A DNA stretch of 64,000 bases, taken from contig JADGKB010000023.1 in assembly GCA_027604185.1 (NCBI GenBank), forward strand, positions 1-64,000, in the 5' to 3' direction. Origin of the DNA: Boothiomyces macroporosus. Taxonomy: Eukaryota; Chytridiomycota; Chytridiomycetes; Rhizophydiales; Terramycetaceae. The translations under genes and the position numbers were made by a program. The notes under the pieces were generated by a model that made no database searches, was not told where the DNA came from, and saw only the letters and a program-made list of their open reading frames with translations. Shown here in pieces: positions 1-64,000 of the stretch. How positions within the stretch are numbered: position 1 is the stretch's first letter; each line of letters opens with the position of its first letter.

Positions 1-2
1 GT

Positions 3-746
3 GGTGCAACTACAACTGCTGCCAGTGGTGCAACTACAACCGCTGCTAGTGGTGCAACTACAACAGCTGCTAGTGGTGCAACTACAACCGCTGCTAGTGG
101 TGCTACTACAACCGCTGCTAGTGGTGCTACTACAACTGCTGCCAGTGGTGCTACTACAACTGCTGCCAGTGGTGCAACTACAACTGCTGCTAGTGGTGCA
201 ACTACGACTGCTGCTAGTGGTGCTACTACAACTGCTGCTGCTGGTACAACTGTTTACGGTGGTGCTGCCACTACAACTGTCCCAGCTACTACTAATGGAT
301 ACGCAGGTGCTGCTACTACAACTGCCCCAGCTACCACAACTGTCCCAGCTACTACTAATGGATACGCAGGTGCTACTACCGCTGCTACTACTACAACTGT
401 CCCAGCTACTACTAATGGATATGCAGGTGCGGCTACTACAACTGCCCCAGCTACTACCAGTGGATACGCTGCTGCAGCTGCCACTACAACTGCAGCCAAC
501 GCAACTGCGACTGGTAACGCAACTACAGCATACGGTGTTCAAACTACTGCAGCTGCGGGTAACTGGACTTCGACTGCCGGGTATACCACCGTCATTCCAG
601 TTATTACTACCACAGGGTACAATATGGCAACAACTGTTCCTCCAGTTGTTACCACTGCGGCGTACCAGACTACCACCGCTTCTTCTGCTCTAAGCATGTC
701 ATATATTGCATCAGCCTCATTATTACTTGCTTTCCTTTTGCTTTAG
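3..746 (+). CDS. Thr/Ala-rich surface (mucin-like) protein, 5' end outside window
   Basis: The coding frame is the one giving repeats of G-A-T-T-T-A-A-S, encoded by a 24-bp unit repeated about nine times in the first 240 bases. Less regular blocks of ATTT and TTNGYAGA follow. The C-terminus ends in a short hydrophobic tail (SYIASASLLLAFLLL) directly after a small-residue stretch (TASSALS), the pattern of a GPI-anchor signal. A conserved pre-tail block (VIPVITTTGYNMATT) is shared with the next gene, so the two are tandem paralogs. The N-terminus and any signal peptide lie before base 1. The protein is probably an O-glycosylated cell-surface or wall protein. That is inferred from composition, since no enzymatic domain is visible. 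The long open frames in the other two frames and on the other strand are by-products of the repeat. Confidence 0.7.
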   Translation, partial: GATTTAASGATTTAASGATTTAASGATTTAASGATTTAASGATTTAASGATTTAASGATTTAASGATTTAASGATTTAAAGTTVYGGAATTTVPATTNGYAGAATTTAPATTTVPATTNGYAGATTAATTTTVPATTNGYAGAATTTAPATTSGYAAAAATTTAANATATGNATTAYGVQTTAAAGNWTSTAGYTTVIPVITTTGYNMATTVPPVVTTAAYQTTTASSALSMSYIASASLLLAFLLL

Positions 747-1827
747 ATTCGTACCTTAAATAAATTGTTAAATCTAACATTGGGAAACTTCAAAGTTCTT
801 TTTAAAATTGTGTCCCTGACATACATAAACATAGAGCTTAGCTTTATTTTACACTCAAAATCTTTCATTTTTACCCTCTTGATTTTGATGAGCTCCTCAT
901 AAGCATTTACAGACTAGATCGTTTGGATAATCCACCAACTGGATGATAATAAGGTGAATCCATAGAGAACGTAACTCATATCCTTTATCCAAAATTTTAA
1001 CCCTCTTGACGACGAGACTGTCTACTCGAGAGTAAAGAATACTTGGCATTTTTACTCTAAACTCAAACAATAGGCGGCACACCTCAGTTCAAGTAAATAT
1101 TTCCTGCAGGTTGCAAAGGATAGTGTGTTAAATTCGATTAATAAAGTTTAACCTCAACCTGATCCTCAAATCAAGCCTGTACTATCAAACATATCTGTAT
1201 AATAGTCAAGTCAAAAACCGCTTCTGAGTAATCTAGAACTGCTAGTATCAAGACTACGTTTTCAAAGCGAATTTGGCTTCTCTGAAAGATATTTCATCAT
1301 GCACAGCTCCAAAAATCCTGCTTAAAGCGGAATATCAAATTGCAATGAATAATCTCCAGGTTTATGATTTTCCAAGATGTACACAGTCAATCTCAGCAGT
1401 AGCATCTGTGGATTTGAATTATTTATTGCAGCTGCAGCAATACTACTCTGTGAAATGATCCATCAACTGTTTTTAAATTGGAAGACAAAGAATTTAAGCT
1501 GCTCACTCTAGTAGTGCTACAATCTCTTCCTCTAAGAAACATGTCCCTAATCCAATCAATATATCTAGCTTTCGACCTAATCTTTTCATAAATTGGTTGT
1601 ACAATTGAATTTTGGAAATTAATGGGCACAATGATATCTACATTTCAATTATCAATCGCAACTACACGTAATTTATTTATCTGCTCCGATAATATTTTAT
1701 AATTTGTTGAAATTTCCAACTACGTGCAACTGATAAACATTACGTCACTTCAAACAAACTCACATCGGGCCAGCTTTAAAGATGACGTATAAAAATGCTT
1801 ACGCGATATTTTAATTAGCATTATCTA
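747..1827. other. Intergenic region, no gene recognised
   Basis: About 1.1 kb of AT-rich sequence between the two Thr-rich paralogs. Only short open frames without recognisable content are present. The last 90 bases hold the promoter elements described separately. Confidence 0.6.
1741..1795 (+). promoter_or_regulatory. Putative core promoter: inverted CRE-like half sites and TATA box
   Basis: TACGTCA at 1741-1747 and TGACGTA at 1783-1789 form an inverted pair of ATF/CREB-like half sites. The second overlaps a TATA box, TATAAAAA at 1788-1795, which lies 33 bases before the ATG of the Thr-rich gene. The function is inferred from motif resemblance only. Confidence 0.4.
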
Positions 1828-2463
1828 ATGAAATTCGCAGCTGTATTTTTAATAGCTATCTCTAGTGTTTATTCTCAATCTACAACAACCACAGCCGCTG
1901 CTGCTACTACCACTAACGCGTATGCAGGTACTACAACTGCTGCTGCCACTACAACTGTAGCTGCTACTACCACTAACGCATATGCTGGTGCCACTACAAC
2001 CGCTGCTGCCACTACAACTGTAGCTGCTACTACCACTAACGCATATGCTGGTGCAACTACAACCGCTGCTGCCACTACAACCGTCCCAGCTACTACCACT
2101 AACGGATATGTTGCAGCCACTACAACTGCCCCAGCTACTACCACTAACGGATATGTTGCAGCCACTACAACTGCCCCAGCTACTACCACTAATGGGTATG
2201 TTGCAGCCACTACAACTGCCCCAGCTACTACCACTAACGGATATGTTGCTGCCACCACAACTGCCCCAGCTACTACCACTAATGGGTATGTTGCAGCCAC
2301 TACAACCGTCGTTCCAGTCGTTACTACTACAGGATACAATATGGCGACAACTGCAGCTCCAGTTGCTACCACCGCACCATATCAGACCACTCCCGCTTCT
2401 TCAGCTCTAGCCAAGTCATGTGTTGCATCAGTCTCAGTTTTACTTTCTTTCCTTTTCCTTTAA
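1828..2463 (+). CDS. Thr/Ala-rich GPI-type surface protein
   Basis: A 211-residue protein in a single exon. Residues 1-17 (MKFAAVFLIAISSVYSQ) are a signal peptide. The mature part is almost wholly Thr, Ala, Asn, Tyr, Val and Pro, in units such as ATTTNAYAGATTTAA and later ATTTNGYVAATTTAP, the latter in about five near-identical 45-bp copies between roughly 2090 and 2310. The C-terminus (SSALAKSCVASVSVLLSFLFL) is a hydrophobic GPI-type tail. It matches the preceding partial gene in the block before the tail (TTTGYNMATT), so it is a tandem duplicate with diverged repeats. It is expected to be a heavily O-glycosylated surface protein. This is based on composition and terminal signals, with no domain match. 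The long antisense frame is a repeat artefact. Confidence 0.8.
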   Translation: MKFAAVFLIAISSVYSQSTTTTAAAATTTNAYAGTTTAAATTTVAATTTNAYAGATTTAAATTTVAATTTNAYAGATTTAAATTTVPATTTNGYVAATTTAPATTTNGYVAATTTAPATTTNGYVAATTTAPATTTNGYVAATTTAPATTTNGYVAATTTVVPVVTTTGYNMATTAAPVATTAPYQTTPASSALAKSCVASVSVLLSFLFL

Positions 2464-2527
2464 TCTGTAAGTCTAATAAATTTATTCACTGAACATTGGG
2501 CAAAGTTAAAGTTCCTTTATTGACTGT

Positions 2528-4098
2528 TTAAACATGATCTCCGTCTTCGTCCGAGTAATCTTCATCCATAACTTCATCCTGTGCTTCCTCGTCTTCATCT
2601 TCTATTTCCTCATCCTCCTCGACTTCAATAAGCTCCTTCTTTGCTGGCCCGCGTGGAGCGTTTGGGAAAGCGCGTTTAACTGCGGTATTGTCCCCCACAT
2701 TCCACAACACAACTTTTCCTTTACTGCCACCAACTGCAAGAACATAAGGTGAATCCGTCGAGAAGTTTGCGGAAAATACTTTACCAGCATCCAAATCTCT
2801 AGACAAAATGCATTTTGGTGTATCTTCGACAGACCACAACTTGACTTGTTTATCCGCTGAGCCAGTGACTAGAAATCCTGGAATATGTGGATTAATATCG
2901 AGGGCGGAAACTGCAGAGTCATGAGCATGTAGTGTGAATAAAGTTGTGCTTGGGTTTCGGGCATCAAAACATTTTACTATTCCATCTTCAGTACTAACCT
3001 AGGATTAAATTCAGTTACATAGAATCTTTCTCCATGATGCGGATCCCACTTTATGCATTCTACATCGGCAGTCAACTTCCATTCAGCAACCTTGTCTGCT
3101 TGTCTAGAATCGAAGCAGCAGGCCCTTTTGTCGTACCCTCCAGTTAATAGCGCAGTTGGTTCAAAGGTGTTCCATGCTACAGACTGGACCTTGTTTTTGT
3201 GATGTCCGTAGGATACCACAGCGATATCAGGTTTTTGAAGATCCCATAGTTTGACAGTAGTGTCGGCTGAACCAGTGGCCAATAAATTACGTTGCTTTCT
3301 ATTCCAAGAGATTGACATTACAGCGTCAACATGTCTTTCAGGCTGTGGACGTTTGGCCACTCTGGCTGGACCATGTTTCCCTTTTGTCGATTTAATAGAA
3401 GCAGACCCATCAGGGATTTTCCCAAGAATTACTTCAGGGAATACAGCATCAATTGTATCCAAATCCCAAATCTCAACTTGGGGGTCAAATGTTCCAATGG
3501 CGACATAGTTTCCTAAAGTTAGTTACTGTTAAACAAGATATCAGTATTCTAAAAGAATACTCCTCTTGAAACTTACCAGCTCCTTGACGGTCATGCTTTC
3601 TTCCAATGTGAAAGTCAAGCCATTCTAAACATAAAGGAAATGAAGGAAGCATAATATCATGATGCACGTAAAGGTTATCTTCTTCCTCTTCATAGACGTA
3701 GACTTCCAAGTAAGATACATCATCCTCTGTTTTACAGCCCAATAGCAAGTTATCAGAATCTTCAATCACAACTTCTTCTTCATCTTCCTCTTGCAGTTCT
3801 TGTTAACTCTTCATTTACCAATGTATGGGTCTTGCTCATTAGATTCATAGTACGCGAGCCCCTTGACATTTGAAAACATTGCTTGCTGATTAGTTTCCTT
3901 ATCATAATTTTCTAAATCGTACTTGTCTTCAACTTTTTCAGAGATATCCTCTTGTTCATTTTCCAATTCTTCCTTTGCTTGTTCCAATTCAATTCCCATT
4001 TGCTCTTGAATGCGAGCGTATTCCTCATCTGTTAAAACCAGCTTTTCTGGCTTGTTTTGAGCAGCGCCTTTTCTAACCCAAGCTAATGCTGAAATCAT
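2528..4098 (-). CDS. PWP1: PWP1 WD40 ribosome-biogenesis protein
   Basis: A 488-residue WD40 protein, complement of 3819-4098, 3577-3798, 3019-3512 and 2528-2998. The start (MISALAWVRKGAA) matches the conserved PWP1 N-terminus, followed by an acidic stretch and DPYI. The WD repeats include NYVAIGTFDPQVEIWDLD, LATGSADTTVKLWDL and LVTGSADKQVKLWSV. An acidic tail (residues about 455-488) ends the protein. PWP1 acts in the nucleolus in 60S subunit assembly and rDNA chromatin. Introns are 20 nt (3799-3818), 64 nt (3513-3576, unusually long here and containing a hairpin) and 20 nt (2999-3018). Removing the last joins HHGERFY to VSTEDGIVKCFDAR, which is the family pattern, so an apparent frameshift is really an intron. 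It lies head to head with the TMEM42-like gene, with 155 bases between the start codons. Confidence 0.9.
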
Positions 4099-4253
4099 AA
4101 TTTTTTTTGTTGGGTTGCAAAAAAAAATTACAAGCCAAAATGGCATATTTGGTTTTGCAAACTATGCAGTAAATCTCGCCATCCTCTTGAATTACGGCTT
4201 TTGCATTATAAATGCATGAGGCGGAGGTTTTACTTTTCTTTTTTCTAGAAAAG

Positions 4254-4591
4254 ATGAGTTGGATGGCCTTGTCCATAGTGAGCGGTATCCTGGCTTGCTT
4301 GGCTTCAGTATTCAGCAAGTATCATTGATTTGATGTAGATTTATGCAGAAATATCCTATTGCGATTATACTGGTGATCCTTTCCAACCTCTTAATGTTCA
4401 AAACCTTTACGATGGCCCTTTCAAGGACTAGTACCATAAAAGCTACAGTACTCAACTCGGCGAGTAATATTATTAGCACTGGTTTGATTGGGAGTTTGCT
4501 TGGAGAACAAGTTGAACTCAAGTGGTGGTTTGGAGCGTTATTGATGGTTTCTGGGACCTTGATATTGAATAATAAAGAAAAGAGGGATTAA
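4254..4591 (+). CDS. TMEM42/EamA-like small membrane protein
   Basis: A 105-residue protein from 4254-4318 joined to 4339-4591. The 20-nt intron GTATCATTGATTTGATGTAG splits the first membrane helix. Spliced, it reads MSWMALSIVSGILACLASVF, then SKF, then about three more hydrophobic segments (YPIAIILVILSNLLMFKTF, NSASNIISTGLIGSLLG, WWFGALLMVSGTLIL). This is the layout of the TMEM42 / half-length EamA transporter family, with its conserved start (alanine/glycine-rich first helix and FSK) and the FKTFTMALSRTSTIKATVLN segment. Substrate and location are unknown. The reverse-strand frame over the first exon and upstream region shows no family features and is treated as a shadow. The recognition is by pattern, so another small EamA-like protein cannot be excluded. 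Confidence 0.75.
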
Positions 4592-4647
4592 AGCATTCGT
4601 TGTACGCCGAGTGGCCAAAGTGTGTTTTCAAAGTTGGCTTTTTGACC

Positions 4648-6918
4648 ATGGAATCTCACGAACTCGTTCAAGAAATATCAAAATACAAGCCAGATATTCA
4701 CCTTGATTCACTTCAAATCCAACCGCTAACCAAGGAGCAAATGAATTCTGTAGAGCAAACCTTTCATGCTGCATTTGCGCTAGAATTGAAAAGGAATATC
4801 AAGTTGCCTCCAGCAATTCATGGTCTGGAGTCTGAAATCGACAGCCTGATCCAAAAGAATTTAAAAGGCGATTCTATATTGGGGGCCATTTCAGACCTTA
4901 ACAACAAAGTGGTCTCTGATATTCATGGGATCGTGAATAACGTATTGAATGAACTCTTGGCGGCAGAAATAGACAAAAAGAAAGCCGAGCTTGAAGCATT
5001 GCAAAACGACAGTTTAAAAGAAAAAGTAGTTGTATCAGAGACCGCTCCTGTAGATAACAAAATCAAGGAAACTGAAACCCCAATAGAAAAGAAAGGGACT
5101 GTGTCTTTCAAGGAAACCAAGGACAATACAGTGGATCGTGAGGATGACGAGATTACTGCCTCACAACACTCTTTAAATGAAGACACCCCTAAAAGGAAAT
5201 CTACCTTTGGAAGTGGTATCAGAAATATGCTTGGCCATTTAACCAAGCAACGGGCTCCAAAGCCAAAAAAGGGACAGCAGGCAGAAGAAAAGCATTCAGA
5301 AAAGCATACACACTCGAGCGTAGAAAATGCCAAAGTAGAGTCACCAAAAGTAGCTCAATCTCTCGCGGAACAACCAAAAGTTGAGCCAACTCTAGCCGAA
5401 TCACATCCGCAAGATCCTACTGTTCAAGAAGCAAAAACAGAACCGGTGAAAGATGGGAAAACAGAAATAGTTAAAGAAGCAAAGTCACAAGAAACTGAAA
5501 TAGAAGCAGTAGAGGAACACTTAGTTCAACCTAAACGGTATGTTCCAACGAATGCAATGTCAGCATTGGCATCTGCAATGAAATCTGGGTTGGGAGAAAA
5601 AGCGCGCTCTCATGGAAAATCAATAACTGATATGATTGAAAGTAAGTCCTCTGATGCTCCTGCGCAAATCAATCCTAGGCCAAATCCAAGCTCAAAACCA
5701 CGACCAGTAACCATGATTGAATTGAACTCAAATGCACCACCACCCATTAAACCACGACCAGTTACCTCAGTCGATGATAAATTGGATGTAGTAGGAGAAA
5801 ACAATGGTATATCCAACGATCAACCTAATACAGGTCATCTAAACACAAATCAGCAAGAGGCAGATCTGCCAGGCTCTACCGTGGGTGTGCCAGTATTACC
5901 CTCCAGACCAGTATCATATATTGATGACGCCCCGCCAATCCAACCTAGACCAAAACAGCAAGAACCTGAAAGACCGATTTCACAAAATGGATCAGCTGTT
6001 TTACCAAAAGTTCAACCCAGACCTATTTTGCATACTGACGATCCTCCAAAAGTTCAACCAAGAGTCAAGTCTCCAGAATTACCTGAAAGGCAAATGTCAG
6101 TCGAAAGATCTCTTTCTCAGGCAGATGAACCCCCAGCGACCCTTCCTCGTCCAAGACCACCAATTCTACCTGAAAGACAAACATCGGTGGACAGACCATT
6201 GTCGCATGTAGAAGCACCCACTTCTACTGATTCCCCAGTGTCTGAAAATGCACCTCCTCCAGTTACGCCTCGAGTGAAATCTCCACAGCTACCTTCAAGA
6301 CCTACTTCAGAAAACAGGCCATTATCTACCATAGACATTAACTCTGCTTCTTTGACGGTTGATGATGAAATAGTAAAATCTTTATAATGTAGCAAAATGC
6401 TGGATTGACAAAAGAAGAAATTGCCAGAAACGAACTCGCAAGAAAATCTCTGGCTAGACCCGCCAGCTCTCCAAAACCAGCTCCAATTCCACCTGCAAAA
6501 CCTCTGGTAATAAAGAAAAAGGAAAACAGTACCAGCGGTGATGATAAAGCTATTGAAAAGGCTATTTTATACTAATTCAGAAAGCACTCGAGTGGCTAAA
6601 CAAAAATTTGCAATCTCATGGCATTGAATTGGATAAACTGGACATTTCTGACGGTCTAACACTTATATATGCACTTGAGGTACTCTTTATTAATGTAGAA
6701 TCAAACTGGCCAAAGCGTTGGCAAGTATAACAAGAAAGCTGTGATGCAGGTGCACAAGATGGACAATATTGCTGTCAGTTTGACTTTTTTATCCAAACAT
6801 GGTGTAAATACATCATTCCTGACTCCCAGAGGTACAAGAAACTAACATAGATATCTTGGAAGGAAACAAGAGCAAAATTCTAACCCTTTTCACCTACATT
6901 TTGAAAGAATTCTCATAA
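4648..6918 (+). CDS. Proline-rich protein with C-terminal calponin-homology domain
   Basis: A 730-residue protein from 4648-6372, 6393-6560, 6581-6679, 6699-6831 and 6851-6918. The N-terminal 130 residues look helical. A long charged, low-complexity centre follows, with repeated SH3-ligand-like motifs (PIKPRPVT, PIQPRPK, KVQPRVKSPELPER, TLPRPRPPILPER). The last 130 residues form a CH-like domain: KALEWLNKNLQSHGIELDKL, DGLTLIYALE, GKYNKKAVMQVHKMDN and DILEGNKSKILTLFTYIL. The CH part is split by introns of 20, 20, 19 and 19 nt. The second starts with GC rather than GT. A single CH domain next to PxxP motifs suggests an actin-cytoskeleton adaptor, but that is inference. The start is the first ATG, at 4648; the frame is open further upstream without ATG. 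It ends only 21 bases from the convergent uridine kinase gene. Confidence 0.75.
6561..6580 (+). other. Putative GC-AG intron of 20 nt
   Basis: GCTATTTTATACTAATTCAG interrupts the CH-domain gene with an in-frame stop (TAC TAA). Removing it joins AIEK to KALEWLNKNL in frame. It has the usual length and the CTAAT branch-like motif but a GC donor. No GT alternative of normal length restores the frame. Confidence 0.6.
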
Positions 6919-6939
6919 TAAATTTGAAATCATAGTTTA

Positions 6940-8407
6940 TTACATTCCAAAATATCTTTCTAAAAAGTTTCCGTATCCTCCTTTGATTTCGTTTCCGTCT
7001 TCAATTTGATATTCCTCAACTGAAGCTGTAATGATTTTGACTTGAGGGAAAGCTTTGTGCAGTGCAGTAATGCCAGTCTTTGTGGTCATCAAAGAAAGTA
7101 AAATGATGTTTTCCTGCTTGACTTTATGTTCAAGCAGTATCTTGATTGCCATTAGTGCATCTCCTCCAGTAATAACTTCAGATTGGGCAAGTATAATATG
7201 CTTGGAAGCTATATCATGCGGTAACTTTTGGTATTGAAGGCTAGGTTCGTTTTTGCTAGAGTTTTCAATCAAGATTTTGCCTATTGGAATGTCTTTGATT
7301 ACTTTTCTTAGACTCTGTTCCATTGGCTGGCCTCCTGGAACAATCGAAACTGCCACCAGTTGTGATTTACTGGCTTTGCCACCAAAGGAGGATCCAGTAG
7401 GCGTCTTGACATCAATATGTTCATATTCCATGTGGTTCAATCCTCTAAAATTAAAGATAAATACTGTTCAACTAACATTCGAGATAGCCGATCAGCATGG
7501 AAAACAAAATCAGGTCTAGTTGTGGTTTTGTCTTTCAAGATTGTTTGGATAGAGATCAATTGTGGTTTTTGTTCCAGTAGTTGAACATTTGGGGTCAACT
7601 CTGGTAAAAGCTCTGAGATTTGTCCATTCAAATTCACTCCCCTTTCATCCAATTGGCGTTGTACATGCTTGATTATAACATCTATTGCGGCAGAGTTATC
7701 CAATCCTCTCGGAATGATGACTATGTGAGAATTCGTTTACCATCTGCATACTTCATTGTTGGGAAAATGTATTCGTCGAACGATGGTTTCACAAATCTAT
7801 TGTATTGCTGCAATACTCCTTTTGCATCTCTCCCTCTTTCAGCAATGTCCCTTCTTAATCTACGGCATAATCTTTTTAGCATTCAACTACCTCACATCAG
7901 CATCTGTGTCAACAAATAACTTCATGTCCATCAAATCCCTAACTCTCTTGTCATACAATGCGAATATTCCTTCGAAAATTATAACATTGGCGCCATAGCA
8001 TGGCGTAGTTTCTTTCAATCGAGAGTGAGTTGCAAAATCGTATACTGGCACATCCACCTTGTTTCCCTTTTTTAAATCCTCCAAGCAGCTGAATAATTTG
8101 TCATAGTCAAAGGCATCTACATTATCAGAGAGTACCTGGGTGATCAAAGTCAAATTCGTTCCTATGTGCAGCTGCGATTTGCTCAGGGTTCAAACTATTG
8201 TAAAAGGAATCCATGCAGAGAAGAGATACCCATGGCACTCCCAGTTGTTTGATAATGCGGTCTAGATAAATAGAAAGTTACTGGAAACTGAAGTCTTTCC
8301 CGACGCAGTTCCACCAGCAATACCAATGATATAAGGCTTGAGCGAAGTTCCATTTGAGTTGAACCTGGTATTAGTATTTATAACCATGGCAGTTTTCCAG
8401 CTGACAT
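6940..8407 (-). CDS. URK1: Uridine kinase with C-terminal UPRT domain
   Basis: A 449-residue protein, complement of 8385-8407, 8282-8364, 8136-8261, 7891-8116, 7741-7871, 7465-7720 and 6940-7444. The six introns are 19 or 20 nt. Residues 20-35 hold the P-loop ([12 protein letters not shown]). Next come the MDSFYNSL and FDHPDAFDYD motifs of uridine/cytidine kinases, the [20 protein letters not shown] helix and the nucleoside-kinase C-end. From about residue 240 a uracil-phosphoribosyltransferase-like domain follows ([39 protein letters not shown] end). It phosphorylates uridine and cytidine in the pyrimidine salvage pathway. In this family the UPRT part is usually thought not to catalyse. Intron 1 begins at an ATG-GT junction, so an unspliced message could start at that ATG in frame and still make nearly the same protein. 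Confidence 0.93.
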
Positions 8408-8515
8408 TCTTTTTTTTTGTAAAGTCGAAAAAGGATATCGCATGACATGAGAGGCACAGTAAAAGAAATATGGATTATTTCCATCGCAATTCAAAATCAG
8501 TTCAGCCAATGCTCA

Positions 8516-8643
8516 TATGGATTCAAGCTCATAACTACCGAGTGCTACTACAATGTCTTCATTTGCTTAATCATGATGTTCCTTGCTGTTCTCCTTCTCT
8601 ATGGATTCAAGTTCATAACTGCTGAGTGCTATTACAATGTCTT
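8516..8643 (+). repeat. Two 44-bp direct repeats in the Urk1 upstream region
   Basis: The copies lie at 8516-8559 and 8600-8643 and begin TATGGATTCAAG. They differ at about five positions and are spaced 84 bp apart. They sit inside a small open frame (8447-8649, 66 residues) whose two copies read YGFKLITTECYYNV and YGFKFITAECYYNV. Whether that frame is translated is unclear. Confidence 0.55.
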
Positions 8644-8850
8644 GTAATACCAGGATGCATGAATACTTTTTACTGAAAGGCTTGCTATGTAAAAGTACTA
8701 CAGTGTAAAAACCCTACGACTCATCACTTGTCAAGGTGGTATTAATAATCCCGTTGATATTAAAAAACGTTTTACGTCTGCAAATGGAAATGGCTTGTCA
8801 AATCTAAAAGGTAATGTTTCATCTCGACGGTCACTGAACAGAGGCTAAAG

Positions 8851-8860
8851 TATAAAAAGG
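8851..8860 (+). promoter_or_regulatory. TATA box of the secreted HExxE-motif gene
   Basis: TATAAAAAGG lies 21 bases before the ATG at 8881. The second copy of this gene family (start at 53116, minus strand) has TATAAAT at 53141-53147 at a similar distance. Confidence 0.55.
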
Positions 8861-8880
8861 AACACCTTTTTTACCCCATA

Positions 8881-9594
8881 ATGTTGTTTGGCCTTTTATC
8901 CGCAGTTTCTGCTTACAACTTTACTTATTTCGGAGGCCCTCTAGTTGCCAATGCAGAAGTCACACCAATCTTTGTAGGGAATGTCAAGTACAAGTACAAA
9001 CTAGAAGAATTCTATCACCGTATACTGGACTCTAATTATTTGGACGGGCTTTCAGAGTACAGCACTCCGCAATACCAAATTGGCCGGGGAAGAGCTAAAA
9101 GAGCAGTCCACGTTAATTTTACAATAGATCATAGAGAAATTAATACAATGATGCAAGATATGCTTTCTATGCTTGCAGAAACCAAGAAAATTAAGCCAAA
9201 CGACAATTCTGTTTATGCAATTCACTTTGCCACAACCAGCCTCACTGCTGATGGCAAACCTCTTTGTGATAATTCATGCAGTGTTCACAATACCGCAAAA
9301 ATCAACGGATCTCTAGTTCCGTACACGGTTATTCCAGATTTCAGCGGCGAATGTGCACAGGGTTGCGGTAACCATACAAAACCATTTGACAACATTTGCT
9401 CTTTGGCTTCTCACGAATTGGTAGAAAGTATTACAGATAAAGGCTATGGACAAGCCACTTCGTTTGCATTCCCAGTTGGTTGGTACGATTTGCAAAATGG
9501 TGAAGTCGCAGATGTATGTCAAGGAAATGACACAAACATTGGAAAATTCACAGTACAAAGATACTACTCTGTAAAGAAAAATCAATGCGTATAA
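8881..9594 (+). CDS. Secreted protein with SHELVESITD motif (EXORDIUM/PHI-1-like)
   Basis: A 237-residue protein in a single exon. Residues 1-11 (MLFGLLSAVSA) form a short signal peptide. The mature protein has CDNSCSVHNTAKI, two CxxxC-type clusters (SGECAQGCGNH) and the block ASHELVESITDKGYG followed by GWYDLQNGEVADVCQGN. The HExxE-containing motif with a downstream WYD...GE(I/V)xDxC is typical of a broad family of extracellular proteins related to plant phosphate-induced protein/EXORDIUM and to similar fungal and bacterial proteins. Whether it binds metal or cuts peptides is not known from sequence. A close paralog in inverse orientation lies at 52403-53116, and the C-terminal halves are nearly identical. 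The strong TATA box suggests high or regulated expression. Confidence 0.75.
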   Translation: MLFGLLSAVSAYNFTYFGGPLVANAEVTPIFVGNVKYKYKLEEFYHRILDSNYLDGLSEYSTPQYQIGRGRAKRAVHVNFTIDHREINTMMQDMLSMLAETKKIKPNDNSVYAIHFATTSLTADGKPLCDNSCSVHNTAKINGSLVPYTVIPDFSGECAQGCGNHTKPFDNICSLASHELVESITDKGYGQATSFAFPVGWYDLQNGEVADVCQGNDTNIGKFTVQRYYSVKKNQCV

Positions 9595-9681
9595 TAAAAT
9601 AGAATATGAATCATAAAACCGCAATATCATTATTCACTGTACTAGTTTTAACCGTAGAAATAGAATCGATCCAATTGAGAC

Positions 9682-10853
9682 CTATATTGAGCGAAAAAGA
9701 CCTTTTTCTCGATTTTCTTGGATGATTTTCTTTCTGGCGTTAATGTACCCATTCGATTTCATCCAGTCCAAAAGTTCTTTGGTTTTCTGACTGGATACTC
9801 CCAGCTTCTTGGCAACATCCAGTTTGCTGGTTGTAAGGACATGGAATAATGCCAGCTTCTTTAAACAGATTTCCTTGATGTCGTTAATTGGTAAAATTGG
9901 CGTTTTTGAAGACAAGCAAGTTATACTAAATTAGTGCAATTTACCATTCTAAAGATGGGTTGCATAGTTTGTGGTGAAGATATGAACAGCAACTGAAAGA
10001 AGAGAAATCGCATTGCAATCCACAAACACAATTGTATTTCTTGTTGGTTTCTGGTGTCTCTTCTAAAATAATTGATCGAGAGGCTTCTTTAGCAGCTTTA
10101 AAGTAATTGGGCTGAGTTAACGCCAATTCAGCATTTAGTTCCAATTCGTCCTTTAATTCTTGTGTATCAAAGTCTTGAACTATATCAGGAAATGTCACCT
10201 TGCTGTTGACAGTTGGTCCTTATTTTTAAACTAAAGTCATGGAATGGGGTTTTAACTGAGCCTAAATTCACTGTAGATGCATAATCTTGAGTGCTAACCT
10301 TGTCAAGCTTCTTGAAAAGTGGTGGCTCATATGACAATGGTGTATGTGGAAAGTAAAATAATCGAATCGTAATGAAAGCATCATCAGGAAGTGACTCTAA
10401 TGATTGGGTCATTAATAGCAGTCTACGAATTAGTTGGTGAGTAGTTTTTGAAATTTCGTGTTTACCAGAACATAGATTAAACTCTACATGATCTTCAAAA
10501 TAACTAGTTTACTTTAAGATACCTATATAAAAGAATTTCTACTTGAATTCAAAGATATACTCTTCAACAAGTTCAAAAGGCTTGTCCTTATCCAGATATA
10601 TACCAAAAACGAGGCTCTTGAGGTATTTTCGTTCCAGCGCATCAAACACTCCAACTTCAATCCAGTCCAGCAAGCAATTGCTTTCACTGGTAAACCCTCT
10701 TTTCAGCGTTTTGATTGCTACTCCATCAATCCCCTTTGTTTCAAAGGCGTCTTCTGGAAAGAGCATTCTTATGTAAGCAATTGAACCTATAGTTGCTTTG
10801 ACCAAATTCTGAACCAAACAAAGTGACTGCTGAGGATTCGGTAACACTTGCAT
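9682..10853 (-). CDS. HOP1: Meiotic HORMA-domain protein Hop1 with PHD finger and winged helix
   Basis: A 364-residue protein, complement of 10543-10853, 10199-10503, 9945-10179 and 9682-9925. Residues 1-200 form a HORMA domain: QQSLCLVQNLVKATIGSIAY, IRMLFPEDAF, KTLKRG, LLDWIEVGVFDALE, FGIYLDKDKPFELVEEYIFE and RRLLLMTQSLESLP. A PHD-type finger follows: KYNCVCGLQC, CCSYLHHKLC and ECITC. The last 70 residues form a winged-helix-like segment (DIKEICLKKLALFHVL, then KLGVSSQKTKELLDWMKSNG). Hop1/HORMAD proteins coat meiotic chromosome axes and promote recombination between homologs. The PHD plus winged helix is the known chromatin-binding region of fungal Hop1. Intron 1 is a 39-nt composite of two abutting 20- and 19-nt units, and the other two are 19 nt. 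Its presence implies a sexual cycle. Confidence 0.88.
10504..10542 (-). other. Composite 39-nt intron: two abutting mini-introns
   Basis: On the minus strand GTAGAAATTCTTTTATATAG (20 nt) is followed with no exon between by GTATCTTAAAGTAAACTAG (19 nt). Only removal of both restores EEYIFEF-NYFEDHVEFN of the HORMA domain. Each unit alone has the GT, branch and AG features of the other introns here, so they may be spliced together or in two steps. Confidence 0.7.
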
Positions 10854-10938
10854 ACATGATTAATCAACTCAAAGCTTTTATACTTTTATTTGCATAATTT
10901 CTTAAAGCTTATTACACTTTTTTTATTTGCCTCAAAGC

Positions 10939-13900
10939 TTAGTGTCCGTTAATCTGTAAATGCTGTTGGATTCCTCCTGGCAAATGATTCGCAGCCCATT
11001 CCTTTGCTTTGTCAAAGAGTGTGCCCAGGATCGGAACTTTTTCCAAATCAATGCCAAATACTTCCAGCTTCAAGTGACTAATGATGTATCCAATAAGAGG
11101 AACCAGCTGGCTCAAAAGGCCTTCGGAAGAAAACTGACTGAGAATTTCATTGAACCACTGGATTTGATCGCTTCCTCTTTCGAAATGAATATGCGGGTAG
11201 AAGCCTTTTCCTTCAATTAGGTCAATGATTGTATTGACCAGGGTTACAGGATTGAGATCGCTCCATGGGAGTTCAATAACAAAAATACCAATATTTGGCG
11301 GCCCAGCCATACTGGTTTCATTTCCACCATCAGGTTTGTTCAAGATTACTAATCCATCATCAGTTGTCTTGAAAGTCAAAAGAGTATCTCCACCACCATT
11401 GTTCAAATCTACAAATATTCTACCAACGTCAATATGAACAATTGTGGGATTCAAGAAGCCAACATCGATTTGGATTGGCAAATCAAAGCCGTGTCCGTTG
11501 AATGGCCAATGGGCCAAGATATCAACATTAATAGGTGGAATAAAGTACAACGGCCTTCCATGAATTGTTCCACTTCCGAATAAATCAAGTCTTTGTCCAT
11601 TGCTTCCTACCATCACCAATTTAGTTAGTCTAGCATTTTCACTAAACGATTGGAAATTCAAGATTCGCAGTAGACAGTCTGCCATTGGCCGCACGATTCC
11701 AACCTTTGGATCCATGTTTGGAATTGCCATCAAGTGAATATATGGCAGCTTGAATACATCAATAGTTATATCAAATGCATCATAAAAGAATCCAGTCCCG
11801 CCAACTTGATATGCCATTTGTATTTCAATAGCCGACAGCAAGAATGTCAAGTTGAATGGTGGGTTAACTGCTTGGATATCAACGTCCACACCATCTTTTA
11901 CCAGGACTGCATTAATATACTTGAAATCAAACGGTTTGTTTTCTTCAAAGAACGTCCATATCCAGTCAACAGGCTTGTAAAGGTCTTGTGAAATGGAAGC
12001 ATCAGCTAGAATTCTGATTGGAGATTTGGCATTGGCACCAAATTCAATACTCTGAACAGTCAGTGTTTCACTGAAGCTAAAATCAGTATGGAACAAGATT
12101 TCATCAACAGCTGCAATTATTGCTGCTGCTGTATCTGGCTCGCTAGTATAGCTGATATTTGCATTCAATGTCAGCATTTCATTTGTTGCATACATGTTGA
12201 AAAGTCTGGCGTGCACAAAGTCTTTGTTGTTGAAAAGGGCTTCTGTGTGGACATAGGGAATATTCAACCTAAAGTCTGTTGAAATACCTTTGAGTGCCAC
12301 CCCCAAATCAAATGCCATGGTGATTGGATCCAGGATATCATATGTCAGCCTTTCAAAGGCGACCCCTAAATTGGCCGTGAATGATGAAACTGGGCCCTTT
12401 AGCTGATTTATGAGTGCACCAAGATCAAAATTTGCAGCTACTTTGGCCAAAGTGTCAATTATGTTTTCAGGGGAATTATCAGACCCAAAAAGGATACCAA
12501 TTCCACCAATTGAATTTGAAATTGCTGATCCCTGGTATAAGTTGTTGGCCAGGACAGCGACATCCGCTCTACCAGCATCATTTTCAATGAACTTTACCAT
12601 GTTATTCAAGTCCATTTCCAAATGATTTGAGATGGTCTTCACCGATAATCCCGAATTTACAGCTACATCTAACAATCTAAAGTTAGCGGAATCATTACTG
12701 GTTATTGTCCAGCGTAATCTTGAGAGCTGCATAGCCAATATCAGCTTCAATAGGAATGGATACATTGTTCAACCCAACGCCCACATCTGCGGAAACAATA
12801 TTTGGGACAGAGCCGTCAATATGGGCTTTACTAACACTGAAATTGTCGATTAAATTTTTCGAGTTTGAAAATTGACCCAAGTTGAGCTCTTTGTAAATGA
12901 AATTGATCAAATCTTGATTGAATATTGACGCTGGAGAAATATTTAGAACAACTTTTGAGAAAAGCTTCAAAACAGAAGCTTGATCGTGGCCAAACACGAG
13001 CTCCTTCACTAAAAGAGTTTCTTTGACATTAGGCAGTCCATTTTGGATAACATCTAGTACAAACGCGGCAGCTTTGTCCTGAATAGCTTCGGCAGACGGG
13101 AAATTGATAATCGTCTGTAGATTCAAGGCATTGTGAGGATGTGCAATCGACAAACCTTGCGGACCAACAACTCCTATCATTGGAAGATCATCTAAACCTA
13201 TTTGAACTCCGAAATATCCAAAGCCAGAAAGAGAGAAATTCAAAGGAATGTCAAACGAGCCCTGAATCAATGCTCCCATATTCCTCTTTGGCAAAGTTTG
13301 AACCAACATCTTTTGCAATTCCAAATTGAGCTTGTTCAGGAAGTTTGAGAGTGAAGGCACACTTCCAGATCTCCATGTCGGAACAAACAAATCTGCAAAC
13401 TTTTCTAAAAGAACATGTGCATCCAACTCCTCAAATGTGTCAATTACATTTGCAGGGGTTTCATCATATCCAAACATTGGCCCTCTAACCCCAATTGAAC
13501 CTGGAATATCTGCTTTGTTCAAAATTGCAGTCACGACATTGCTGATATGATTTTCTAGCTCGTCAGAGTCAAAGAATTTTACAAGTGACTGGAGGGCAAG
13601 ATGATTTTGTCCTTTTCCAGTAACTTTAACACCTGTTACAGCTACATTCAATAAATCCATTTCATCTAAAGCAATGCTGGACGTAAAGTAGGGCATGTCA
13701 AGAGAGATTTGGAATGGCATCAAGATATTTGCCCCAATAGCCGCATTAATATTGCTGTTTTCCACAAAAGTAGCATCCAAGTTCTGAACTTGAACTTGAT
13801 CAATAATTTGGGACAAATTAAAGCCCATATTTGAAACTATCTGCAATGCTGCATCCAAAGTATTTTGATTGAGAATGGAAGATGATTTCGCTCCAATCAT

Positions 13901-16900
13901 AGACCTCGAAAGGAAATTAAATTTGGACGATTCATCGAATCCAAAAGCAAGATTGGCTAATGATATCAGTTCAGTTGTTTTTCCAAAGTTTTCAGTAAGA
14001 TCAGTGGCAAACTTTCCAAATGTGGACTTGATTATATCCGAGGATGGAAAGTGCAGTTCCATGTCTACGTTCAAGGACTGGTTTCCATGAGTAATAGATG
14101 CGAAACTAGGCGAATAAAACTCCAAAATTTCTACAGTATTGATACCTACACCAGCAAATACGTAGTTCAAGCCTTTAATGTCCAGTGCGAAATTGTTTGT
14201 TAGAGACATAGAAGCAGAAGCAGCGAGAACTTTGTTGGGTTTAGCAGATACAGCAGCTTCACTGATTTTCAGGCCAAGTCCATTGAATAACTCTTGAACA
14301 TTTAATGAAGGGAAATTGTTAATGATTGGCCTTGCAACATTTTCCAGATTGAGATTTACGAGAACCTGACTAAAAGTATCAATTTTGTCGGACGAGTCCA
14401 TACCAAAAACTAATTTTCCTCCACCAATCAAGCCCGGCAATGGATTATTATTTTCAATAGCATTTACAATTGAAGCAATCTTGAATGCAAGAGATTCAGT
14501 ATCTGGAGATGTAACAGTAGAGGAAATAGATAATGGGCCAGTTCCTTGCAAGTTAAGATTGTCGACCCCAATATAGAACCCATCAACTTGATCGACAGTG
14601 GCATCCAAAGTCACATATGGAAGTTCAATCGATATCGGGAAATTCAAAAAAGTAGAACCACCTATAGATGCAATGATTTTTTTGTCCTTTGTAAACTCTG
14701 CATTCAAGCTTTTTAGTACAACAATATCCGCCAGGTTTAAATTTACCTTTTGTTGGACCAAGCTGGTCAAGTCAGACATGGTATTTTGATTTAGAATTCT
14801 CGACGATCCAATTTCAAACTTGGACTGGCTCAAGAATTTAAATTGTTCTGCTTGACTATATCCAAAGAATATCCCAGCAACTGCTAGATTTTCACTTGTA
14901 TGCCCAAGATTGTTGTTGACGTTTGAAATGAATGTTGCCACTTTGCTTTGAATGGTAGAACTGGAGGGGAAAGTAGCTGAAATTGAGGTATTGAACAAAT
15001 TAGCTCCAGGTGAAAGGGACAATCCAGGAATTCCAACAGTAACAACTTCCACACTATCAATTCCAGCGGAAGCAGAAACGAAATTCAGCCCAGAAAGTGT
15101 GACAGGAAAGTTGTTGTTAAATTTCAATAAAGTGCCCAGATCCACTGATCGTTGTTGCTTCGCTTTTACTGATAGGCCACCCAGGGAAATGCCATAAGAG
15201 TTTACAAAATCTTTGAATGAAGGGATTTGTAGAGACCCGCCAGCAGTGTTTATCAATTTTTCAACTGGAACTGCAACATTCAACATTGAAAATGCATTTA
15301 TGGAATCAGATTGTGAGACGCCGAATGAAATCTGATTAATACCAACTGTAGAGGACAGAGAGTTTCCATTCACAATATCAGATGCAATCGATCCAATTTT
15401 CTGAGCAATAGAATCTACATCGTTAATTTTCACCAATGGCTTTAAAGTCAAGGCGCTATTTCCAGCGGTTAATCCCAATCCCAAATTAACGTTTGCAAAC
15501 AATTCAGTGTCAATATTTAAAGAAACTCCAACATATGGCAAATTCAATTCGACAGGGAAAGGTAGTCCCAAGGTAGAGCCAATATTCACACTAATGATCT
15601 TTTGCGGTTGGATGGCCAAATCTATTTGGTTCAGTGCAAATTTGACATTTCCAAACAAATCAGCCGACAAGATAGCATCTCTTTTTTGGATTTCAGAAAT
15701 AATAACGCCAGATAGTGCGTTTGAAATCGTAGTTCCATAAGAAGCCAAACCAGCCAGGTATGGATTCACATTTACCATAGTGGACGATAAAAGACCATTT
15801 TGGTCGCTAGCTGACGCTCCAAAGTATATTTGGCCGATAGAAATTGATTGAGATATTTTACCATTCAAAAGGTTTTGAATAAGAGCTGCTACAGAGGCAG
15901 GTACATGTCCATCATTCCCAAAAGCAACATTCAATCGGGGAGATAATACGCCTCCAATTAGCTAAATATTACCTGTCTTTTTATCAATTTTGATTCCTGT
16001 AATTTGTACTATAAATGTTGGCAAACCATCAACCTGAACTGTAGCCCCTGCGAATGGGATTTTTGCAGATACTGGAAGAATATTGGTATAACTGACATTT
16101 GCACCAACTGCCATGATTTGATTTTGCTTTGCTGAAGCGGAAGCATACAGTAGGGACGGCTTGATTGTATCCATGAAACCAGAAGGCGGTGTGAGAGCCG
16201 ATATATCCAATATTTTCGACTTTGAAGATTTCAAATTTGAGATAAATGCCTTCAATTTGGTGACTGCTACTTGAACTTTAATCGAGGAAAATTGATCAAT
16301 AATACTGGCCGGTGAAGTTTGTTGAGGAGGAATCAATTTCAAACCTTGTATTCCAGCCATGTCGCTGGAGGTACTGTCTGTCATGATGGTATTCACTATT
16401 GACGCAACCACTTGATTCATTCCAGCATTTCCTTGGGAAAGTGACACTCCTAAATTTACATCCAGTGGCGATGACCCTGCTTTGATTGAAAGAGGACTAA
16501 TCAAAGTTGTACCAAGAACAAAGTCGTTTCCTGATAGATCAACAGATATAGAGCCGACAATTATATTCGCTACAGTCGGATTACTAAAGACCGTATTCGT
16601 AACAACTGAAACTTTACTTCCGGATTCCACAACCAAATCAGCCCCTCCAACCTTGACTAAAACGTCATCAATCAGTTGGGAAACAGCATTTGTAAACCCA
16701 ACTGATTCAGTGATATTCAAGATTGTTTTAGTAGAGAGATCAATATTTACCTTTGAGAAAGTAACAAAGGCTGACTGGGAGGAGGAACCAAACTTTAATC
16801 CAGTAACACCCATATAGGAAGGAGGTGCAGAATCCTTGACAAAAGAGTCAACAAATCGCTGTGCTTTTTCAGGAACTTGAGGGTTTCTGCTTACTACAGC

Positions 16901-18827
16901 AGCGGCATCCAAGGTAGTTCCAGAAGCACTTGGTTCGAACTGTAACCCAATTGGAAGTTGAAGTGCAGCAAAATCTGCGCTCTCCACTGTTGCATCAATA
17001 TTGAAATATCCAAAATCAATTTTCAAAGCAGGTAACCCAGGTGGGTAGTTTACATTAATGTTACCATCAACGCCAAACCCAGGCTGATCATTCATTTGGG
17101 CGATATTGAACTTGTTGACAGTTATCAGATTACGAAGGGCTTTGGTAATACCAAGATCAGGCGCATCTAATAATTCGTTAATAATCCTTTCTTTTGGGAT
17201 AGCAGGCAAATGAATGGTTATAACATGATTTCCAAATATTTCATCGCACCACTTGAAATGTTGATTGTCTGTAAAGAACGCGAATCGAGATATTCCAATG
17301 ATTGAGCTCTAGGTTTAATTGGCAAAATTACTGTTGGATTGGCAGCGAGAATAGGATTGATGGCTTGGGCAAGTTCAGTTGCAGCAGTGTCAGTGTTGTT
17401 TGGTATCACATTGATTGTGGTATTTGCTTGAATGTTATTATCGTTTCTGCTGATATAAACAGGGTTGACGTTACTTTGGATCAGTTGCGAAGTTTGACCA
17501 ACAATGGAAAGGGTTGTAAAGTATGGGAAATTGATTTGGCGAGGGATCGGCAAAAAGTCTGGAAGGACCAACCCCAGAGGAATTTGAATTTTGTCAGATA
17601 AAACCTCCAAGGCTATGGAAGAATTGCCTAAAATCGACTGAACTTCAGAATTTTGCAAAATACCTTGAAGGGAGTCAAGTGAGGACAGATCAATTGGGCC
17701 AGTGATTGAGGTGAGGATTGACCAAAGATCCGAGAAAGTAACAACAAACTTGAAATCTTGAGTAATGAAATTAACAAAATCACCATTTTGGATATTGATT
17801 GGGCCTGCTACAGATATAGTGAAATCGCTTGTATCAACATAGGACTTTGATGCCAATTCAAGGGCAAGACCCAGATTAGCAGGAGAGATCTTATCATCTA
17901 TCAATACAACTCCCAGTAAAAGTTCATAATTCTGCAACCCATCTACCAGCGTCACCTTGTCGATGGATATTTTCATTATTGGTATATCTTGCAATGAGAG
18001 GTAAAGTTGAATTCCTTCAATCAAGGTAACAGTTAGCGGTGTGCCATTTTCAAAAGAAAATACAGCATCTATTTGGGCCCCTTGGTCATTCATTGTGATT
18101 CCAAGCTTTGACCAAACGATACCAAACGTTTTGGTAATAGACAAGATATCATCAGCAGCAAAATGTTCACGCAAGTCCGCCCCTAAATAAGTATTATAGT
18201 ACCTGTAGCCCTGAATGACTCTGGCGATATAGCGTTTTCTGTACGTCCAAGTAATTGCCCAAAAGAAGACAATGATGCTTTCAATTCTCCAAGATTCAAT
18301 ACTTTATGCAATGGAAGCCCAGCATACACTGGAATTCCAAAAGCTTTGATTGGCGCGTTGAAGTGTATGGTAAATGTCAAGTCCGCAATTCCAGATCCAG
18401 TGGACATTCTGTTCAACATATTCTTCAAATTGGTTTGACTATCAGAATTCATTTGAACAGTAGTATTCATAGCAATGTCAACCTCTCTATTGATCCAGAA
18501 ATCCAGTTCAGGTATATCCAGTTCTGCAATCTTGTTATCTTTCTCATCAACGACTGTAACATGTGTAGCTCCAATTCCCCCATTAATTGGAAAAGGCAAA
18601 ATAGGATCGATTCCAATCGAAACCCCAATTCCTAAGGAATCACTTGAAAACTTTCCAACGTTAAAATTTCGAAGTAAAATTGGGGGATTTGATCCTGTCC
18701 CGATCCCATCTACAATATATTGAACATAGCTTGGAATAATGTAAAAGTAGAATACTGGAGATAGGACGATTGTAAAAAAGTTGATCAGCACGAATATGTG
18801 AAGTAATACAAACTCAAATGGCTTCAT
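10939..18827 (-). CDS. Giant membrane-anchored protein of tandem LEA2/DUF3712-like modules
   Basis: A 2,600-residue model, complement of 18203-18827, 17332-18182, 15973-17308, 12699-15951 and 10939-12676. Introns are 20, 23, 21 and 22 nt. Residues 9-31 (LHIFVLINFFTIVLSPVFYFYI) form one N-terminal membrane helix, and the rest has no further clear helix. The remainder consists of about twelve diverged modules that alternate between two types. Examples of the recurring core are LPFPVELNLPYVGVSLNID, NFPISIELPYVTLDATVDQ, MPFQISLDMPYFTSSIALDE and FPVTLSGLNFVSASAGIDS. The linkers contain FG(YFM)(SD)xS..., as in FGYSQAEQFKFLSQSKFEIG. This looks like the fungal DUF3712 / LEA2-like fold found in vacuolar Tag1 and related proteins, but far longer. 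The most likely topology is a short cytosolic N-end and a huge luminal or extracellular part. Its role is unknown. Confidence 0.8.
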
Positions 18828-19589
18828 TCTTCCCCCCCAGTATCTCTTATACTTGATTAACTGATCCGGGTTGAGGCCCTTCTCAGCATTGGGATAAGTA
18901 GGCTAATGTAAGTCCAATTTACTTTGTAAAAAGTTGCTAATTTTTTAAAACAGCCTTGGGGCCTACTGTGGTATTGCGCATTAGCAGCACTCTTCAATGC
19001 GGTTTTGACTGGTGGCTGCTCAGTTTCCTTTTCAGCTCCAATCATCTATTTTAATTTTTCAAAAAGATACCCAGCTTTTCTTTCCTTGCGGGGTAACCTT
19101 TACTGCGGTTGCCTGTGCCACCGTGAGGGCCCAGGCGGTCTGTGTTGTCATTTAACTGAAAAAAAGAGCATGCCAAAGGGCCTATTTAAGAAGGACAGTT
19201 TTCATTCAGCTGGAGATGGGTTTCATGATCGAAAGGTCTATTTACAAGATCGTCATTTCATTTCAGTAATTTTTGGGTTCTTGTCAAAGGGATTACGAAG
19301 GAATCCTGTGATATATCTGGGTACCTTTTCAAGGCGCGGAATAAGCAGCTCGTAATGAAATTACAACGGCTTTGTGTTCCACATCAAGATATTTCTATTA
19401 TTTAAAACAACATATGTTGATCCAAGCAAGATGCTAATGCATTCAGCACAGGCTAGGTATTCCGATATCCATTTTAAAAAGACACCATGAAATGGATAGA
19501 TTATGATTCTGACATTGATTTGATTGCTATACAACAGCCCAGCTCACTTGTGCATCCAAATTCATTGTAAAATCGGCTTGTGTTCAACT
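18828..19589. other. Intergenic region, no confident gene
   Basis: Upstream region of the giant gene and of the next plus-strand gene. A 116-codon open frame (19005-19355, plus) begins without ATG and has no recognisable features. A slightly GC-richer patch lies near 19080-19145. Confidence 0.5.
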
Positions 19590-20180
19590 ATGAAGTCTTT
19601 GTGTTTGAAAATTCCTGAATGGCTTTTCTCTCTAATTGGAATGATCTGGGGGAATAGGTGGGTATTCATGATATCTCTTCAGTTACAAATAGGTAAAACT
19701 GATCCAGTAGTTCAAATGCACACAAGCTCAGTCACTGCAACTGGGTTAAAACCATCCAATAACCCCAGCGGTGAAAGCGGACCGCTCTCATCAAGTGTAT
19801 ATACAAATATGATTGGGAATGCGGGCCAGACATTTAGAACTAACGATATATCGTTTTCTCCTACTGCAACAGCAAACTCTACTAACTCTTCAGAATCGAA
19901 TGAATCGCCATTGTTTGTTTGCAGTTGGGGATTTGTTGCCTTTCTGGTTGGAGTAATTGCAGCCAGCGGTATTTGGCTGACTATACGGAACCAAAGGAAT
20001 AAAACAGAAAAAGAAATAGAGCTACACACTCCTGTCCATACTAGCACCTATGGATTGGAAGTTGTAGCATCGCCTGTACATAGTGATTTCAATCACCAGA
20101 ATTTCAATGTTGAATTATCCAAATATTTGAAAGAGACATCGCCTAACACTAGCCCAAATGATTCAAACACCATTGGGTAA
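19590..20180 (+). CDS. Single-pass Ser/Thr-rich membrane protein
   Basis: A 196-residue model starting at ATG 19590. The frame is open upstream to 19524, so the exact start is uncertain. A hydrophobic N-terminal stretch (WLFSLIGMIW, then WVFMISLQLQI) probably acts as a signal or anchor sequence. A Ser/Thr/Asn-rich outer part of about 80 residues follows. One strong membrane helix (WGFVAFLVGVIAASGIWLTI) is flanked by a basic stop-transfer (RNQRNKTEKE), and a cytosolic tail of about 60 residues ends it. The architecture resembles the next gene (20616-21545), including a basic patch followed by an E-L-x-TP motif after the helix (EIELHTPVHTS against ELEYTPAEH), so the two are likely diverged paralogs. 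No enzymatic domain is visible. A wall-sensor or adhesin-like role is a guess from shape only. Confidence 0.6.
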   Translation: MKSLCLKIPEWLFSLIGMIWGNRWVFMISLQLQIGKTDPVVQMHTSSVTATGLKPSNNPSGESGPLSSSVYTNMIGNAGQTFRTNDISFSPTATANSTNSSESNESPLFVCSWGFVAFLVGVIAASGIWLTIRNQRNKTEKEIELHTPVHTSTYGLEVVASPVHSDFNHQNFNVELSKYLKETSPNTSPNDSNTIG

Positions 20181-20394
20181 TTACGGCCTATTTCAAACAA
20201 TAAACTAGATTTAAAGAGTTGTAGAAGAACGATTTTAGTTGCTCGATCTGCTTGAAATGAAATTGGTTGATGCTGACGCATCTATAATTTAACATGGTCC
20301 GAGTCTATAATTATTGTGCTTTCACCGCCCATTTATTCTGCCTCATTTTGATTAATGACTCGCGACGCAGGTTGCCCTCATATATTCGACCCTG

Positions 20395-20486
20395 TCTATT
20401 AAATCCCTCAAATGCAGTCTATTAAATCCCTCAAATACAGTCTATTAAATCCCTCAAATGCAGTGTATTAAATCCCTCAAATGCAG
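20395..20486 (+). repeat. 23-bp tandem repeat, four copies
   Basis: Units are at 20395, 20418, 20441 and 20464, consensus TSTATTAAATCCCTCAAATG plus YAG, with one or two changes between copies. A fifth unit breaks off after TGTATC. The array ends 129 bases before the start of the following membrane-protein gene and may be a repeated regulatory site. Confidence 0.8.
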
Positions 20487-20615
20487 TGTATCAAGAGCCT
20501 TCAATCCAGTTTTCTTTCAATCAATTTCCAACCTCGGAAAAAGATGAAACGCTATCGCTTTTTGCGGTCAAAGAAGGGCCTCTGTTTTTGATTCAATTAG
20601 TTTTTTAGAGTAGAA

Positions 20616-21545
20616 ATGAATTGGAAGCTATTTGTATTATTTGCGAGCCAGGCAATTTGTCAAAACTCCAACAATTCAACGCAACCCAAATCCTCCACTC
20701 CACCCGAGAGCAGTGCTCCAAAACCAACTACAACAAATCCACCCTCAACGTCAGCACCACCAACTACTACCAATCCACCTCAAACATCAGCGACAAGCGA
20801 GATATCCAGTGCTCCACCAACCACACAAGCAACAACGGCAATTGTGAGTGGAACGGCTACACAAAGCTCAGCTAAAGTCTCTGGAACTAATTCGCAATTT
20901 TCTAATCCACCTGATCCTACTGGTGACACTGGCAGCTCAGAAGCGGCCAAACCTGTCCTTATATTTGGCTGGGTGGTGTTGGCTACGTTTATTGCTGCCA
21001 TTTTGGGTGCTTCTGCGTGGTTCTCTTATAGGTACTATCGCAAAAAGAATAAAGTTGTCCAAGACAAGAATCTGGATGATGAATTGGAATATACACCAGC
21101 AGAACACCTGTTTGCTCCACGTCCAAGCACAACAGTTGCTCCTATTGGAGGAAATATTCAAAAAGCGTATGCTCCTCAGTCTTCACCTCCTGCAATTACT
21201 CCAAATGGAAGCGAATCTGCTAATTCTGCAAAAAACAGTTACATGGTCCCTATTTCTTATCCTCCACCAGAGCACTCTCCATATGCCCCTGTGGCTGAAC
21301 AGGAACAAAATTATGAACATTACTATGACGGGAAAGATTATGGCGCTTATGAAAGAGACGGTAATGGAGCATTGTATACGTATGGTGCAGAAAGTGTTCA
21401 AGATGGGGACTATGAAAACACCGATCCGGATGCAAGATTCCCAAACAAAGACACCCTCGACAGAGTTATAAGTGAACCTAGCGATGCTGGTGTGCCAGAT
21501 GATAGATCATCCGATGCTATCTCTGATTCTGCAAATCAGCATTAA
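20616..21545 (+). CDS. Single-pass Ser/Thr/Pro-rich membrane protein
   Basis: A 309-residue protein in one exon. Residues 1-15 (MNWKLFVLFASQAIC) form a signal peptide. Residues 16-115 are Ser/Thr/Pro-rich (PPSTSAPPTTTNPP and similar) and presumably O-glycosylated. A membrane helix lies at about 118-140 (LIFGWVVLATFIAAILGASAW), followed by YRYYRKK. The 165-residue cytosolic tail is rich in Tyr, Asp and Pro (NYEHYYDGKDYGAYERDG), with several possible phosphorylation sites. The layout is that of fungal type I wall-stress or mucin-like sensors (signal, STR domain, helix, tail), though no cysteine-rich WSC head is present. It shares its layout with the gene just upstream. Four 23-bp repeats lie in its promoter. 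Confidence 0.7.
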   Translation: MNWKLFVLFASQAICQNSNNSTQPKSSTPPESSAPKPTTTNPPSTSAPPTTTNPPQTSATSEISSAPPTTQATTAIVSGTATQSSAKVSGTNSQFSNPPDPTGDTGSSEAAKPVLIFGWVVLATFIAAILGASAWFSYRYYRKKNKVVQDKNLDDELEYTPAEHLFAPRPSTTVAPIGGNIQKAYAPQSSPPAITPNGSESANSAKNSYMVPISYPPPEHSPYAPVAEQEQNYEHYYDGKDYGAYERDGNGALYTYGAESVQDGDYENTDPDARFPNKDTLDRVISEPSDAGVPDDRSSDAISDSANQH

Positions 21546-21639
21546 CCAAAAATATCAATAATTATATAAAACAAGTTTGTCATTATGTTCTTAAACTATT
21601 CAATAGCCTGGGAATTTTTGTAATTTACGCGTCAAATAT

Positions 21640-22652
21640 ATGAGCGAAAGCTTTAATTTGACCACCAGTCCTGAACTAGAATTCATAAGCTCAGTCTCGA
21701 CATGGGGACAAAGACAAACAACATTTCTACTCTTGGATATAATCATTACACTAACTATTTATTTTCAATCACGACCAAATAGGGCCATTCTAATTCTAAC
21801 CATTTTTTCCCTTCTGAAAGGGCAAAATATTATATGGCTTTCTGTGTGTGCAGGATTCAATTCAGATTATCCAGTTACCCTAGTTCAATTTTTGACAGTA
21901 ATGTGTGAAATTGGGTGGTTCTTTTTGGATCATTGTTCATCCATTTCCACAGTTCAAAGAGTATACGCATTTTACAAATGGACAATTGCTGGTAAAGTAC
22001 TGTACGGCTGGGTTGGCCTTTCAGGTACCATTTCTTTGATTTAGTACTTTTAGGTGCAATTTTGAGGGGGTTCAGGAATACGTGCAGATTTGGAAGTTGT
22101 GTAATTGGCAAAGAAATGACATTATCGGAAGGCAGTACATTGATGGATTCGCTTATCGCCACAAATGTTGTTGGAACAGTACTTGAGACTGATTCTAGGA
22201 ATTTATCTTGCTGCTGGCACTGCTGGTCGAGATTTTGAAGCATCACAAGAATAGAGCAAACACAACGCCCCTATTCAAATCACTTTTGCGAGAGTCGTAC
22301 ATTAGACTTTGGTACAGATTTCTTAATCTAGCTTGTGTATACCATTGGGCATAATGGAATGTATCGGATATAGTTATACAACAGGAGCAGTGGACGTTCC
22401 ACTATGGTGGAATTGGCTTAGTCAAACTGGGATATTTGCTCGACAACTTTACCCTTCAATCTTGGCCACTACTAGTAACATTTACTAATAGCAGTATTGT
22501 CAACAAAAGAATACATGAGAAAAAATAAAGATGGCTCTGAATACAGTGATGGCATGCCTCGAACGCAAAAACTGTCGTCAATGCCAACTGTGATATTAGA
22601 CAGGAATAATAGCAATCCCACAGATAATCATGAAAATATCCGGAATAGATAA
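21640..22652 (+). CDS. Multi-pass membrane protein, tandem copy A
   Basis: A 310-residue protein from 21640-22024, 22045-22178, 22199-22311, 22332-22474 and 22495-22652. All four introns are 20 nt. Several hydrophobic helices are visible (TTFLLLDIIITLTIYF, AILILTIFSLLKG, VTLVQFLTVMCEIGWFFLD, VLYGWVGLSVLLGAIL, EFILLLALLVEIL). With the segment before WWNWLSQTGIFARQ this gives a roughly seven-helix layout. The C-terminal tail is polar and Ser/Thr-rich. Copy B downstream has exactly the same exon lengths (385, 134, 113 and 143) and about two-thirds identical residues. No known receptor motif is recognised. It may be a lineage-specific receptor-like family. Intron 4 ends TAGCAG, and copy B supports use of the second AG. 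Confidence 0.75.
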
Positions 22653-23051
22653 AGATATATATAGCAAATAGATGTTGACACTGACCCGAATATTAACCAA
22701 ATGTTTTACATTCTGAAATCTTTCGGTTGTCTTGTTTTTTCACGCGTTCTGTTGAGCAAAGATCAAAGGGCATAATTTAGAGTAATACTGAAGCTTAGTA
22801 ATAGTCTTGATTTTCAGAATATCTTTACATGAATGAAGTCTGGTTTCGAATTCTAAAAGTCCATTCTGTTTGAGATTGCGCCAATCCGAAATAGTGTCAA
22901 TGATTAATTGTAATTTGGCTTTATGGGGAGATACTGGACTTTTCTATGATTCAGCAAAACCAGGCCTTCCGTTTTTGGACCAATCAGGTAGCGTCTTGTG
23001 CCACCGCAAGATTGATGATCTCAGAGATATTCGCGTCCAATTCTTTCAATT
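22653..23051. other. Intergenic region between tandem copies A and B
   Basis: About 400 bases in which I see only short open frames and no recognisable signal. Confidence 0.5.
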
Positions 23052-24024
23052 ATGAGTGAAAGTTTCAATCTCAATCTCGATCCTGAATTGGTGTTTATCA
23101 GCTCAGTAGCATCGTGGGGACAAACACAAACGACTTTCCTCTTGCTAGATGTCATCATTACTTTGACAATCTACTTTCAATCTCGCCCAAACAAAGCACT
23201 GCTAATTCTCGCAATATTTAGCTTGCTCAAGGGCCAAAATATCATCTGGCTGTATTTGTGCGGAGATTATAATTCCAGCTATTCAATGACATTTGTCAGC
23301 TTTTTGACCGTAATGTGCGAAGTGGGATGGTTCTTTTTGGACCACTGTTCATCAATTTCCACCCTACAACGTGTCCACGCTTTCTATAGCTGGTCAATTA
23401 CGGGGAAAATACTCTATGGTTGGGTGGCAATATCTAGTAATGTAGATTTAATAATTAGTTTGCCTCGGTGCTGTTTTGCGTGGGTTTCGCAATACTTGCC
23501 GTTTTGGAAACTGCGCTGTAGCTAAAAATTTATCGCTCGCTGATGGCAGTACATTGATGGATTCTTTGATTGCTGCAAATGTTGTGGGGACTGTATTTTG
23601 TTTTTAATTTAGGAATTCATCCTCTTATTGGCGTTATTAGCAAAAATCTTGGAATATAGAAAGAACAAAGCCAGCGCTCCTGCAGTTTTCCAATCTCTTC
23701 TCCGAGAGTCGTATCTTAGGCTATGGTAATTTGGCTTGATATTAGTATTTGCGTGCCATTAGGAATTATGGAATGTATTGGATATACCTACACTTCCAAC
23801 TCTAACGGTGTTCCAAATTGGTGGAATTGGTTCTGTCAAACTGGTATTTTTGCCCGTCAAATTTGCCCTACTGTATTGGCCACAACAAGTAATTCTAGAT
23901 TAACATAGTTCTTTCCACCAAGGAATTTATGAGAAATACAAAAGCGAGCTCTGAAAAGAGTGGGAATACAAAGCAGCACGCTCAGTCTGTAGTCTCTTCT
24001 GTTGCGCCAAAGGGCGAAAAATGA
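23052..24024 (+). CDS. Multi-pass membrane protein, tandem copy B
   Basis: A 296-residue protein from 23052-23436, 23459-23592, 23613-23725, 23746-23888 and 23909-24024. The introns are 22, 20, 20 and 20 nt and sit at the same codons and phases as in copy A. It starts MSESFNLNLDPELVFISSVA, against MSESFNLTTSPELEFISSVS in copy A. Conserved blocks include SSISTLQRVHAFYSW, GAVLRGFRNTCRFGNC, GSTLMDSLIAANVVGT, FQSLLRESYLRL, PLGIMECIGYTY and WWNWFCQTGIFARQ. The tails after LSTKEFMRN diverge. This pair gives strong internal proof of the mini-introns, because both genes need each of them removed to keep the shared protein. The function is unknown, and a receptor-like role is inferred from topology only. 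Confidence 0.78.
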
Positions 24025-24221
24025 ACACGCTTTGCGTGAGATTAAATCAGAATAAATCTGGTACTGTAATTTTGATCCATGATCATTGTATTGCAGCTAT
24101 CCTCGAAGGCTTTAATGTCCTTGATTTATATTGGTGATTTTTGGTGGGTTTCATGGAGGGTGGAAATCCAAAAAATCCATGAATTCACATTCATGAGTTT
24201 CGCTTTTCTATACATCTACAG

Positions 24222-25626
24222 ATGAAACGTACATCTATATTTCTATATCTCATTGCAGTGGTGTATGGGCAGCATGCAGGGCCAGTATTGCCAAACACCT
24301 CTTTGACCACAAATCAACAGGCCTCATTATCCGGCAGTGTGGTACAAAGCAGTACAGCTAGCGCATCTGGCGGGGCTACATCACCAACTAACCAAAAAAG
24401 TTCTATTGGGGTTAGTACACCCACTGGCACGCAATCTTCACCGTCATCAATACAAACTTTAGCACAAACCACCTCAAATAATTTTCAATCTACGAATATA
24501 AATGCAGCAACTGTTTCAGCTGTACTAGCTAGTAATATAATAATGAGCAGCACTTTTAGTGTAGCTCCAACAATTTCAGTTCAATCAGTAACTGGAGCAA
24601 CTGTTGAGCCAATTCAAACACAAAGTACAATTGGCGTGACCAGTACAGCTACTACTTTAGTGATAAGCACCATACCAACAGCAACCGCAAGCGAAAACTA
24701 TACATTCAAATATCAGCAGATGCGAGGTGCAGTTAACGTTTTGGCAGATATCTTGATGTATATCAGCTTCTTTGTTACTGCTGGTGACTGCGCTTATACT
24801 TTGTACACATTCAAGTATACACAGGAAAAAATCCTTGATAGCTCATTCAAATTGCTGTTGCTGCTATTACAGTTATTTGGGATATTTTATAGAAAGAATG
24901 TAGTACAAACTACTGGGACTATAGTATTTATCGTATGGCTGGCTGGTGTACTGTCTCTGTGGCACGAATTCAAAGTAGTGCATATGGTTCATTTATTATC
25001 CAACATTCAATTGTTTAATTTACATCGAAATTATATTGCAGTTGCAGTGCTCGTCATTCATATATGCACCGCTGGCGCAAGTTACGTGTATTGCTTCAAT
25101 TTCCAAGACCAAAACATTCAAGATTACTTTACCTACAATGTATTAATTGTTAATCTAGTGGTTTACCTTTGCATTTCCAATATGGATTGCCTTTGTGGTT
25201 CTACTAGACAATATTTCCATGATCTACATCTCTGGAAGAATCTTTACAGTGACAGTGCAATTGAATTGGTACAATGATGTATTTATTCAAAAAACCAAAA
25301 AGATCTATTACATTTCGCAGGCCTTAATTTTGCTGATACTGTTTATCGACGGAGTGGGGATTGTCTGTTATAGCTACTCTTATGCAATTGAAAAAGCCGA
25401 TCAGGCTTTCAACAGTTTTGATTTAATTGCAATGGCATTCTATTGCACGCCGTTACATTACATTCTCGTATGGACTTTCTTTAACCAAACAATAGAACTG
25501 GGTTATGGGTAATATTTTGCTTATATTAGTGATATTAACTTGACACTATCTACCGCCCCATCTGTTCTAGTTTTCGATAGAAAGGAAGAGCCTGCTTCTT
25601 TTGGAGTACAAGGAAGATATATATAA
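24222..25626 (+). CDS. Multi-pass membrane protein with Ser/Thr-rich ectodomain
   Basis: A 454-residue protein from 24222-25139, 25159-25508 and 25530-25626, with introns of 19 and 21 nt. Residues 1-16 (MKRTSIFLYLIAVVYG) form a signal peptide. Residues 17-165 are Ser/Thr/Gln-rich and presumably glycosylated. About seven membrane segments follow (NVLADILMYISFFVTAG, SSFKLLLLLLQLFGIF, GTIVFIVWLAGVLSLW, YIAVAVLVIHICTAGASYVY, WFTFAFPIWIAFVVLLDNIS, ISQALILLILFIDGVGIVCY, MAFYCTPLHYILVWTFF). The 19-nt intron removal joins YFTYN to WFTFAFPIW in frame. A short tail ends GVQGRYI. The layout (glycosylated N-end plus seven helices) is like an adhesion- or WSC-type receptor, but I recognise no known family. 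Confidence 0.72.
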
Positions 25627-25659
25627 ATGTAAAAATAAATGAAAGATTTTATTTGACAG

Positions 25660-27374
25660 CTAATCATCAATTAGTTGCTTGATAATGTGATACATGATAT
25701 CCTTATCGTTCCAATAGGAAAAATGAGCTCTAACCCCAATCATATACTGGATTAAAATGAATTACCTGATGAAGCATGTTATCAATCAAGTTTTCTTGCA
25801 CAAAATAATCTACTCGGGAGTGTTCTGGTTTTCGTTTCTTTTCATCATGCTCTTTTTGAATACGTGCTTTCGTTTCGGCAGCAGCAGCAACCAGTTCTTT
25901 GGTGAGAGCATCTCCGAGGTGGTTCACATTCTTTTCCAAGTGGTGAATATAATTCTTGTTTTTCTTTGGGCTTTTAGGGGTGGTTTGCCAATAAGTTTTG
26001 ATCATTGAAGACAAATTCGATACTATTCTTTCTTTAGCTTCGGAAATGGCTTCAATAGGAGACGTTGCCCTTAAAGGTTGGTTTCTTTTCGATTTCCTGG
26101 TTGGCTCTTTGATAACTCTTAGTTGATTCTTCTTGAGTGATCTGGATGGTGAGTTGGCTTTTTGATTTTCTTCAATATGCTCGGTTGCAACATTTCCTTC
26201 TTCGTCTTGGATTTCTCTCTTCTTTTTCGCATGTCCCGTATCATCGTCGGTGTACTTTCTTTTGCTTCCCAGCTTTGCTTCTAGTTTAGAATAATGTACC
26301 GTCCTCAGTATCCTGTTGAAACATGGTTGGAATCAGAGATACAAACTGACTTTTGAAGGCATCTTGAGCAGCGGACAGGGTAGGTATCGTTGGTAACTTT
26401 GGAAATTCCACACCAAATCCTGAAAAGGCAGAAAACGATGGGAATTCAATATTCATTGATGAAAAATCGAATTTGGTGATTTCAAGCGATGGTAGTTTTA
26501 AATCGGGCAAATAAGCATAGATCATTTCTTTGTAGTATGAAAACTCGAAAGGTTTTGTTGCTGCTGATGATGGCCGTTGTAAAAGAACAGGGGAAATTTC
26601 AATGAATCGTGGGTCAATCAATGGTTCCATTCTGTACGCCTACATTTAGCAATTATATACAATTGGGTCATACAAATTGAAGATGTTGAAATACTTTATG
26701 CGCGGATCAATCTGGTACTTTTCCCAAGATTGCCCTCTTTGTACCATTACTGCTGATAAAGGTGATCCCAAGGCAAAGAGGAAATCAGGCCTAAAAGCCA
26801 ACTTTGGATATACAATCGGGAAATGGGTAGTATCTGCAGGGAATGTGGGCTCTGGGGGAGAATCTGTAGAGCTGCGCTGATTTGCCAGTATATCATATGT
26901 GATAACTATTATAAAACGAAATGTACTTGATCCAAGAGAGTGACAAAATAGCGATACCTTTCCTTTGAAATCCGGGTGTTCCTTCATGAAATTCTCATAC
27001 GTATCATTCACCGTTTGAGTCACAATGTTAATTAGCATTTGTCCATGATACGAAGTGAAGTAAAATAGTACATCTGGATTAATCTGTAAATACCAGAAAG
27101 AATATCGTTGTTGATATGCCTAATCATGGAACAGGTAGGCAAGGTAATAGTCTTGATTCGACTCGACACTGTTTCAAGCTCATGCAATTTAGAATGCCAT
27201 TCTACGTTATAATTAATTACCGATTGGAATCCATTCAATGTTCAAATCCAAATCAAGTTCTTCTTTCGCAGTGTCAACACAGGTCTTGCGCAGATTAGCG
27301 AGGTTATCTCCGTAGTTATTATGCTGACTTCCCATTCCATGTATTACAAATATTACATGGTCGACTTTTTTCAT
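25660..27374 (-). CDS. DDHD-domain phospholipase (PA-PLA1 family)
   Basis: A 531-residue protein, complement of 27221-27374, 27094-27201, 26927-27073, 26661-26905, 26300-26639, 25766-26280 and 25660-25746. The six introns are 19-21 nt. Family motifs appear in order: VIFVIHGMGSQHNNYGDNL, WIPIEWHSKLH, RIKTITLP, HPDFKGKVSLFCHSLGS, ITYDILANQ, DFLFALGSPLSAVM, FNIFNLYDPIAYRMEPLIDP, SRVDYFVQE and AHFSYWNDKDIMYHI. These are intracellular phosphatidic-acid-preferring phospholipases acting on ER/Golgi or mitochondrial membranes. The nucleophile elbow reads C-H-S-L-G instead of G-H-S-L-G; the serine is kept. A basic, low-complexity insert (KRKYTDDD... KKKR) precedes the final DDHD segment. The intron at 26906-26926 is the only 21-nt one that would read through if kept. 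Confidence 0.9.
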
Positions 27375-27488
27375 CTTGGCAAGCCTATTTTTGCGGGAAA
27401 AATATAAAGAGAAATTATTGAACGTGAAGAGAATTAGTTTATTACTAGATCTAATGATATAAAATTCATCGCTTCGATAAAGCGGATG

Positions 27489-27794
27489 TTAATTTATGCT
27501 TCTATTACAGAGTGGACAATGCTGGCGTACTTGAGCCCACTGATCAATACAATCAAGATGGTAAATATGACTACACATTAATCGGGTAGCTGGTGTATCT
27601 TCCATAGTCTCCAAGCATATTGTACAACTATCCGTGGTTTTTACAATTGTCGGTTCAAGCTTAATTCTTTCAGCGATAGGTAAAGCCTTTAGTTCTTCTA
27701 GAGTTTGAAGGACTGCATAAAGTATGTAATTGAGGCAACATGCTGTAACTATAAGCAAGTCTCTAGTATCCGAAAGTAGTTCCAGAGCTTTCAT
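27489..27794 (-). CDS. Small RING-H2 protein, probable E3 ubiquitin ligase
   Basis: A 101-residue protein in a single exon. Residues 12-29 (LLIVTACCLNYILYAVLQ) are hydrophobic and may form a membrane or packing helix. Residues 56-98 form a RING-H2 finger: CTICLE, then MCSHIYHLDCIDQW, then HCPLC. All eight zinc ligands (C3H2C3) are present. It presumably recruits a ubiquitin-conjugating enzyme; the substrate is unknown. No further upstream exon was found. An in-frame stop lies upstream, and the first ATG is at 27794. Confidence 0.75.
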   Translation of the reverse strand: MKALELLSDTRDLLIVTACCLNYILYAVLQTLEELKALPIAERIKLEPTIVKTTDSCTICLETMEDTPATRLMCSHIYHLDCIDQWAQVRQHCPLCNRSIN

Positions 27795-27898
27795 AAAAAG
27801 GAAAAGCGGACCGCATGGATTTGATGTGCATGTTACTCATCACACTGCCAAGAGTGGAGATTGACTTTAGAATCGATTGGATATTACATTTTTATTAT

Positions 27899-30816
27899 CT
27901 AGTTCACAATGTTAATGCCATAGTTCCTCCAGGAAGTGATATTGATTTTCCAACTTTCTCGTCCATATCCGCTTTCGTTTCGCTTTGCAACTTTGCGCTT
28001 TTTGATTGACTGGAAAGTACCATCATCGAATAGGACTAGACCGTTATTGGTAACAAATGCCAAATCGCACATCATTGCCATTTTGGTGTTTTCTAATTCT
28101 GGATGAATCATTTCAAGTAGATTTTCTGCTTGCTGTTGTAATTCGGTTGGAGTGAGTGTAGAAGACTGTTCCCATAAGACAAAGCACGAATTGTCAGTTA
28201 ACCAATATAATTTTGGATGTATTTCAGTTGAAATGCAAAATGGTTCAATGAACTTGATAAATTCTGGTGTAGAAATATCTTGATTGACATCCTCCATATA
28301 AAGTGCATTAGGGATGTGAGGCCCGTAAGGAAGACTATAGACATCCGCCAAAAGAGGCTTAATAATGTACTTTTCTGCCATTGGATCATTTGGATTGTAT
28401 TCCTTTGCAACAACCGACAACAGTTTTGGTGGAATGGCAGGTTCCATCCCGGGAACTTTTCTAGCAATTACATTTCCTTTTCCAATTTTTTCATCGACGA
28501 TTTCCACCTTATATCCGTACTGGGTACACATATCCGCAATCAAAGAATTCGCTTTTGTCAGTCTCTGTTGGGGAAAGTAATAGACCGTTGTAGAGCTAGA
28601 AACCAACTCTTCCAAAATCTTTTCTGTTTGTAAAACCAGCGTTGGAAAACCTAATGCAGACCTAACCAAACTTTCTGCCCATCCAACAAGTGGTCTAAAT
28701 ATAGAATTTGCAGGATTAATTTCCATTGCAGCAGCCATTTTTTCAGCCCTTTGTTTCTTTAAACACGCATCATCACAACTTATTGGTTCAACTTCTTTTG
28801 GAGGATTACCAACAAAAGCCCCGCAGATTCGAGTCTTCTTGTGGTTTCCACATTCACAAGTTTGAATGATTACTTCTTTGCACTCACTAGTTTCTGGGCA
28901 CTCTAACGTGCCATGACAAGAGTACTTGCAAACATGACCACAACTTCGCACTTGTCCACATTTGTTGGTACATGGGTGGTTGGCATCAATACAAGGGCCA
29001 TCGTGACAAACTCTAGAACAGCTATGAGCACACTTCAAGTCATTGATCTTACATTTCCCACCACAACTAGGAATAGTTTGTCTAGAGCAAGGGATGTTTT
29101 TCATAATCTTATCTCCACAAGCACTATTATTAGTTTTTTGTTACCATCGTTTCTCTGTAAAGATCATACATGGGGGGCAAGGTTCAGAGTCAGTGTGACA
29201 ATAGTGTGGAGTGTTATTAATATGTCCGCAAGGTCTAGCTCTTCGACATGGTTGGTTGCATTCAGGTGGGGCAGTGTTGCAAGGAATAGGAGGATACATC
29301 ACGGTACGACCACAATGGCAGGTTAATTCTTCAAAACTAACTCCTTCCAAACAGTCGTGGCAAGGTCCTTCGTGCCCACAAGTCATTAAACACGTGTGTT
29401 TGGTGCAGCTTAATGTTTTTCCACAGAGTAGATGGCATTCATGCTTTTCGTCTACACAACATTGGGTATTACAAACATGATTTTTACAACTCATTTTAAC
29501 CTTGCAAATTCTGTCGCACAGTACTGGCAACACATGCCCAGACTCATCAGCTAACAAGTCTTTGCATGGAGTTACAATTTCTCTATGACGGAAACATCTG
29601 CATTTGGCAGTAGTGTACAATTCGCAAGGTGGACTATTGTTAAATGTTAGTTACCATTCACCCAAGTGGCATTTTTCCTGGCACTTGTGTCCACAAAGCA
29701 TTTCCTTTTCACATACATTTCCGCAAACAGGTATAGTGTCTTGACAGCTGGTTCTAGCCTGTGATAACTCTGCTACAGGTACTTTACCGCATGGACAATG
29801 GATAATGATAGAAGGGTCCAAAGGGCAAGTAGTATTTTCATGATTATATTCATGACAGACCTCTTGACATTCATGAACTCCACAATCATAAACAAACGGA
29901 CATTTCTTACCGCAAGAGTATTTAATTGGGTCTTCACCGCACAATATTTGTTTGGTATCCTGCCCACAAAAACATTCCACCTCAACAGTATCCTTGCATT
30001 TTGGACATGGTGCATAATGGCACGTTAAAATACACGAATGTATACCACAATTCAGTAACTTGTCACAGTCTTGACCACAAGATGGAGTAAAATCGGCTTC
30101 GGCAACTTGAGAGCATCTAAGGTTCAAAAACCCTTTCATACAGGCACAAGACATGGGTTTCGCATACCCATCGCAAGGTGGACAAGGACCAGGATGGCAC
30201 TGTAAAGGGCCTACCATTAATAACAATTACATTTATGTGCACAACCTCTATCTTTTGCACAAGTAGAGCCACAAGTATGTGGACACGTATACCTATTAAA
30301 CTGCGGGTTCCTAGTTTTCCCACAAAAACAATCATAGTTTCGCGGTACCTCTTGACTAATATTTTGGCATCCAGGACACCTCCAAGCTCCAGCGCTATTA
30401 CTTGGATCGTTCTTTGCTATTTGGTTAACCGATGCCTCCGCCCATTGATTAATACATTTTATATGGAACACAGCAAAGCAAGTTTCGCAGCTCCATACTT
30501 TATCCCTACTACGTATATTTTCATAGCACACCATGCATTCATAAGTTTCTGTAGTGAGCGAATGGGTGAGGGATTCAAGCAAGTTATCAAGCTTCGGGTC
30601 TTTCTTTCTCGGCCTGAACTTTTTCTTTGGCTCAATTCGTTGTGGTTTATCTTCTACAATCTCTTGGTTCTCTTGGTTCTCTTTGTTTGACTTTGATTTT
30701 CCTTTGCTGGATTCAACTGCCGAGTCTTTCTTTTTAACGATTACTTTTTTATCAGAAGTAGTGGAGCTTCCGCCCTTCTTGACAATCACTATTTCCTTTG
30801 GAGGCATATACCACAA
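27899..30816 (-). CDS. NFX1/FAP1-type zinc-finger protein
   Basis: A 951-residue protein, complement of 30231-30816, 29655-30210, 29145-29633 and 27899-29123, with introns of 20, 21 and 21 nt. After a basic, Lys/Ser-rich N-end, an atypical RING/PHD-like finger appears at about 92-155 (CMVCYENI, CETCFAVFHIKCINQWA, WRCPGCQ). A long series of NF-X1 fingers follows (CxxxCHxGxCxxC type: CPLQCHPGPCPPC, CGIHSCILTCHYAPCPKC, CGVHECQEVCHEYNH, KHTCLMTCGHEGPCHDC, CSHSCSRVCHDGPC and more). The C-terminal 350 residues include an R3H-like region (ILEELVSSSTTVYYFP, ANSLIADMCTQYGYKVE). NFX1 relatives act in transcription or as E3 ligases; yeast Fap1 binds FKBP12. The splice joins at K-CPLQCHPG, GE-CPPCE and R-CACGDK rebuild zinc-finger spacing exactly. 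Confidence 0.9.
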
Positions 30817-30911
30817 ATAATTTTTTCAAAATATTTAAAGTGCAAAGTGACTCACCATACCTTGTCACGTGATAAAAGTGAAGAGGACAAACTATATTGA
30901 TAAAAAGGAAT

Positions 30912-32386
30912 TTATTGATATTGCATTTCAGCTTCTTGTAGGGCAACAACGTTTGATTTGAGTTTGTTTATAGTTTCGATAAACTCTGCATCCGGATCAC
31001 TATCATGAACAATTCCACCACCAGCTTGCAAATAAACATGTCCATCTTTGAACACCATAGTTCTGATTGAAATACAAGTATCTAAACCACCACTGTAGCC
31101 AAAATGACCAACTGAGCCTGCATAAACACCACGCTTTTCTCCTTCAAGTTCGTAAATGATTTCCATGGCTTTAACTTTTGGTGCACCAGACACAGTACCA
31201 GCTGGAAAGATTGATCTGAATGCATCAAAAGGAGTCTTGTCAGGACGGAGTATTCCAGACACATTAGAGACAATATGCATCACATGGGCATATTTTTCAA
31301 TATGCATCAATGAATCTACTTTAACAGTTTTTGGATCACAGATTCGGTTGACGTCATTTCTTCCTAAATCTACCAGCATTACATGTTCAGATCGTTCTTT
31401 TAAATCAGAAAGCAAATCTCTAGCCAGTTCGTTATCCTCCTCTACAGTTTTCCCTCTCTTTCTAGTTCCAGCAATTGGATGCATAAACACCTGTATTAAA
31501 ATAAAGTACTTTTCTGTCTTCTACTTTCACAAGCATCTCTGGGGAGGCACCAACAATGGTAAAGTCTCCTAAATCCAAGTAAAACATGTATGGTGATGGA
31601 TTAACAGTTCTTAATTTACGATAAGCATTAAAAGGATGCAAGTCTGTCTTTTTCTTTAACCTTTGAGAAGGAACCGTTTGAATAACATCTCCCTTTAAAA
31701 TAGACTCTTTGATTTTAGCTACAAATCCTTTGTAACCCTCTTCACCCACATTTGATACGCTTTCATATATAGTGCATTTTCCTTGTGTTGGCGGCTCTGC
31801 TGGGTTGTTATCCAACTTTGTTTGCACTATTGAAATTTCATTCAAAGCATTCTTGTATGCTTTTTCAATATCTTTTTCAGTAGCACCTTCTTTAACAAAT
31901 ACATTTGAGCAAATCTTGATTAAACTGTGCAAGTGATCGAATATAACTATCGTATCGCACATCATCATTACCGCATCTGGGATTCCTAGAGGATCCTTCA
32001 GGTCTCTTTTTGTTTTTGGTTCAAAGTACTGAACACAGTCATAGGAAATGAAACCAACTGCACCACCGGTAAAAGAAGGTAATCCATCAACTGGTACTGG
32101 TTTAATTCCCTTTAATTCGTTTTCAATAGCAATAATTGGATCCCCTTCAAACTTGTCCAAAATCTTTCTAGGGCCTATATTAACCAATATTACATGAGCC
32201 AATGAACGAATATCTGCCAATTTTTTCTCCTCCGTATATCGATTCAAACAGAAAAGAGTATTTTGATTTTAATTTGAGGTAACAGGAAATCGGAGTGATT
32301 AAATCCGAATTGTATATTTCGTATACTGGAATTGTGTTTCCATTCTTTGCTAATTCTTTAATTTGGTCTAGTGAAAGTGAAGGCAT
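30912..32386 (-). CDS. TRP2: Anthranilate synthase component I
   Basis: A 478-residue protein, complement of 32194-32386, 31510-32174 and 30912-31490, with two introns of 19 nt. The N-terminal regulatory motif is [20 protein letters not shown] (tryptophan-binding LLES-type element). Chorismate-binding motifs are [84 protein letters not shown] and [12 protein letters not shown]. It converts chorismate and glutamine/ammonia to anthranilate, the first step of tryptophan synthesis. In fungi the glutaminase partner is a separate (TRP3-type) protein; it is not fused here. The presence of the enzyme suggests tryptophan prototrophy. It ends 95 bases upstream of the NFX1-type gene start, in the same orientation. 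Confidence 0.95.
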
Positions 32387-32979
32387 TTGGAGGGAGATTT
32401 TTTGGACGAGATTTTCCGATTTTGACCATCAATGCGTTGACTGATGACAATCGACTAATAGTACAAGGAATATTAGGAATAAAAATGAATTGAGGTAATA
32501 ATAAATGAATTAGGGAATATTGTTTGATAAAATGGTCTTGCATATGAACCAATTATAACTCGGGAAAGCAATCAACTTTTCTGATTCTTGAGAGGGTTTG
32601 ACGCGGTTCAAGTTGATGTGGTCAACAACAGGAATATTCGGTGCAGCCAAATGAAATTACGGATGAAATCTATTGTAGAAAAAAGAATCTCAATATTAAT
32701 CAATCACAAGGATAGTATTTTCTGGAATAACGTGGAAGTTTCCAAGTGCGGTGACTCTCACCACACACTAGAAGAATAATAATACACTCGCTCTGTGAAC
32801 ACTATACCTGTGTATAGCAACTGCAGATATAATGTTACACAGCCTGATGTATTTTGCTGGGTAACCACCCGTTTGGTGTGAGTTTGCTTGACTCACTAAA
32901 GATTTTTTGATGACTCAGAACCCACAGTTACTGTACAACTCAAAAAATATAAAAACCCAGATAAAATGAATACCGCAAA
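32387..32979. promoter_or_regulatory. Divergent promoter region, TATA box and AUGA-type uORF
   Basis: Non-coding spacer between the TRP2 and kinase start codons. TATAAAAA lies at 32948-32955. A five-codon upstream frame runs from ATG 32966 to a TGA whose last two bases overlap the kinase ATG (ATGA at 32980-32983). No other gene is seen. Confidence 0.55.
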
Positions 32980-33864
32980 ATGAACCAAAATATTTTATTC
33001 CAAGAATACGAGCTGGAAGGAGTGATTGGCCAAGGAAGCTTTGCCACTGTATACAAAGCCAGGAACATCTTTACCAACCAAACAGTCGCAATCAAAGCGA
33101 TTGACTTGAAGAAGGCAAACAGCAGCTTCTCAAACGAAGTAGAGATACTAGAGCAACTTGAACAGACTGAAAACATCATTAATTTAATCGAATACTTTGA
33201 AACTACAGAGAAATTATATCTGGTATTGGAGTACTGCAGAACAGACATGTTTGATGCTATTGTCACTGATGGTATGCCATTAGACCACCCCATCTTGTTT
33301 GACTGGTTTCTGCAAGTATGTACAGCTATAGAACGAATGCACCAGATGAATCTATATCACAGAGATATTAAACTAGAAAATATCCTAATCAGCGAAAACA
33401 ATCAAGCTACCTTGACTGACTTTGGTCTCGCAACTTCAAGCAAATACTCTATCCACAAAGTTGGTACTGAAGCCTACATGGCACCAGAATGTTTCAACAT
33501 GTCAAACAGATCCAAACTCTCGCAAACATTTTCTTCTGAAAAGAATGATGTATGGGCACTTGGTGTGATGCTAATACTGATACTTGCAAGGGAACATCCT
33601 TGGGAAACGCCTAGTTACTTTGATCCTCAATTCAGATTCCACTTCTTTTCCTTCCAAGATGTGGATACCTTTAGGCAAGAGTTTGGTTTCTCTAATGAAC
33701 TATGCTTAATACTACGACAAGTATTTAATTTGGATCCATTTCAAAGACCAACGGCTACAGAATTCAAGCAAATGATTGTTAATTTGCAGTATGTGTATCA
33801 TGTAGATACCTGCTATCAGCCATCGTTAATACCAAGCGATTATAGACAAGCCATTCAAGCTTGA
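32980..33864 (+). CDS. Serine/threonine protein kinase, Ran1/Sks1-like
   Basis: A 294-residue protein in one exon, nearly all kinase domain. It has the glycine loop GQGSFATVYKA, the lysine in VAIKAIDL, the catalytic loop YHRDIKLENILI, DFGLATS, the activation-segment end GTEAYMAPECF, NDVWALGVMLILILAREHPW and a final RPTATEF helix. The HRDIKLEN loop, the GTEAYMAPE block and the short NDVW helix resemble the fungal Ran1/Pat1-Sks1-Vhs1 group, which links nutrient state to growth or meiosis; that assignment is tentative. All catalytic residues are present (K in VAIK, D in HRD, D in DFG). It has no introns, unlike most neighbours. The message probably carries a five-codon uORF overlapping the start. 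Confidence 0.88.
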   Translation: MNQNILFQEYELEGVIGQGSFATVYKARNIFTNQTVAIKAIDLKKANSSFSNEVEILEQLEQTENIINLIEYFETTEKLYLVLEYCRTDMFDAIVTDGMPLDHPILFDWFLQVCTAIERMHQMNLYHRDIKLENILISENNQATLTDFGLATSSKYSIHKVGTEAYMAPECFNMSNRSKLSQTFSSEKNDVWALGVMLILILAREHPWETPSYFDPQFRFHFFSFQDVDTFRQEFGFSNELCLILRQVFNLDPFQRPTATEFKQMIVNLQYVYHVDTCYQPSLIPSDYRQAIQA

Positions 33865-34150
33865 ACATTTTTAATTTGTAAATAAAAAGTAATTGTTTAT
33901 TTTATTTTATTCTAAATCCTAATTAAACTGCTAGTCTTGGATTACTTTGTAATTAGATTTGGATAGTTGCGCGAAAGTTGGGTGATCAATCACAGAGATT
34001 TGTATATCATCATACCAGTTACACATAGATGAGCTGGTTTTATGAAAGGAAACTGTAAATACGTTTAACCAAATAACTCTTTGAACGACAGCTAGTTTAG
34101 TTTCACATCAAGCTTAAAATAAATTCAAGTACAATAGTTTATTTTAAAGA

Positions 34151-37100
34151 TTAAAAGTTAGTAGCAGAGCTATTTCTAGCCATTTCCATAAGCACCTGAG
34201 CATTATTTTTTCCAGTCGCTAAAGCCAGTTGAGAAAACAAGGAAGTGGGCGTCATCAGCAGATTGTGTGGAGTATCAAACTCTGCGAGTTCGCCACTGTC
34301 AAGAACCATCACTCTGTCAAAGTCGGCGATCGTGTTCAGGCGATGCGCAATGCTGATTACCGTTGTCTGCTGGAAATGCCTCTTGATGGCGTCTTGGATC
34401 AGCTGGTCGGACTCTCTGTCTACCGACGCCGTTGCTTCGTCCATCACGATAAACTTGGGCTTCATGAGGATCGACCGAGCAAGACAAGTGAGCTGCCGCT
34501 GGCCGACAGACAGGTTTTCGCCGTTCGCAGTGACCGGCGCATCCAGCTTCTCTGTCAGGCCAGCGACATACTCTTTTAGCCCAGAGTACTCGAGCGCCTC
34601 CCAGAGTGCGTCGTCTGCAAAGCTGCCTTCGACATCCAGGTTGCTGCGGAACGTTCCCTCGAACAGCACCGGCTCCTGCGGAATCATCTGGATGTTCTTT
34701 CGCAGGGTCTTGATGCCGATCTGGCAAATGTCGACATCGTCGATGAGGATGGTGCCAGCTGTCGGCTCAATGATCCGGAAGAATGCAGACGCGAGAGTGG
34801 ACTTTCCAGAGCCAGTTCTCCCCACCACGCCAATCTTCTCGCCCGGGTTGATGGTGGCCGACAGGTTCTTGACTACAGGATAGTCTGGACGCGACGGGTA
34901 TCTGAGCTCGAGATTCTTCAGCTCAATCTTTCCCTTTGTTGGCCACACTGTTGGATCGCACGGCAGCACTGCCGCCTTTTCTTTTGGCAGATTCTTGCAG
35001 TAGTGCATCAGTCTTTCAACAGCGTTCATCTATCGTTAATTTGAACTTACACTCGCTTCTAAAAATCCAAACACCATCATAAAGTTAAGTATCATTCCGG
35101 CCAAAACTGAAGTCTTTGTTAGCGCCAAAGCGATAATAGCTACATACAAACTTGAAGTATTTTCTGAGTGAATGGCAAACGCTAACACAAATGTAGTTAC
35201 TAAAGTAGCCATCATGTTGACTCTGAACTTGAACCACACCATTAAACTTTGCTTGGTATACGAAATAGCTAGCACCTTGTCGATTAACCGCATTTGAATA
35301 TCAACAAATTTCGATTCTTGTTTATATGCTCTTACTACTGCAATTCCAGCCAATGTTTCACTAATGTGCGCATCCAAAGGAGAGTTACTGACCGATAGCA
35401 TTCGTTGCAAATCCAAATTACTTGGTCGAAACAACAAGAACCAGTTGTATGTGAATATTCCAACAAGCGCGAATAAGCCAAGTGTATATAAATTGGCAAA
35501 TGCAATAAGGGCAAGATTGCACACCACAGTTATCGTATTCAAAGTAAAGTACATTAACTGGTATCCCATATTTCTATCCAATTTTTCAATGTCGCTCGAA
35601 AATCGATTAAGTATTCTTCCTATCGGATTTTTATCAAAGAATGAAAGAGGTGCTGATAATAATCCGGATAACGCTGCATTGTGGATATTACAACTGGCTC
35701 TAATGGCCATAAATAAGCAGACTATTTGGAAACTAGCACCAATTAAAACTTGAACGGCGCTAGATATACAATACCAAAGCATTCTCGTGAATGAGCTACC
35801 ATCTTCCTTCTCTGAAGTCCAGTCAGTTAATAGCAGTGGGGTTACAATTTGAACCACTACAGTTGCAATTGTGAGCAGCATAAACGCCAATGGATACCCA
35901 TATCCCCCAACTGCTCTAAAGAAATCTGCATACACTTCAAATTTGACTTTTCCGTTCTTTTTTTCTTCCTCTTCAATAAATGCTTGTGCTTTATCACCCT
36001 TATTTTCTGATTTGTTCTCTTCTACTTCATGATGGACTTCTTCTGGATCATCTAGGGAATGACTTTCAATCATTTGAGTGAGCTTTCCCTTTTTGTTGAC
36101 AAGATCATTGAAGCTTCCAGATTCAACAATTTCACCATTTTCCATTACTAATATATGGTCTAGTTGGTTCAAGTACTGAAGCTGATGTGTAACCAATAGC
36201 ACTGTCTTGTCTTTCAGCATACCTTGGATAGCATTCTTGAATACATATTTTCCAACATGTGCATCAAGGGCAGCAAGAGGGTCATCCAACAAGTAGATAT
36301 CAGCATTGCTGTAGATTGATCTTGCAAGTGCTACTCTCGCTTTTTGTCCACCAGAAAGATTAACTCCGTTTTCCCCAATTTCAGTTTTTAAACCATCAGA
36401 CAAAACTGACAAGTCTCTTTCCAGCCCACACATTTTAACCACCATGTTCAACCGTTCGTTATTTCTTTCAGCATTGAACAGAATATTTTTTTCTACTGAT
36501 CCAGTTAATATCCATGGTTGCTGATTGCAGTATGCAACAGTTCCATTGACGGAAAGACTTCCGGATTCTATCTTGACTTCCCCGATAATCGAAGATAATA
36601 AAGTGCTCTTTCCAGCACCGACAGCACCCACTACACCCACTACAGAACCAGGCTTTATATTCAGATTGATGTTTGATAGCTTAAAGTCGTTACTGTTACT
36701 AGAAACAGAATCAACACCAGAAAGTAACGGTGTTGATTCATCAGAGGTTTGGGCTTCCCTTTCTGCTTTCTGCCAGGCAAAATTTGCATCATGAGCAATT
36801 ACTGATCCGTCTCCTTTTATATTATCATTCAATTCCATTTCTTCTGCCAACAAAAATTCATGAACACGCTCCATTGATTTGACACCAGCGATACAAGAAG
36901 AGATAACCCATGATATCATATCCAAAGGATTTTCAAGCTTTTGGAAATATAAAATAGCTGGGAAAATTATAGATGAGCTCATCTGATTTCCTGATAGTGA
37001 GTACACAGCAAATGTAGCGGCAATCATGATAATGACAGATGAAGTGACAAATACTTCCAAGGAACTCCAATAGATGAACTCTTTTTTCAAACTCTTTACT

Positions 37101-38045
37101 TGATCATTCCTGACCAAACCAATCTTTCTTTTGAAATAGTCTTCCAGAGTTTCGTATTTGATCACTTTGATAGCGTAGAGCATTTCCCTGACAATTGCAA
37201 GTCTTTTGTCCCCAGCCTCAATCCAAGCAGAGTAGGTTTTCCCAATCAATGGAGAAATGATTGCAGTCATTATAGCAATCAGTGCTACAATCCCAAATGC
37301 CACAAACGCTGCATTACCTAGCAATATGTAAATCATATACATAGTAAATAAGATCTGAGGAGGTAGAACTACTATGGAATCCAAAGCTCCAACCGCCATT
37401 TTAATTGCATCAACATCTTGATTGATTAGATTCAATATTTTTCCTTCAGAATATTTAGATCTAGATGCCAAAGATAATCTTAATGACTTTTGATAAATTC
37501 CAGAAACAAACAGAGATTGCTAGATTAGTGATATGTACCATAATTTGAATGAATCTTCGTGAAGTAAGAATTTCGTAGGACGTTGATAAACTCCTGGAAA
37601 ATTGGATAAATACAAGTAGTATAGCCAAAACATACCCATCTTGAATGTACCCTGGTGTACCTTGCAAATATAGAATCATTTGTTGCAAGAATATTGGTTC
37701 AATTAGAGTCAACGCAGTGCCAACAACATTCGCCAACATACTTCCAATAAAAGAAGAAAATATCGCAGAAAATAAGACATAGTACATGTTGGGCTTCTTT
37801 CTGGTAGGATCTCGTTCGCATTTCTTGGATTCTTCCCAGAACCAATCAAACTTTTTGGATATTGTAATTGCCGTATCTTTGTCGTGGAGCTTGTATAATT
37901 TCAATCGTTAGAATGATTTTACCTGTTCTGTTAATTTTCCAGCTCTTGACAGTCGCATCAATGGGTTAAGCCAACTGGCGGAGATATAACTAAACCAGTT
38001 TGGATTAATTATGGGCTGCTCGTCCGGAATCGGCTCGTATTGCAT
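34151..38045 (-). CDS. ABCC/MRP-type full-length ABC transporter
   Basis: A 1,277-residue model, complement of 37923-38045, 37539-37901, 35051-37519 and 34151-35029. The order is TMD1-NBD1-TMD2-NBD2. The N-end is NPNWFSYISASWLNPLMR. NBD1 has Walker A VGAVGAGKST, signature LSGGQKARVALARS and Walker B IYLLDDPLAALD. NBD2 has GRTGSGKST, LSVGQRQLTCLARS and FIVMDEATASVD. NBD1 keeps D where ABCC members often lack the Glu, as usual for the family. It likely exports organic anions or glutathione conjugates from the plasma or vacuolar membrane. Introns are 21 nt with an apparent GT-TG end (37902-37922), 19 nt and 21 nt. The last exon is strikingly GC-rich from about 34300 to 34990. A deleted copy lies just upstream (38416-38807). 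Confidence 0.9.
37902..37922 (-). other. Putative GT-TG intron of 21 nt in the ABCC gene
   Basis: On the minus strand it begins GTAAAATCATT and ends CTAACGATTG. Removing it gives KLTEQ-KLYKLHDKDTAI, matching the relic copy (LNE-DMYRLRNKDSAL). The nearest AG end would make 33 nt and delete K-L-Y-K, residues aligned with MYR in the relic. The other GT-TG candidate, at 51735-51754, ends in the same TAAYGATTG. Confidence 0.5.
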
Positions 38046-38415
38046 ATTAGAGAACCATCACCAACCATGTACTTTATACTTTTCAAATATTTTTTGTGGC
38101 CAATCAAATTGCAGAATATGGTGTGTCATTTTGGAGAAACTATGACTACAGTAAATTCGGGATTTCAAAGAGGTCATCGTGTACCACACAGGCTTTGATG
38201 ATCTTGGCCTATACATCAAGATATTTTCAAGTGAGTGATTTCAGACTTCCGAAAGTTATATAGTTATTGATAAACAAAAGCATACCGAATCTAATGTGGA
38301 AAACTTAGGATTTTACAGTTTTGAGACTTTTGAAGATTAGCAAAATTTGACTTTCGATTATCAGAGTCTGAGCAAGGAATTTTGATCAGTGCAAACGCGT
38401 GTGGATATAATATAT

Positions 38416-38807
38416 TTATTTCTTTGACTTTGCTGCAATATCCAACAACAAATTGGCATTATTTTTCCAGTTGCTAATGCCAGTTGAGAAAACAAGGGTG
38501 TGGGCGTCATCAGCAGAGTATCAAACTCTCGAGTTCACCATTGTCAAGAACCATCACTCTGTCAAAGTCGGCACTGAACAATCAAACTGTTGCTCGTTAA
38601 ATCTGTTCCAAAATCCATCAAGCTTTTTGGATATTTCCAGCGCTGAATCTTTATTTCTGAGCCTGTACATATCCTTAGTAAGTCCTCATTGAGCATCCCG
38701 TTCTTTGACAACTTCATCAACGGGTTAAGCCAACTGACAGAGATAAAATCGTACCAATTTGGATTAATTTCAGTATATTGATCAACCGAAAGATGATATT
38801 GGGACAT
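38416..38807 (-). pseudogene. Relic of a second ABCC gene with a large internal deletion
   Basis: The 5' part (ATG at 38807; MSQYHLSVDQYTEI, then NPNWYDFISVSWLNPLMKLS) matches the N-end of the intact neighbour. Near 38575 it jumps directly to the homologue of the last 170 bases (DFDRVMVLD..., TPLFSQLALATGKNNA), ending with stop TAA 38416-38418. About 3.4 kb, including both membrane domains and both ATP-binding domains, is missing, so no transporter can be made. At the place of the neighbour's first intron there is only an 11-base remnant (GACTTACTAAG). It is clearly a tandem duplicate of the ABCC gene that later collapsed. Confidence 0.88.
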
Positions 38808-39072
38808 TAAGAGAACTCTTTTTGGTCTCTAATTTTTCTTGTTCGACTATGACTCACAGCACCTTGTTCTTAACTGATTTACTAAACAGTAGAGTTGGTT
38901 AACAGTAGTAAAATGGAGCATTTCCTGGTATCCATTAATTAATCTTTAGGATTGTGTCGTGTAACCAGCCCTTGATGAACTGCGGATTGCAGACTGTGGT
39001 AATATTCATTCTTAATTCCAAGTCCTTCCTTTCACCTGAGTAAACCCAGCTCCAAATATTTAATTTTTTTTC

Positions 39073-40072
39073 ATGAAACTTGCAAATCCATTTGGTTTTC
39101 GAACAACTTTTGATTTCAATTCCAAAATATTCTGGTACCCTCCACATCAAGCAAAAGCTTTGATGCAGTTGAAAAACGGCATCCACCATATAGATTTGGT
39201 AGTAGAAGTGCGGGACGCCAGGATTCCTTTGACTTGTTTAAATTCAGTAGTTTTGAATAGAAAAAAGTTGGTGGTGTACAATAAAGTGGACTTGGCGAAT
39301 CCGCAGCTGCTTCCTGCGCTAAAGGATTACTTGAAGAAATACAGACAGGAGGATGTAATTTTCACCAAAGCAAACGAAGGATTTAACGTCAAAGGAATTC
39401 TAAAGTATGCTATTGACTATTGCAAATCAGATCCTATTAGGTAATTCATTATTGACGAGATTTCCCTATTTATCTGTGGTGGTTGTTGGTGCGCCAAATG
39501 TTGGAAAATCCACTTTGATAAATCAGTTGCGAAACTTGGGAATGAAAAAGAAAAAAGTAACGCAGGTTGGTCCAAAAGCCGGAGTTACTAGAATGATTCA
39601 GACTAGAGTAAAGATTCACCCGGATCCACCAATATATTTAACAGACACTCCTGGAATATTCAACCCAATTGTCTCAACTCCTATAGAATGTCTGAAAATT
39701 GCATTGACTGGTGGGACAAACGATTCTCTAACAACTAAAATCAATGTTGCCGATTATCTCTTGTTCCGACTAAACAACTCCAAGAATTACAAGTATTATT
39801 GCCAGTTGCTCAATATGGAACCGACAGATAATATTCATGACATATTGCTTCAAATTTGCAAAAAATACGAGTTTAAAGTGGATGAAAACACTCGAATTAA
39901 TCGACTTTTGGATGAGAAGGATTATGATATGGATAAAGCAGCAGAGCTACTTATCGAGCTGTATAGAAAAGGTCAACTTGGGCGAATGACTTTGGATGAC
40001 TGCTCAAAAGAAGGCTTGGATGATTTCTTTCAAAATAATCAGCCTGATAATCTATTATACAACGAAATTTAG
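39073..40072 (+). CDS. MTG1: Mitochondrial ribosome-assembly GTPase Mtg1 (RbgA/YlqF family)
   Basis: A 326-residue protein from 39073-39440 and 39460-40072, with a 19-nt intron ending TTGACGAG. It has the circular permutation typical of the family: G4 (YNKVDLA, about residue 73) comes before G1 (GAPNVGKSTLINQL, about 133) and G3 (DTPGIF). The N-terminus (MKLANPFGFRTTFDFNSKIF, then WYPPHQAKALMQL) has the family's W(F/Y)PxHM-type motif. Removing the intron joins DPIR to FPYLSVVVVGAPNVGKS. The protein assists late assembly of the large subunit of mitochondrial (bacterial-type) ribosomes. The C-terminal helical domain is intact. It converges on eIF4G with 68 bases between the stops. Confidence 0.9.
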
Positions 40073-40125
40073 AATCAGGGATATTTACAATCAAGGATAT
40101 TTAGAATCAAGGATATTTAGAATCA
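40071..40125 (+). repeat. 16-bp tandem repeat between convergent genes
   Basis: Three units of AGAATCAAGGATATTT (one reads AGAATCAGGGATATTT, one ACAATCAAGGATATTT) plus a partial fourth lie between the MTG1 and eIF4G stop codons, in their shared 3' region. Confidence 0.7.
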
Positions 40126-40140
40126 TTTTGTTACATATAT

Positions 40141-43100
40141 TTAATTATCTTCCTTCAAATATTTCAACCATCCATTTAATTCTTCAGCATTTTCACAGTC
40201 GCCAGATTCGATATATTGAACTTGAACCGGTTCTAATGCAAATTCCAGTGCAAGAAATATTCTATAAATATCTTCTAAATAAACTACATTAACAATAAAG
40301 TACCCAAAAGATTAATTGTCTTCAAATATGTTTCAGCAGCCTTCAGCCAGTTTGTAGAATCAGAGATTACTTGCTTTAGCCATTCCAAATTGCCAATTTC
40401 AGTCTTCAATGTGCTGTAAACTTCCTTGCTGCGTTCTTTCGGACTATTTGAAAAGTCTCCATCAAATACAGTTTTTTCAATGACAGCAGAAATGACACTT
40501 CCAGCAAGAGCAGCTTCAAATTCATCCTTGGCAAGAATTTCCGCATCTCTTTCCTTATCGAAAGCTCTATAGCTTTCATTGAATGTAACTTCATATCCCA
40601 ACTGTTCAAAAGTATTGCCAACTATCTTGTTCAATAGAGAAACAGAATCCAGCTTTTTGAATTTTACCCATTTTTCAATTGCAGCACTGTTGGAATGCTT
40701 GCCAGTAAAGAAGTCTTTAATATCAATTTGATTGTCCCACAGGAATTGAATTTGAGCTCCAGCAGGCAACTCCAATAAAATGGCAGCCAAAAAGTCTGGT
40801 GCAGTAGGTTTGATACCACCATATTGCGTAACTGGTTCAATAATTGTTTTCAAGTCTTCCAAAGTGAAATAAGATGGGTCTTCCTTGTATAGTGGAACAA
40901 GCAACTGCGCAAAATTTTTGAAGCAATTTGGATAATCATATCGGTCGTCTTCAAACAGTCCTAAAAAGTTGGCAAACCCATTCCAAAAGACGGACCTGTC
41001 ATATGGAGAGCCTTCCGCAAGATACAACCTTTTTACCAGGATAACCAGTTTTAACACAAACTTGCCGTTATCGTCCAACAAGAATTGAATAATTTTTCCA
41101 GGTAAAGTGTCGAGAACTTCTTCATCAGTGATACCGGCGATATCTTCAATGAGTTCAGAGTACTCAAACGATTCTTTGTACTCTTTGAACGCCTTTTCCA
41201 TAGTTTCTTTATCGGACAATGCAGGCTTTGCAGGTTCTGCTTCGACAGATTCAGGAGAAAGCACTTCATCTGCAGATTGTTGGTTTGCATCATTGCTATG
41301 CAAAGCATCAAATACATTTGTAGACTTTTCAGTAGGCTTGACATCCTTTTTACCCCAAGCAGCACGCACAGGCGCAAGGGAAGGTTTTTCAGTAATAGAA
41401 ACTTGACCATATTGAGGCTTTTCTTTGACCGAAGTCCATCCATCATCAGTACCTTTGCGTTTTTCGATCGAAATTTTCTTCCCACTCCTGCTGTCTTCTT
41501 TTTTAAAGTCTTCCTTCTTTCCACGAACAATAGTTGGTTTTCTGTCGGCTGATTTCTTGTCTGTTTTCTTTTTGTCATCCTTGACAACACCTTGAACCCA
41601 GTTGTTCTTTCTCAAGTCAAGCATTTCAATCAACATAAAGTACTTTCTACTTCTACCTTCCTCAAGAGGCTTTGCAATTGTTTCAATTCGCTTAAAGTAC
41701 CCATCTATTACTTGAACTCTTTCAGGCTTGTCCAATCTCTTTCCACAGGTTAAAAGAACGGATTGCAAACTTTCTACATCTTCTTCATCTGGCACTTCTT
41801 TCTGGAGCAATTGCACAATGCATCGATGGATAATATTTTCTGATAAAAGACCATTCAGGAATAGCTGACACACAAATCTAATGTTACCGATTGAACGTCT
41901 CTTCAACTTTGAGCGCTCTTCAGCATCAATAGTATCATCGTCAATCCATTTAGTTTCACTTTCAAATTCGCTTTGACATCTTTGCAATAACTGTTTTCTA
42001 AAAATGTTATTCGCAACTTGACCGTTTGGAGACATCCATGGCTCGATTTCAGGGAATTTGAAAATGATATCATAACATAGTTTAGCATACAAGGCAGAGA
42101 ACACTGGTTCCAAAACCGCTTTGTCATAAATAACTTTCATGAATTCTTCCAATAGAATTTCATTGCTGATTTTATGATCCATCATCTTTCCAAGAATCTT
42201 ATCATAGTTTTCTTTGGAGATTTTGTTCAGCAAACCTGAATTAATTCAAATTACCTCGAAGTTTGTTTAGGGTAACACCATCCTCATCAAGCAACTGACG
42301 GACTTTTTTGATATCCCAAGCATTTTCACCTTTTTCCAATGGAGCAATGACCGGCTTTTCGGTATCTCTTCTACCTCTTTTACCTGGTAAACCTCGGTGT
42401 TGAGAAGACTGCTGGCGAGACATGGACACTCCTTTCTGTCCTCCGCGTTTGCGATCGCCTTTTCCACGGCTAGACTCAAACCCAGAGTTTTGTCTAGACA
42501 TGTAAACACTTCCCCCTTTGTTAGCAGACGGTAGTTTCTCGTACATGTAGATATCTTTCTGTTCTGGAGTTCCTACAGGAGGTACAATTCCAGGAAGCTT
42601 TCCCATTGCCATCATCCAGGTAATGTCATACTTTAATGTTTGACCCGGCTGAATATTTGGATTGGCAATTCCCTCTGGGTATTGAATATTCGAACTATCA
42701 ACAATTAAAATAGCGTCTGGATTTGCAAAGATTCTTTCAGGCTTTACCTCCACGATTTCACCTTCTTCGAGTTCTGGCTTGGATTCATCCTTTTCAACAG
42801 GTTCTGGGCTTTGCGCAATACGATCATTTACTATTGGGGAAGATGGGGATAAGGTATCTTTGTTCAATTCTTCTTCTGGCTCAGCCTTTTCTTCCATAAT
42901 ATTTTCTTCCATAACATTTTCTTCTTGAACAGCAGGTTCATCTTTCTCTGGGATTTCTTCTTGAATTTCTTCCTTTGGTTCCTCGACAGCTGCTTTTGGC
43001 TCTTCGACAGCTGCTTTTGGCTCTTCGACAGCTGGTTTTGGTTCCTCGACAGCTGGTTTTGGCTCTTCAACTTTAGGAGTTGGAGTGACTGGCTTGACAT

Positions 43101-44082
43101 TCAGTACTTTGCCGGTTGTAGGATCTTTCAAGACAATGCCCCTTTTTACTTCTGGGGTAGGGGTGACAGGAACTACGGGTTTCTTTACTGGTGTTTCTGG
43201 CTCTTCAGCAGGGGTAACAGGTACTGGCTTTGCAGCAGACGAAGGAGTGACAGGCTTTGGTGGTAAAATAATTTCACTCTTGGTAAGTGGATTAACAATC
43301 TTGATTGCACTTTTCTTTGGCGGAACAACGACAATTTTGCTAGCTTGAGGAGGAGTAGCAGGGATATTTGGATTGTAGGCAGGGTAGTAGTCTGGTGGAA
43401 CGTATCCAGCAGGGAATTGTCCATAAAACTGTTGCTGTCCAGGGTAATAAGGCTGCTGCGGGTAAAACGGTTGTTGATAAGGAGCATTGGGTCTAATAGA
43501 TGAACGTGCATATGGGATTGGAATTGGCTGTCCAACTCCAGGTTGAGGAATCACATTAGCAGGCATTGGCGGGACAACAGCAGGTACAATTGGAACTGCT
43601 GGTGGTGGAACTGGAGGTTTGCTAATTTTGACTGCAGGAGCTGCAGATGGATTAATTCCAGGGACAGGCACTTTACCAGCAACTGCAGGTGGTTGCGATT
43701 GTTCTACTTGAACAGAGTGAGCTGGAGCTGAATTTACTGCAGGGGGCGCTGATGCTGTTCTAGAAATGTTCAAATCTGTATTTCCAGGACTAGCACTTCC
43801 AAATAATGGCTTACCCGTTCCCCAAGCACTAATGTTAAGATCAAAAAACCTCTTGACTGGTGCAACAGCCGGACTAATTGTAACTGCAGGAGATTTACTA
43901 TCAATCATTTTTTTAACTGGTGGCTTTCCGTTTGTAACTGGTCCAGATTGTTTTACTGGCTGTGATTGCTTTGATACAGTCACGGAAACTGGTTGTGTTG
44001 CTGTGGATCCAAATTTAATTGAATTATCCTTTGTATCCTTTGCAGCTGCAGCTGAATAAGATTTCTTCGGTTGACTAGACAT
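40141..44082 (-). CDS. TIF4631: Translation initiation factor eIF4G
   Basis: A 1,300-residue protein, complement of 42255-44082, 40304-42235 and 40141-40283, with introns of 19 and 20 nt. The N-terminal 500 residues are Pro/Ala/Val-rich low complexity with a repeated VEEPKPA motif and an acidic stretch. The eIF4E-binding motif is KYDITWMMAM at about residue 492 (YxxxxMM form of YxxxxL-phi). An RGG/RS patch precedes the MIF4G domain, which starts at AWDIKKVRQLLDEDG, then KLRGLLNKISKENYDKIL. MA3/W2-like helical parts occupy the C-terminal half, and the last exon adds VYLEDIYRIFLALEFALEPVQ. It is the cap-complex scaffold bridging eIF4E, eIF4A and eIF3. The intron at 42236-42254 sits inside MIF4G and its removal rebuilds KLRG-LLNK. 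Confidence 0.9.
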
Positions 44083-44163
44083 CCGAAAAAAGTAAAGTCC
44101 TATTTCTCTTCAATTTTTTTTACAGTACTTCGCCACTTTCGATGAGTTGGTGGAAACTAAAAA

Positions 44164-44418
44164 TCAAAACAATTCAATGTATCCATCATTTGGGAATAGT
44201 GTCCCCCATACGGATACGCTGCATTCTGCGTGTGATCCAGAAATTTCCCTCTGATTATTATGCCAGATTTCAACGTGAACAGAGTAACCAGGCGATATAC
44301 CTTTGAGGGCCTTGAATAGTGGTGAAATGCGTTCATAAATTTCCGCCATACAGAATCGTGTAAATGCAAATAAAAAGAATGAACTAGCAGTAGTATGTGG
44401 TATCTGTTTCAGTGCCAT
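44164..44418 (-). CDS. Doubtful small open frame upstream of eIF4G
   Basis: An 84-codon frame starting MALKQIPHTTASSFFLFAF in the divergent promoter between eIF4G and the MIT-like gene. No homology is recognised, and no intron or signal supports it. Two frames overlap here. It is listed because it fills most of a 387-bp gap. Confidence 0.2.
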   Translation of the reverse strand: MALKQIPHTTASSFFLFAFTRFCMAEIYERISPLFKALKGISPGYSVHVEIWHNNQREISGSHAECSVSVWGTLFPNDGYIELF

Positions 44419-44469
44419 GTAATAATCCAATGTTTTTGACAGACGCCGCTTCTCTTTCTGAATCCTAAA

Positions 44470-45174
44470 ATGATTCTAAACAACGCAGTTGAAATTAAAG
44501 AAGCTCTGGAGCGAGCGCTCGAGGAGAGTTACAAAGGACTAAATGCGGATGTAGAAAATGACTTTAAAACGGCCATAAACTGTTACAACAGCGTCATCGA
44601 TACCCTCACTCAGGTCCTATTTTATTACAATAAGCAATCAAGGCGGAGAACTCTCACGTTGGAAATCGAGCGGAAAAGAAAGCTGATTCAGGCCAAAAGA
44701 GATAAATATATATCCAGAGTGTCTATACTGTGGCCACAGTTGGATTCAGAAGACAAAGTGACTTTAGGAAAACAACACAGCTCTCTTGCACCGAAAGGCT
44801 CTCACCACTTTGTAGATTACAATCAAAGTTTGCTAAACGTGCTTCGGATAGATGCATTGCCGGACGATTATTCTCACGACCCATTGATTGCCCCAATGGA
44901 AAAATTGCACAGATTGGCAATATCAATTAGACATGGGGCCTTTGTACAGCCAGAATTATATGTACCGGCGGATGTCTGGAGTCAACCCATAAAAATTGCT
45001 GACTTTGAAGTAAAAGAGGAAGCCATGCAACAACTGCACAAACCACTGTCCAAATTAAAATCAATCCAACAGAATGACCCGTACATAGCCAATATTAATC
45101 TTTTCAAACAAGGCGTTCAAGATTTCATGGCAGAACAAGACAATTGTCGCGCATTTTTGGTAACTCCCATTTAA
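44470..45174 (+). CDS. MIT-domain-like protein
   Basis: A 234-residue protein in one exon. Residues 1-80 (NNAVEIKEALERALEESYKG, then FKTAINCYNSVIDTL) are a three-helix bundle of MIT (microtubule interacting and trafficking) type, extended by a basic helix (RRRTLTLEIERKRKLIQAKR). The C-terminal half contains PMEKLHRLAISIRHGAFVQP, ELYVPADVWSQP and a final leucine-rich helix. This resembles the region after the MIT domain in several fungal MIT proteins of unknown role. MIT domains usually bind ESCRT-III tails, so a role in endosomal membrane remodelling is plausible but inferred. Confidence 0.55.
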   Translation: MILNNAVEIKEALERALEESYKGLNADVENDFKTAINCYNSVIDTLTQVLFYYNKQSRRRTLTLEIERKRKLIQAKRDKYISRVSILWPQLDSEDKVTLGKQHSSLAPKGSHHFVDYNQSLLNVLRIDALPDDYSHDPLIAPMEKLHRLAISIRHGAFVQPELYVPADVWSQPIKIADFEVKEEAMQQLHKPLSKLKSIQQNDPYIANINLFKQGVQDFMAEQDNCRAFLVTPI

Positions 45175-45584
45175 ATCCAGAGCAAAAAACTCAGATACCT
45201 GACAAATGAAGACCCTAGGTTTAAAGTGACAATTTTCAAAAAGGCAAACATGAATTAACCTAGTCCAGTACCCAGTACAGAAATAACCTATTGCTGTTTC
45301 TAGACCAGTCATCATCCATTATATTATTTTGGCTAAACAAAACAGTAGGACCCAATCGCCATCCAGAGTATGTGCTTATTCGATCGACACTTGCCCGAGT
45401 GGTAGAGTTTTACGACACTATAATTTTGACAATGTGTTTGCGTGATCTAGAATACCTAATGTCAAAATTCATAAAGCGCATCAAAAAAGTAATATATAAC
45501 GATAATTAGTATTTCTCGTCTTTCCAGCCACAGTTTATTGTGGCTGCATTCGTATAAAAACCAAAAAGAAATCTGGGACAACTA
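45175..45584. promoter_or_regulatory. Upstream region of NC2-alpha with hairpin and TATA box
   Basis: A perfect inverted repeat CAGCCACA (45525-45532) / TGTGGCTG (45539-45546) with a six-base spacer lies just before TATAAAAA (45553-45560), which is 25 bases before the ATG. The rest of the gap holds no recognisable gene. Confidence 0.5.
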
Positions 45585-45980
45585 ATGCCCCAACCCAAAA
45601 AGATCAAGACCAAATTCCCAGCCGTACGATACCCTTAATCTAGGCACGTATAAAACGTATAATGCGACTGGACGAAGATGTTGGCAAAGTATCCCAAGTT
45701 ACCCCAGTGTTGATTGCAAAAGCCCTAGAATCCTTCCTTGAAGCGCTAGTCAAGCAAACCCTGGTGGAAACTAATCAGAGAGAGGCTAAAAAGATGACTG
45801 TCGCTCATGTGTATTTCGAATTAATTTAGTAAAACTGCAGTTCAAAAGGAACCTAAATTTGATTTCTTGTTGGATTTGGTAAAGAATTTACCTGATCCTA
45901 ACGAAGAGTCAGAGAAGCCAAAGAGAAAGAGACGCAGCAAGAAGGAAATGGAGGCTGAGAAGGGAGCAGAGCAAGAATAA
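45585..45980 (+). CDS. BUR6: NC2-alpha (DRAP1/Bur6) histone-fold transcription regulator
   Basis: A 118-residue protein from 45585-45623, 45644-45810 and 45830-45980. The introns are GTACGATACCCTTAATCTAG (20 nt) and GTATTTCGAATTAATTTAG (19 nt). The first exon codes for only 13 residues (MPQPKKIKTKFPA). Spliced, it reads FPAARIKRIMRLDEDVGKVS, followed by TPVLIAKALESFLEALV, then KKMTVAHVKTAVQKEPKFDF, the full NC2-alpha histone fold. A basic/acidic tail (KPKRKRRSKKEMEAEK) ends it. With NC2-beta it binds TBP on DNA and represses or tunes TATA promoters. The gene's own promoter has a clear TATA box. The 13-codon exon would be missed by most gene finders. Confidence 0.92.
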
Positions 45981-46027
45981 CGTATTAATAAATTTCAATA
46001 GTATTTTGATCAACAAATAAGGATATA

Positions 46028-49000
46028 TTAGTTACCCATTGGGATCAAATCAATTAAATCAGCCCATGTTAGTTTTACTGCTTTCTTGTACTTGCTAATG
46101 TCAACAAAATTTACCTTGGGTCGTTCTCTGCCTCCATTACATAATCTGCTTCATCAGGATCAGTTACGAAACAGCCGTTTGAGACTTTGCGCAGCAGAAC
46201 GTCAAGGAACTTTGGATATTGTGCATATGCAGTTCCCTTGTTTTCATTCACTAGATCATTGAAAGATTTTGACTTGTAAATCTTTTTTCCTTGTAGCGGA
46301 TTAGTATCCGACTTGAACCCAAACTGACTTTCATCCAAGAGCTTGTTTTTAGAGTGGGAGTTGACCAGCCATTCAGGATCATTAATAATCCATGCTCCCG
46401 AAAGAGATGCAGCCAAGATTTTCAATGTTCGTGTATTTGGAGGGCATATTACATGGGCTTGTTAGTTCATAATTACTTGTACGTTTATCAAAAATGGCTT
46501 TGCCTTCAGTCTCTTTTATAATTTCAACTCCAGTCAAACTTTCAGCGCATTGCACAAGTTTCTGGATAAATTAAAAAGTACCTGGCGTAATTTACCATCA
46601 AATGGGGTGTTTTCTTTAAAACCAGAAAGAAGAATGTATACATTCCCTCTATTTCTTGTTCTAGTTTTTCTTTGAGATTCAGGCGTTTCTTCTGGTTCGA
46701 GAGATTTCCTTTTCATTGGTGTACATTCCTCTTCTTCTTCATCCTCTTGTTGATCGTTACTTGCATCGAGGAGTATGGATTCTCTGCGTCTTTTTGGCCT
46801 CTTTTTCTTTTCTTGGCTTTCCGTTTCAGTTTCGGTATTCTCGTCGATCTTTTTAGGAGTGTCTAATTAAAGATTGTTTACCAACTTCAGGAATAGCAAC
46901 CATCTTTGGTGTGACTTTCTTTTTAGCTGCTTTTTGACTGGCAAGCTTCACTTGAGATAATTCGGCGTTGATGTTAGTGATTACGTTTCTTTGAGACTGT
47001 ACGGATTTAGCCAATTCAAGATTCTGAGTTTTAAGAGCTTCCAGCTGTTTTGACGCCTTGTTGGACTCGTTCAATTTTTCTTGCAGCTTTGCATGTTCTT
47101 GCAGTAACAAATCATATTTAGCACATTTCTGCTCGAGCTCAAGATTTTGGAGTTGAAGTGCATCTAAATCATTTGACTGTGCAGTGTACTTTTCAACAGT
47201 TTGTTCTTTTTCTTTTTGTAAATCTTTGTTTAATTCAAGAACCTGGGTGTATTCCTGTTGGAACTGTTGCAGTTGTAGCCGAAGCTTTCCAATATTTTTC
47301 TTGTGGGTTTCATCAGAAGAACGCAATTCTGCCAATTCTGCATTTAACTTTGACACCATTTCTTCATATTCTTTTTTAGTTTGAGCATCCTCAACTATCT
47401 GTCCATCTTTTTCTGCAATGGTAGAGGTTAACTGTTCAGATGTTGATTTCAACTGTTCAACCTCCGCTTCTAAAGCTTGAAGCTTCATATTATCATCGTT
47501 CATCGAGTTTAATTTTGAATTCAAGTCTTGTAATTGTGTTTCATAATCCAAACATTTTTGCATTTCTTTCTCGAGTAATTCATTTGTACTATGTTGTTCT
47601 TGTTCGCTAAACTTGATTGTTTCCAGATACTTTTGTTTTTCTTTCTCTAGATAATCAATTGATTCTTTCAAAGACTGAATGCTGCCAGTCAGCTGATTAC
47701 TGTGTTGGATTGCATCATCCTTTTCAGAAATGATAGTATTTAATTGGGCTTGTTCTTGTTTTAACCGAATAATTTCAGAATCTTTAACAGACGATTCGTA
47801 CTCCAAATTCGACTTTTCAGCTTGAAGGGTAATGTTGCGATCATTTAACGTTCTGATTTCACCGTTTAATTCTTTTAATTTTTCCTCCAAATCAAAGGAA
47901 CTGGATTGCTGCAGTTGCGTTTCCAGCTGATTTACTTTGGCAATTTTGGAATCTAATTCATCTTTAATGCTAGCTTTGTCTTTTTCCAATTCTTCAATAT
48001 TCAGCTTGTATTTTTCCAGTTCAGCTTTTGATTGCTGTAATTCCACCAAAAGATTTGCCTGATCTTTTTCTAGACTGGTGTATTTTTCAACTTGTTGAGC
48101 CATTTCAGAACTGAGCAAACCATATTTGAGTTCATGGTCCTGCACAAATTTTTTATTTCCTTCCAATTCCTGTTGCAAATTGTTGGAATCTTCTACCAAA
48201 ACACTGCGTTCAGCTTCCACTTGTTGCAATTTTGATTCAAGGGTTTGAAGCTGTTCCTTTGCAGCAGAGAGTTCTTCTTCGCGTAAAATGTATAGATTTT
48301 TCTGTTCATTGTACTGTAGAGAAATTTCATCATACTTTTGCTGAAATTCCGCACTCTGCTCAACTTGTTTCAGTAATCCATTGTATTTTTCAACACTATT
48401 TGCAAGTTCGGCATTTGCTTGGTCATACTTTTCCTTGATGCTAGAAAGTTGTCCAAGTTCTACACATGTACTTTCATGTTTTGTAATTAAATCGCTGTAT
48501 TTTTGTTGCAACTCTGAAAATTGAATTGCTAATTCGTTGTGTTTATCCTTGAATTCGAGTAAGGCTAAATTTTCAGTTTCCAATTGGTTTGATTTTTCCA
48601 AGGTGATGTTGAATTTGCTCATCAGTTCTTCATATTGCGTTTTCAAGGCGCTTGATTGTTCAAGTTCAGTTTGCATTCGAGTAATCGTGATTTGCAGTTC
48701 TTTCTTTTCCTTATAGACCAAGTCTAGTTGTTGTTCAACTTCTGTAAGCTTTCCATTCAAGGTACTAACATCACCTTCAAGTTGTTGCTTTTCAACGTTG
48801 CCAGCCTCTAATTCACTCCTCACTTGTTCAACTTGGTCCTTCAATTGAGAAAGTTCGTGAACTGCTTGTTCTTTAGATTGGATTTCACTAGTAAGCGATT
48901 GCATTCGTTCTTCAAATTCTGCCTTTTCTACTTTTAAACTTGCTAGTTCGGTTTGTAAATCGCTAATTTGCGCAAGAGATTGATTTAATTTCTCTTTTTG

Positions 49001-50735
49001 TTCATCCAAATTGATTTCTATTTCGTCCTTCAGATTTAACAAACTTTGCTTTTCATCAAACAGTTTTTTTAATTTTTCTTGTTTGGCATTATTGGACTCT
49101 TCAAGTTCTATCAAGGAAGCAGTTAACTTTGCAGTCTGTTCTAGCATTGATTGCATTTCCATTTGTGAGCTGGACATGCTATTCATATCATTATTCAGCT
49201 GTTCTTGTAAAGATTCTAATTCACGTGTCTTTATCAACAGTCTGTCGTTGCTTTCTGTCAATTGAGATTGTAAATTAGTTTGTAGGACTTGAAGAGAGTC
49301 GGCTGTAGATTTTGCCTCTGTAAGTTGCTGGTGCAAGTGCAAATTAGTACTTTTGAACTCTTCACATTCGAGATTAGACTGCTGAACCATCAATTTTAAT
49401 GATTCTCTCTCTTGTATTAAAGTATCCAATTGCTGTTTAGCTAGTTCTAATTCGCCGACCAACTGCTCCAATTTACCACTATTTACTGATTCATTATCAA
49501 TTAAACTTTGTATTTCATTTTGTTTATCTGTATTTTTGGTTTCCAAATCACTAATGATTTTCTCCAGCACATGAATTTCAGATATTTTTAGTTGCATGTC
49601 ATCTTGCTGATTGTTTGACGATTGCATCTCGACCAGTCTGTTGTTTTTTACAATCTCAGTCTCTAGTTGGCTTTTGAGTGCTAAATACTCTTGTTCAGTG
49701 ATATTATTCTGTGCTACTTTAGACTGCAATGCATGGATTTCATTGGTTAATTTCAGTTCAAGTTTTTTCAAATATTCCAGCTCTTTAAGAGCAGGTGCTA
49801 AATTGTCAATTCTAGAATTGCACTCCAACAAGACTGAATCTAGTATTGTGCTATTTACCAAATCAGTAGTCGCACGTTCAACGGCACTATCTGTTTCCAT
49901 TTTCTTGATTTTCTGCCTGAAACAATTAATTTCATCTTGATATTCAGTCTTTTTTCTGATCAGATCACTATCCAACCTTTTCAAGCTTTCCTTTAGTTTA
50001 TGAATAGTAGCATCTTTATCCATATTACGAGATTGTTCTTGTTTCAATTCCAATGAAAATGACTTTAGTTGGGATTTAATCGCAAAATACAAATCATCAA
50101 CTTGTTTGAAATCATTAGGAGTATTTTCAAATATAACAGATTCATTATCCCATTTGTGTTCTGGAGTCCATTCGCTTTGTTCTTGCGTTTCCAATTCCAG
50201 ATCCAAGTTTTGGAAATCCTCTGGTTGCGACTCCACATTTGCCAGTACTTTTGACACTTGCGAATCCAGATTAGTATTCCCAATTTCTGAATTACAATTG
50301 TCTACTGAAATGGATTCTGATCCTTCCAAGCCTTTTAATTGATCAATAGTAAGATCAATAATTTGAGCTGATTCATCAAATACAGGACTTTGATCTACAT
50401 CCATTACAGCTTCTACTACAGCCTCATCCACTTTAACAGATTTCTTTGGCGACAAGATTGTATAATCTACACATAGTTCATCTAAGTTAATGCAAATTAC
50501 TAAATGGCACTAGCGATACGGTTTCACAGAATTCCTTAATATTCTTCATGTCCGACTGACAGAAATTATAAAATAGGAGAGCAGTAGTGTCATTGACGAT
50601 TACACTGTGTGTGAGATTGGAAAATATTGTTTGTAAGTCGTTGGAAAGGACAACCGATTCAAATGGATATTGATTTTCAGGATCGATTTTATTGTAGAGG
50701 TTCAAGAGAACGTTGTCGTCGAATTTCCTCTTCAT
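46028..50735 (-). CDS. Giant coiled-coil protein with C-terminal BRCT repeats
   Basis: A 1,536-residue protein, complement of 50501-50735, 46882-50481, 46582-46862, 46477-46561, 46115-46457 and 46028-46094. The five introns are 19 or 20 nt. Residues 1-90 are globular (DDNVLLNLYNKIDPENQYPF, then FESVVLSNDLQTIF), reminiscent of NuMA/Hook-type heads. About 1,150 residues of uninterrupted Gln/Glu/Leu-rich coiled coil follow. A basic/acidic linker (KKKRPKRRRES) and then two BRCT-like units end it: GNVYILLSGFKENTPFDGKL ... TTHVICPPNTRTLKILAA, LSGAWIINDPEWL, and PLQGKKIYKSKSF ... ADYVMEAEN. Coiled coil plus BRCT suggests a nuclear scaffold or checkpoint/spindle-associated protein. I cannot name an ortholog. 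The splice TT-HVICPP uses a 19-nt intron; a 25-nt alternative donor lies six bases upstream. Confidence 0.8.
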
Positions 50736-51041
50736 AGATTTGAAATTTTTTGTCCAACCTTCGGACCATTTAATGTCTTGATTATTATTGATTATGTAAT
50801 CATTGCTCTCTTTTAATTGACTGGAGAGTCCTGTTACTTTCTTTAGTAGTCATCACCTGATAGTTTACTCTTGATGGTATATCAAACGATTGTGATTGGC
50901 AGTTTAACTATTCTCCCATATCAATGCTCTCTGCTCTCTTGGAATCAATACTGTACAATGATTGATTGTACGAGACACGATACTCGATACTCCAAAGAGA
51001 GTAACCAACCTCCTCCTAGTCTGGATAGATTAAAGTCTTTA
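50736..51041. other. Intergenic region, nothing recognised
   Basis: About 300 bases between the coiled-coil/BRCT gene start and the mannosyltransferase stop. No motif seen. Confidence 0.4.
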
Positions 51042-52179
51042 TTAACAATTAGTTTTTGGAATAGAATCAAAATAATCTTGATTAAATATGTCTGGCCATC
51101 TACATTATAATGAATTACCGCTCATTGACCTTGTAATTAATAGAACCAAACTTGTACCGATTACAACCCTTTTCGCCTCCATAGTCAAAGTCCATTCCAC
51201 CCAAGTAAAATAATGGTATGGAGTAGTAGTCTAGCTTTGCACAGTTCTTTCTTCCTTTTAGTCCGTTGGTATGTAAGAATAGCGGCTCATTATCAAACCA
51301 TTTCTGTAGCATTGCGTAACCACACATTCCATTATTGTAATCCCCTACTTGTGTTATCACATACGGAACTGTATTGTACTTTAAGCCCAATGCATCGGCT
51401 GATAAATGAAATGTATCTTTATCTCCATATAGCATCCTCTTGTCTTGCTGATACTTGTCGTGCTGGGTTAAGTAAGTTGATAATCTTAATGAATGGTAAT
51501 GAATAGATTTGTTTACCAGGAACTGTCCAGATTCTTTTTCAAATTCAAAATGGCAGGGTAAATCTAGTATTTTGTAAAGTGGTGTTGAACACTTGTTTAT
51601 AAAATTGTCTTTCCATACTGCATTAATATGAAATACCAATCATTCCGGTGGATTTGAATTCTTCCGAATCAAAAATGAAATCCGGTTTCCTTAACACCAA
51701 GTTATCTTGATCCAGGAATAATACGTTTTCAAATCAATCATTAAATACAAATACCTGGATTGTATAATCGCCAAGTTCTTGTAGTAAAATGGCTTTATGC
51801 TGTTTGATCCTTCTTGAAATAAATATCCTTCAGTTTGGAATTCCTTGTATTCCACATTCAGCAAATCAAACTTTGTGAATTCATTCTTGTTGTAAAACAC
51901 CTGTATTGGTAACTGTGTTTTCAAATGGTTCTGTAAATGGTTCAGATACAGTACAGTCAAGTTAATTGATTTATCAGTCAATGTCATTACTATCCCATTT
52001 CCACTGAATTTCGGTATCGGTTCTTTTAGGATTTCGGATTTTGTTTTTGTGAATTCTTGTTTTAGCTCCGTATATAGTTCATGAGTTGCCCAGGACTCTT
52101 GTTTAAATCTAAGAGTGTATACTGTTACCAGAACTATAGAAAAGAAAACCAAATATTTTAGGATTCTATTTCTTCTCAT
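51042..52179 (-). CDS. MNN-type Golgi alpha-mannosyltransferase
   Basis: A 359-residue protein, complement of 51755-52179, 51637-51734, 51119-51617 and 51042-51099. It is a type II membrane protein: MRRNRILKYLVFFSIVLVTV is a basic N-end and signal anchor. Family motifs are GNGIVMTLTDKSINLTVLYL, KPFYYKNLAIIQSRFENVLF, LDQDNLVLRKPDFIFDS (the DxD sugar-nucleotide site), ESGQFLVNK and MLYGDKDTFHLSADALGLKY. This is the MNN2/MNN1-like family that adds mannose to N-glycans or mannoproteins in the Golgi. The last exon ends RWPDIFNQDYFDSIPKTNC. Introns are 20 nt with an apparent GT-TG end (51735-51754), 19 nt and 19 nt. The first is essential: SR-FENVLFLDQDNL carries the catalytic motif. Confidence 0.85.
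51735..51754 (-). other. Putative GT-TG intron of 20 nt in the mannosyltransferase gene
   Basis: On the minus strand GTATTTGTATTTAATGATTG. Removal joins LAIIQSR to FENVLFLDQD in frame, rebuilding the DxD region. No AG acceptor within normal length restores the frame. The end TTAATGATTG parallels CTAACGATTG in the ABCC gene. Confidence 0.6.
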
Positions 52180-52402
52180 ATTTTTTGCAAGATTTTACAT
52201 TTGAATCTACAAGACTACCTGTGGAAAATTATCTATTTCAAAGGGTGGGCTAGACCGGAATAGGTAGACTAAGCGGATAAAGTATTTGCGGATAGTTACA
52301 CCTTACCAATTTGAATTCAACCAACTCGGTTTACTTGAAATAGTACAAGTAACGACTTTATGAAACAACTGAAGCCTTGAATTAGATAAATATTCTATTT
52401 TA

Positions 52403-53116
52403 TTATACGCATTGATTTTCCTTGACAGAGAAATACTTTTGTACAGTAAACCCTTCAATGGTCGTATCATTTCCTTGGCAAAGATCAGCAAACTCACCGT
52501 TTTGCAAATCATACCAACCAACTGGGAATGCAAACGAAGTGGCTTGTCCATAGCCTTTATCTGTAATACTTTCTACCAATTCGTGAGAAGCCAAAGAGCA
52601 AATGTTGTCAAAAATATTTGGATGATTTCCGCATCCTTGTGCACATTCACCGCTGAAATCTGGAATAACTGTGTATGGAACTAGAGATCCGTTGATTTTT
52701 GCGGTGTTGTGGACACTGCATGAATTATCACATAGAGGCTTGCCACCAGCAATGAGATTTGTTGTGGCAAAGTGAATTGCATAGACAGAATTGTCGTTTG
52801 GAGTAATAAGTTGGGCAGCAGCCATTGAAGATAGCATTTCTTGCATAAGCGTATTAATTTCTCTGTTGTCGAGTGTAAAGTTAAAATGAACTGCTGGTTT
52901 AGCTGTTCCACGTCCAATTTTGTATTGTGCTGTGCTGTATTCAGCTAGCGAGTCTAAATAGCTGGATGGCAAAACCGCATTGTAGAATTCTTGTAGTTGC
53001 TGTTGGAACTTGACGTTCCCTACAAAGATTGGTGTGACTTCTGCATTGGCAACAAGAGGGCCCCCGAAATAAGTAAAGTTGTAAGCAGAAACAGCGGATA
53101 AAAGTAAATGAAGCAT
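52403..53116 (-). CDS. Secreted protein with SHELVESITD motif, second copy
   Basis: A 237-residue single-exon protein, equal in length to the copy at 8881-9594 but on the opposite strand about 43 kb away. The signal peptide is MLHLLLSAVSA. The stretch from YNFTYFGGPLVANAEVTPIF and the C-terminal half (CDNSCSVHNTAKINGSLVPY, ASHELVESITDKGYG, GWYDLQNGEFADLCQGN) are nearly unchanged. The middle (residues 40-110) has drifted, for example LPSSYLDSLAEYS against LDSNYLDGLSEYS. The same family caveats apply: EXORDIUM/PHI-1-like, activity unknown. A TATA box lies at 53141-53147. The uneven divergence suggests selection on the C-terminal part or gene conversion. Confidence 0.75.
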   Translation of the reverse strand: MLHLLLSAVSAYNFTYFGGPLVANAEVTPIFVGNVKFQQQLQEFYNAVLPSSYLDSLAEYSTAQYKIGRGTAKPAVHFNFTLDNREINTLMQEMLSSMAAAQLITPNDNSVYAIHFATTNLIAGGKPLCDNSCSVHNTAKINGSLVPYTVIPDFSGECAQGCGNHPNIFDNICSLASHELVESITDKGYGQATSFAFPVGWYDLQNGEFADLCQGNDTTIEGFTVQKYFSVKENQCV

Positions 53117-53466
53117 TATCGAACTGATGGATGCCTTTTAATTTATAGTTTTTCAATGGCTCAAGGTGCCTTCCTTTTGAAACAAGTTCCTTTTAGTTTG
53201 CAAAGCCCTCACCATAAAAGTACATGCTAATTTTGTACTTGAAACAAACCCATCAAAGCAATTCTTTTGGAACAGATTAGTTTCAAAAGAATCGTTTTAG
53301 ATCTGAGTTTGAAGATTCTTATCGTGAAATAGGGCGAACCAATTTGAATTGTAAAATTGGATTTCTACAACTTGCCAGTACTAAAATCTGTGCATGAATA
53401 TTAGTGGAGACTATTGGCGAATATAATAAATAACGAGCAGGGTGAAGGCAAAAAACTTTCGCGAAT
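53117..53466. promoter_or_regulatory. Divergent promoter of secreted protein and VPS54
   Basis: TATAAAT (minus strand) at 53141-53147 serves the secreted-protein gene. An inverted repeat ATTCTTTTG (53261-53269) / CAAAAGAAT (53284-53292) with a 14-base spacer lies between the two starts. No gene is seen. Confidence 0.45.
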
Positions 53467-56400
53467 ATGTGGACGACAAAAGATATCGGAACGCACTCCA
53501 TATCATCAATAATCACAAACAACGCAATTGAAACTCAGGCGATCCAACCCACCACTTTGCGCAAAGTATTAAACAGCGAATTTGAACCTTACCTGACTTC
53601 CATTTCTCGTGTTATCGATAAATACCAACTACACAAGGCGCTAGGACAAGGAGCTTTAGACGGGATACCTGATTTAGATGACGAAGAAGAAGAAAAAGTA
53701 TATGAAGAATTAAACGCTGTTCTTTTGCTAAAAGTAAATAATTTTAATTCAGGTAAACAAAAGTATGGATAAACTGAATAGAACCAGGATGCTATCTTCC
53801 AGTAAGCAACTCAAAAAAGTGCCGCCTATATTTTCAGACCCCAATTTCCAAATATCCAATCCTAATATATTTTCAGAAATTACAGAATACAAGGATATAA
53901 TCCAACAAAACAGCAACGATAATCACTACAGAGTTCTTCAAGATAAGCTGGTTCTCTATTCAGATACAATTCAAGTGCAGTTACTCAAGGAAATCGGAAA
54001 TAGAAGCGCGTCGTTTTTTGGCGCACTGAACAACCTGCAATATTTGGAAAAAGAATCTCAAGATTGCTTGGAAAAGATTGAAAACTTGAGAGCAAGCTTG
54101 CAGTTGATCAAACAGGAAAATGTTTTGAGTAGTCTAAAGATTGTTGAAACTTTACAGACCAAGAGCAACTGTTGCGTTCTATATGGGGCGGTTAAACTGG
54201 TTTCCTCCATCAGACATGCGCAGCCATTGATCAAGGAACTTATCAATCAAAATGATTATTTGGGCGCCTTGGACTTGGTTCAAGATGTAGACAATTCTTT
54301 AAAAGGTCATGAAGAGTCGATTCCATCAGAAGAAATAACCAGAGGAATATCCGTAATGAAGCACACCTCTATAATCCCAAAGAATCTTGATTTAAGAGGC
54401 ATTAATGCTATTGCAAACTTTTCCTCTCAGCTCATGGAAGTCAAACGACAAATTGCCAATTGTACAACCAGCGCATTTTCCAAAGTTCTTACAGACTACT
54501 TGTCACGGTATCTGGACGGTTACAAGGACACAGTTTCTGGGAAAGAAGCCACGTTTGAAAAGTGTATAGCCAGTATCTTGAATGAAGAATATCTGACAAC
54601 TCCCAAAGAGAGGATTCTAGGTAAACCAACAGACAGAGAAAAGGAGCTGAAAACCAATATAAGCCAGCTCATGATATGTTTGTTGAGATTGGATAGGTTT
54701 GATTCAGGGGTCAACAAATACAAGGAAAAGGTGATTGTTCTAATGAAAACCTTTACCAAGAGATACTATCCAATCCCTCCTGAATTCTATGAAAAGATTA
54801 GGGAGCAGGTTGAAAAGCCAGAAAAAGAGAGATCCAAGTCTACCGAAGATTTGACAAAAAAACCTGGAGAAGCAATTGCGGAATCCCCAAAGAAATCTTC
54901 AAAGGAGCAATTATCGCAGCAGCAAAAGGTCTTGATTGATCAAGAGCTCTCAAAACAAATCAAGCAAATGACTTTTCCCCAGTTTTACAGGACTATTGTT
55001 AACCTTTCTATATTTTATATTCAATATCTATCAAAGCAAGCTACAATTAACGAGATTTTAATAGATATCTTGAAAGGAGCCCAAGAAAGAAAAGTGCTGA
55101 TTGGTTGCGATAAACTTCCGAACGATACTAAAGATGAAATGATAATTGACCAAGAAGAAGAAGATATAGGTATACGAAAGTTGACGTAGGTATTTCCACA
55201 GTAGATTTACTGGCACAAAAAGATCCTATTGACAAAAATGCATATTCGCAAACAACTACAGATATAAACAATGTATTAAACAATTGCGCAGATATCATGC
55301 ACGCCAGACTAATGAAACTATTGACATTCAAAAGCGATCAGATTCAAAATCTGAATCCAAAAGACTTTTATAGACTTTTCTGTTGCGTCTATGAATTTGT
55401 GAATTCATCCGAAACTATTTGTGGAAGAATGTGCTTTGGTTTAAAAAGTATTTGGTTACTAAAGTAGGTGGGATTTTATCGCAAGCGAAATCCTTCATCA
55501 ACAACTTCCATGAAGAAAAGAGCAAGCAAATTTCACTCTTGCTGGAAAACGAACAGTGGGTACAGGCAGATATACCAATAGATTTTCAATACCTTATTGA
55601 GCAACTGCAAAATAAGACTTTTAAATCCAGTATGGTGAAAACACCTGACAATGGATCAATTGATTTGACGCAAATGGCAAGAAAGCAAAATAGCAGTGAG
55701 TCAATGAAAGGAGAAGCTAGTAGTAATTACCTGGTGGTTGATGGGCAAAAATACTATGCAGTTGTGTCTGTCCTAATGTTCCTAAAAATGCTTACTGATT
55801 ATATAGAATGTTGTCAAAATATTACTGTGCTAGTTCCTGAAATTATAAACAGAATATTTGAATCTCTCAAAGTAAAACTAGCTAACATAGCTGTTTAATT
55901 CCAAAGTATGCCAGTTAATTCTCGGTGCTGGTGCAATCAGGTCGGCTGGACTGGACAATATTACAGCCAAGCATATTACATTAGGGAGTCAAACTCTTGG
56001 TCTGGTAATGGCAATGATTCCATACATTAAAGATGCCTTGTCAGAGTTGCTGAATGCCAGACAGTTGGTTTTACTGAACGATTTCGAAAAGATTTTGAGG
56101 GATTACAAAGATCATCAAAACGAATTGTTTGTAAACTTGATCAACACTATGAGTGAGCGATCGGCTATTCATGTTCAAACAATTGCTAGCATAAATTGGG
56201 ATACACCTGAAGAAAAGGATATGACTGCAGAAGGAATTTCCCAGCCGATATATCAACTAGTTACTGAAACATCTACTCTGCACAAGCTCTTGTCAAAATA
56301 TCTGCCGCTGGAAAGCACCAAAGTAACAATTACTGATATAGATGATTATGCAAAACGTCTTTCAAATATACAACAAGAAGCTTGAAGAAGAGTATAAAAA

Positions 56401-56638
56401 GCTTTCTATTTATAGCAGTGCTGGCAAAACACGGTTATTAAATGATATTCAATTCTTTATGGAGGTATTGAACCAGTTTGATGGAATTGATGGGCCTGGC
56501 AGTCAGTTGGAAATTGCTGTTAACAACATCAAAATCAAGGATAAACGGTTGGAAAGGAAAAAGAGCATTGGGCAGCAGACACCAGTACTTAAAAAGGAAA
56601 CTCCAAAGTTTAGCTATAATTTTGGTATGAAAAAATAA
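53467..56638 (+). CDS. VPS54: GARP complex subunit Vps54
   Basis: A 1,024-residue protein from 53467-53733, 53753-55169, 55190-55447, 55468-55871, 55891-56322 and 56342-56638. The five introns are 19 or 20 nt. The N-terminal coiled region reads VPPIFSDPNFQISNPNIFSE, YRVLQDKLVLYSDTIQVQLL, SASFFGALNNLQYLEKESQD and LIKELINQNDYLGALDLVQD, the classic Vps54 block. The C-terminal Vps54 domain reads GILSQAKSFINNFHEEK, LFNSKVCQLILGAGAIRSAG and NITAKHITLGSQTLGLVMAM. The GARP tether brings endosome-derived vesicles to the trans-Golgi. The splice between LFNS/KVCQ-side exons and NVFQIYNKKLEEE restores the family sequence. The start is the first ATG after an in-frame gap. Confidence 0.9.
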
Positions 56639-56897
56639 ACCATTCATATATTAAAGTCTGGAAATTGACTTGTGTGCTCTACACTTAGAGAGGCTGTTCA
56701 TTGGAATTTTATTTCCATGTTGGAGTCTGCTTTCGAAAACCAAAACAAACTCTTGCAGAAATCTTGGATTCTAGGAGCAATGTTACTGGGGTTTGAGTTA
56801 TTTCACTTGAAATTTGAATTTCAAAGTAATAGCTGAACTATCTTTTGAAGTAATGTGGACTCAATTTTACTAAAACAATCTAATATGCGTAAAATAG

Positions 56898-57532
56898 TTA
56901 TATTAAGTTTTTGGTTTTAACCTCAAACTTGTGTTTGTGGTCTGCAGGATTAGCTGCTATTTCGTAGTTGGTAATGACAGGGTCGCGGTTAATCTCGGTG
57001 TATTCCCCTTTGAATCCAATATAAGAAATAACAGTATGATCAGCACCAAAGTTTCCTGGAACGAAGATGGTGATATCGCGAATGTTTGTGAATGTTGTAA
57101 CTTTGGTCAAGTACTGGGGAACAGCTCCTTGAGGGCAACTTTGCAAGCATTCAAATTCTTGAGTTGGCTCGATACCTTCTACAGTATCAAAATCTACATC
57201 TTGACGATTTATATAGACTTTGAGCTTTCTCGGTTGCGAATCATCATTTAATCCTAGGAGAGCAATAGATTTCAACTTTACACTGCTGGTAAACGGGATA
57301 TACATGATCAGCTGTTCATCCGCATCGCTCTTGAGCACTTTGGTAGTATCAAATCGATCGTCCCAAGGCTTGAATATATCATTAAAGGACCTAGATTAAT
57401 CAAAAAATACTCTTCGTTTTCGGCGTTTAGGCAAGTGGTAGAGTTGAGGTCAATTTGGGAGTAAAGAGACATCTCAGCCCCTTCATCAACGATATGGTCG
57501 CATCCGCTGTGATCTGAAGAATTGCACGGCAT
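56898..57532 (-). CDS. PITH-domain protein (PITHD1-like)
   Basis: A 204-residue protein, complement of 57411-57532 and 56898-57390, with a 20-nt intron. It starts MPCNSSDHSGCDHIVDEGAE, then SLYSQIDL. Spliced, it has EESFNDIFKPWDDRFDTTKV, LIMYIPFTSSVKLKSIALLG, PRKLKVYINRQDVDFD and a final YTEINRDPVITNYEIAANPA. This is a full-length PITH domain (proteasome-interacting thioredoxin C-terminal type) standing alone as in PITHD1. Such proteins associate with the 26S proteasome; the exact role is not settled. Splicing rebuilds the conserved IFKPWDDR, which strongly supports the intron. Confidence 0.9.
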
Positions 57533-57607
57533 TTTAATTTGTAAAAGAACAATCGCATAGTAGATTCTAGTGGGTCTGCGCCACTGCCTGAGTTGAATCT
57601 TGCAATC

Positions 57608-58054
57608 ATGAGCAAGAAGCTGGTGCCCCCATTCACAAAGGAAATTGCGCTTCTAAAAGTCAGAGCTGCGCAAGATGCTTGGAATTCAAAAGATCCAGTT
57701 CGTTGCTCCATGGCGTATACGCCAGATTCCAAATGGAGAAACAGAGATAGATTCATCCAAGGCCGAGAGCAGATTGTGCAATTCTTGACTGACAAGTGGA
57801 AGCACGAGCTGGATTATAAGCTGCGAAAGCATTATTTTTGTCATTCGGAAGATAGGATCGCAGTAACTTTTCAGTACGAATACCGCACAAAGGACGGGAA
57901 GTGGTTCAGAGCATACGGTAATGAGAATTGGACCTTTGACAAAGACGGGCTAATGAAAACAAGGAATGCCAGTATCAACGACGTGGAGATCAGCGAGAGC
58001 GAAAGGAAGATTACTGAGGAAGGAGACTTTGCTCCTTCTGGTGTTGACAGATAA
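57608..58054 (+). CDS. NTF2-like/DUF1348 protein
   Basis: A 148-residue protein in one exon, starting at the first ATG (57608). The sequence [20 protein letters not shown], then [20 protein letters not shown], then [20 protein letters not shown] and [20 protein letters not shown] is the DUF1348 (SnoaL/NTF2-like cone fold) family at its usual length of about 150. Members occur in bacteria and fungi, and no reaction is established. It lies head to head with the PITH gene, with about 75 bases between the starts. Confidence 0.85.
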
Positions 58055-58111
58055 TAAATCCTTTGTATAATCATAATTTAGCCGTTGAAATACTCTTTCC
58101 AAGCTTACGTC

Positions 58112-59338
58112 ATGTCAGATACCTCCTCAAACACTACACAGACAAGCACCACAATGTACAAACAAGCTTTACCAATCACATATATTTCAGTACTAGTGTA
58201 TGTTGATTCGTTTTGCATTTTACTCATGTTTACACTATTGATTGGAATCATTAGGGCAATTGTGAACAAAAAGGTACAGCCATTACTTTACAGCACTTTG
58301 ATGCAATCCGTAATTACACTTCTTACTATTACCGCATCCGCATTTGCCAAGCGAGAAATCGCCGTGTCAAATTCTGAGGATCAAGTAATATTTTACGACT
58401 ATCCAAACATTCAGCTATCTCCAAATACCTGGCTACACTATTATAATGCAAATATATATACTTTGCTTCTTGGGGGAATATACACTTCCGGAGTTCTGCA
58501 AATCTTGGCTCTGCAGCAATTGATGAGTGACAAAGATACTCCACTGCGCCAATTTATAATCGAGAAACCATTCTACTTTTTTGCTCTCAGTCTATTGCCA
58601 GGAATTTTATTTTGTGCCGGTTTCTGGTTAGAGGTGCATGTGAGAGAAATGCCGATAGTCAGTATATGTGGCCATTGGATCCTACCAAACATCAAGTCGT
58701 TTTTTGTCATTTCAATGTATGTATATTCGCTTATTATAACAATCTACAGCTGCTTTCTATCACGGAAGTCATTTCACCAACTTTCAAAGAATCAAGCTAC
58801 AATGATAAATGCAGCTAAAAAGTCCAATGTCCCCAACTATGTGTTGTTTCAAACTTTGGAAGCAGGGTATGCGTTACCAATATTGGGGCTACTCAAAGCA
58901 ATGGAGCTCTTGATATGGACATTTCCATCCCCATTGAATGTATACTATAGTGCGTTTATCGCTTGCTTGATGTCTATCGCGCCAATCCATGCCTTTCTTT
59001 CTAATGGAGCAAACAAGACCATTTACCCATATGTTCCCTTTGTATCAGGGGTGCTTGAACACTCTTACAGAAAAATCGTTGAAAAGAACAAGACAAAGTA
59101 TCTCTTTCAAGCAGTTGGAGCCAGCCCAATATCTAGCTCAAAATCACACCGTGTAAACTCTATTAGGGAAACCGTTGGTAAAGAGCGGCTAAGGGAGCAG
59201 TCAATACAAATGGACGGTAGCCTAAAGATCTCGTCTGTCAAGAAATCTGATAGGAATGTGACTGAAAACTGTGTAGACCCATCCATTCAAAACGAAAGTT
59301 CGGGCGGATTTCAATCCACGAGAATAACAAATAGATAG
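58112..59338 (+). CDS. Multi-pass membrane protein
   Basis: A 408-residue protein in one exon. ATG 58112 is chosen because the frame upstream has no ATG. A short Ser/Thr-rich N-end (SDTSSNTTQTSTT) is followed by about seven membrane segments (ITYISVLVYVDSFCILLMF, STLMQSVITLLTITASAF, TLLLGGIYTSGVLQILAL, FYFFALSLLPGILFCAGFW, FFVISMYVYSLIITIYSCF, YALPILGLLKAMELLIW, YYSAFIACLMSIAPIHAF). A basic cytosolic tail of about 90 residues ends it. The layout is receptor-like (outside N-end, seven helices, polar tail), but no known GPCR signature is recognised. It resembles the other multi-pass proteins of this window in layout rather than in clear sequence. Confidence 0.7.
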   Translation: MSDTSSNTTQTSTTMYKQALPITYISVLVYVDSFCILLMFTLLIGIIRAIVNKKVQPLLYSTLMQSVITLLTITASAFAKREIAVSNSEDQVIFYDYPNIQLSPNTWLHYYNANIYTLLLGGIYTSGVLQILALQQLMSDKDTPLRQFIIEKPFYFFALSLLPGILFCAGFWLEVHVREMPIVSICGHWILPNIKSFFVISMYVYSLIITIYSCFLSRKSFHQLSKNQATMINAAKKSNVPNYVLFQTLEAGYALPILGLLKAMELLIWTFPSPLNVYYSAFIACLMSIAPIHAFLSNGANKTIYPYVPFVSGVLEHSYRKIVEKNKTKYLFQAVGASPISSSKSHRVNSIRETVGKERLREQSIQMDGSLKISSVKKSDRNVTENCVDPSIQNESSGGFQSTRITNR

Positions 59339-59526
59339 TTGCACAAGTCACTTGAGCATTTAATTACAAATCAGAGCAAAAAATCAGTACGTGCAACCTT
59401 GATTATCTCCATGACGAATGCGAATAAAGACCCCATTTAAATTCGGTACACTAGATAATCTATTCACGATCGAGACCACTCCCTTTCAGGACCTTTGCAA
59501 GTAAATTTTTGATTGATTGTTATCAA

Positions 59527-59628
59527 ATGGCATTCCCCACAGCTCACGCGGTTCCCTGGTTGCGCTCCGAAATCAATTCAGTCCAAAACGGGAAGGTTGC
59601 ACTGGTGAATGGGATCAGTAAATGGTAA
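59527..59628 (+). other. Upstream open reading frame, 33 codons
   Basis: ATG at 59527 to TAA at 59626-59628, starting MAFPTAHAVPWL. Its last codons overlap an in-frame ATG (59622) of the esterase gene. It is moderately GC-rich and code-like. It could be a regulatory uORF or a lost first exon. Confidence 0.4.
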
Positions 59629-59642
59629 GAAAAAGTCTCACA

Positions 59643-60638
59643 ATGAATTTTAAATCCCTATTTGCAGTATTTACTTTTGCATTAGGACAAACTAACCCTT
59701 ACTTGCCGGGACAAAACGGAGAAAACAAAGAATTGTGGAAGTTTGGTGCAAGCCCTGCATTTGATGAAAACTTGCACATCTTTGTGCCAAAAGATAATAG
59801 CGATACGTTTCCATTGGTATTGTTCTTTTCTGGGTTCGGTTCTAACCTTCCAACTGCAGCCTATTCTGAAGTACTCTCTGAAATGGCAAGCAAAGCTCAT
59901 GGAGCTGTGGTTGTCGCTTGGGACGGGCTCACCGAAAGCAATCCATTGGATATGCCAGGCATTCTTGCTAGAACCAACAAAATATTGGAGTTTTGCCAAA
60001 CGAAGCTGCAAGATTACATCAATGCCAATTTCGCCAACAAAGCTGTAGTTGATCCATCTAGATTGTTTTTTGCAGCACATTCTTCTGGGAACCAGATTGC
60101 TGTAGAAATGGCATTGTCTAACCCTTCTTTGGGAATGATTTTGTTGGACCCTGTCGACTCTGACCCAGTCAAGATGACTAAACCAGTCATAAATGGAACT
60201 GTTGCTTATGACAAACCAGTGATGGTTGTCGCTTCTGGCCTGTGTGAGGTTAGCGGCATCAACCTTGGTAAAGTATTTCCACCATGTTGTCCACCTGGCT
60301 TCTCTTCCCAACACTTTTATGATGCATTTACTAATGTTCCTAAATACATGTACACAGTAACCGACTATGGTCATGCAGATCTCCTATCCCCAAATGCTGC
60401 AGCTTGGGCTGCCCATTTCTCTCACTTTTGCGCTTCAGTTGCTGATCCAAACAAGAACCCGTTCGACAGTAAACTATTTTTAACGCTAGATTATAGAAAC
60501 TTTATTTCTGGTGCCGTCTCGTCTTTCATTTCACTCTACGGTTTTGACGATTGTGGGTACAGCAAATATTTGACTGATTCCTCCTACTTTGACACGAATG
60601 TAGCCTTTGGAAACGCCAACTTGGATAGATGCCAATAA
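59643..60638 (+). CDS. Secreted chlorophyllase-like alpha/beta hydrolase
   Basis: A 331-residue protein from the ATG at 59643, which gives a signal peptide (MNFKSLFAVFTFALGQ). An in-frame ATG at 59622 would add MVRKSLT. The motifs LVLFFSGFGSN, FFAAHSSGNQIAVEMAL (nucleophile serine in H-S-S-G-N), MILLDPVDSDPVK and DYGHADLLS (histidine) follow the order of plant and algal chlorophyllases (GHSRGG, LDPVDG, ...H). The serine, aspartate and histidine needed for ester hydrolysis all have candidates. The first glycine of GxSxG is replaced (A-H-S-S-G). It would cleave the ester side chain of chlorophyll or another bulky ester outside the cell. This is a family-level call; the substrate is unproven. 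Cysteine pairs in the C-end suit a secreted protein. Confidence 0.7.
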   Translation: MNFKSLFAVFTFALGQTNPYLPGQNGENKELWKFGASPAFDENLHIFVPKDNSDTFPLVLFFSGFGSNLPTAAYSEVLSEMASKAHGAVVVAWDGLTESNPLDMPGILARTNKILEFCQTKLQDYINANFANKAVVDPSRLFFAAHSSGNQIAVEMALSNPSLGMILLDPVDSDPVKMTKPVINGTVAYDKPVMVVASGLCEVSGINLGKVFPPCCPPGFSSQHFYDAFTNVPKYMYTVTDYGHADLLSPNAAAWAAHFSHFCASVADPNKNPFDSKLFLTLDYRNFISGAVSSFISLYGFDDCGYSKYLTDSSYFDTNVAFGNANLDRCQ

Positions 60639-60702
60639 AGAACACAGACATTTTGATGACCTTTTTTTCGTTCGTGAGTTTCCCATTTTTTCATATCGTA
60701 AA

Positions 60703-62263
60703 ATGCAACTATCAGTTACACAGAATAACCAGAAATCCAAATCGTCAGGATTCAAAAGCTGCAGCAGCATTTCCTGCACCCGTGTCGTTCCGTCCCCAAA
60801 GGAATCGGATAACACTCCCCAGTATAGTTACTACAAGAGGGAACTACCAAAAATTTGTACAGGATTTACTTCACCAGAAGGACGACAGATGTTTAGACAG
60901 GCATTAAATGATGTGTATATGGAAAGTTATTTTGAATTATCTCAACATTTCTTGACACAGTCTGAACCAGCATTTTGTGGATTATCGTCGTTATGTATGG
61001 TTTTAAATGCTTTGGGTGTGGACCCTTTACGACAATGGAAGGGTGTATGGAGATGGTACGATGAATCAATGTTGGATTGCTGCAGACCGCTCGATCAAGT
61101 AATTGTGAATGGTATAACGTTACCAGAGTTCAGCTGCTTGGCTAGATGTAATGGATTGGAAAGTTCATATAAAACAGCTGATCAGACGTAAAGCTTACTA
61201 ATGCCAGGACCAAAGAAGACTTTTTGATCGACTTGATGAATTCGTGCAAAAGCCCTGGAGAAGTAATGGTGGTTTCATATTGCCGCAAAACACTTGGGCA
61301 AACGGGCGACGGCCATTTCAGTCCCGTTGGAGGGTAAGTAATCCTTGATGTAGGTACAATCCCGAAACGAATACCGTGCTAATTTTAGATGTTGCACGAT
61401 TCAAATACCCATCATATTGGGTTCCATTCGAAATACTATGGTAGATATCGCCTAATCACAGGGAATCGCTGTTTCCTATAGACTCTGAAACTCAAAAACC
61501 GCGCGGTTACTCAATATTGAAAAAGAAGGAAGAAAAGAAGGAGGCAAAGCCGCTAAGTCACTTGAGTGTAGACACATTCTCTTGGAAAGCTTTAAAAGCT
61601 GTCATTTTTCAAGATCTCCCAAAGGAAATTGGAAAGTTGTCACCAGAAGCAACGATTAACGACCTGATCAGCACCATAATTAAAACTATCCCGGAAAAAT
61701 ATGACACAGTTGTTGAAAATAGAGTTTTCTTGATGATACCAAAGGATGGCGGTATCCCATGCGCTTCTTCGCGAATCCAGACTGATTCAGATGAAGCAAT
61801 CAAGAGCTATCTTAAGAGTTTAGACCAGTTGCTGATTGACTTGTCTAAATCAAAACTATACGACTACATAAAAAACAACAATGATTTGCGAATTCGTAGA
61901 TTGCTGATAGAGAATCACCACTTGTTGGATATACAAGAAAGTGCGGTAACAATGTCGCCTCAAATTGGTCGCATTTCCAAGGCAGACCGTAAAATGTCCA
62001 GACAGTTTTCCAGGTCAGACACTCGATCGTCATTTGCTGATTTGGTCCCACTGCCAGATGCAGATATAGACGACTTTGTAGCCTTTACAACTCTATTTTT
62101 CTATACACTTTTAACATATTCAGAACTGTTCTCAGACCTTGGAAACGATAGAATTTTGAATGAATTGAACAATCTGTCCAAAGAACCATTGACTCCCCTG
62201 ATCCAACAAGAGGTATTTCTCTTGAAGAAACAGATTGAAATATTAAATGATGAGTACAGTTAG
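60703..62263 (+). CDS. PCS1: Phytochelatin synthase
   Basis: A 499-residue protein from 60703-61187, 61208-61333, 61354-61440 and 61462-62263, with introns of 20, 20 and 21 nt. The start is the first ATG in frame (60703), 65 bases after the esterase stop. The catalytic domain is complete: YYKRELPKICTGFTSPEGRQ, FLTQSEPAFCGLSSLCMVLN (active Cys), WKGVWRWYDESMLDCCRPLD, GQTGDGHFSPVGG (active His) and LILDVARFKYPSYWVPFE (active Asp). The C-terminal half is charged and poorly conserved, as in the family. The enzyme joins gamma-Glu-Cys units of glutathione to make phytochelatins that chelate cadmium and other metals. Splicing at QT-TKEDFL, VGG-YNPET and LW-ESLFP restores the family sequence, so all three introns are secure. 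Confidence 0.94.
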
Positions 62264-62326
62264 TAATATATTAGTAGTTCTTTGTTTTTTATCGACCTGC
62301 AAAACGTCACCAAATTTTAATCAAAC

Positions 62327-63205
62327 ATGGACAATCCAACTATAGCTTCAGTTGTAGTAATATCTTTTACATTCATACTTTTAGTTTTTCAAGCTGGATA
62401 TTACGCAAAGAGCACTTTGGAGCTAAGAATAGCGCCAGTCTTACTTTTTATACAATTAGTCTTGTGTGCTACAAGAGCAATTACATTATTGATTGAATTA
62501 CTTATTCCTGGAATAAATTGTGTACTGTTGGGTGTACTGGGAATGGAAGTCTATGCAATATGGATCACAGCATTGGATATGGTGTTACTGCTGCGCGCAT
62601 ACACGTTTATTCACTTCACAGTGAGCAACTCTTTGGTCTGGGGCTATACAATCATTTGCTCGTTGCAGATAGCGTTATCATTCAGTATTCAGACATTTGT
62701 TGCATCCACTGCATACAACCTCCCTTTCGACCTCCCATACTGTACCATCGCGGCGAATTTCAATCCACAAACCTACACTCTAATCAACCGATGTGTGCTA
62801 TACGGATTCTTTGCTTATCCGTTCTTGGCAAAAGCCTACCATGCGTATTTCAAGCAACCAAAAAAGTCTGATTCTAGGATGTGGGTCCAACTAGGAATCT
62901 ACAATTCAGTCTTTACACTTTTGATAATATCAATTGAGCTGATTGCAGCTGTTGTTGGCAATATCTCTTGGTTGGTCCAGTGGCTCAACTTGTTTTTTGG
63001 ATGTGTCAATTTCATTGAAGCGAATCTCGTCCTGTTGATACTAGATAGCACAAAGAAACGAATCAAAAAGAACCTTGTCGCTACGAATACTATAAATGTT
63101 TCAGAGATCCATAAAACTAAAAGGAATGGGATTAATATTGACGCGGCAAGTCTCTACGACTCTTCAAATGGTGAATCCGTTGGCCAAGTTTGCTTTCCAG
63201 AATGA
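62327..63205 (+). CDS. Multi-pass membrane protein
   Basis: A 292-residue protein in one exon, with about seven membrane segments (IASVVVISFTFILLVFQAGYY, VLLFIQLVLCATRAITLLI, MEVYAIWITALDMVLLLRAY, VWGYTIICSLQIALSFSIQT, RCVLYGFFAYPFLAKAYHAY, SVFTLLIISIELIAAVVGNI, FFGCVNFIEANLVLLILD). A basic tail (TKKRIKKN) follows. It is compact, without an extended ectodomain. A truncated copy of its N-end lies immediately downstream (63328). No known family is recognised. Confidence 0.7.
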   Translation: MDNPTIASVVVISFTFILLVFQAGYYAKSTLELRIAPVLLFIQLVLCATRAITLLIELLIPGINCVLLGVLGMEVYAIWITALDMVLLLRAYTFIHFTVSNSLVWGYTIICSLQIALSFSIQTFVASTAYNLPFDLPYCTIAANFNPQTYTLINRCVLYGFFAYPFLAKAYHAYFKQPKKSDSRMWVQLGIYNSVFTLLIISIELIAAVVGNISWLVQWLNLFFGCVNFIEANLVLLILDSTKKRIKKNLVATNTINVSEIHKTKRNGINIDAASLYDSSNGESVGQVCFPE

Positions 63206-63327
63206 TATTCAAATATTGCTTTGCACCTAATTCATCACAGTAGTGGGCTGGCTAATAATAATGACGAACAATTTTCATTGTTTGTTTCCAAAATAAATAT
63301 TCTTGCTCTAATATTTAGTTTATTGAA

Positions 63328-63480
63328 ATGGACAGCGTCACATTAACATCAGTGTCTGTAATAGCAATTACATTTATTTTGCTTGTTGGTGAAGCCGGAT
63401 ATTTATCTCGGGATCTATTATCTGTCCGAATCGACCGATATTCTTATCTGCCCAACTCGTGCATTTACGCTACTAGCAAG
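63328..63480 (+). pseudogene. Truncated duplicate of the preceding multi-pass gene
   Basis: MDSVTLTSVSVIAITFILLV, then GEAGYLSRDLLSVRI, matches the start of the preceding gene (MDNPTIASVVVISFTFILLV, then FQAGYYAKSTLELRI). Similarity stops after the first helix, and the frame then runs into unrelated sequence just before the methyltransferase gene. It is probably a duplication relic; a tiny functional peptide is less likely. Confidence 0.6.
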
Positions 63481-63530
63481 CTTGAATATATAAACAAACC
63501 ACGTGATGTTGCCATTTTTTATTTTTTTGA

Positions 63531-64000
63531 ATGGAAAATATTGAAGAATTGAATGCATCCAAGCTAGGCACTCTAGAATACTGGGACACCTTGTACCAAA
63601 AAGAAGTAGAAAATTTCAATGATTTTGGAGACGAAGGAGAGATCTGGTTTGGACAAGACTCTGCTGAACGCATGTGCGAATGGGTACAAGACAATCTCCC
63701 TTCTTCCACGTCAATTCTGGACTTGGGGACAGGAAACGGACATTTATTATTTGAATTACACTCTATGGGGTTTACGAATTTGCTTGGAGTTGACTATGCC
63801 CCTAATTCAATTGAGCTTTGTAAAACTATTGCAAATGATAAAGAGATGGAGATTGAATTCAAAGTAATGGATATCCTACAGCCAGTTGGTTTGCAGTTTG
63901 ACTTAGTGATGGATAAGGGAACGTTTGATGCGATTTCACTCTCAGAGATAAAGGAAAAGAAACCAACCGAGCAGTATGTAGAGAGTGTTGGCAGGTTGGT
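63531..64000 (+). CDS. EFM4: eEF1A lysine methyltransferase Efm4 (METTL10 family), 3' end outside window
   Basis: The first 156 codons are present and open to the window edge. The start MENIEELNASKLGTLEYWDT, then LYQKEVENFNDFGDEGEIWF, then GQDSAERMCEWV is the family N-end (K-LGTKxYWDxxY..E..NF...GD.GEIWFG). The SAM-binding motif is SILDLGTGNGHLLFEL. Next come GVDYAPNSIELCK and FDLVMDKGTFDAISLS, the family post-motif blocks. The enzyme methylates a lysine of translation elongation factor eEF1A. No intron is needed in this part. The divergent remainder (C-end) is missing. Confidence 0.9.
   Translation, partial: MENIEELNASKLGTLEYWDTLYQKEVENFNDFGDEGEIWFGQDSAERMCEWVQDNLPSSTSILDLGTGNGHLLFELHSMGFTNLLGVDYAPNSIELCKTIANDKEMEIEFKVMDILQPVGLQFDLVMDKGTFDAISLSEIKEKKPTEQYVESVGRL

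Follow-up and report, generated by a model that had tools for sequence, protein, structure and literature searches.

The genome of the fungus Boothiomyces macroporosus (Chytridiomycota, Rhizophydiales; 15.2-Mb assembly) carries a class of 19-22-nt segments that, to judge from their sequence, are almost certainly U2-type spliceosomal introns shrunk to a near-minimal form set by two distances. The first-pass annotation of the window, i.e. the whole 64,000-nt stretch of DNA analysed here, had described its introns as tiny and nearly uniform in length, and this is confirmed by the contrast between GT-AG and decoy ends in gene finding, by homology and by the identity of one spliced product to the deposited protein P0241. 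An assumption-light gene finder (GT-AG ends, flat cost, lengths of 12-150 nt), run on the window together with a further 200 kb of this genome, called 104 introns, of which 32 were 19-22 nt long, as opposed to 7/96, 2/81, 3/91 and 3/107 for four decoy dinucleotide pairs; at other lengths neither real nor decoy pairs gave a comparable peak in this flat run. A motif model whose splice-site weights were seeded by 32 short introns of the window, and which has no length term from 15 nt upwards, returned 153 of 238 introns at 19-23 nt (42, 68, 27, 13 and 3 for the successive lengths) and none of the 238 at 15-18 nt. For the window alone the same model put 40/59 introns at 19-23 nt; when lengths above 24 nt were penalised and those below 18 nt barred, the figure was 53/56, with 42 of the 56 being exactly 19 or 20 nt. 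Lengths of 21 and 22 nt are members of the intron class, not exceptions to it, and the G+C of the short modelled introns is 0.28. Nearly all introns lie a few nucleotides apart in length and below about 25 nt, which makes this an ultra-short-intron genome in which a few longer introns are possible.

The three junctions singled out in the first-pass annotation all read as 20-nt GT-AG segments:

4319..4338, plus strand: 20-nt intron GTATCATTGATTTGATGTAG of a small membrane-protein gene; removal leaves one open frame; outside the gene-finder model
61334..61353, plus strand: 20-nt intron GTAAGTAATCCTTGATGTAG of the gene labelled PCS in that annotation; gene finder
57391..57410, minus strand: 20-nt intron GTATTTTTTGATTAATCTAG of a PITH-domain gene; gene finder

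Other introns modelled in the window are given below, as called by the gene finder unless the line says otherwise:

2999..3018, minus strand: 20 nt; 65-nt alternative in another run
3799..3818, minus strand: 20 nt
6373..6392, plus strand: 20 nt
6507..6580, plus strand: 74 nt, doubtful, one model; 20-nt GC-AG alternative at 6561-6580
6680..6698, plus strand: 19 nt
6832..6850, plus strand: 19 nt
12677..12698, minus strand: 22 nt
15952..15972, minus strand: 21 nt
17309..17331, minus strand: 23 nt
18183..18202, minus strand: 20 nt
18903..18922, minus strand: 20 nt
19046..19070, minus strand: 25 nt, doubtful, one model only
23593..23612, plus strand: 20 nt, weak gene model (score 6.7)
23726..23745, plus strand: 20 nt, same weak model
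23889..23908, plus strand: 20 nt, same weak model
25140..25158, plus strand: 19 nt
25509..25529, plus strand: 21 nt
25747..25765, minus strand: 19 nt
26281..26299, minus strand: 19 nt
26640..26660, minus strand: 21 nt
26906..26926, minus strand: 21 nt
27074..27093, minus strand: 20 nt
27202..27220, minus strand: 19 nt
29124..29144, minus strand: 21 nt
35030..35050, minus strand: 21 nt, ABC-transporter-like gene (by eye)
37520..37538, minus strand: 19 nt, same ABC-transporter-like gene; 94-nt alternative in another run
39441..39459, plus strand: 19 nt
40284..40303, minus strand: 20 nt
42236..42254, minus strand: 19 nt; joins two open frames, one of 622 aa and one of 653 aa
45160..45180, plus strand: 21 nt
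45624..45643, plus strand: 20 nt, modelled intron
45811..45829, plus strand: 19 nt
46095..46114, minus strand: 20 nt
46458..46476, minus strand: 19 nt; 88-nt alternative in another run
46562..46581, minus strand: 20 nt
46863..46881, minus strand: 19 nt
50482..50500, minus strand: 19 nt
51100..51118, minus strand: 19 nt, weak gene model (score 9.5)
53734..53752, plus strand: 19 nt
55170..55189, plus strand: 20 nt
55448..55467, plus strand: 20 nt
55872..55890, plus strand: 19 nt
56323..56341, plus strand: 19 nt; 34-nt alternative nearby in another run
60469..60489, plus strand: 21 nt, doubtful, one model; frame open even unremoved
61188..61207, plus strand: 20 nt, PCS-labelled gene
61441..61461, plus strand: 21 nt, PCS-labelled gene

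Homology-only alignment, in which any intron ends were allowed, yielded 17 gaps in three genes (TRP2, UCKL1 and U2AF65), and for 11 of them a GT-AG segment of equal length was found at most 5 nt away, all 11 being of 19 or 20 nt. Both gaps of TRP2 and all six of UCKL1 are such introns, as are 3/9 in U2AF65, to which all six gaps lacking GT-AG belong. In U2AF65, a 24-nt intron called by the penalised-length model is exon in the deposited protein. The two fully resolved genes are:

6940..8407, minus strand: UCKL1, uridine-cytidine kinase-like 1 gene, with six introns of 19-20 nt
8365..8384, minus strand: UCKL1 intron 1, 20 nt; homology-only alignment and P0241 identity, outside the gene-finder model
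8262..8281, minus strand: UCKL1 intron 2, 20 nt; gene finder, homology and P0241 identity
8117..8135, minus strand: UCKL1 intron 3, 19 nt; gene finder, homology and P0241 identity
7872..7890, minus strand: UCKL1 intron 4, 19 nt; gene finder, homology and P0241; 31-nt alternative in another run
7721..7740, minus strand: UCKL1 intron 5, 20 nt; gene finder, homology and P0241 identity
7445..7464, minus strand: UCKL1 intron 6, 20 nt; gene finder, homology and P0241 identity
30912..32386, minus strand: TRP2, anthranilate synthase component I, with two 19-nt introns
32175..32193, minus strand: TRP2 intron 1, 19 nt; gene finder and homology-only alignment
31491..31509, minus strand: TRP2 intron 2, 19 nt; gene finder and homology-only alignment

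UCKL1 spliced from the window is a protein of 449 aa, letter-for-letter P0241, the deposited protein of the sister strain JEL0838; its first intron starts with GTT, an exception to the GTA rule. The suspicion that gene finders fragment every gene of this genome went too far, JEL0838 UCKL1 having been deposited with all six introns removed. Some conserved residues are absent from deposited TRP2 of JEL0838, UCKL1 of JEL0866 and U2AF65 of B. macroporosus; among the deposited Boothiomyces proteins compared, these three (entries P0001, P0121 and P0242) are thus incomplete and P0241 is right. Gene models in public databases can therefore contain errors next to tiny introns in these genomes. Conserved residues are also missing from the deposited TRP2 and UCKL1 models of Globomyces sp. 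JEL0801 and from the partial TRP2 of Kappamyces, and tiny introns may occur in these relatives too.

The expectation that nearly all introns of this fungal genome are of such lengths is likewise supported, a strict intron pattern having 6,439 matches in the whole genome versus 518 for the reversed control. The plain spacing of GTA and YAG was dropped as a test: at 19 nt the window held 116 occurrences, as compared to 54 after shuffling and 80 in reversed sequence, other lengths gave lesser excesses and also exceeded the shuffle threshold, and in the 200-kb sample there was no excess over reversed sequence (197 versus 218 at 19 nt, 209 versus 206 at 20 nt). Because it discriminated poorly, tests that include the branch motif were adopted. 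This poor showing is what could be said for the segments having no biological meaning, whether as insertions made in sequencing or assembly or as artefacts of the gene finder; the strict-pattern count, the fixed spacing of the branch site and the recovery of the exact UCKL1 protein of another strain upon removal of six segments leave that reading a very small chance. In-frame stops occur in 23/27 introns of length divisible by three and in 78/126 of the remaining ones, but the gene finder itself favours stop-holding introns divisible by three, and therefore these counts were rejected as a sign of selection.

The introns begin with GTA, often GTAA, followed by a T-rich stretch; the adenosine of a TTRAY motif sits at position 14 or 15 of the intron and more rarely at 16, and a YAG end comes 5 or 6 nt past it. 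In ordinary introns the stretch from 5' site to branch site varies in length. A histogram of the two distances (5' end to branch adenosine, adenosine to end) over 264 kb gave 51 observed versus 3.8 expected from a Markov model in cell (14,5), 42 versus 2.0 in (15,5), 39 versus 3.0 in (14,6), 34 versus 3.6 in (15,6) and 17 versus 3.4 in (16,6), the last class being weak against reversed sequence (15 versus 10 in the 200-kb sample). Outside this group (82,5) had 15 versus 4.0 and (41,5) 12 versus 2.0, and no second group of adjoining cells appeared in the 264 kb. When tails of 4-8 nt were searched, 138 of the 153 modelled short introns fell in the five cells (14-16, 5-6). Under the fixed spacing GTA was found 213 times versus 18.5 expected in 295 kb, while none of 13 other 5' trinucleotides exceeded 1.3-fold there; this excess and the 11/17 homology gaps show the GT-AG ends expected of U2-type introns. 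Counted in this way, GC 5' ends were not clearly in excess (GCA 29 versus 21.8, GCT 21 versus 20.5, GCG 9 versus 9.0, GCC 9 versus 11.8) and give no clear sign of GC-AG introns. Compared with the 5'-site and branch consensus motifs of the minor spliceosome, the GTAA and T-rich 5' consensus and the TTRAY branch are not of U12 type.

At least one longer intron seems to be real:

3513..3576, minus strand: 64-nt intron of exceptional length, with GTAAGT as 5' site and CTAAC as branch; two gene-finder runs

Its removal keeps a WD-repeat gene open. Together with the 85 of 238 introns above 23 nt in the motif model, it could mean that ordinary introns of 40-150 nt make up a considerable minority which the models blur, a reading compatible with the shrunken-intron explanation rather than exclusive of it. 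We consider such a minority improbable, given that the flat run has no peak above 23 nt, that the two-distance histogram holds no further group of cells, and that the strong motif GTA[AT]GT paired with CTAAC, TTAAC or CTAAT, in segments 24-200 nt long that end in YAG, occurs 16 times versus 55 in reversed sequence. Because the 85 longer modelled introns are thinly scattered over 24-150 nt and several hold a short-intron motif, most of them are read as exon-skipping errors of the model, and some may be real. Shortening of longer introns by hairpins was also considered and rejected: 3513-3576 folds with a hairpin of 45 nt, which would shorten the path to 19 nt, yet this fold is ordinary (z -1.39, 17/200 shuffles as good), and motif pairs folding below -9 kcal/mol were no commoner (104/448) than in Markov sequence (134/602).

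The genome encodes a major spliceosome, with U1, U2, U6, Prp8, SF1, Isy1, Cwc25 and U2AF65 all represented. The recognition boxes of U1, U2 and U6 are canonical, the U1 match extending over 163 nt (68.8 bits, short of the gathering score by 0.7), and two U2 copies carry GUGUAGUAUCUG, whose partial complementarity to TTRAY was seen by eye only; branch sites of U2-type introns pair with GUAGUA of U2. Matches to Prp8, SF1, Isy1 and a Cwc25-type protein are all over cut-off; U2AF65 read through introns scores 230.7 bits, under its cut-off of 310.3, and is named U2AF by its relatives. No alignment to human ISY1 was obtained for residues 1-42 of the Isy1 model, its Pfam alignment starts with residue 16 on profile position 4, and its first intron is atypical in having 22 nt and lying beyond two earlier CAGs. 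Cwc25 appears to retain the Gly-rich N-terminal plug that Stentor lost, its predicted N-terminus MGGGDLNLKKSWHP being as in human CWC25; the start was set at an internal Met where the CWC25 match begins, the gene-finder model being 43 residues longer upstream via a 21-nt intron, and therefore it is by homology that the plug is placed at the N-terminus. RED, which human cells require to splice short introns (PMC6692369), had no PF07808 match in an exon-by-exon search that is weak for a gene cut by tiny introns and in which the control was silent too.

Short, uniform and AT-rich inserts (here with the G+C given above) within coding sequence are also known among some eliminated sequences, and the segments might be lost by DNA elimination, in the style of the internal eliminated sequences of ciliates, or else by ribosomal bypassing. 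Splicing instead agrees with the GT-AG ends, with a branch motif whose distance is fixed and with the canonical boxes of U1, U2 and U6; fungi are not known to have a separate somatic nucleus, and hardly any credence is left for these routes. Under the preferred explanation, shrunken U2-type introns, the GTA 5' site, the TTRAY adenosine at 14-15 (less often 16) as putative branch site and the YAG 5-6 nt later would be used in splicing to give a lariat loop of 14-15 nt and a tail of 5-6 nt; removal of the tiny introns from RNA in the cell would yield the rejoined proteins. U1 and U2 would probably be unable to share one tiny intron as they do in human A and B complexes, and therefore their contacts would be shorter or sequential. 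It can tentatively be speculated, with more doubt than confidence, that the introns are recognised largely by a fixed ruler of 14-15 nt and then 5-6 nt, that the intron never carries U1 together with U2, or never carries at one time the extended U6/5'-site helix and the extended U2/branch helix seen in the human B complex, and that the splicing of minimal introns does not depend on loss of the Cwc25 plug. Since this fungus has canonical boxes in U1, U2 and U6 as well as U2AF65, SF1 and Cwc25, ruler recognition would imply such a route of spliceosome assembly and, if true, would contradict a general form of the steric-clash idea put forward for Stentor.

Ultra-short-intron genomes are already known from ciliates, a nucleomorph and mikrocytids; for a chytrid or other fungus no published report was found among the matches listed, passages of PMC13391722 and PMC6733946 had no bearing on the matter, and the relevant terms are absent from PMC11687900. 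How small an intron can be and still be spliced could then be asked in a fungus instead of a ciliate or a relic nucleus, and this fungus may reveal the lower size limit of spliced-out RNA. The ciliate Stentor coeruleus, with introns of 15-16 nt (PMC9505925), shares with Boothiomyces GT-AG ends, near-constant length, a GUA 5' end, genome-wide occurrence, a fixed branch adenosine, a 5-nt tail and canonical U1, U2 and U6 boxes; it differs in having the branch adenosine at 10-11 instead of 14-15, no strong branch consensus instead of TTRAY, and a Cwc25 described as lacking the Gly-rich plug. The likeness to the Bigelowiella natans nucleomorph drawn in the first-pass annotation agrees with PMC6461891, which gives 18-21 nt for the 865 introns of that relic 373-kb genome: the length range is equal and ACAGAGA is kept in U6 in both, whereas U1 and U5 of the nucleomorph are described as shrunken, no 5' splice-site motif is reported as identifiable, and its genome contrasts with the 15.2 Mb of a fungus whose U1 matches over the length given above. 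Mikrocytid introns (16-17 nt; 224 in Mikrocytos mackini; PMC10245619) are similarly very short, narrow in length range and conserved in sequence, but belong to intracellular parasites with a much reduced spliceosome, and they are backed by transcript data whereas those of Boothiomyces are known from genomic sequence. Within fungi, the introns of Cryptococcus neoformans, with a mean of 63 bp, are called relatively short (PMC8476143); they too are GT-AG introns, about three times longer than those described here. Finally, 19-22 bases is far below what the human splicing machinery is thought to handle, the distance between 5' site and branch site being 12-13 nt in Boothiomyces as compared to the roughly 52 nt estimated to be needed in human B complexes (PMC6692369).

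Intron lengths were modelled with a Viterbi gene finder combining codon-pair scores, GT-AG ends and a flat intron cost for lengths of 12-150 nt, applied to the window (contig C23, bases 1-64000) and to the opening 10 kb of each of 20 contigs of the Boothiomyces macroporosus assembly (15,203,306 bases, 216 contigs). In the window plus this 200-kb sample, 32 of 104 introns were 19-22 nt long, and no comparable peak was found at any other length between 12 and 150 nt. Decoy ends under the same coding model placed far fewer introns in that class (TG-GA, 7/96; CT-AC, 2/81; GA-TG, 3/91; AT-GA, 3/107). A second run, in which 32 window introns of 18-23 nt supplied the seed for the splice-site weights and the length term was absent from 15 nt up, assigned 153 of 238 introns to 19-23 nt (42, 68, 27, 13 and 3 introns of 19, 20, 21, 22 and 23 nt, respectively) and none of the 238 to 15-18 nt, the 85 longer ones being scattered across 24-150 nt with at most three per length; for the window alone the figure was 40/59. 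The first-pass annotation had claimed that 65 of 67 window introns measure 19-23 nt and 53 of the 67 exactly 19 or 20 nt, proportions near those obtained when introns longer than 24 nt were penalised in the window (53/56 and 42/56, respectively), this run being itself dependent on length and some of its 56 introns doubtful. Individual window introns deserving mention are:

3513-3576, - strand: 64-nt intron in a WD-repeat gene (PWP1-like by eye), the most evident departure from the short class; its 5' site, GTAAGT, is strong, and a hairpin would shorten the path to 19 nt, the fold being statistically not unusual.
6561-6580, + strand: 20-nt GC-AG segment, a possible alternative to the 74-nt intron of the gene model.
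10939-19151, - strand: 2,693-residue gene model in which some stretches look repeated; its introns measure 20-23 nt, apart from a doubtful one of 25 nt.

Homology provided evidence that makes no use of splice signals. Profiles for anthranilate synthase component I (TRP2) and uridine-cytidine kinase-like 1 (UCKL1), both encoded on the - strand of the window, and for U2AF65, encoded on contig C2 (best match HK103_002678 of B. macroporosus), were built from 119, 88 and 119 relatives, respectively, excluding Boothiomyces-named proteins, and aligned to genomic DNA allowing gaps of 1 to 100 nt with any ends. TRP2 required two gaps (19 and 19 nt) and UCKL1 six (20, 20, 19, 19, 20 and 20 nt), all eight matching a GT-AG segment of the same length at an offset of no more than 5 nt. 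The same held for three of the nine U2AF65 gaps (19, 20 and 19 nt), the other six (4, 2, 8, 10, 7 and 18 nt) having no matching GT-AG. UCKL1 spliced at the GT-AG positions from the start at 8407 yields 449 residues that match P0241, a deposited Boothiomyces sp. JEL0838 protein, at every letter. For TRP2, the spliced product shares 98% identity with its JEL0838 counterpart, the next named matches being chytrids (63-67% for full-length proteins; 75% and 70% for shorter Globomyces and Kappamyces models), and B. macroporosus is classified in Chytridiomycota, Rhizophydiales, Terramycetaceae. Elsewhere in the assembly, match scores were equal at C49:3542-3652 and C100:5137-5247, and at C20:74242-74502 and C20:119309-119569, which suggests duplicated or uncollapsed assembly stretches.

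The intron signal requires a putative branch motif beyond GTA..YAG. At 19 nt the plain GTA..YAG pattern showed no excess in the 200-kb sample (197 vs 218 reversed); in the window its 116 occurrences compared with 54 for Markov and 80 for reversed sequence. With the motif included, GTA..TRAY.YAG in the sample occurred 31 times at 19 nt (reversed, 4) and 30 times at 20 nt (reversed, 5); the corresponding window counts were 20 (reversed, 3) and 12 (reversed, 0). For GTA..TRAY..YAG, the sample contained 30 matches at 20 nt (reversed, 3) and 29 at 21 nt (reversed, 0). A scan of both strands of 264 kb for GTA followed by TRAY and the next YAG, with order-4 Markov sequence as control, revealed a single cluster of adjacent combinations in excess, in which the putative branch adenosine occupies nucleotide 14, 15 or 16 and 5 or 6 nt remain to the end: (14,5) 51 vs 3.8, (15,5) 42 vs 2.0, (14,6) 39 vs 3.0, (15,6) 34 vs 3.6 and (16,6) 17 vs 3.4, the 16-nt cell being the weakest. 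Stray cells lay elsewhere at (82,5), 15 vs 4.0, and (41,5), 12 vs 2.0. These five cells hold 138 of the 153 modelled short introns (tails of 4-8 nt searched); therefore, lengths of 19 to 22 nt amount to two nearly fixed distances added together. Under this spacing in 295 kb, GTA at the 5' end occurred 213 times vs 18.5 expected and none of 13 other trinucleotides exceeded 1.3-fold, UCKL1 intron 1, which begins with GTT, being an exception to GTA. Typical 5' splice sites carry G at +5; here position 5 is G in only 16% and T in 44% of introns, so the typical G is not favoured. The last exon base is G in 44%, and in 145/153 short introns the five bases ahead of the final AG contain no AG.

Across the whole genome, the strict pattern GTAAN{7,8}TRAYN{1,2}YAG has 3,204 forward and 3,235 reverse matches, vs 263 and 255 for its reversed form. 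Since the pattern fits only 52/153 modelled short introns, this excess of 5,921 leads to an estimate of ~17,000 introns genome-wide; the modelled density (153 per 264 kb) would put the estimate at about 9,000. The 99 strict matches in 264 kb comprised 52 modelled introns, 12 uncalled sense matches in gene models, 3 antisense matches and 32 outside models, the 3 antisense matches suggesting a low background.

Deposited proteins and our own models both contain errors. P0001, the JEL0838 TRP2, lacks RYSFIGSC, of which relatives carry RYSFIG or similar; it looks as if a 43-nt intron had replaced a 19-nt one. P0121, the B. macroporosus U2AF65, is a fusion with a ribosomal L24-type protein that our models split (433-910 and 1119-2551 of the U2AF65 stretch, L027), and lacks MFLLPCHLLK, which has close counterparts in Globomyces and Kappamyces. 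P0242, the JEL0866 UCKL1, lacks a stretch retained by P0241. On our side, a 24-nt U2AF65 intron is exon in P0121, and the gene-finder model of UCKL1 missed the first intron. Other window genes include:

1-746 and 1828-2463, + strand: two tandem-repeat proteins rich in threonine/alanine, mucin-like by eye.
8881-9594, + strand, and 52403-53116, - strand: two small, closely similar proteins sharing the stretch NICSLASHELVESITDKGYGQATSFAFPVGWYDLQNGE; the former has no Pfam match.
20616-21545 and 58112-59338, + strand: two intron-less predicted proteins with no Pfam match.
59643-60638, + strand: intron-less open frame with a chlorophyllase-family match (PF07224, 84 bits).

The recognition sequences of U1, U2 and U6 are canonical. 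U1 snRNA (one copy, C34; 68.8 bits vs a gathering score of 69.5) starts AUACUUACCUG; U2, encoded at C80:60682-60874 (142.2 bits) and C178:9607-9797 (135.4 bits) by genes differing mainly in their 3' halves, carries GUGUAGUAUCUG; U6 (one copy, C59) carries UACAGAGA. Prp8 (PROCN, 774.8 bits) and SF1 (114.6 bits) scored above cut-off and Isy1 is present; the search of the genome for RED gave no match, which proves nothing about its absence here. U2AF65 scored 230.7 bits in a match that reads through four stop codons, below the cut-off of 310.3, its relatives being named U2AF; the factor is retained though the branch-acceptor gap leaves almost no space for a polypyrimidine tract.

Most probably, GUA(A) would be recognised by U1 and then by U6, UURAY by U2, and the acceptor used would be the YAG 5-6 nt past the branch site. 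For the human B complex, in which the U2 helix is 14 nt, PMC6692369 estimates that ~52 nt are needed from 5' site to branch site. In the B. macroporosus introns the first G and the putative branch adenosine are separated by only 12-13 nt; therefore, we infer that extended helices as in the human complex could not both form, and shorter contacts or sequential occupancy would have to replace them.

Introns of 15-21 nt are described in heterotrich ciliates (PMC9505925), mikrocytids (PMC10245619) and the chlorarachniophyte nucleomorph (PMC6461891). No report of such introns in fungi appeared among the literature matches listed, and in a survey of fungal introns the Cryptococcus mean, 63 bp, counts as relatively short (PMC8476143). 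Stentor introns measure 15-16 nt, and Stentor Cwc25 lacks its glycine-rich N-terminal plug, for which the authors propose avoidance of a steric clash (PMC9505925); by contrast, the putative N-terminus of B. macroporosus Cwc25, MGGGDLNLKKSWHP, its start picked by homology, equals human CWC25 residues 1-14 and would include the plug. If this start is right, the plug sits alongside a 14-15 nt loop, and its loss would thus be no general price of very short introns. B. macroporosus very probably has the same kind of intron system as these lineages, in a fungus with ordinary snRNA recognition boxes.
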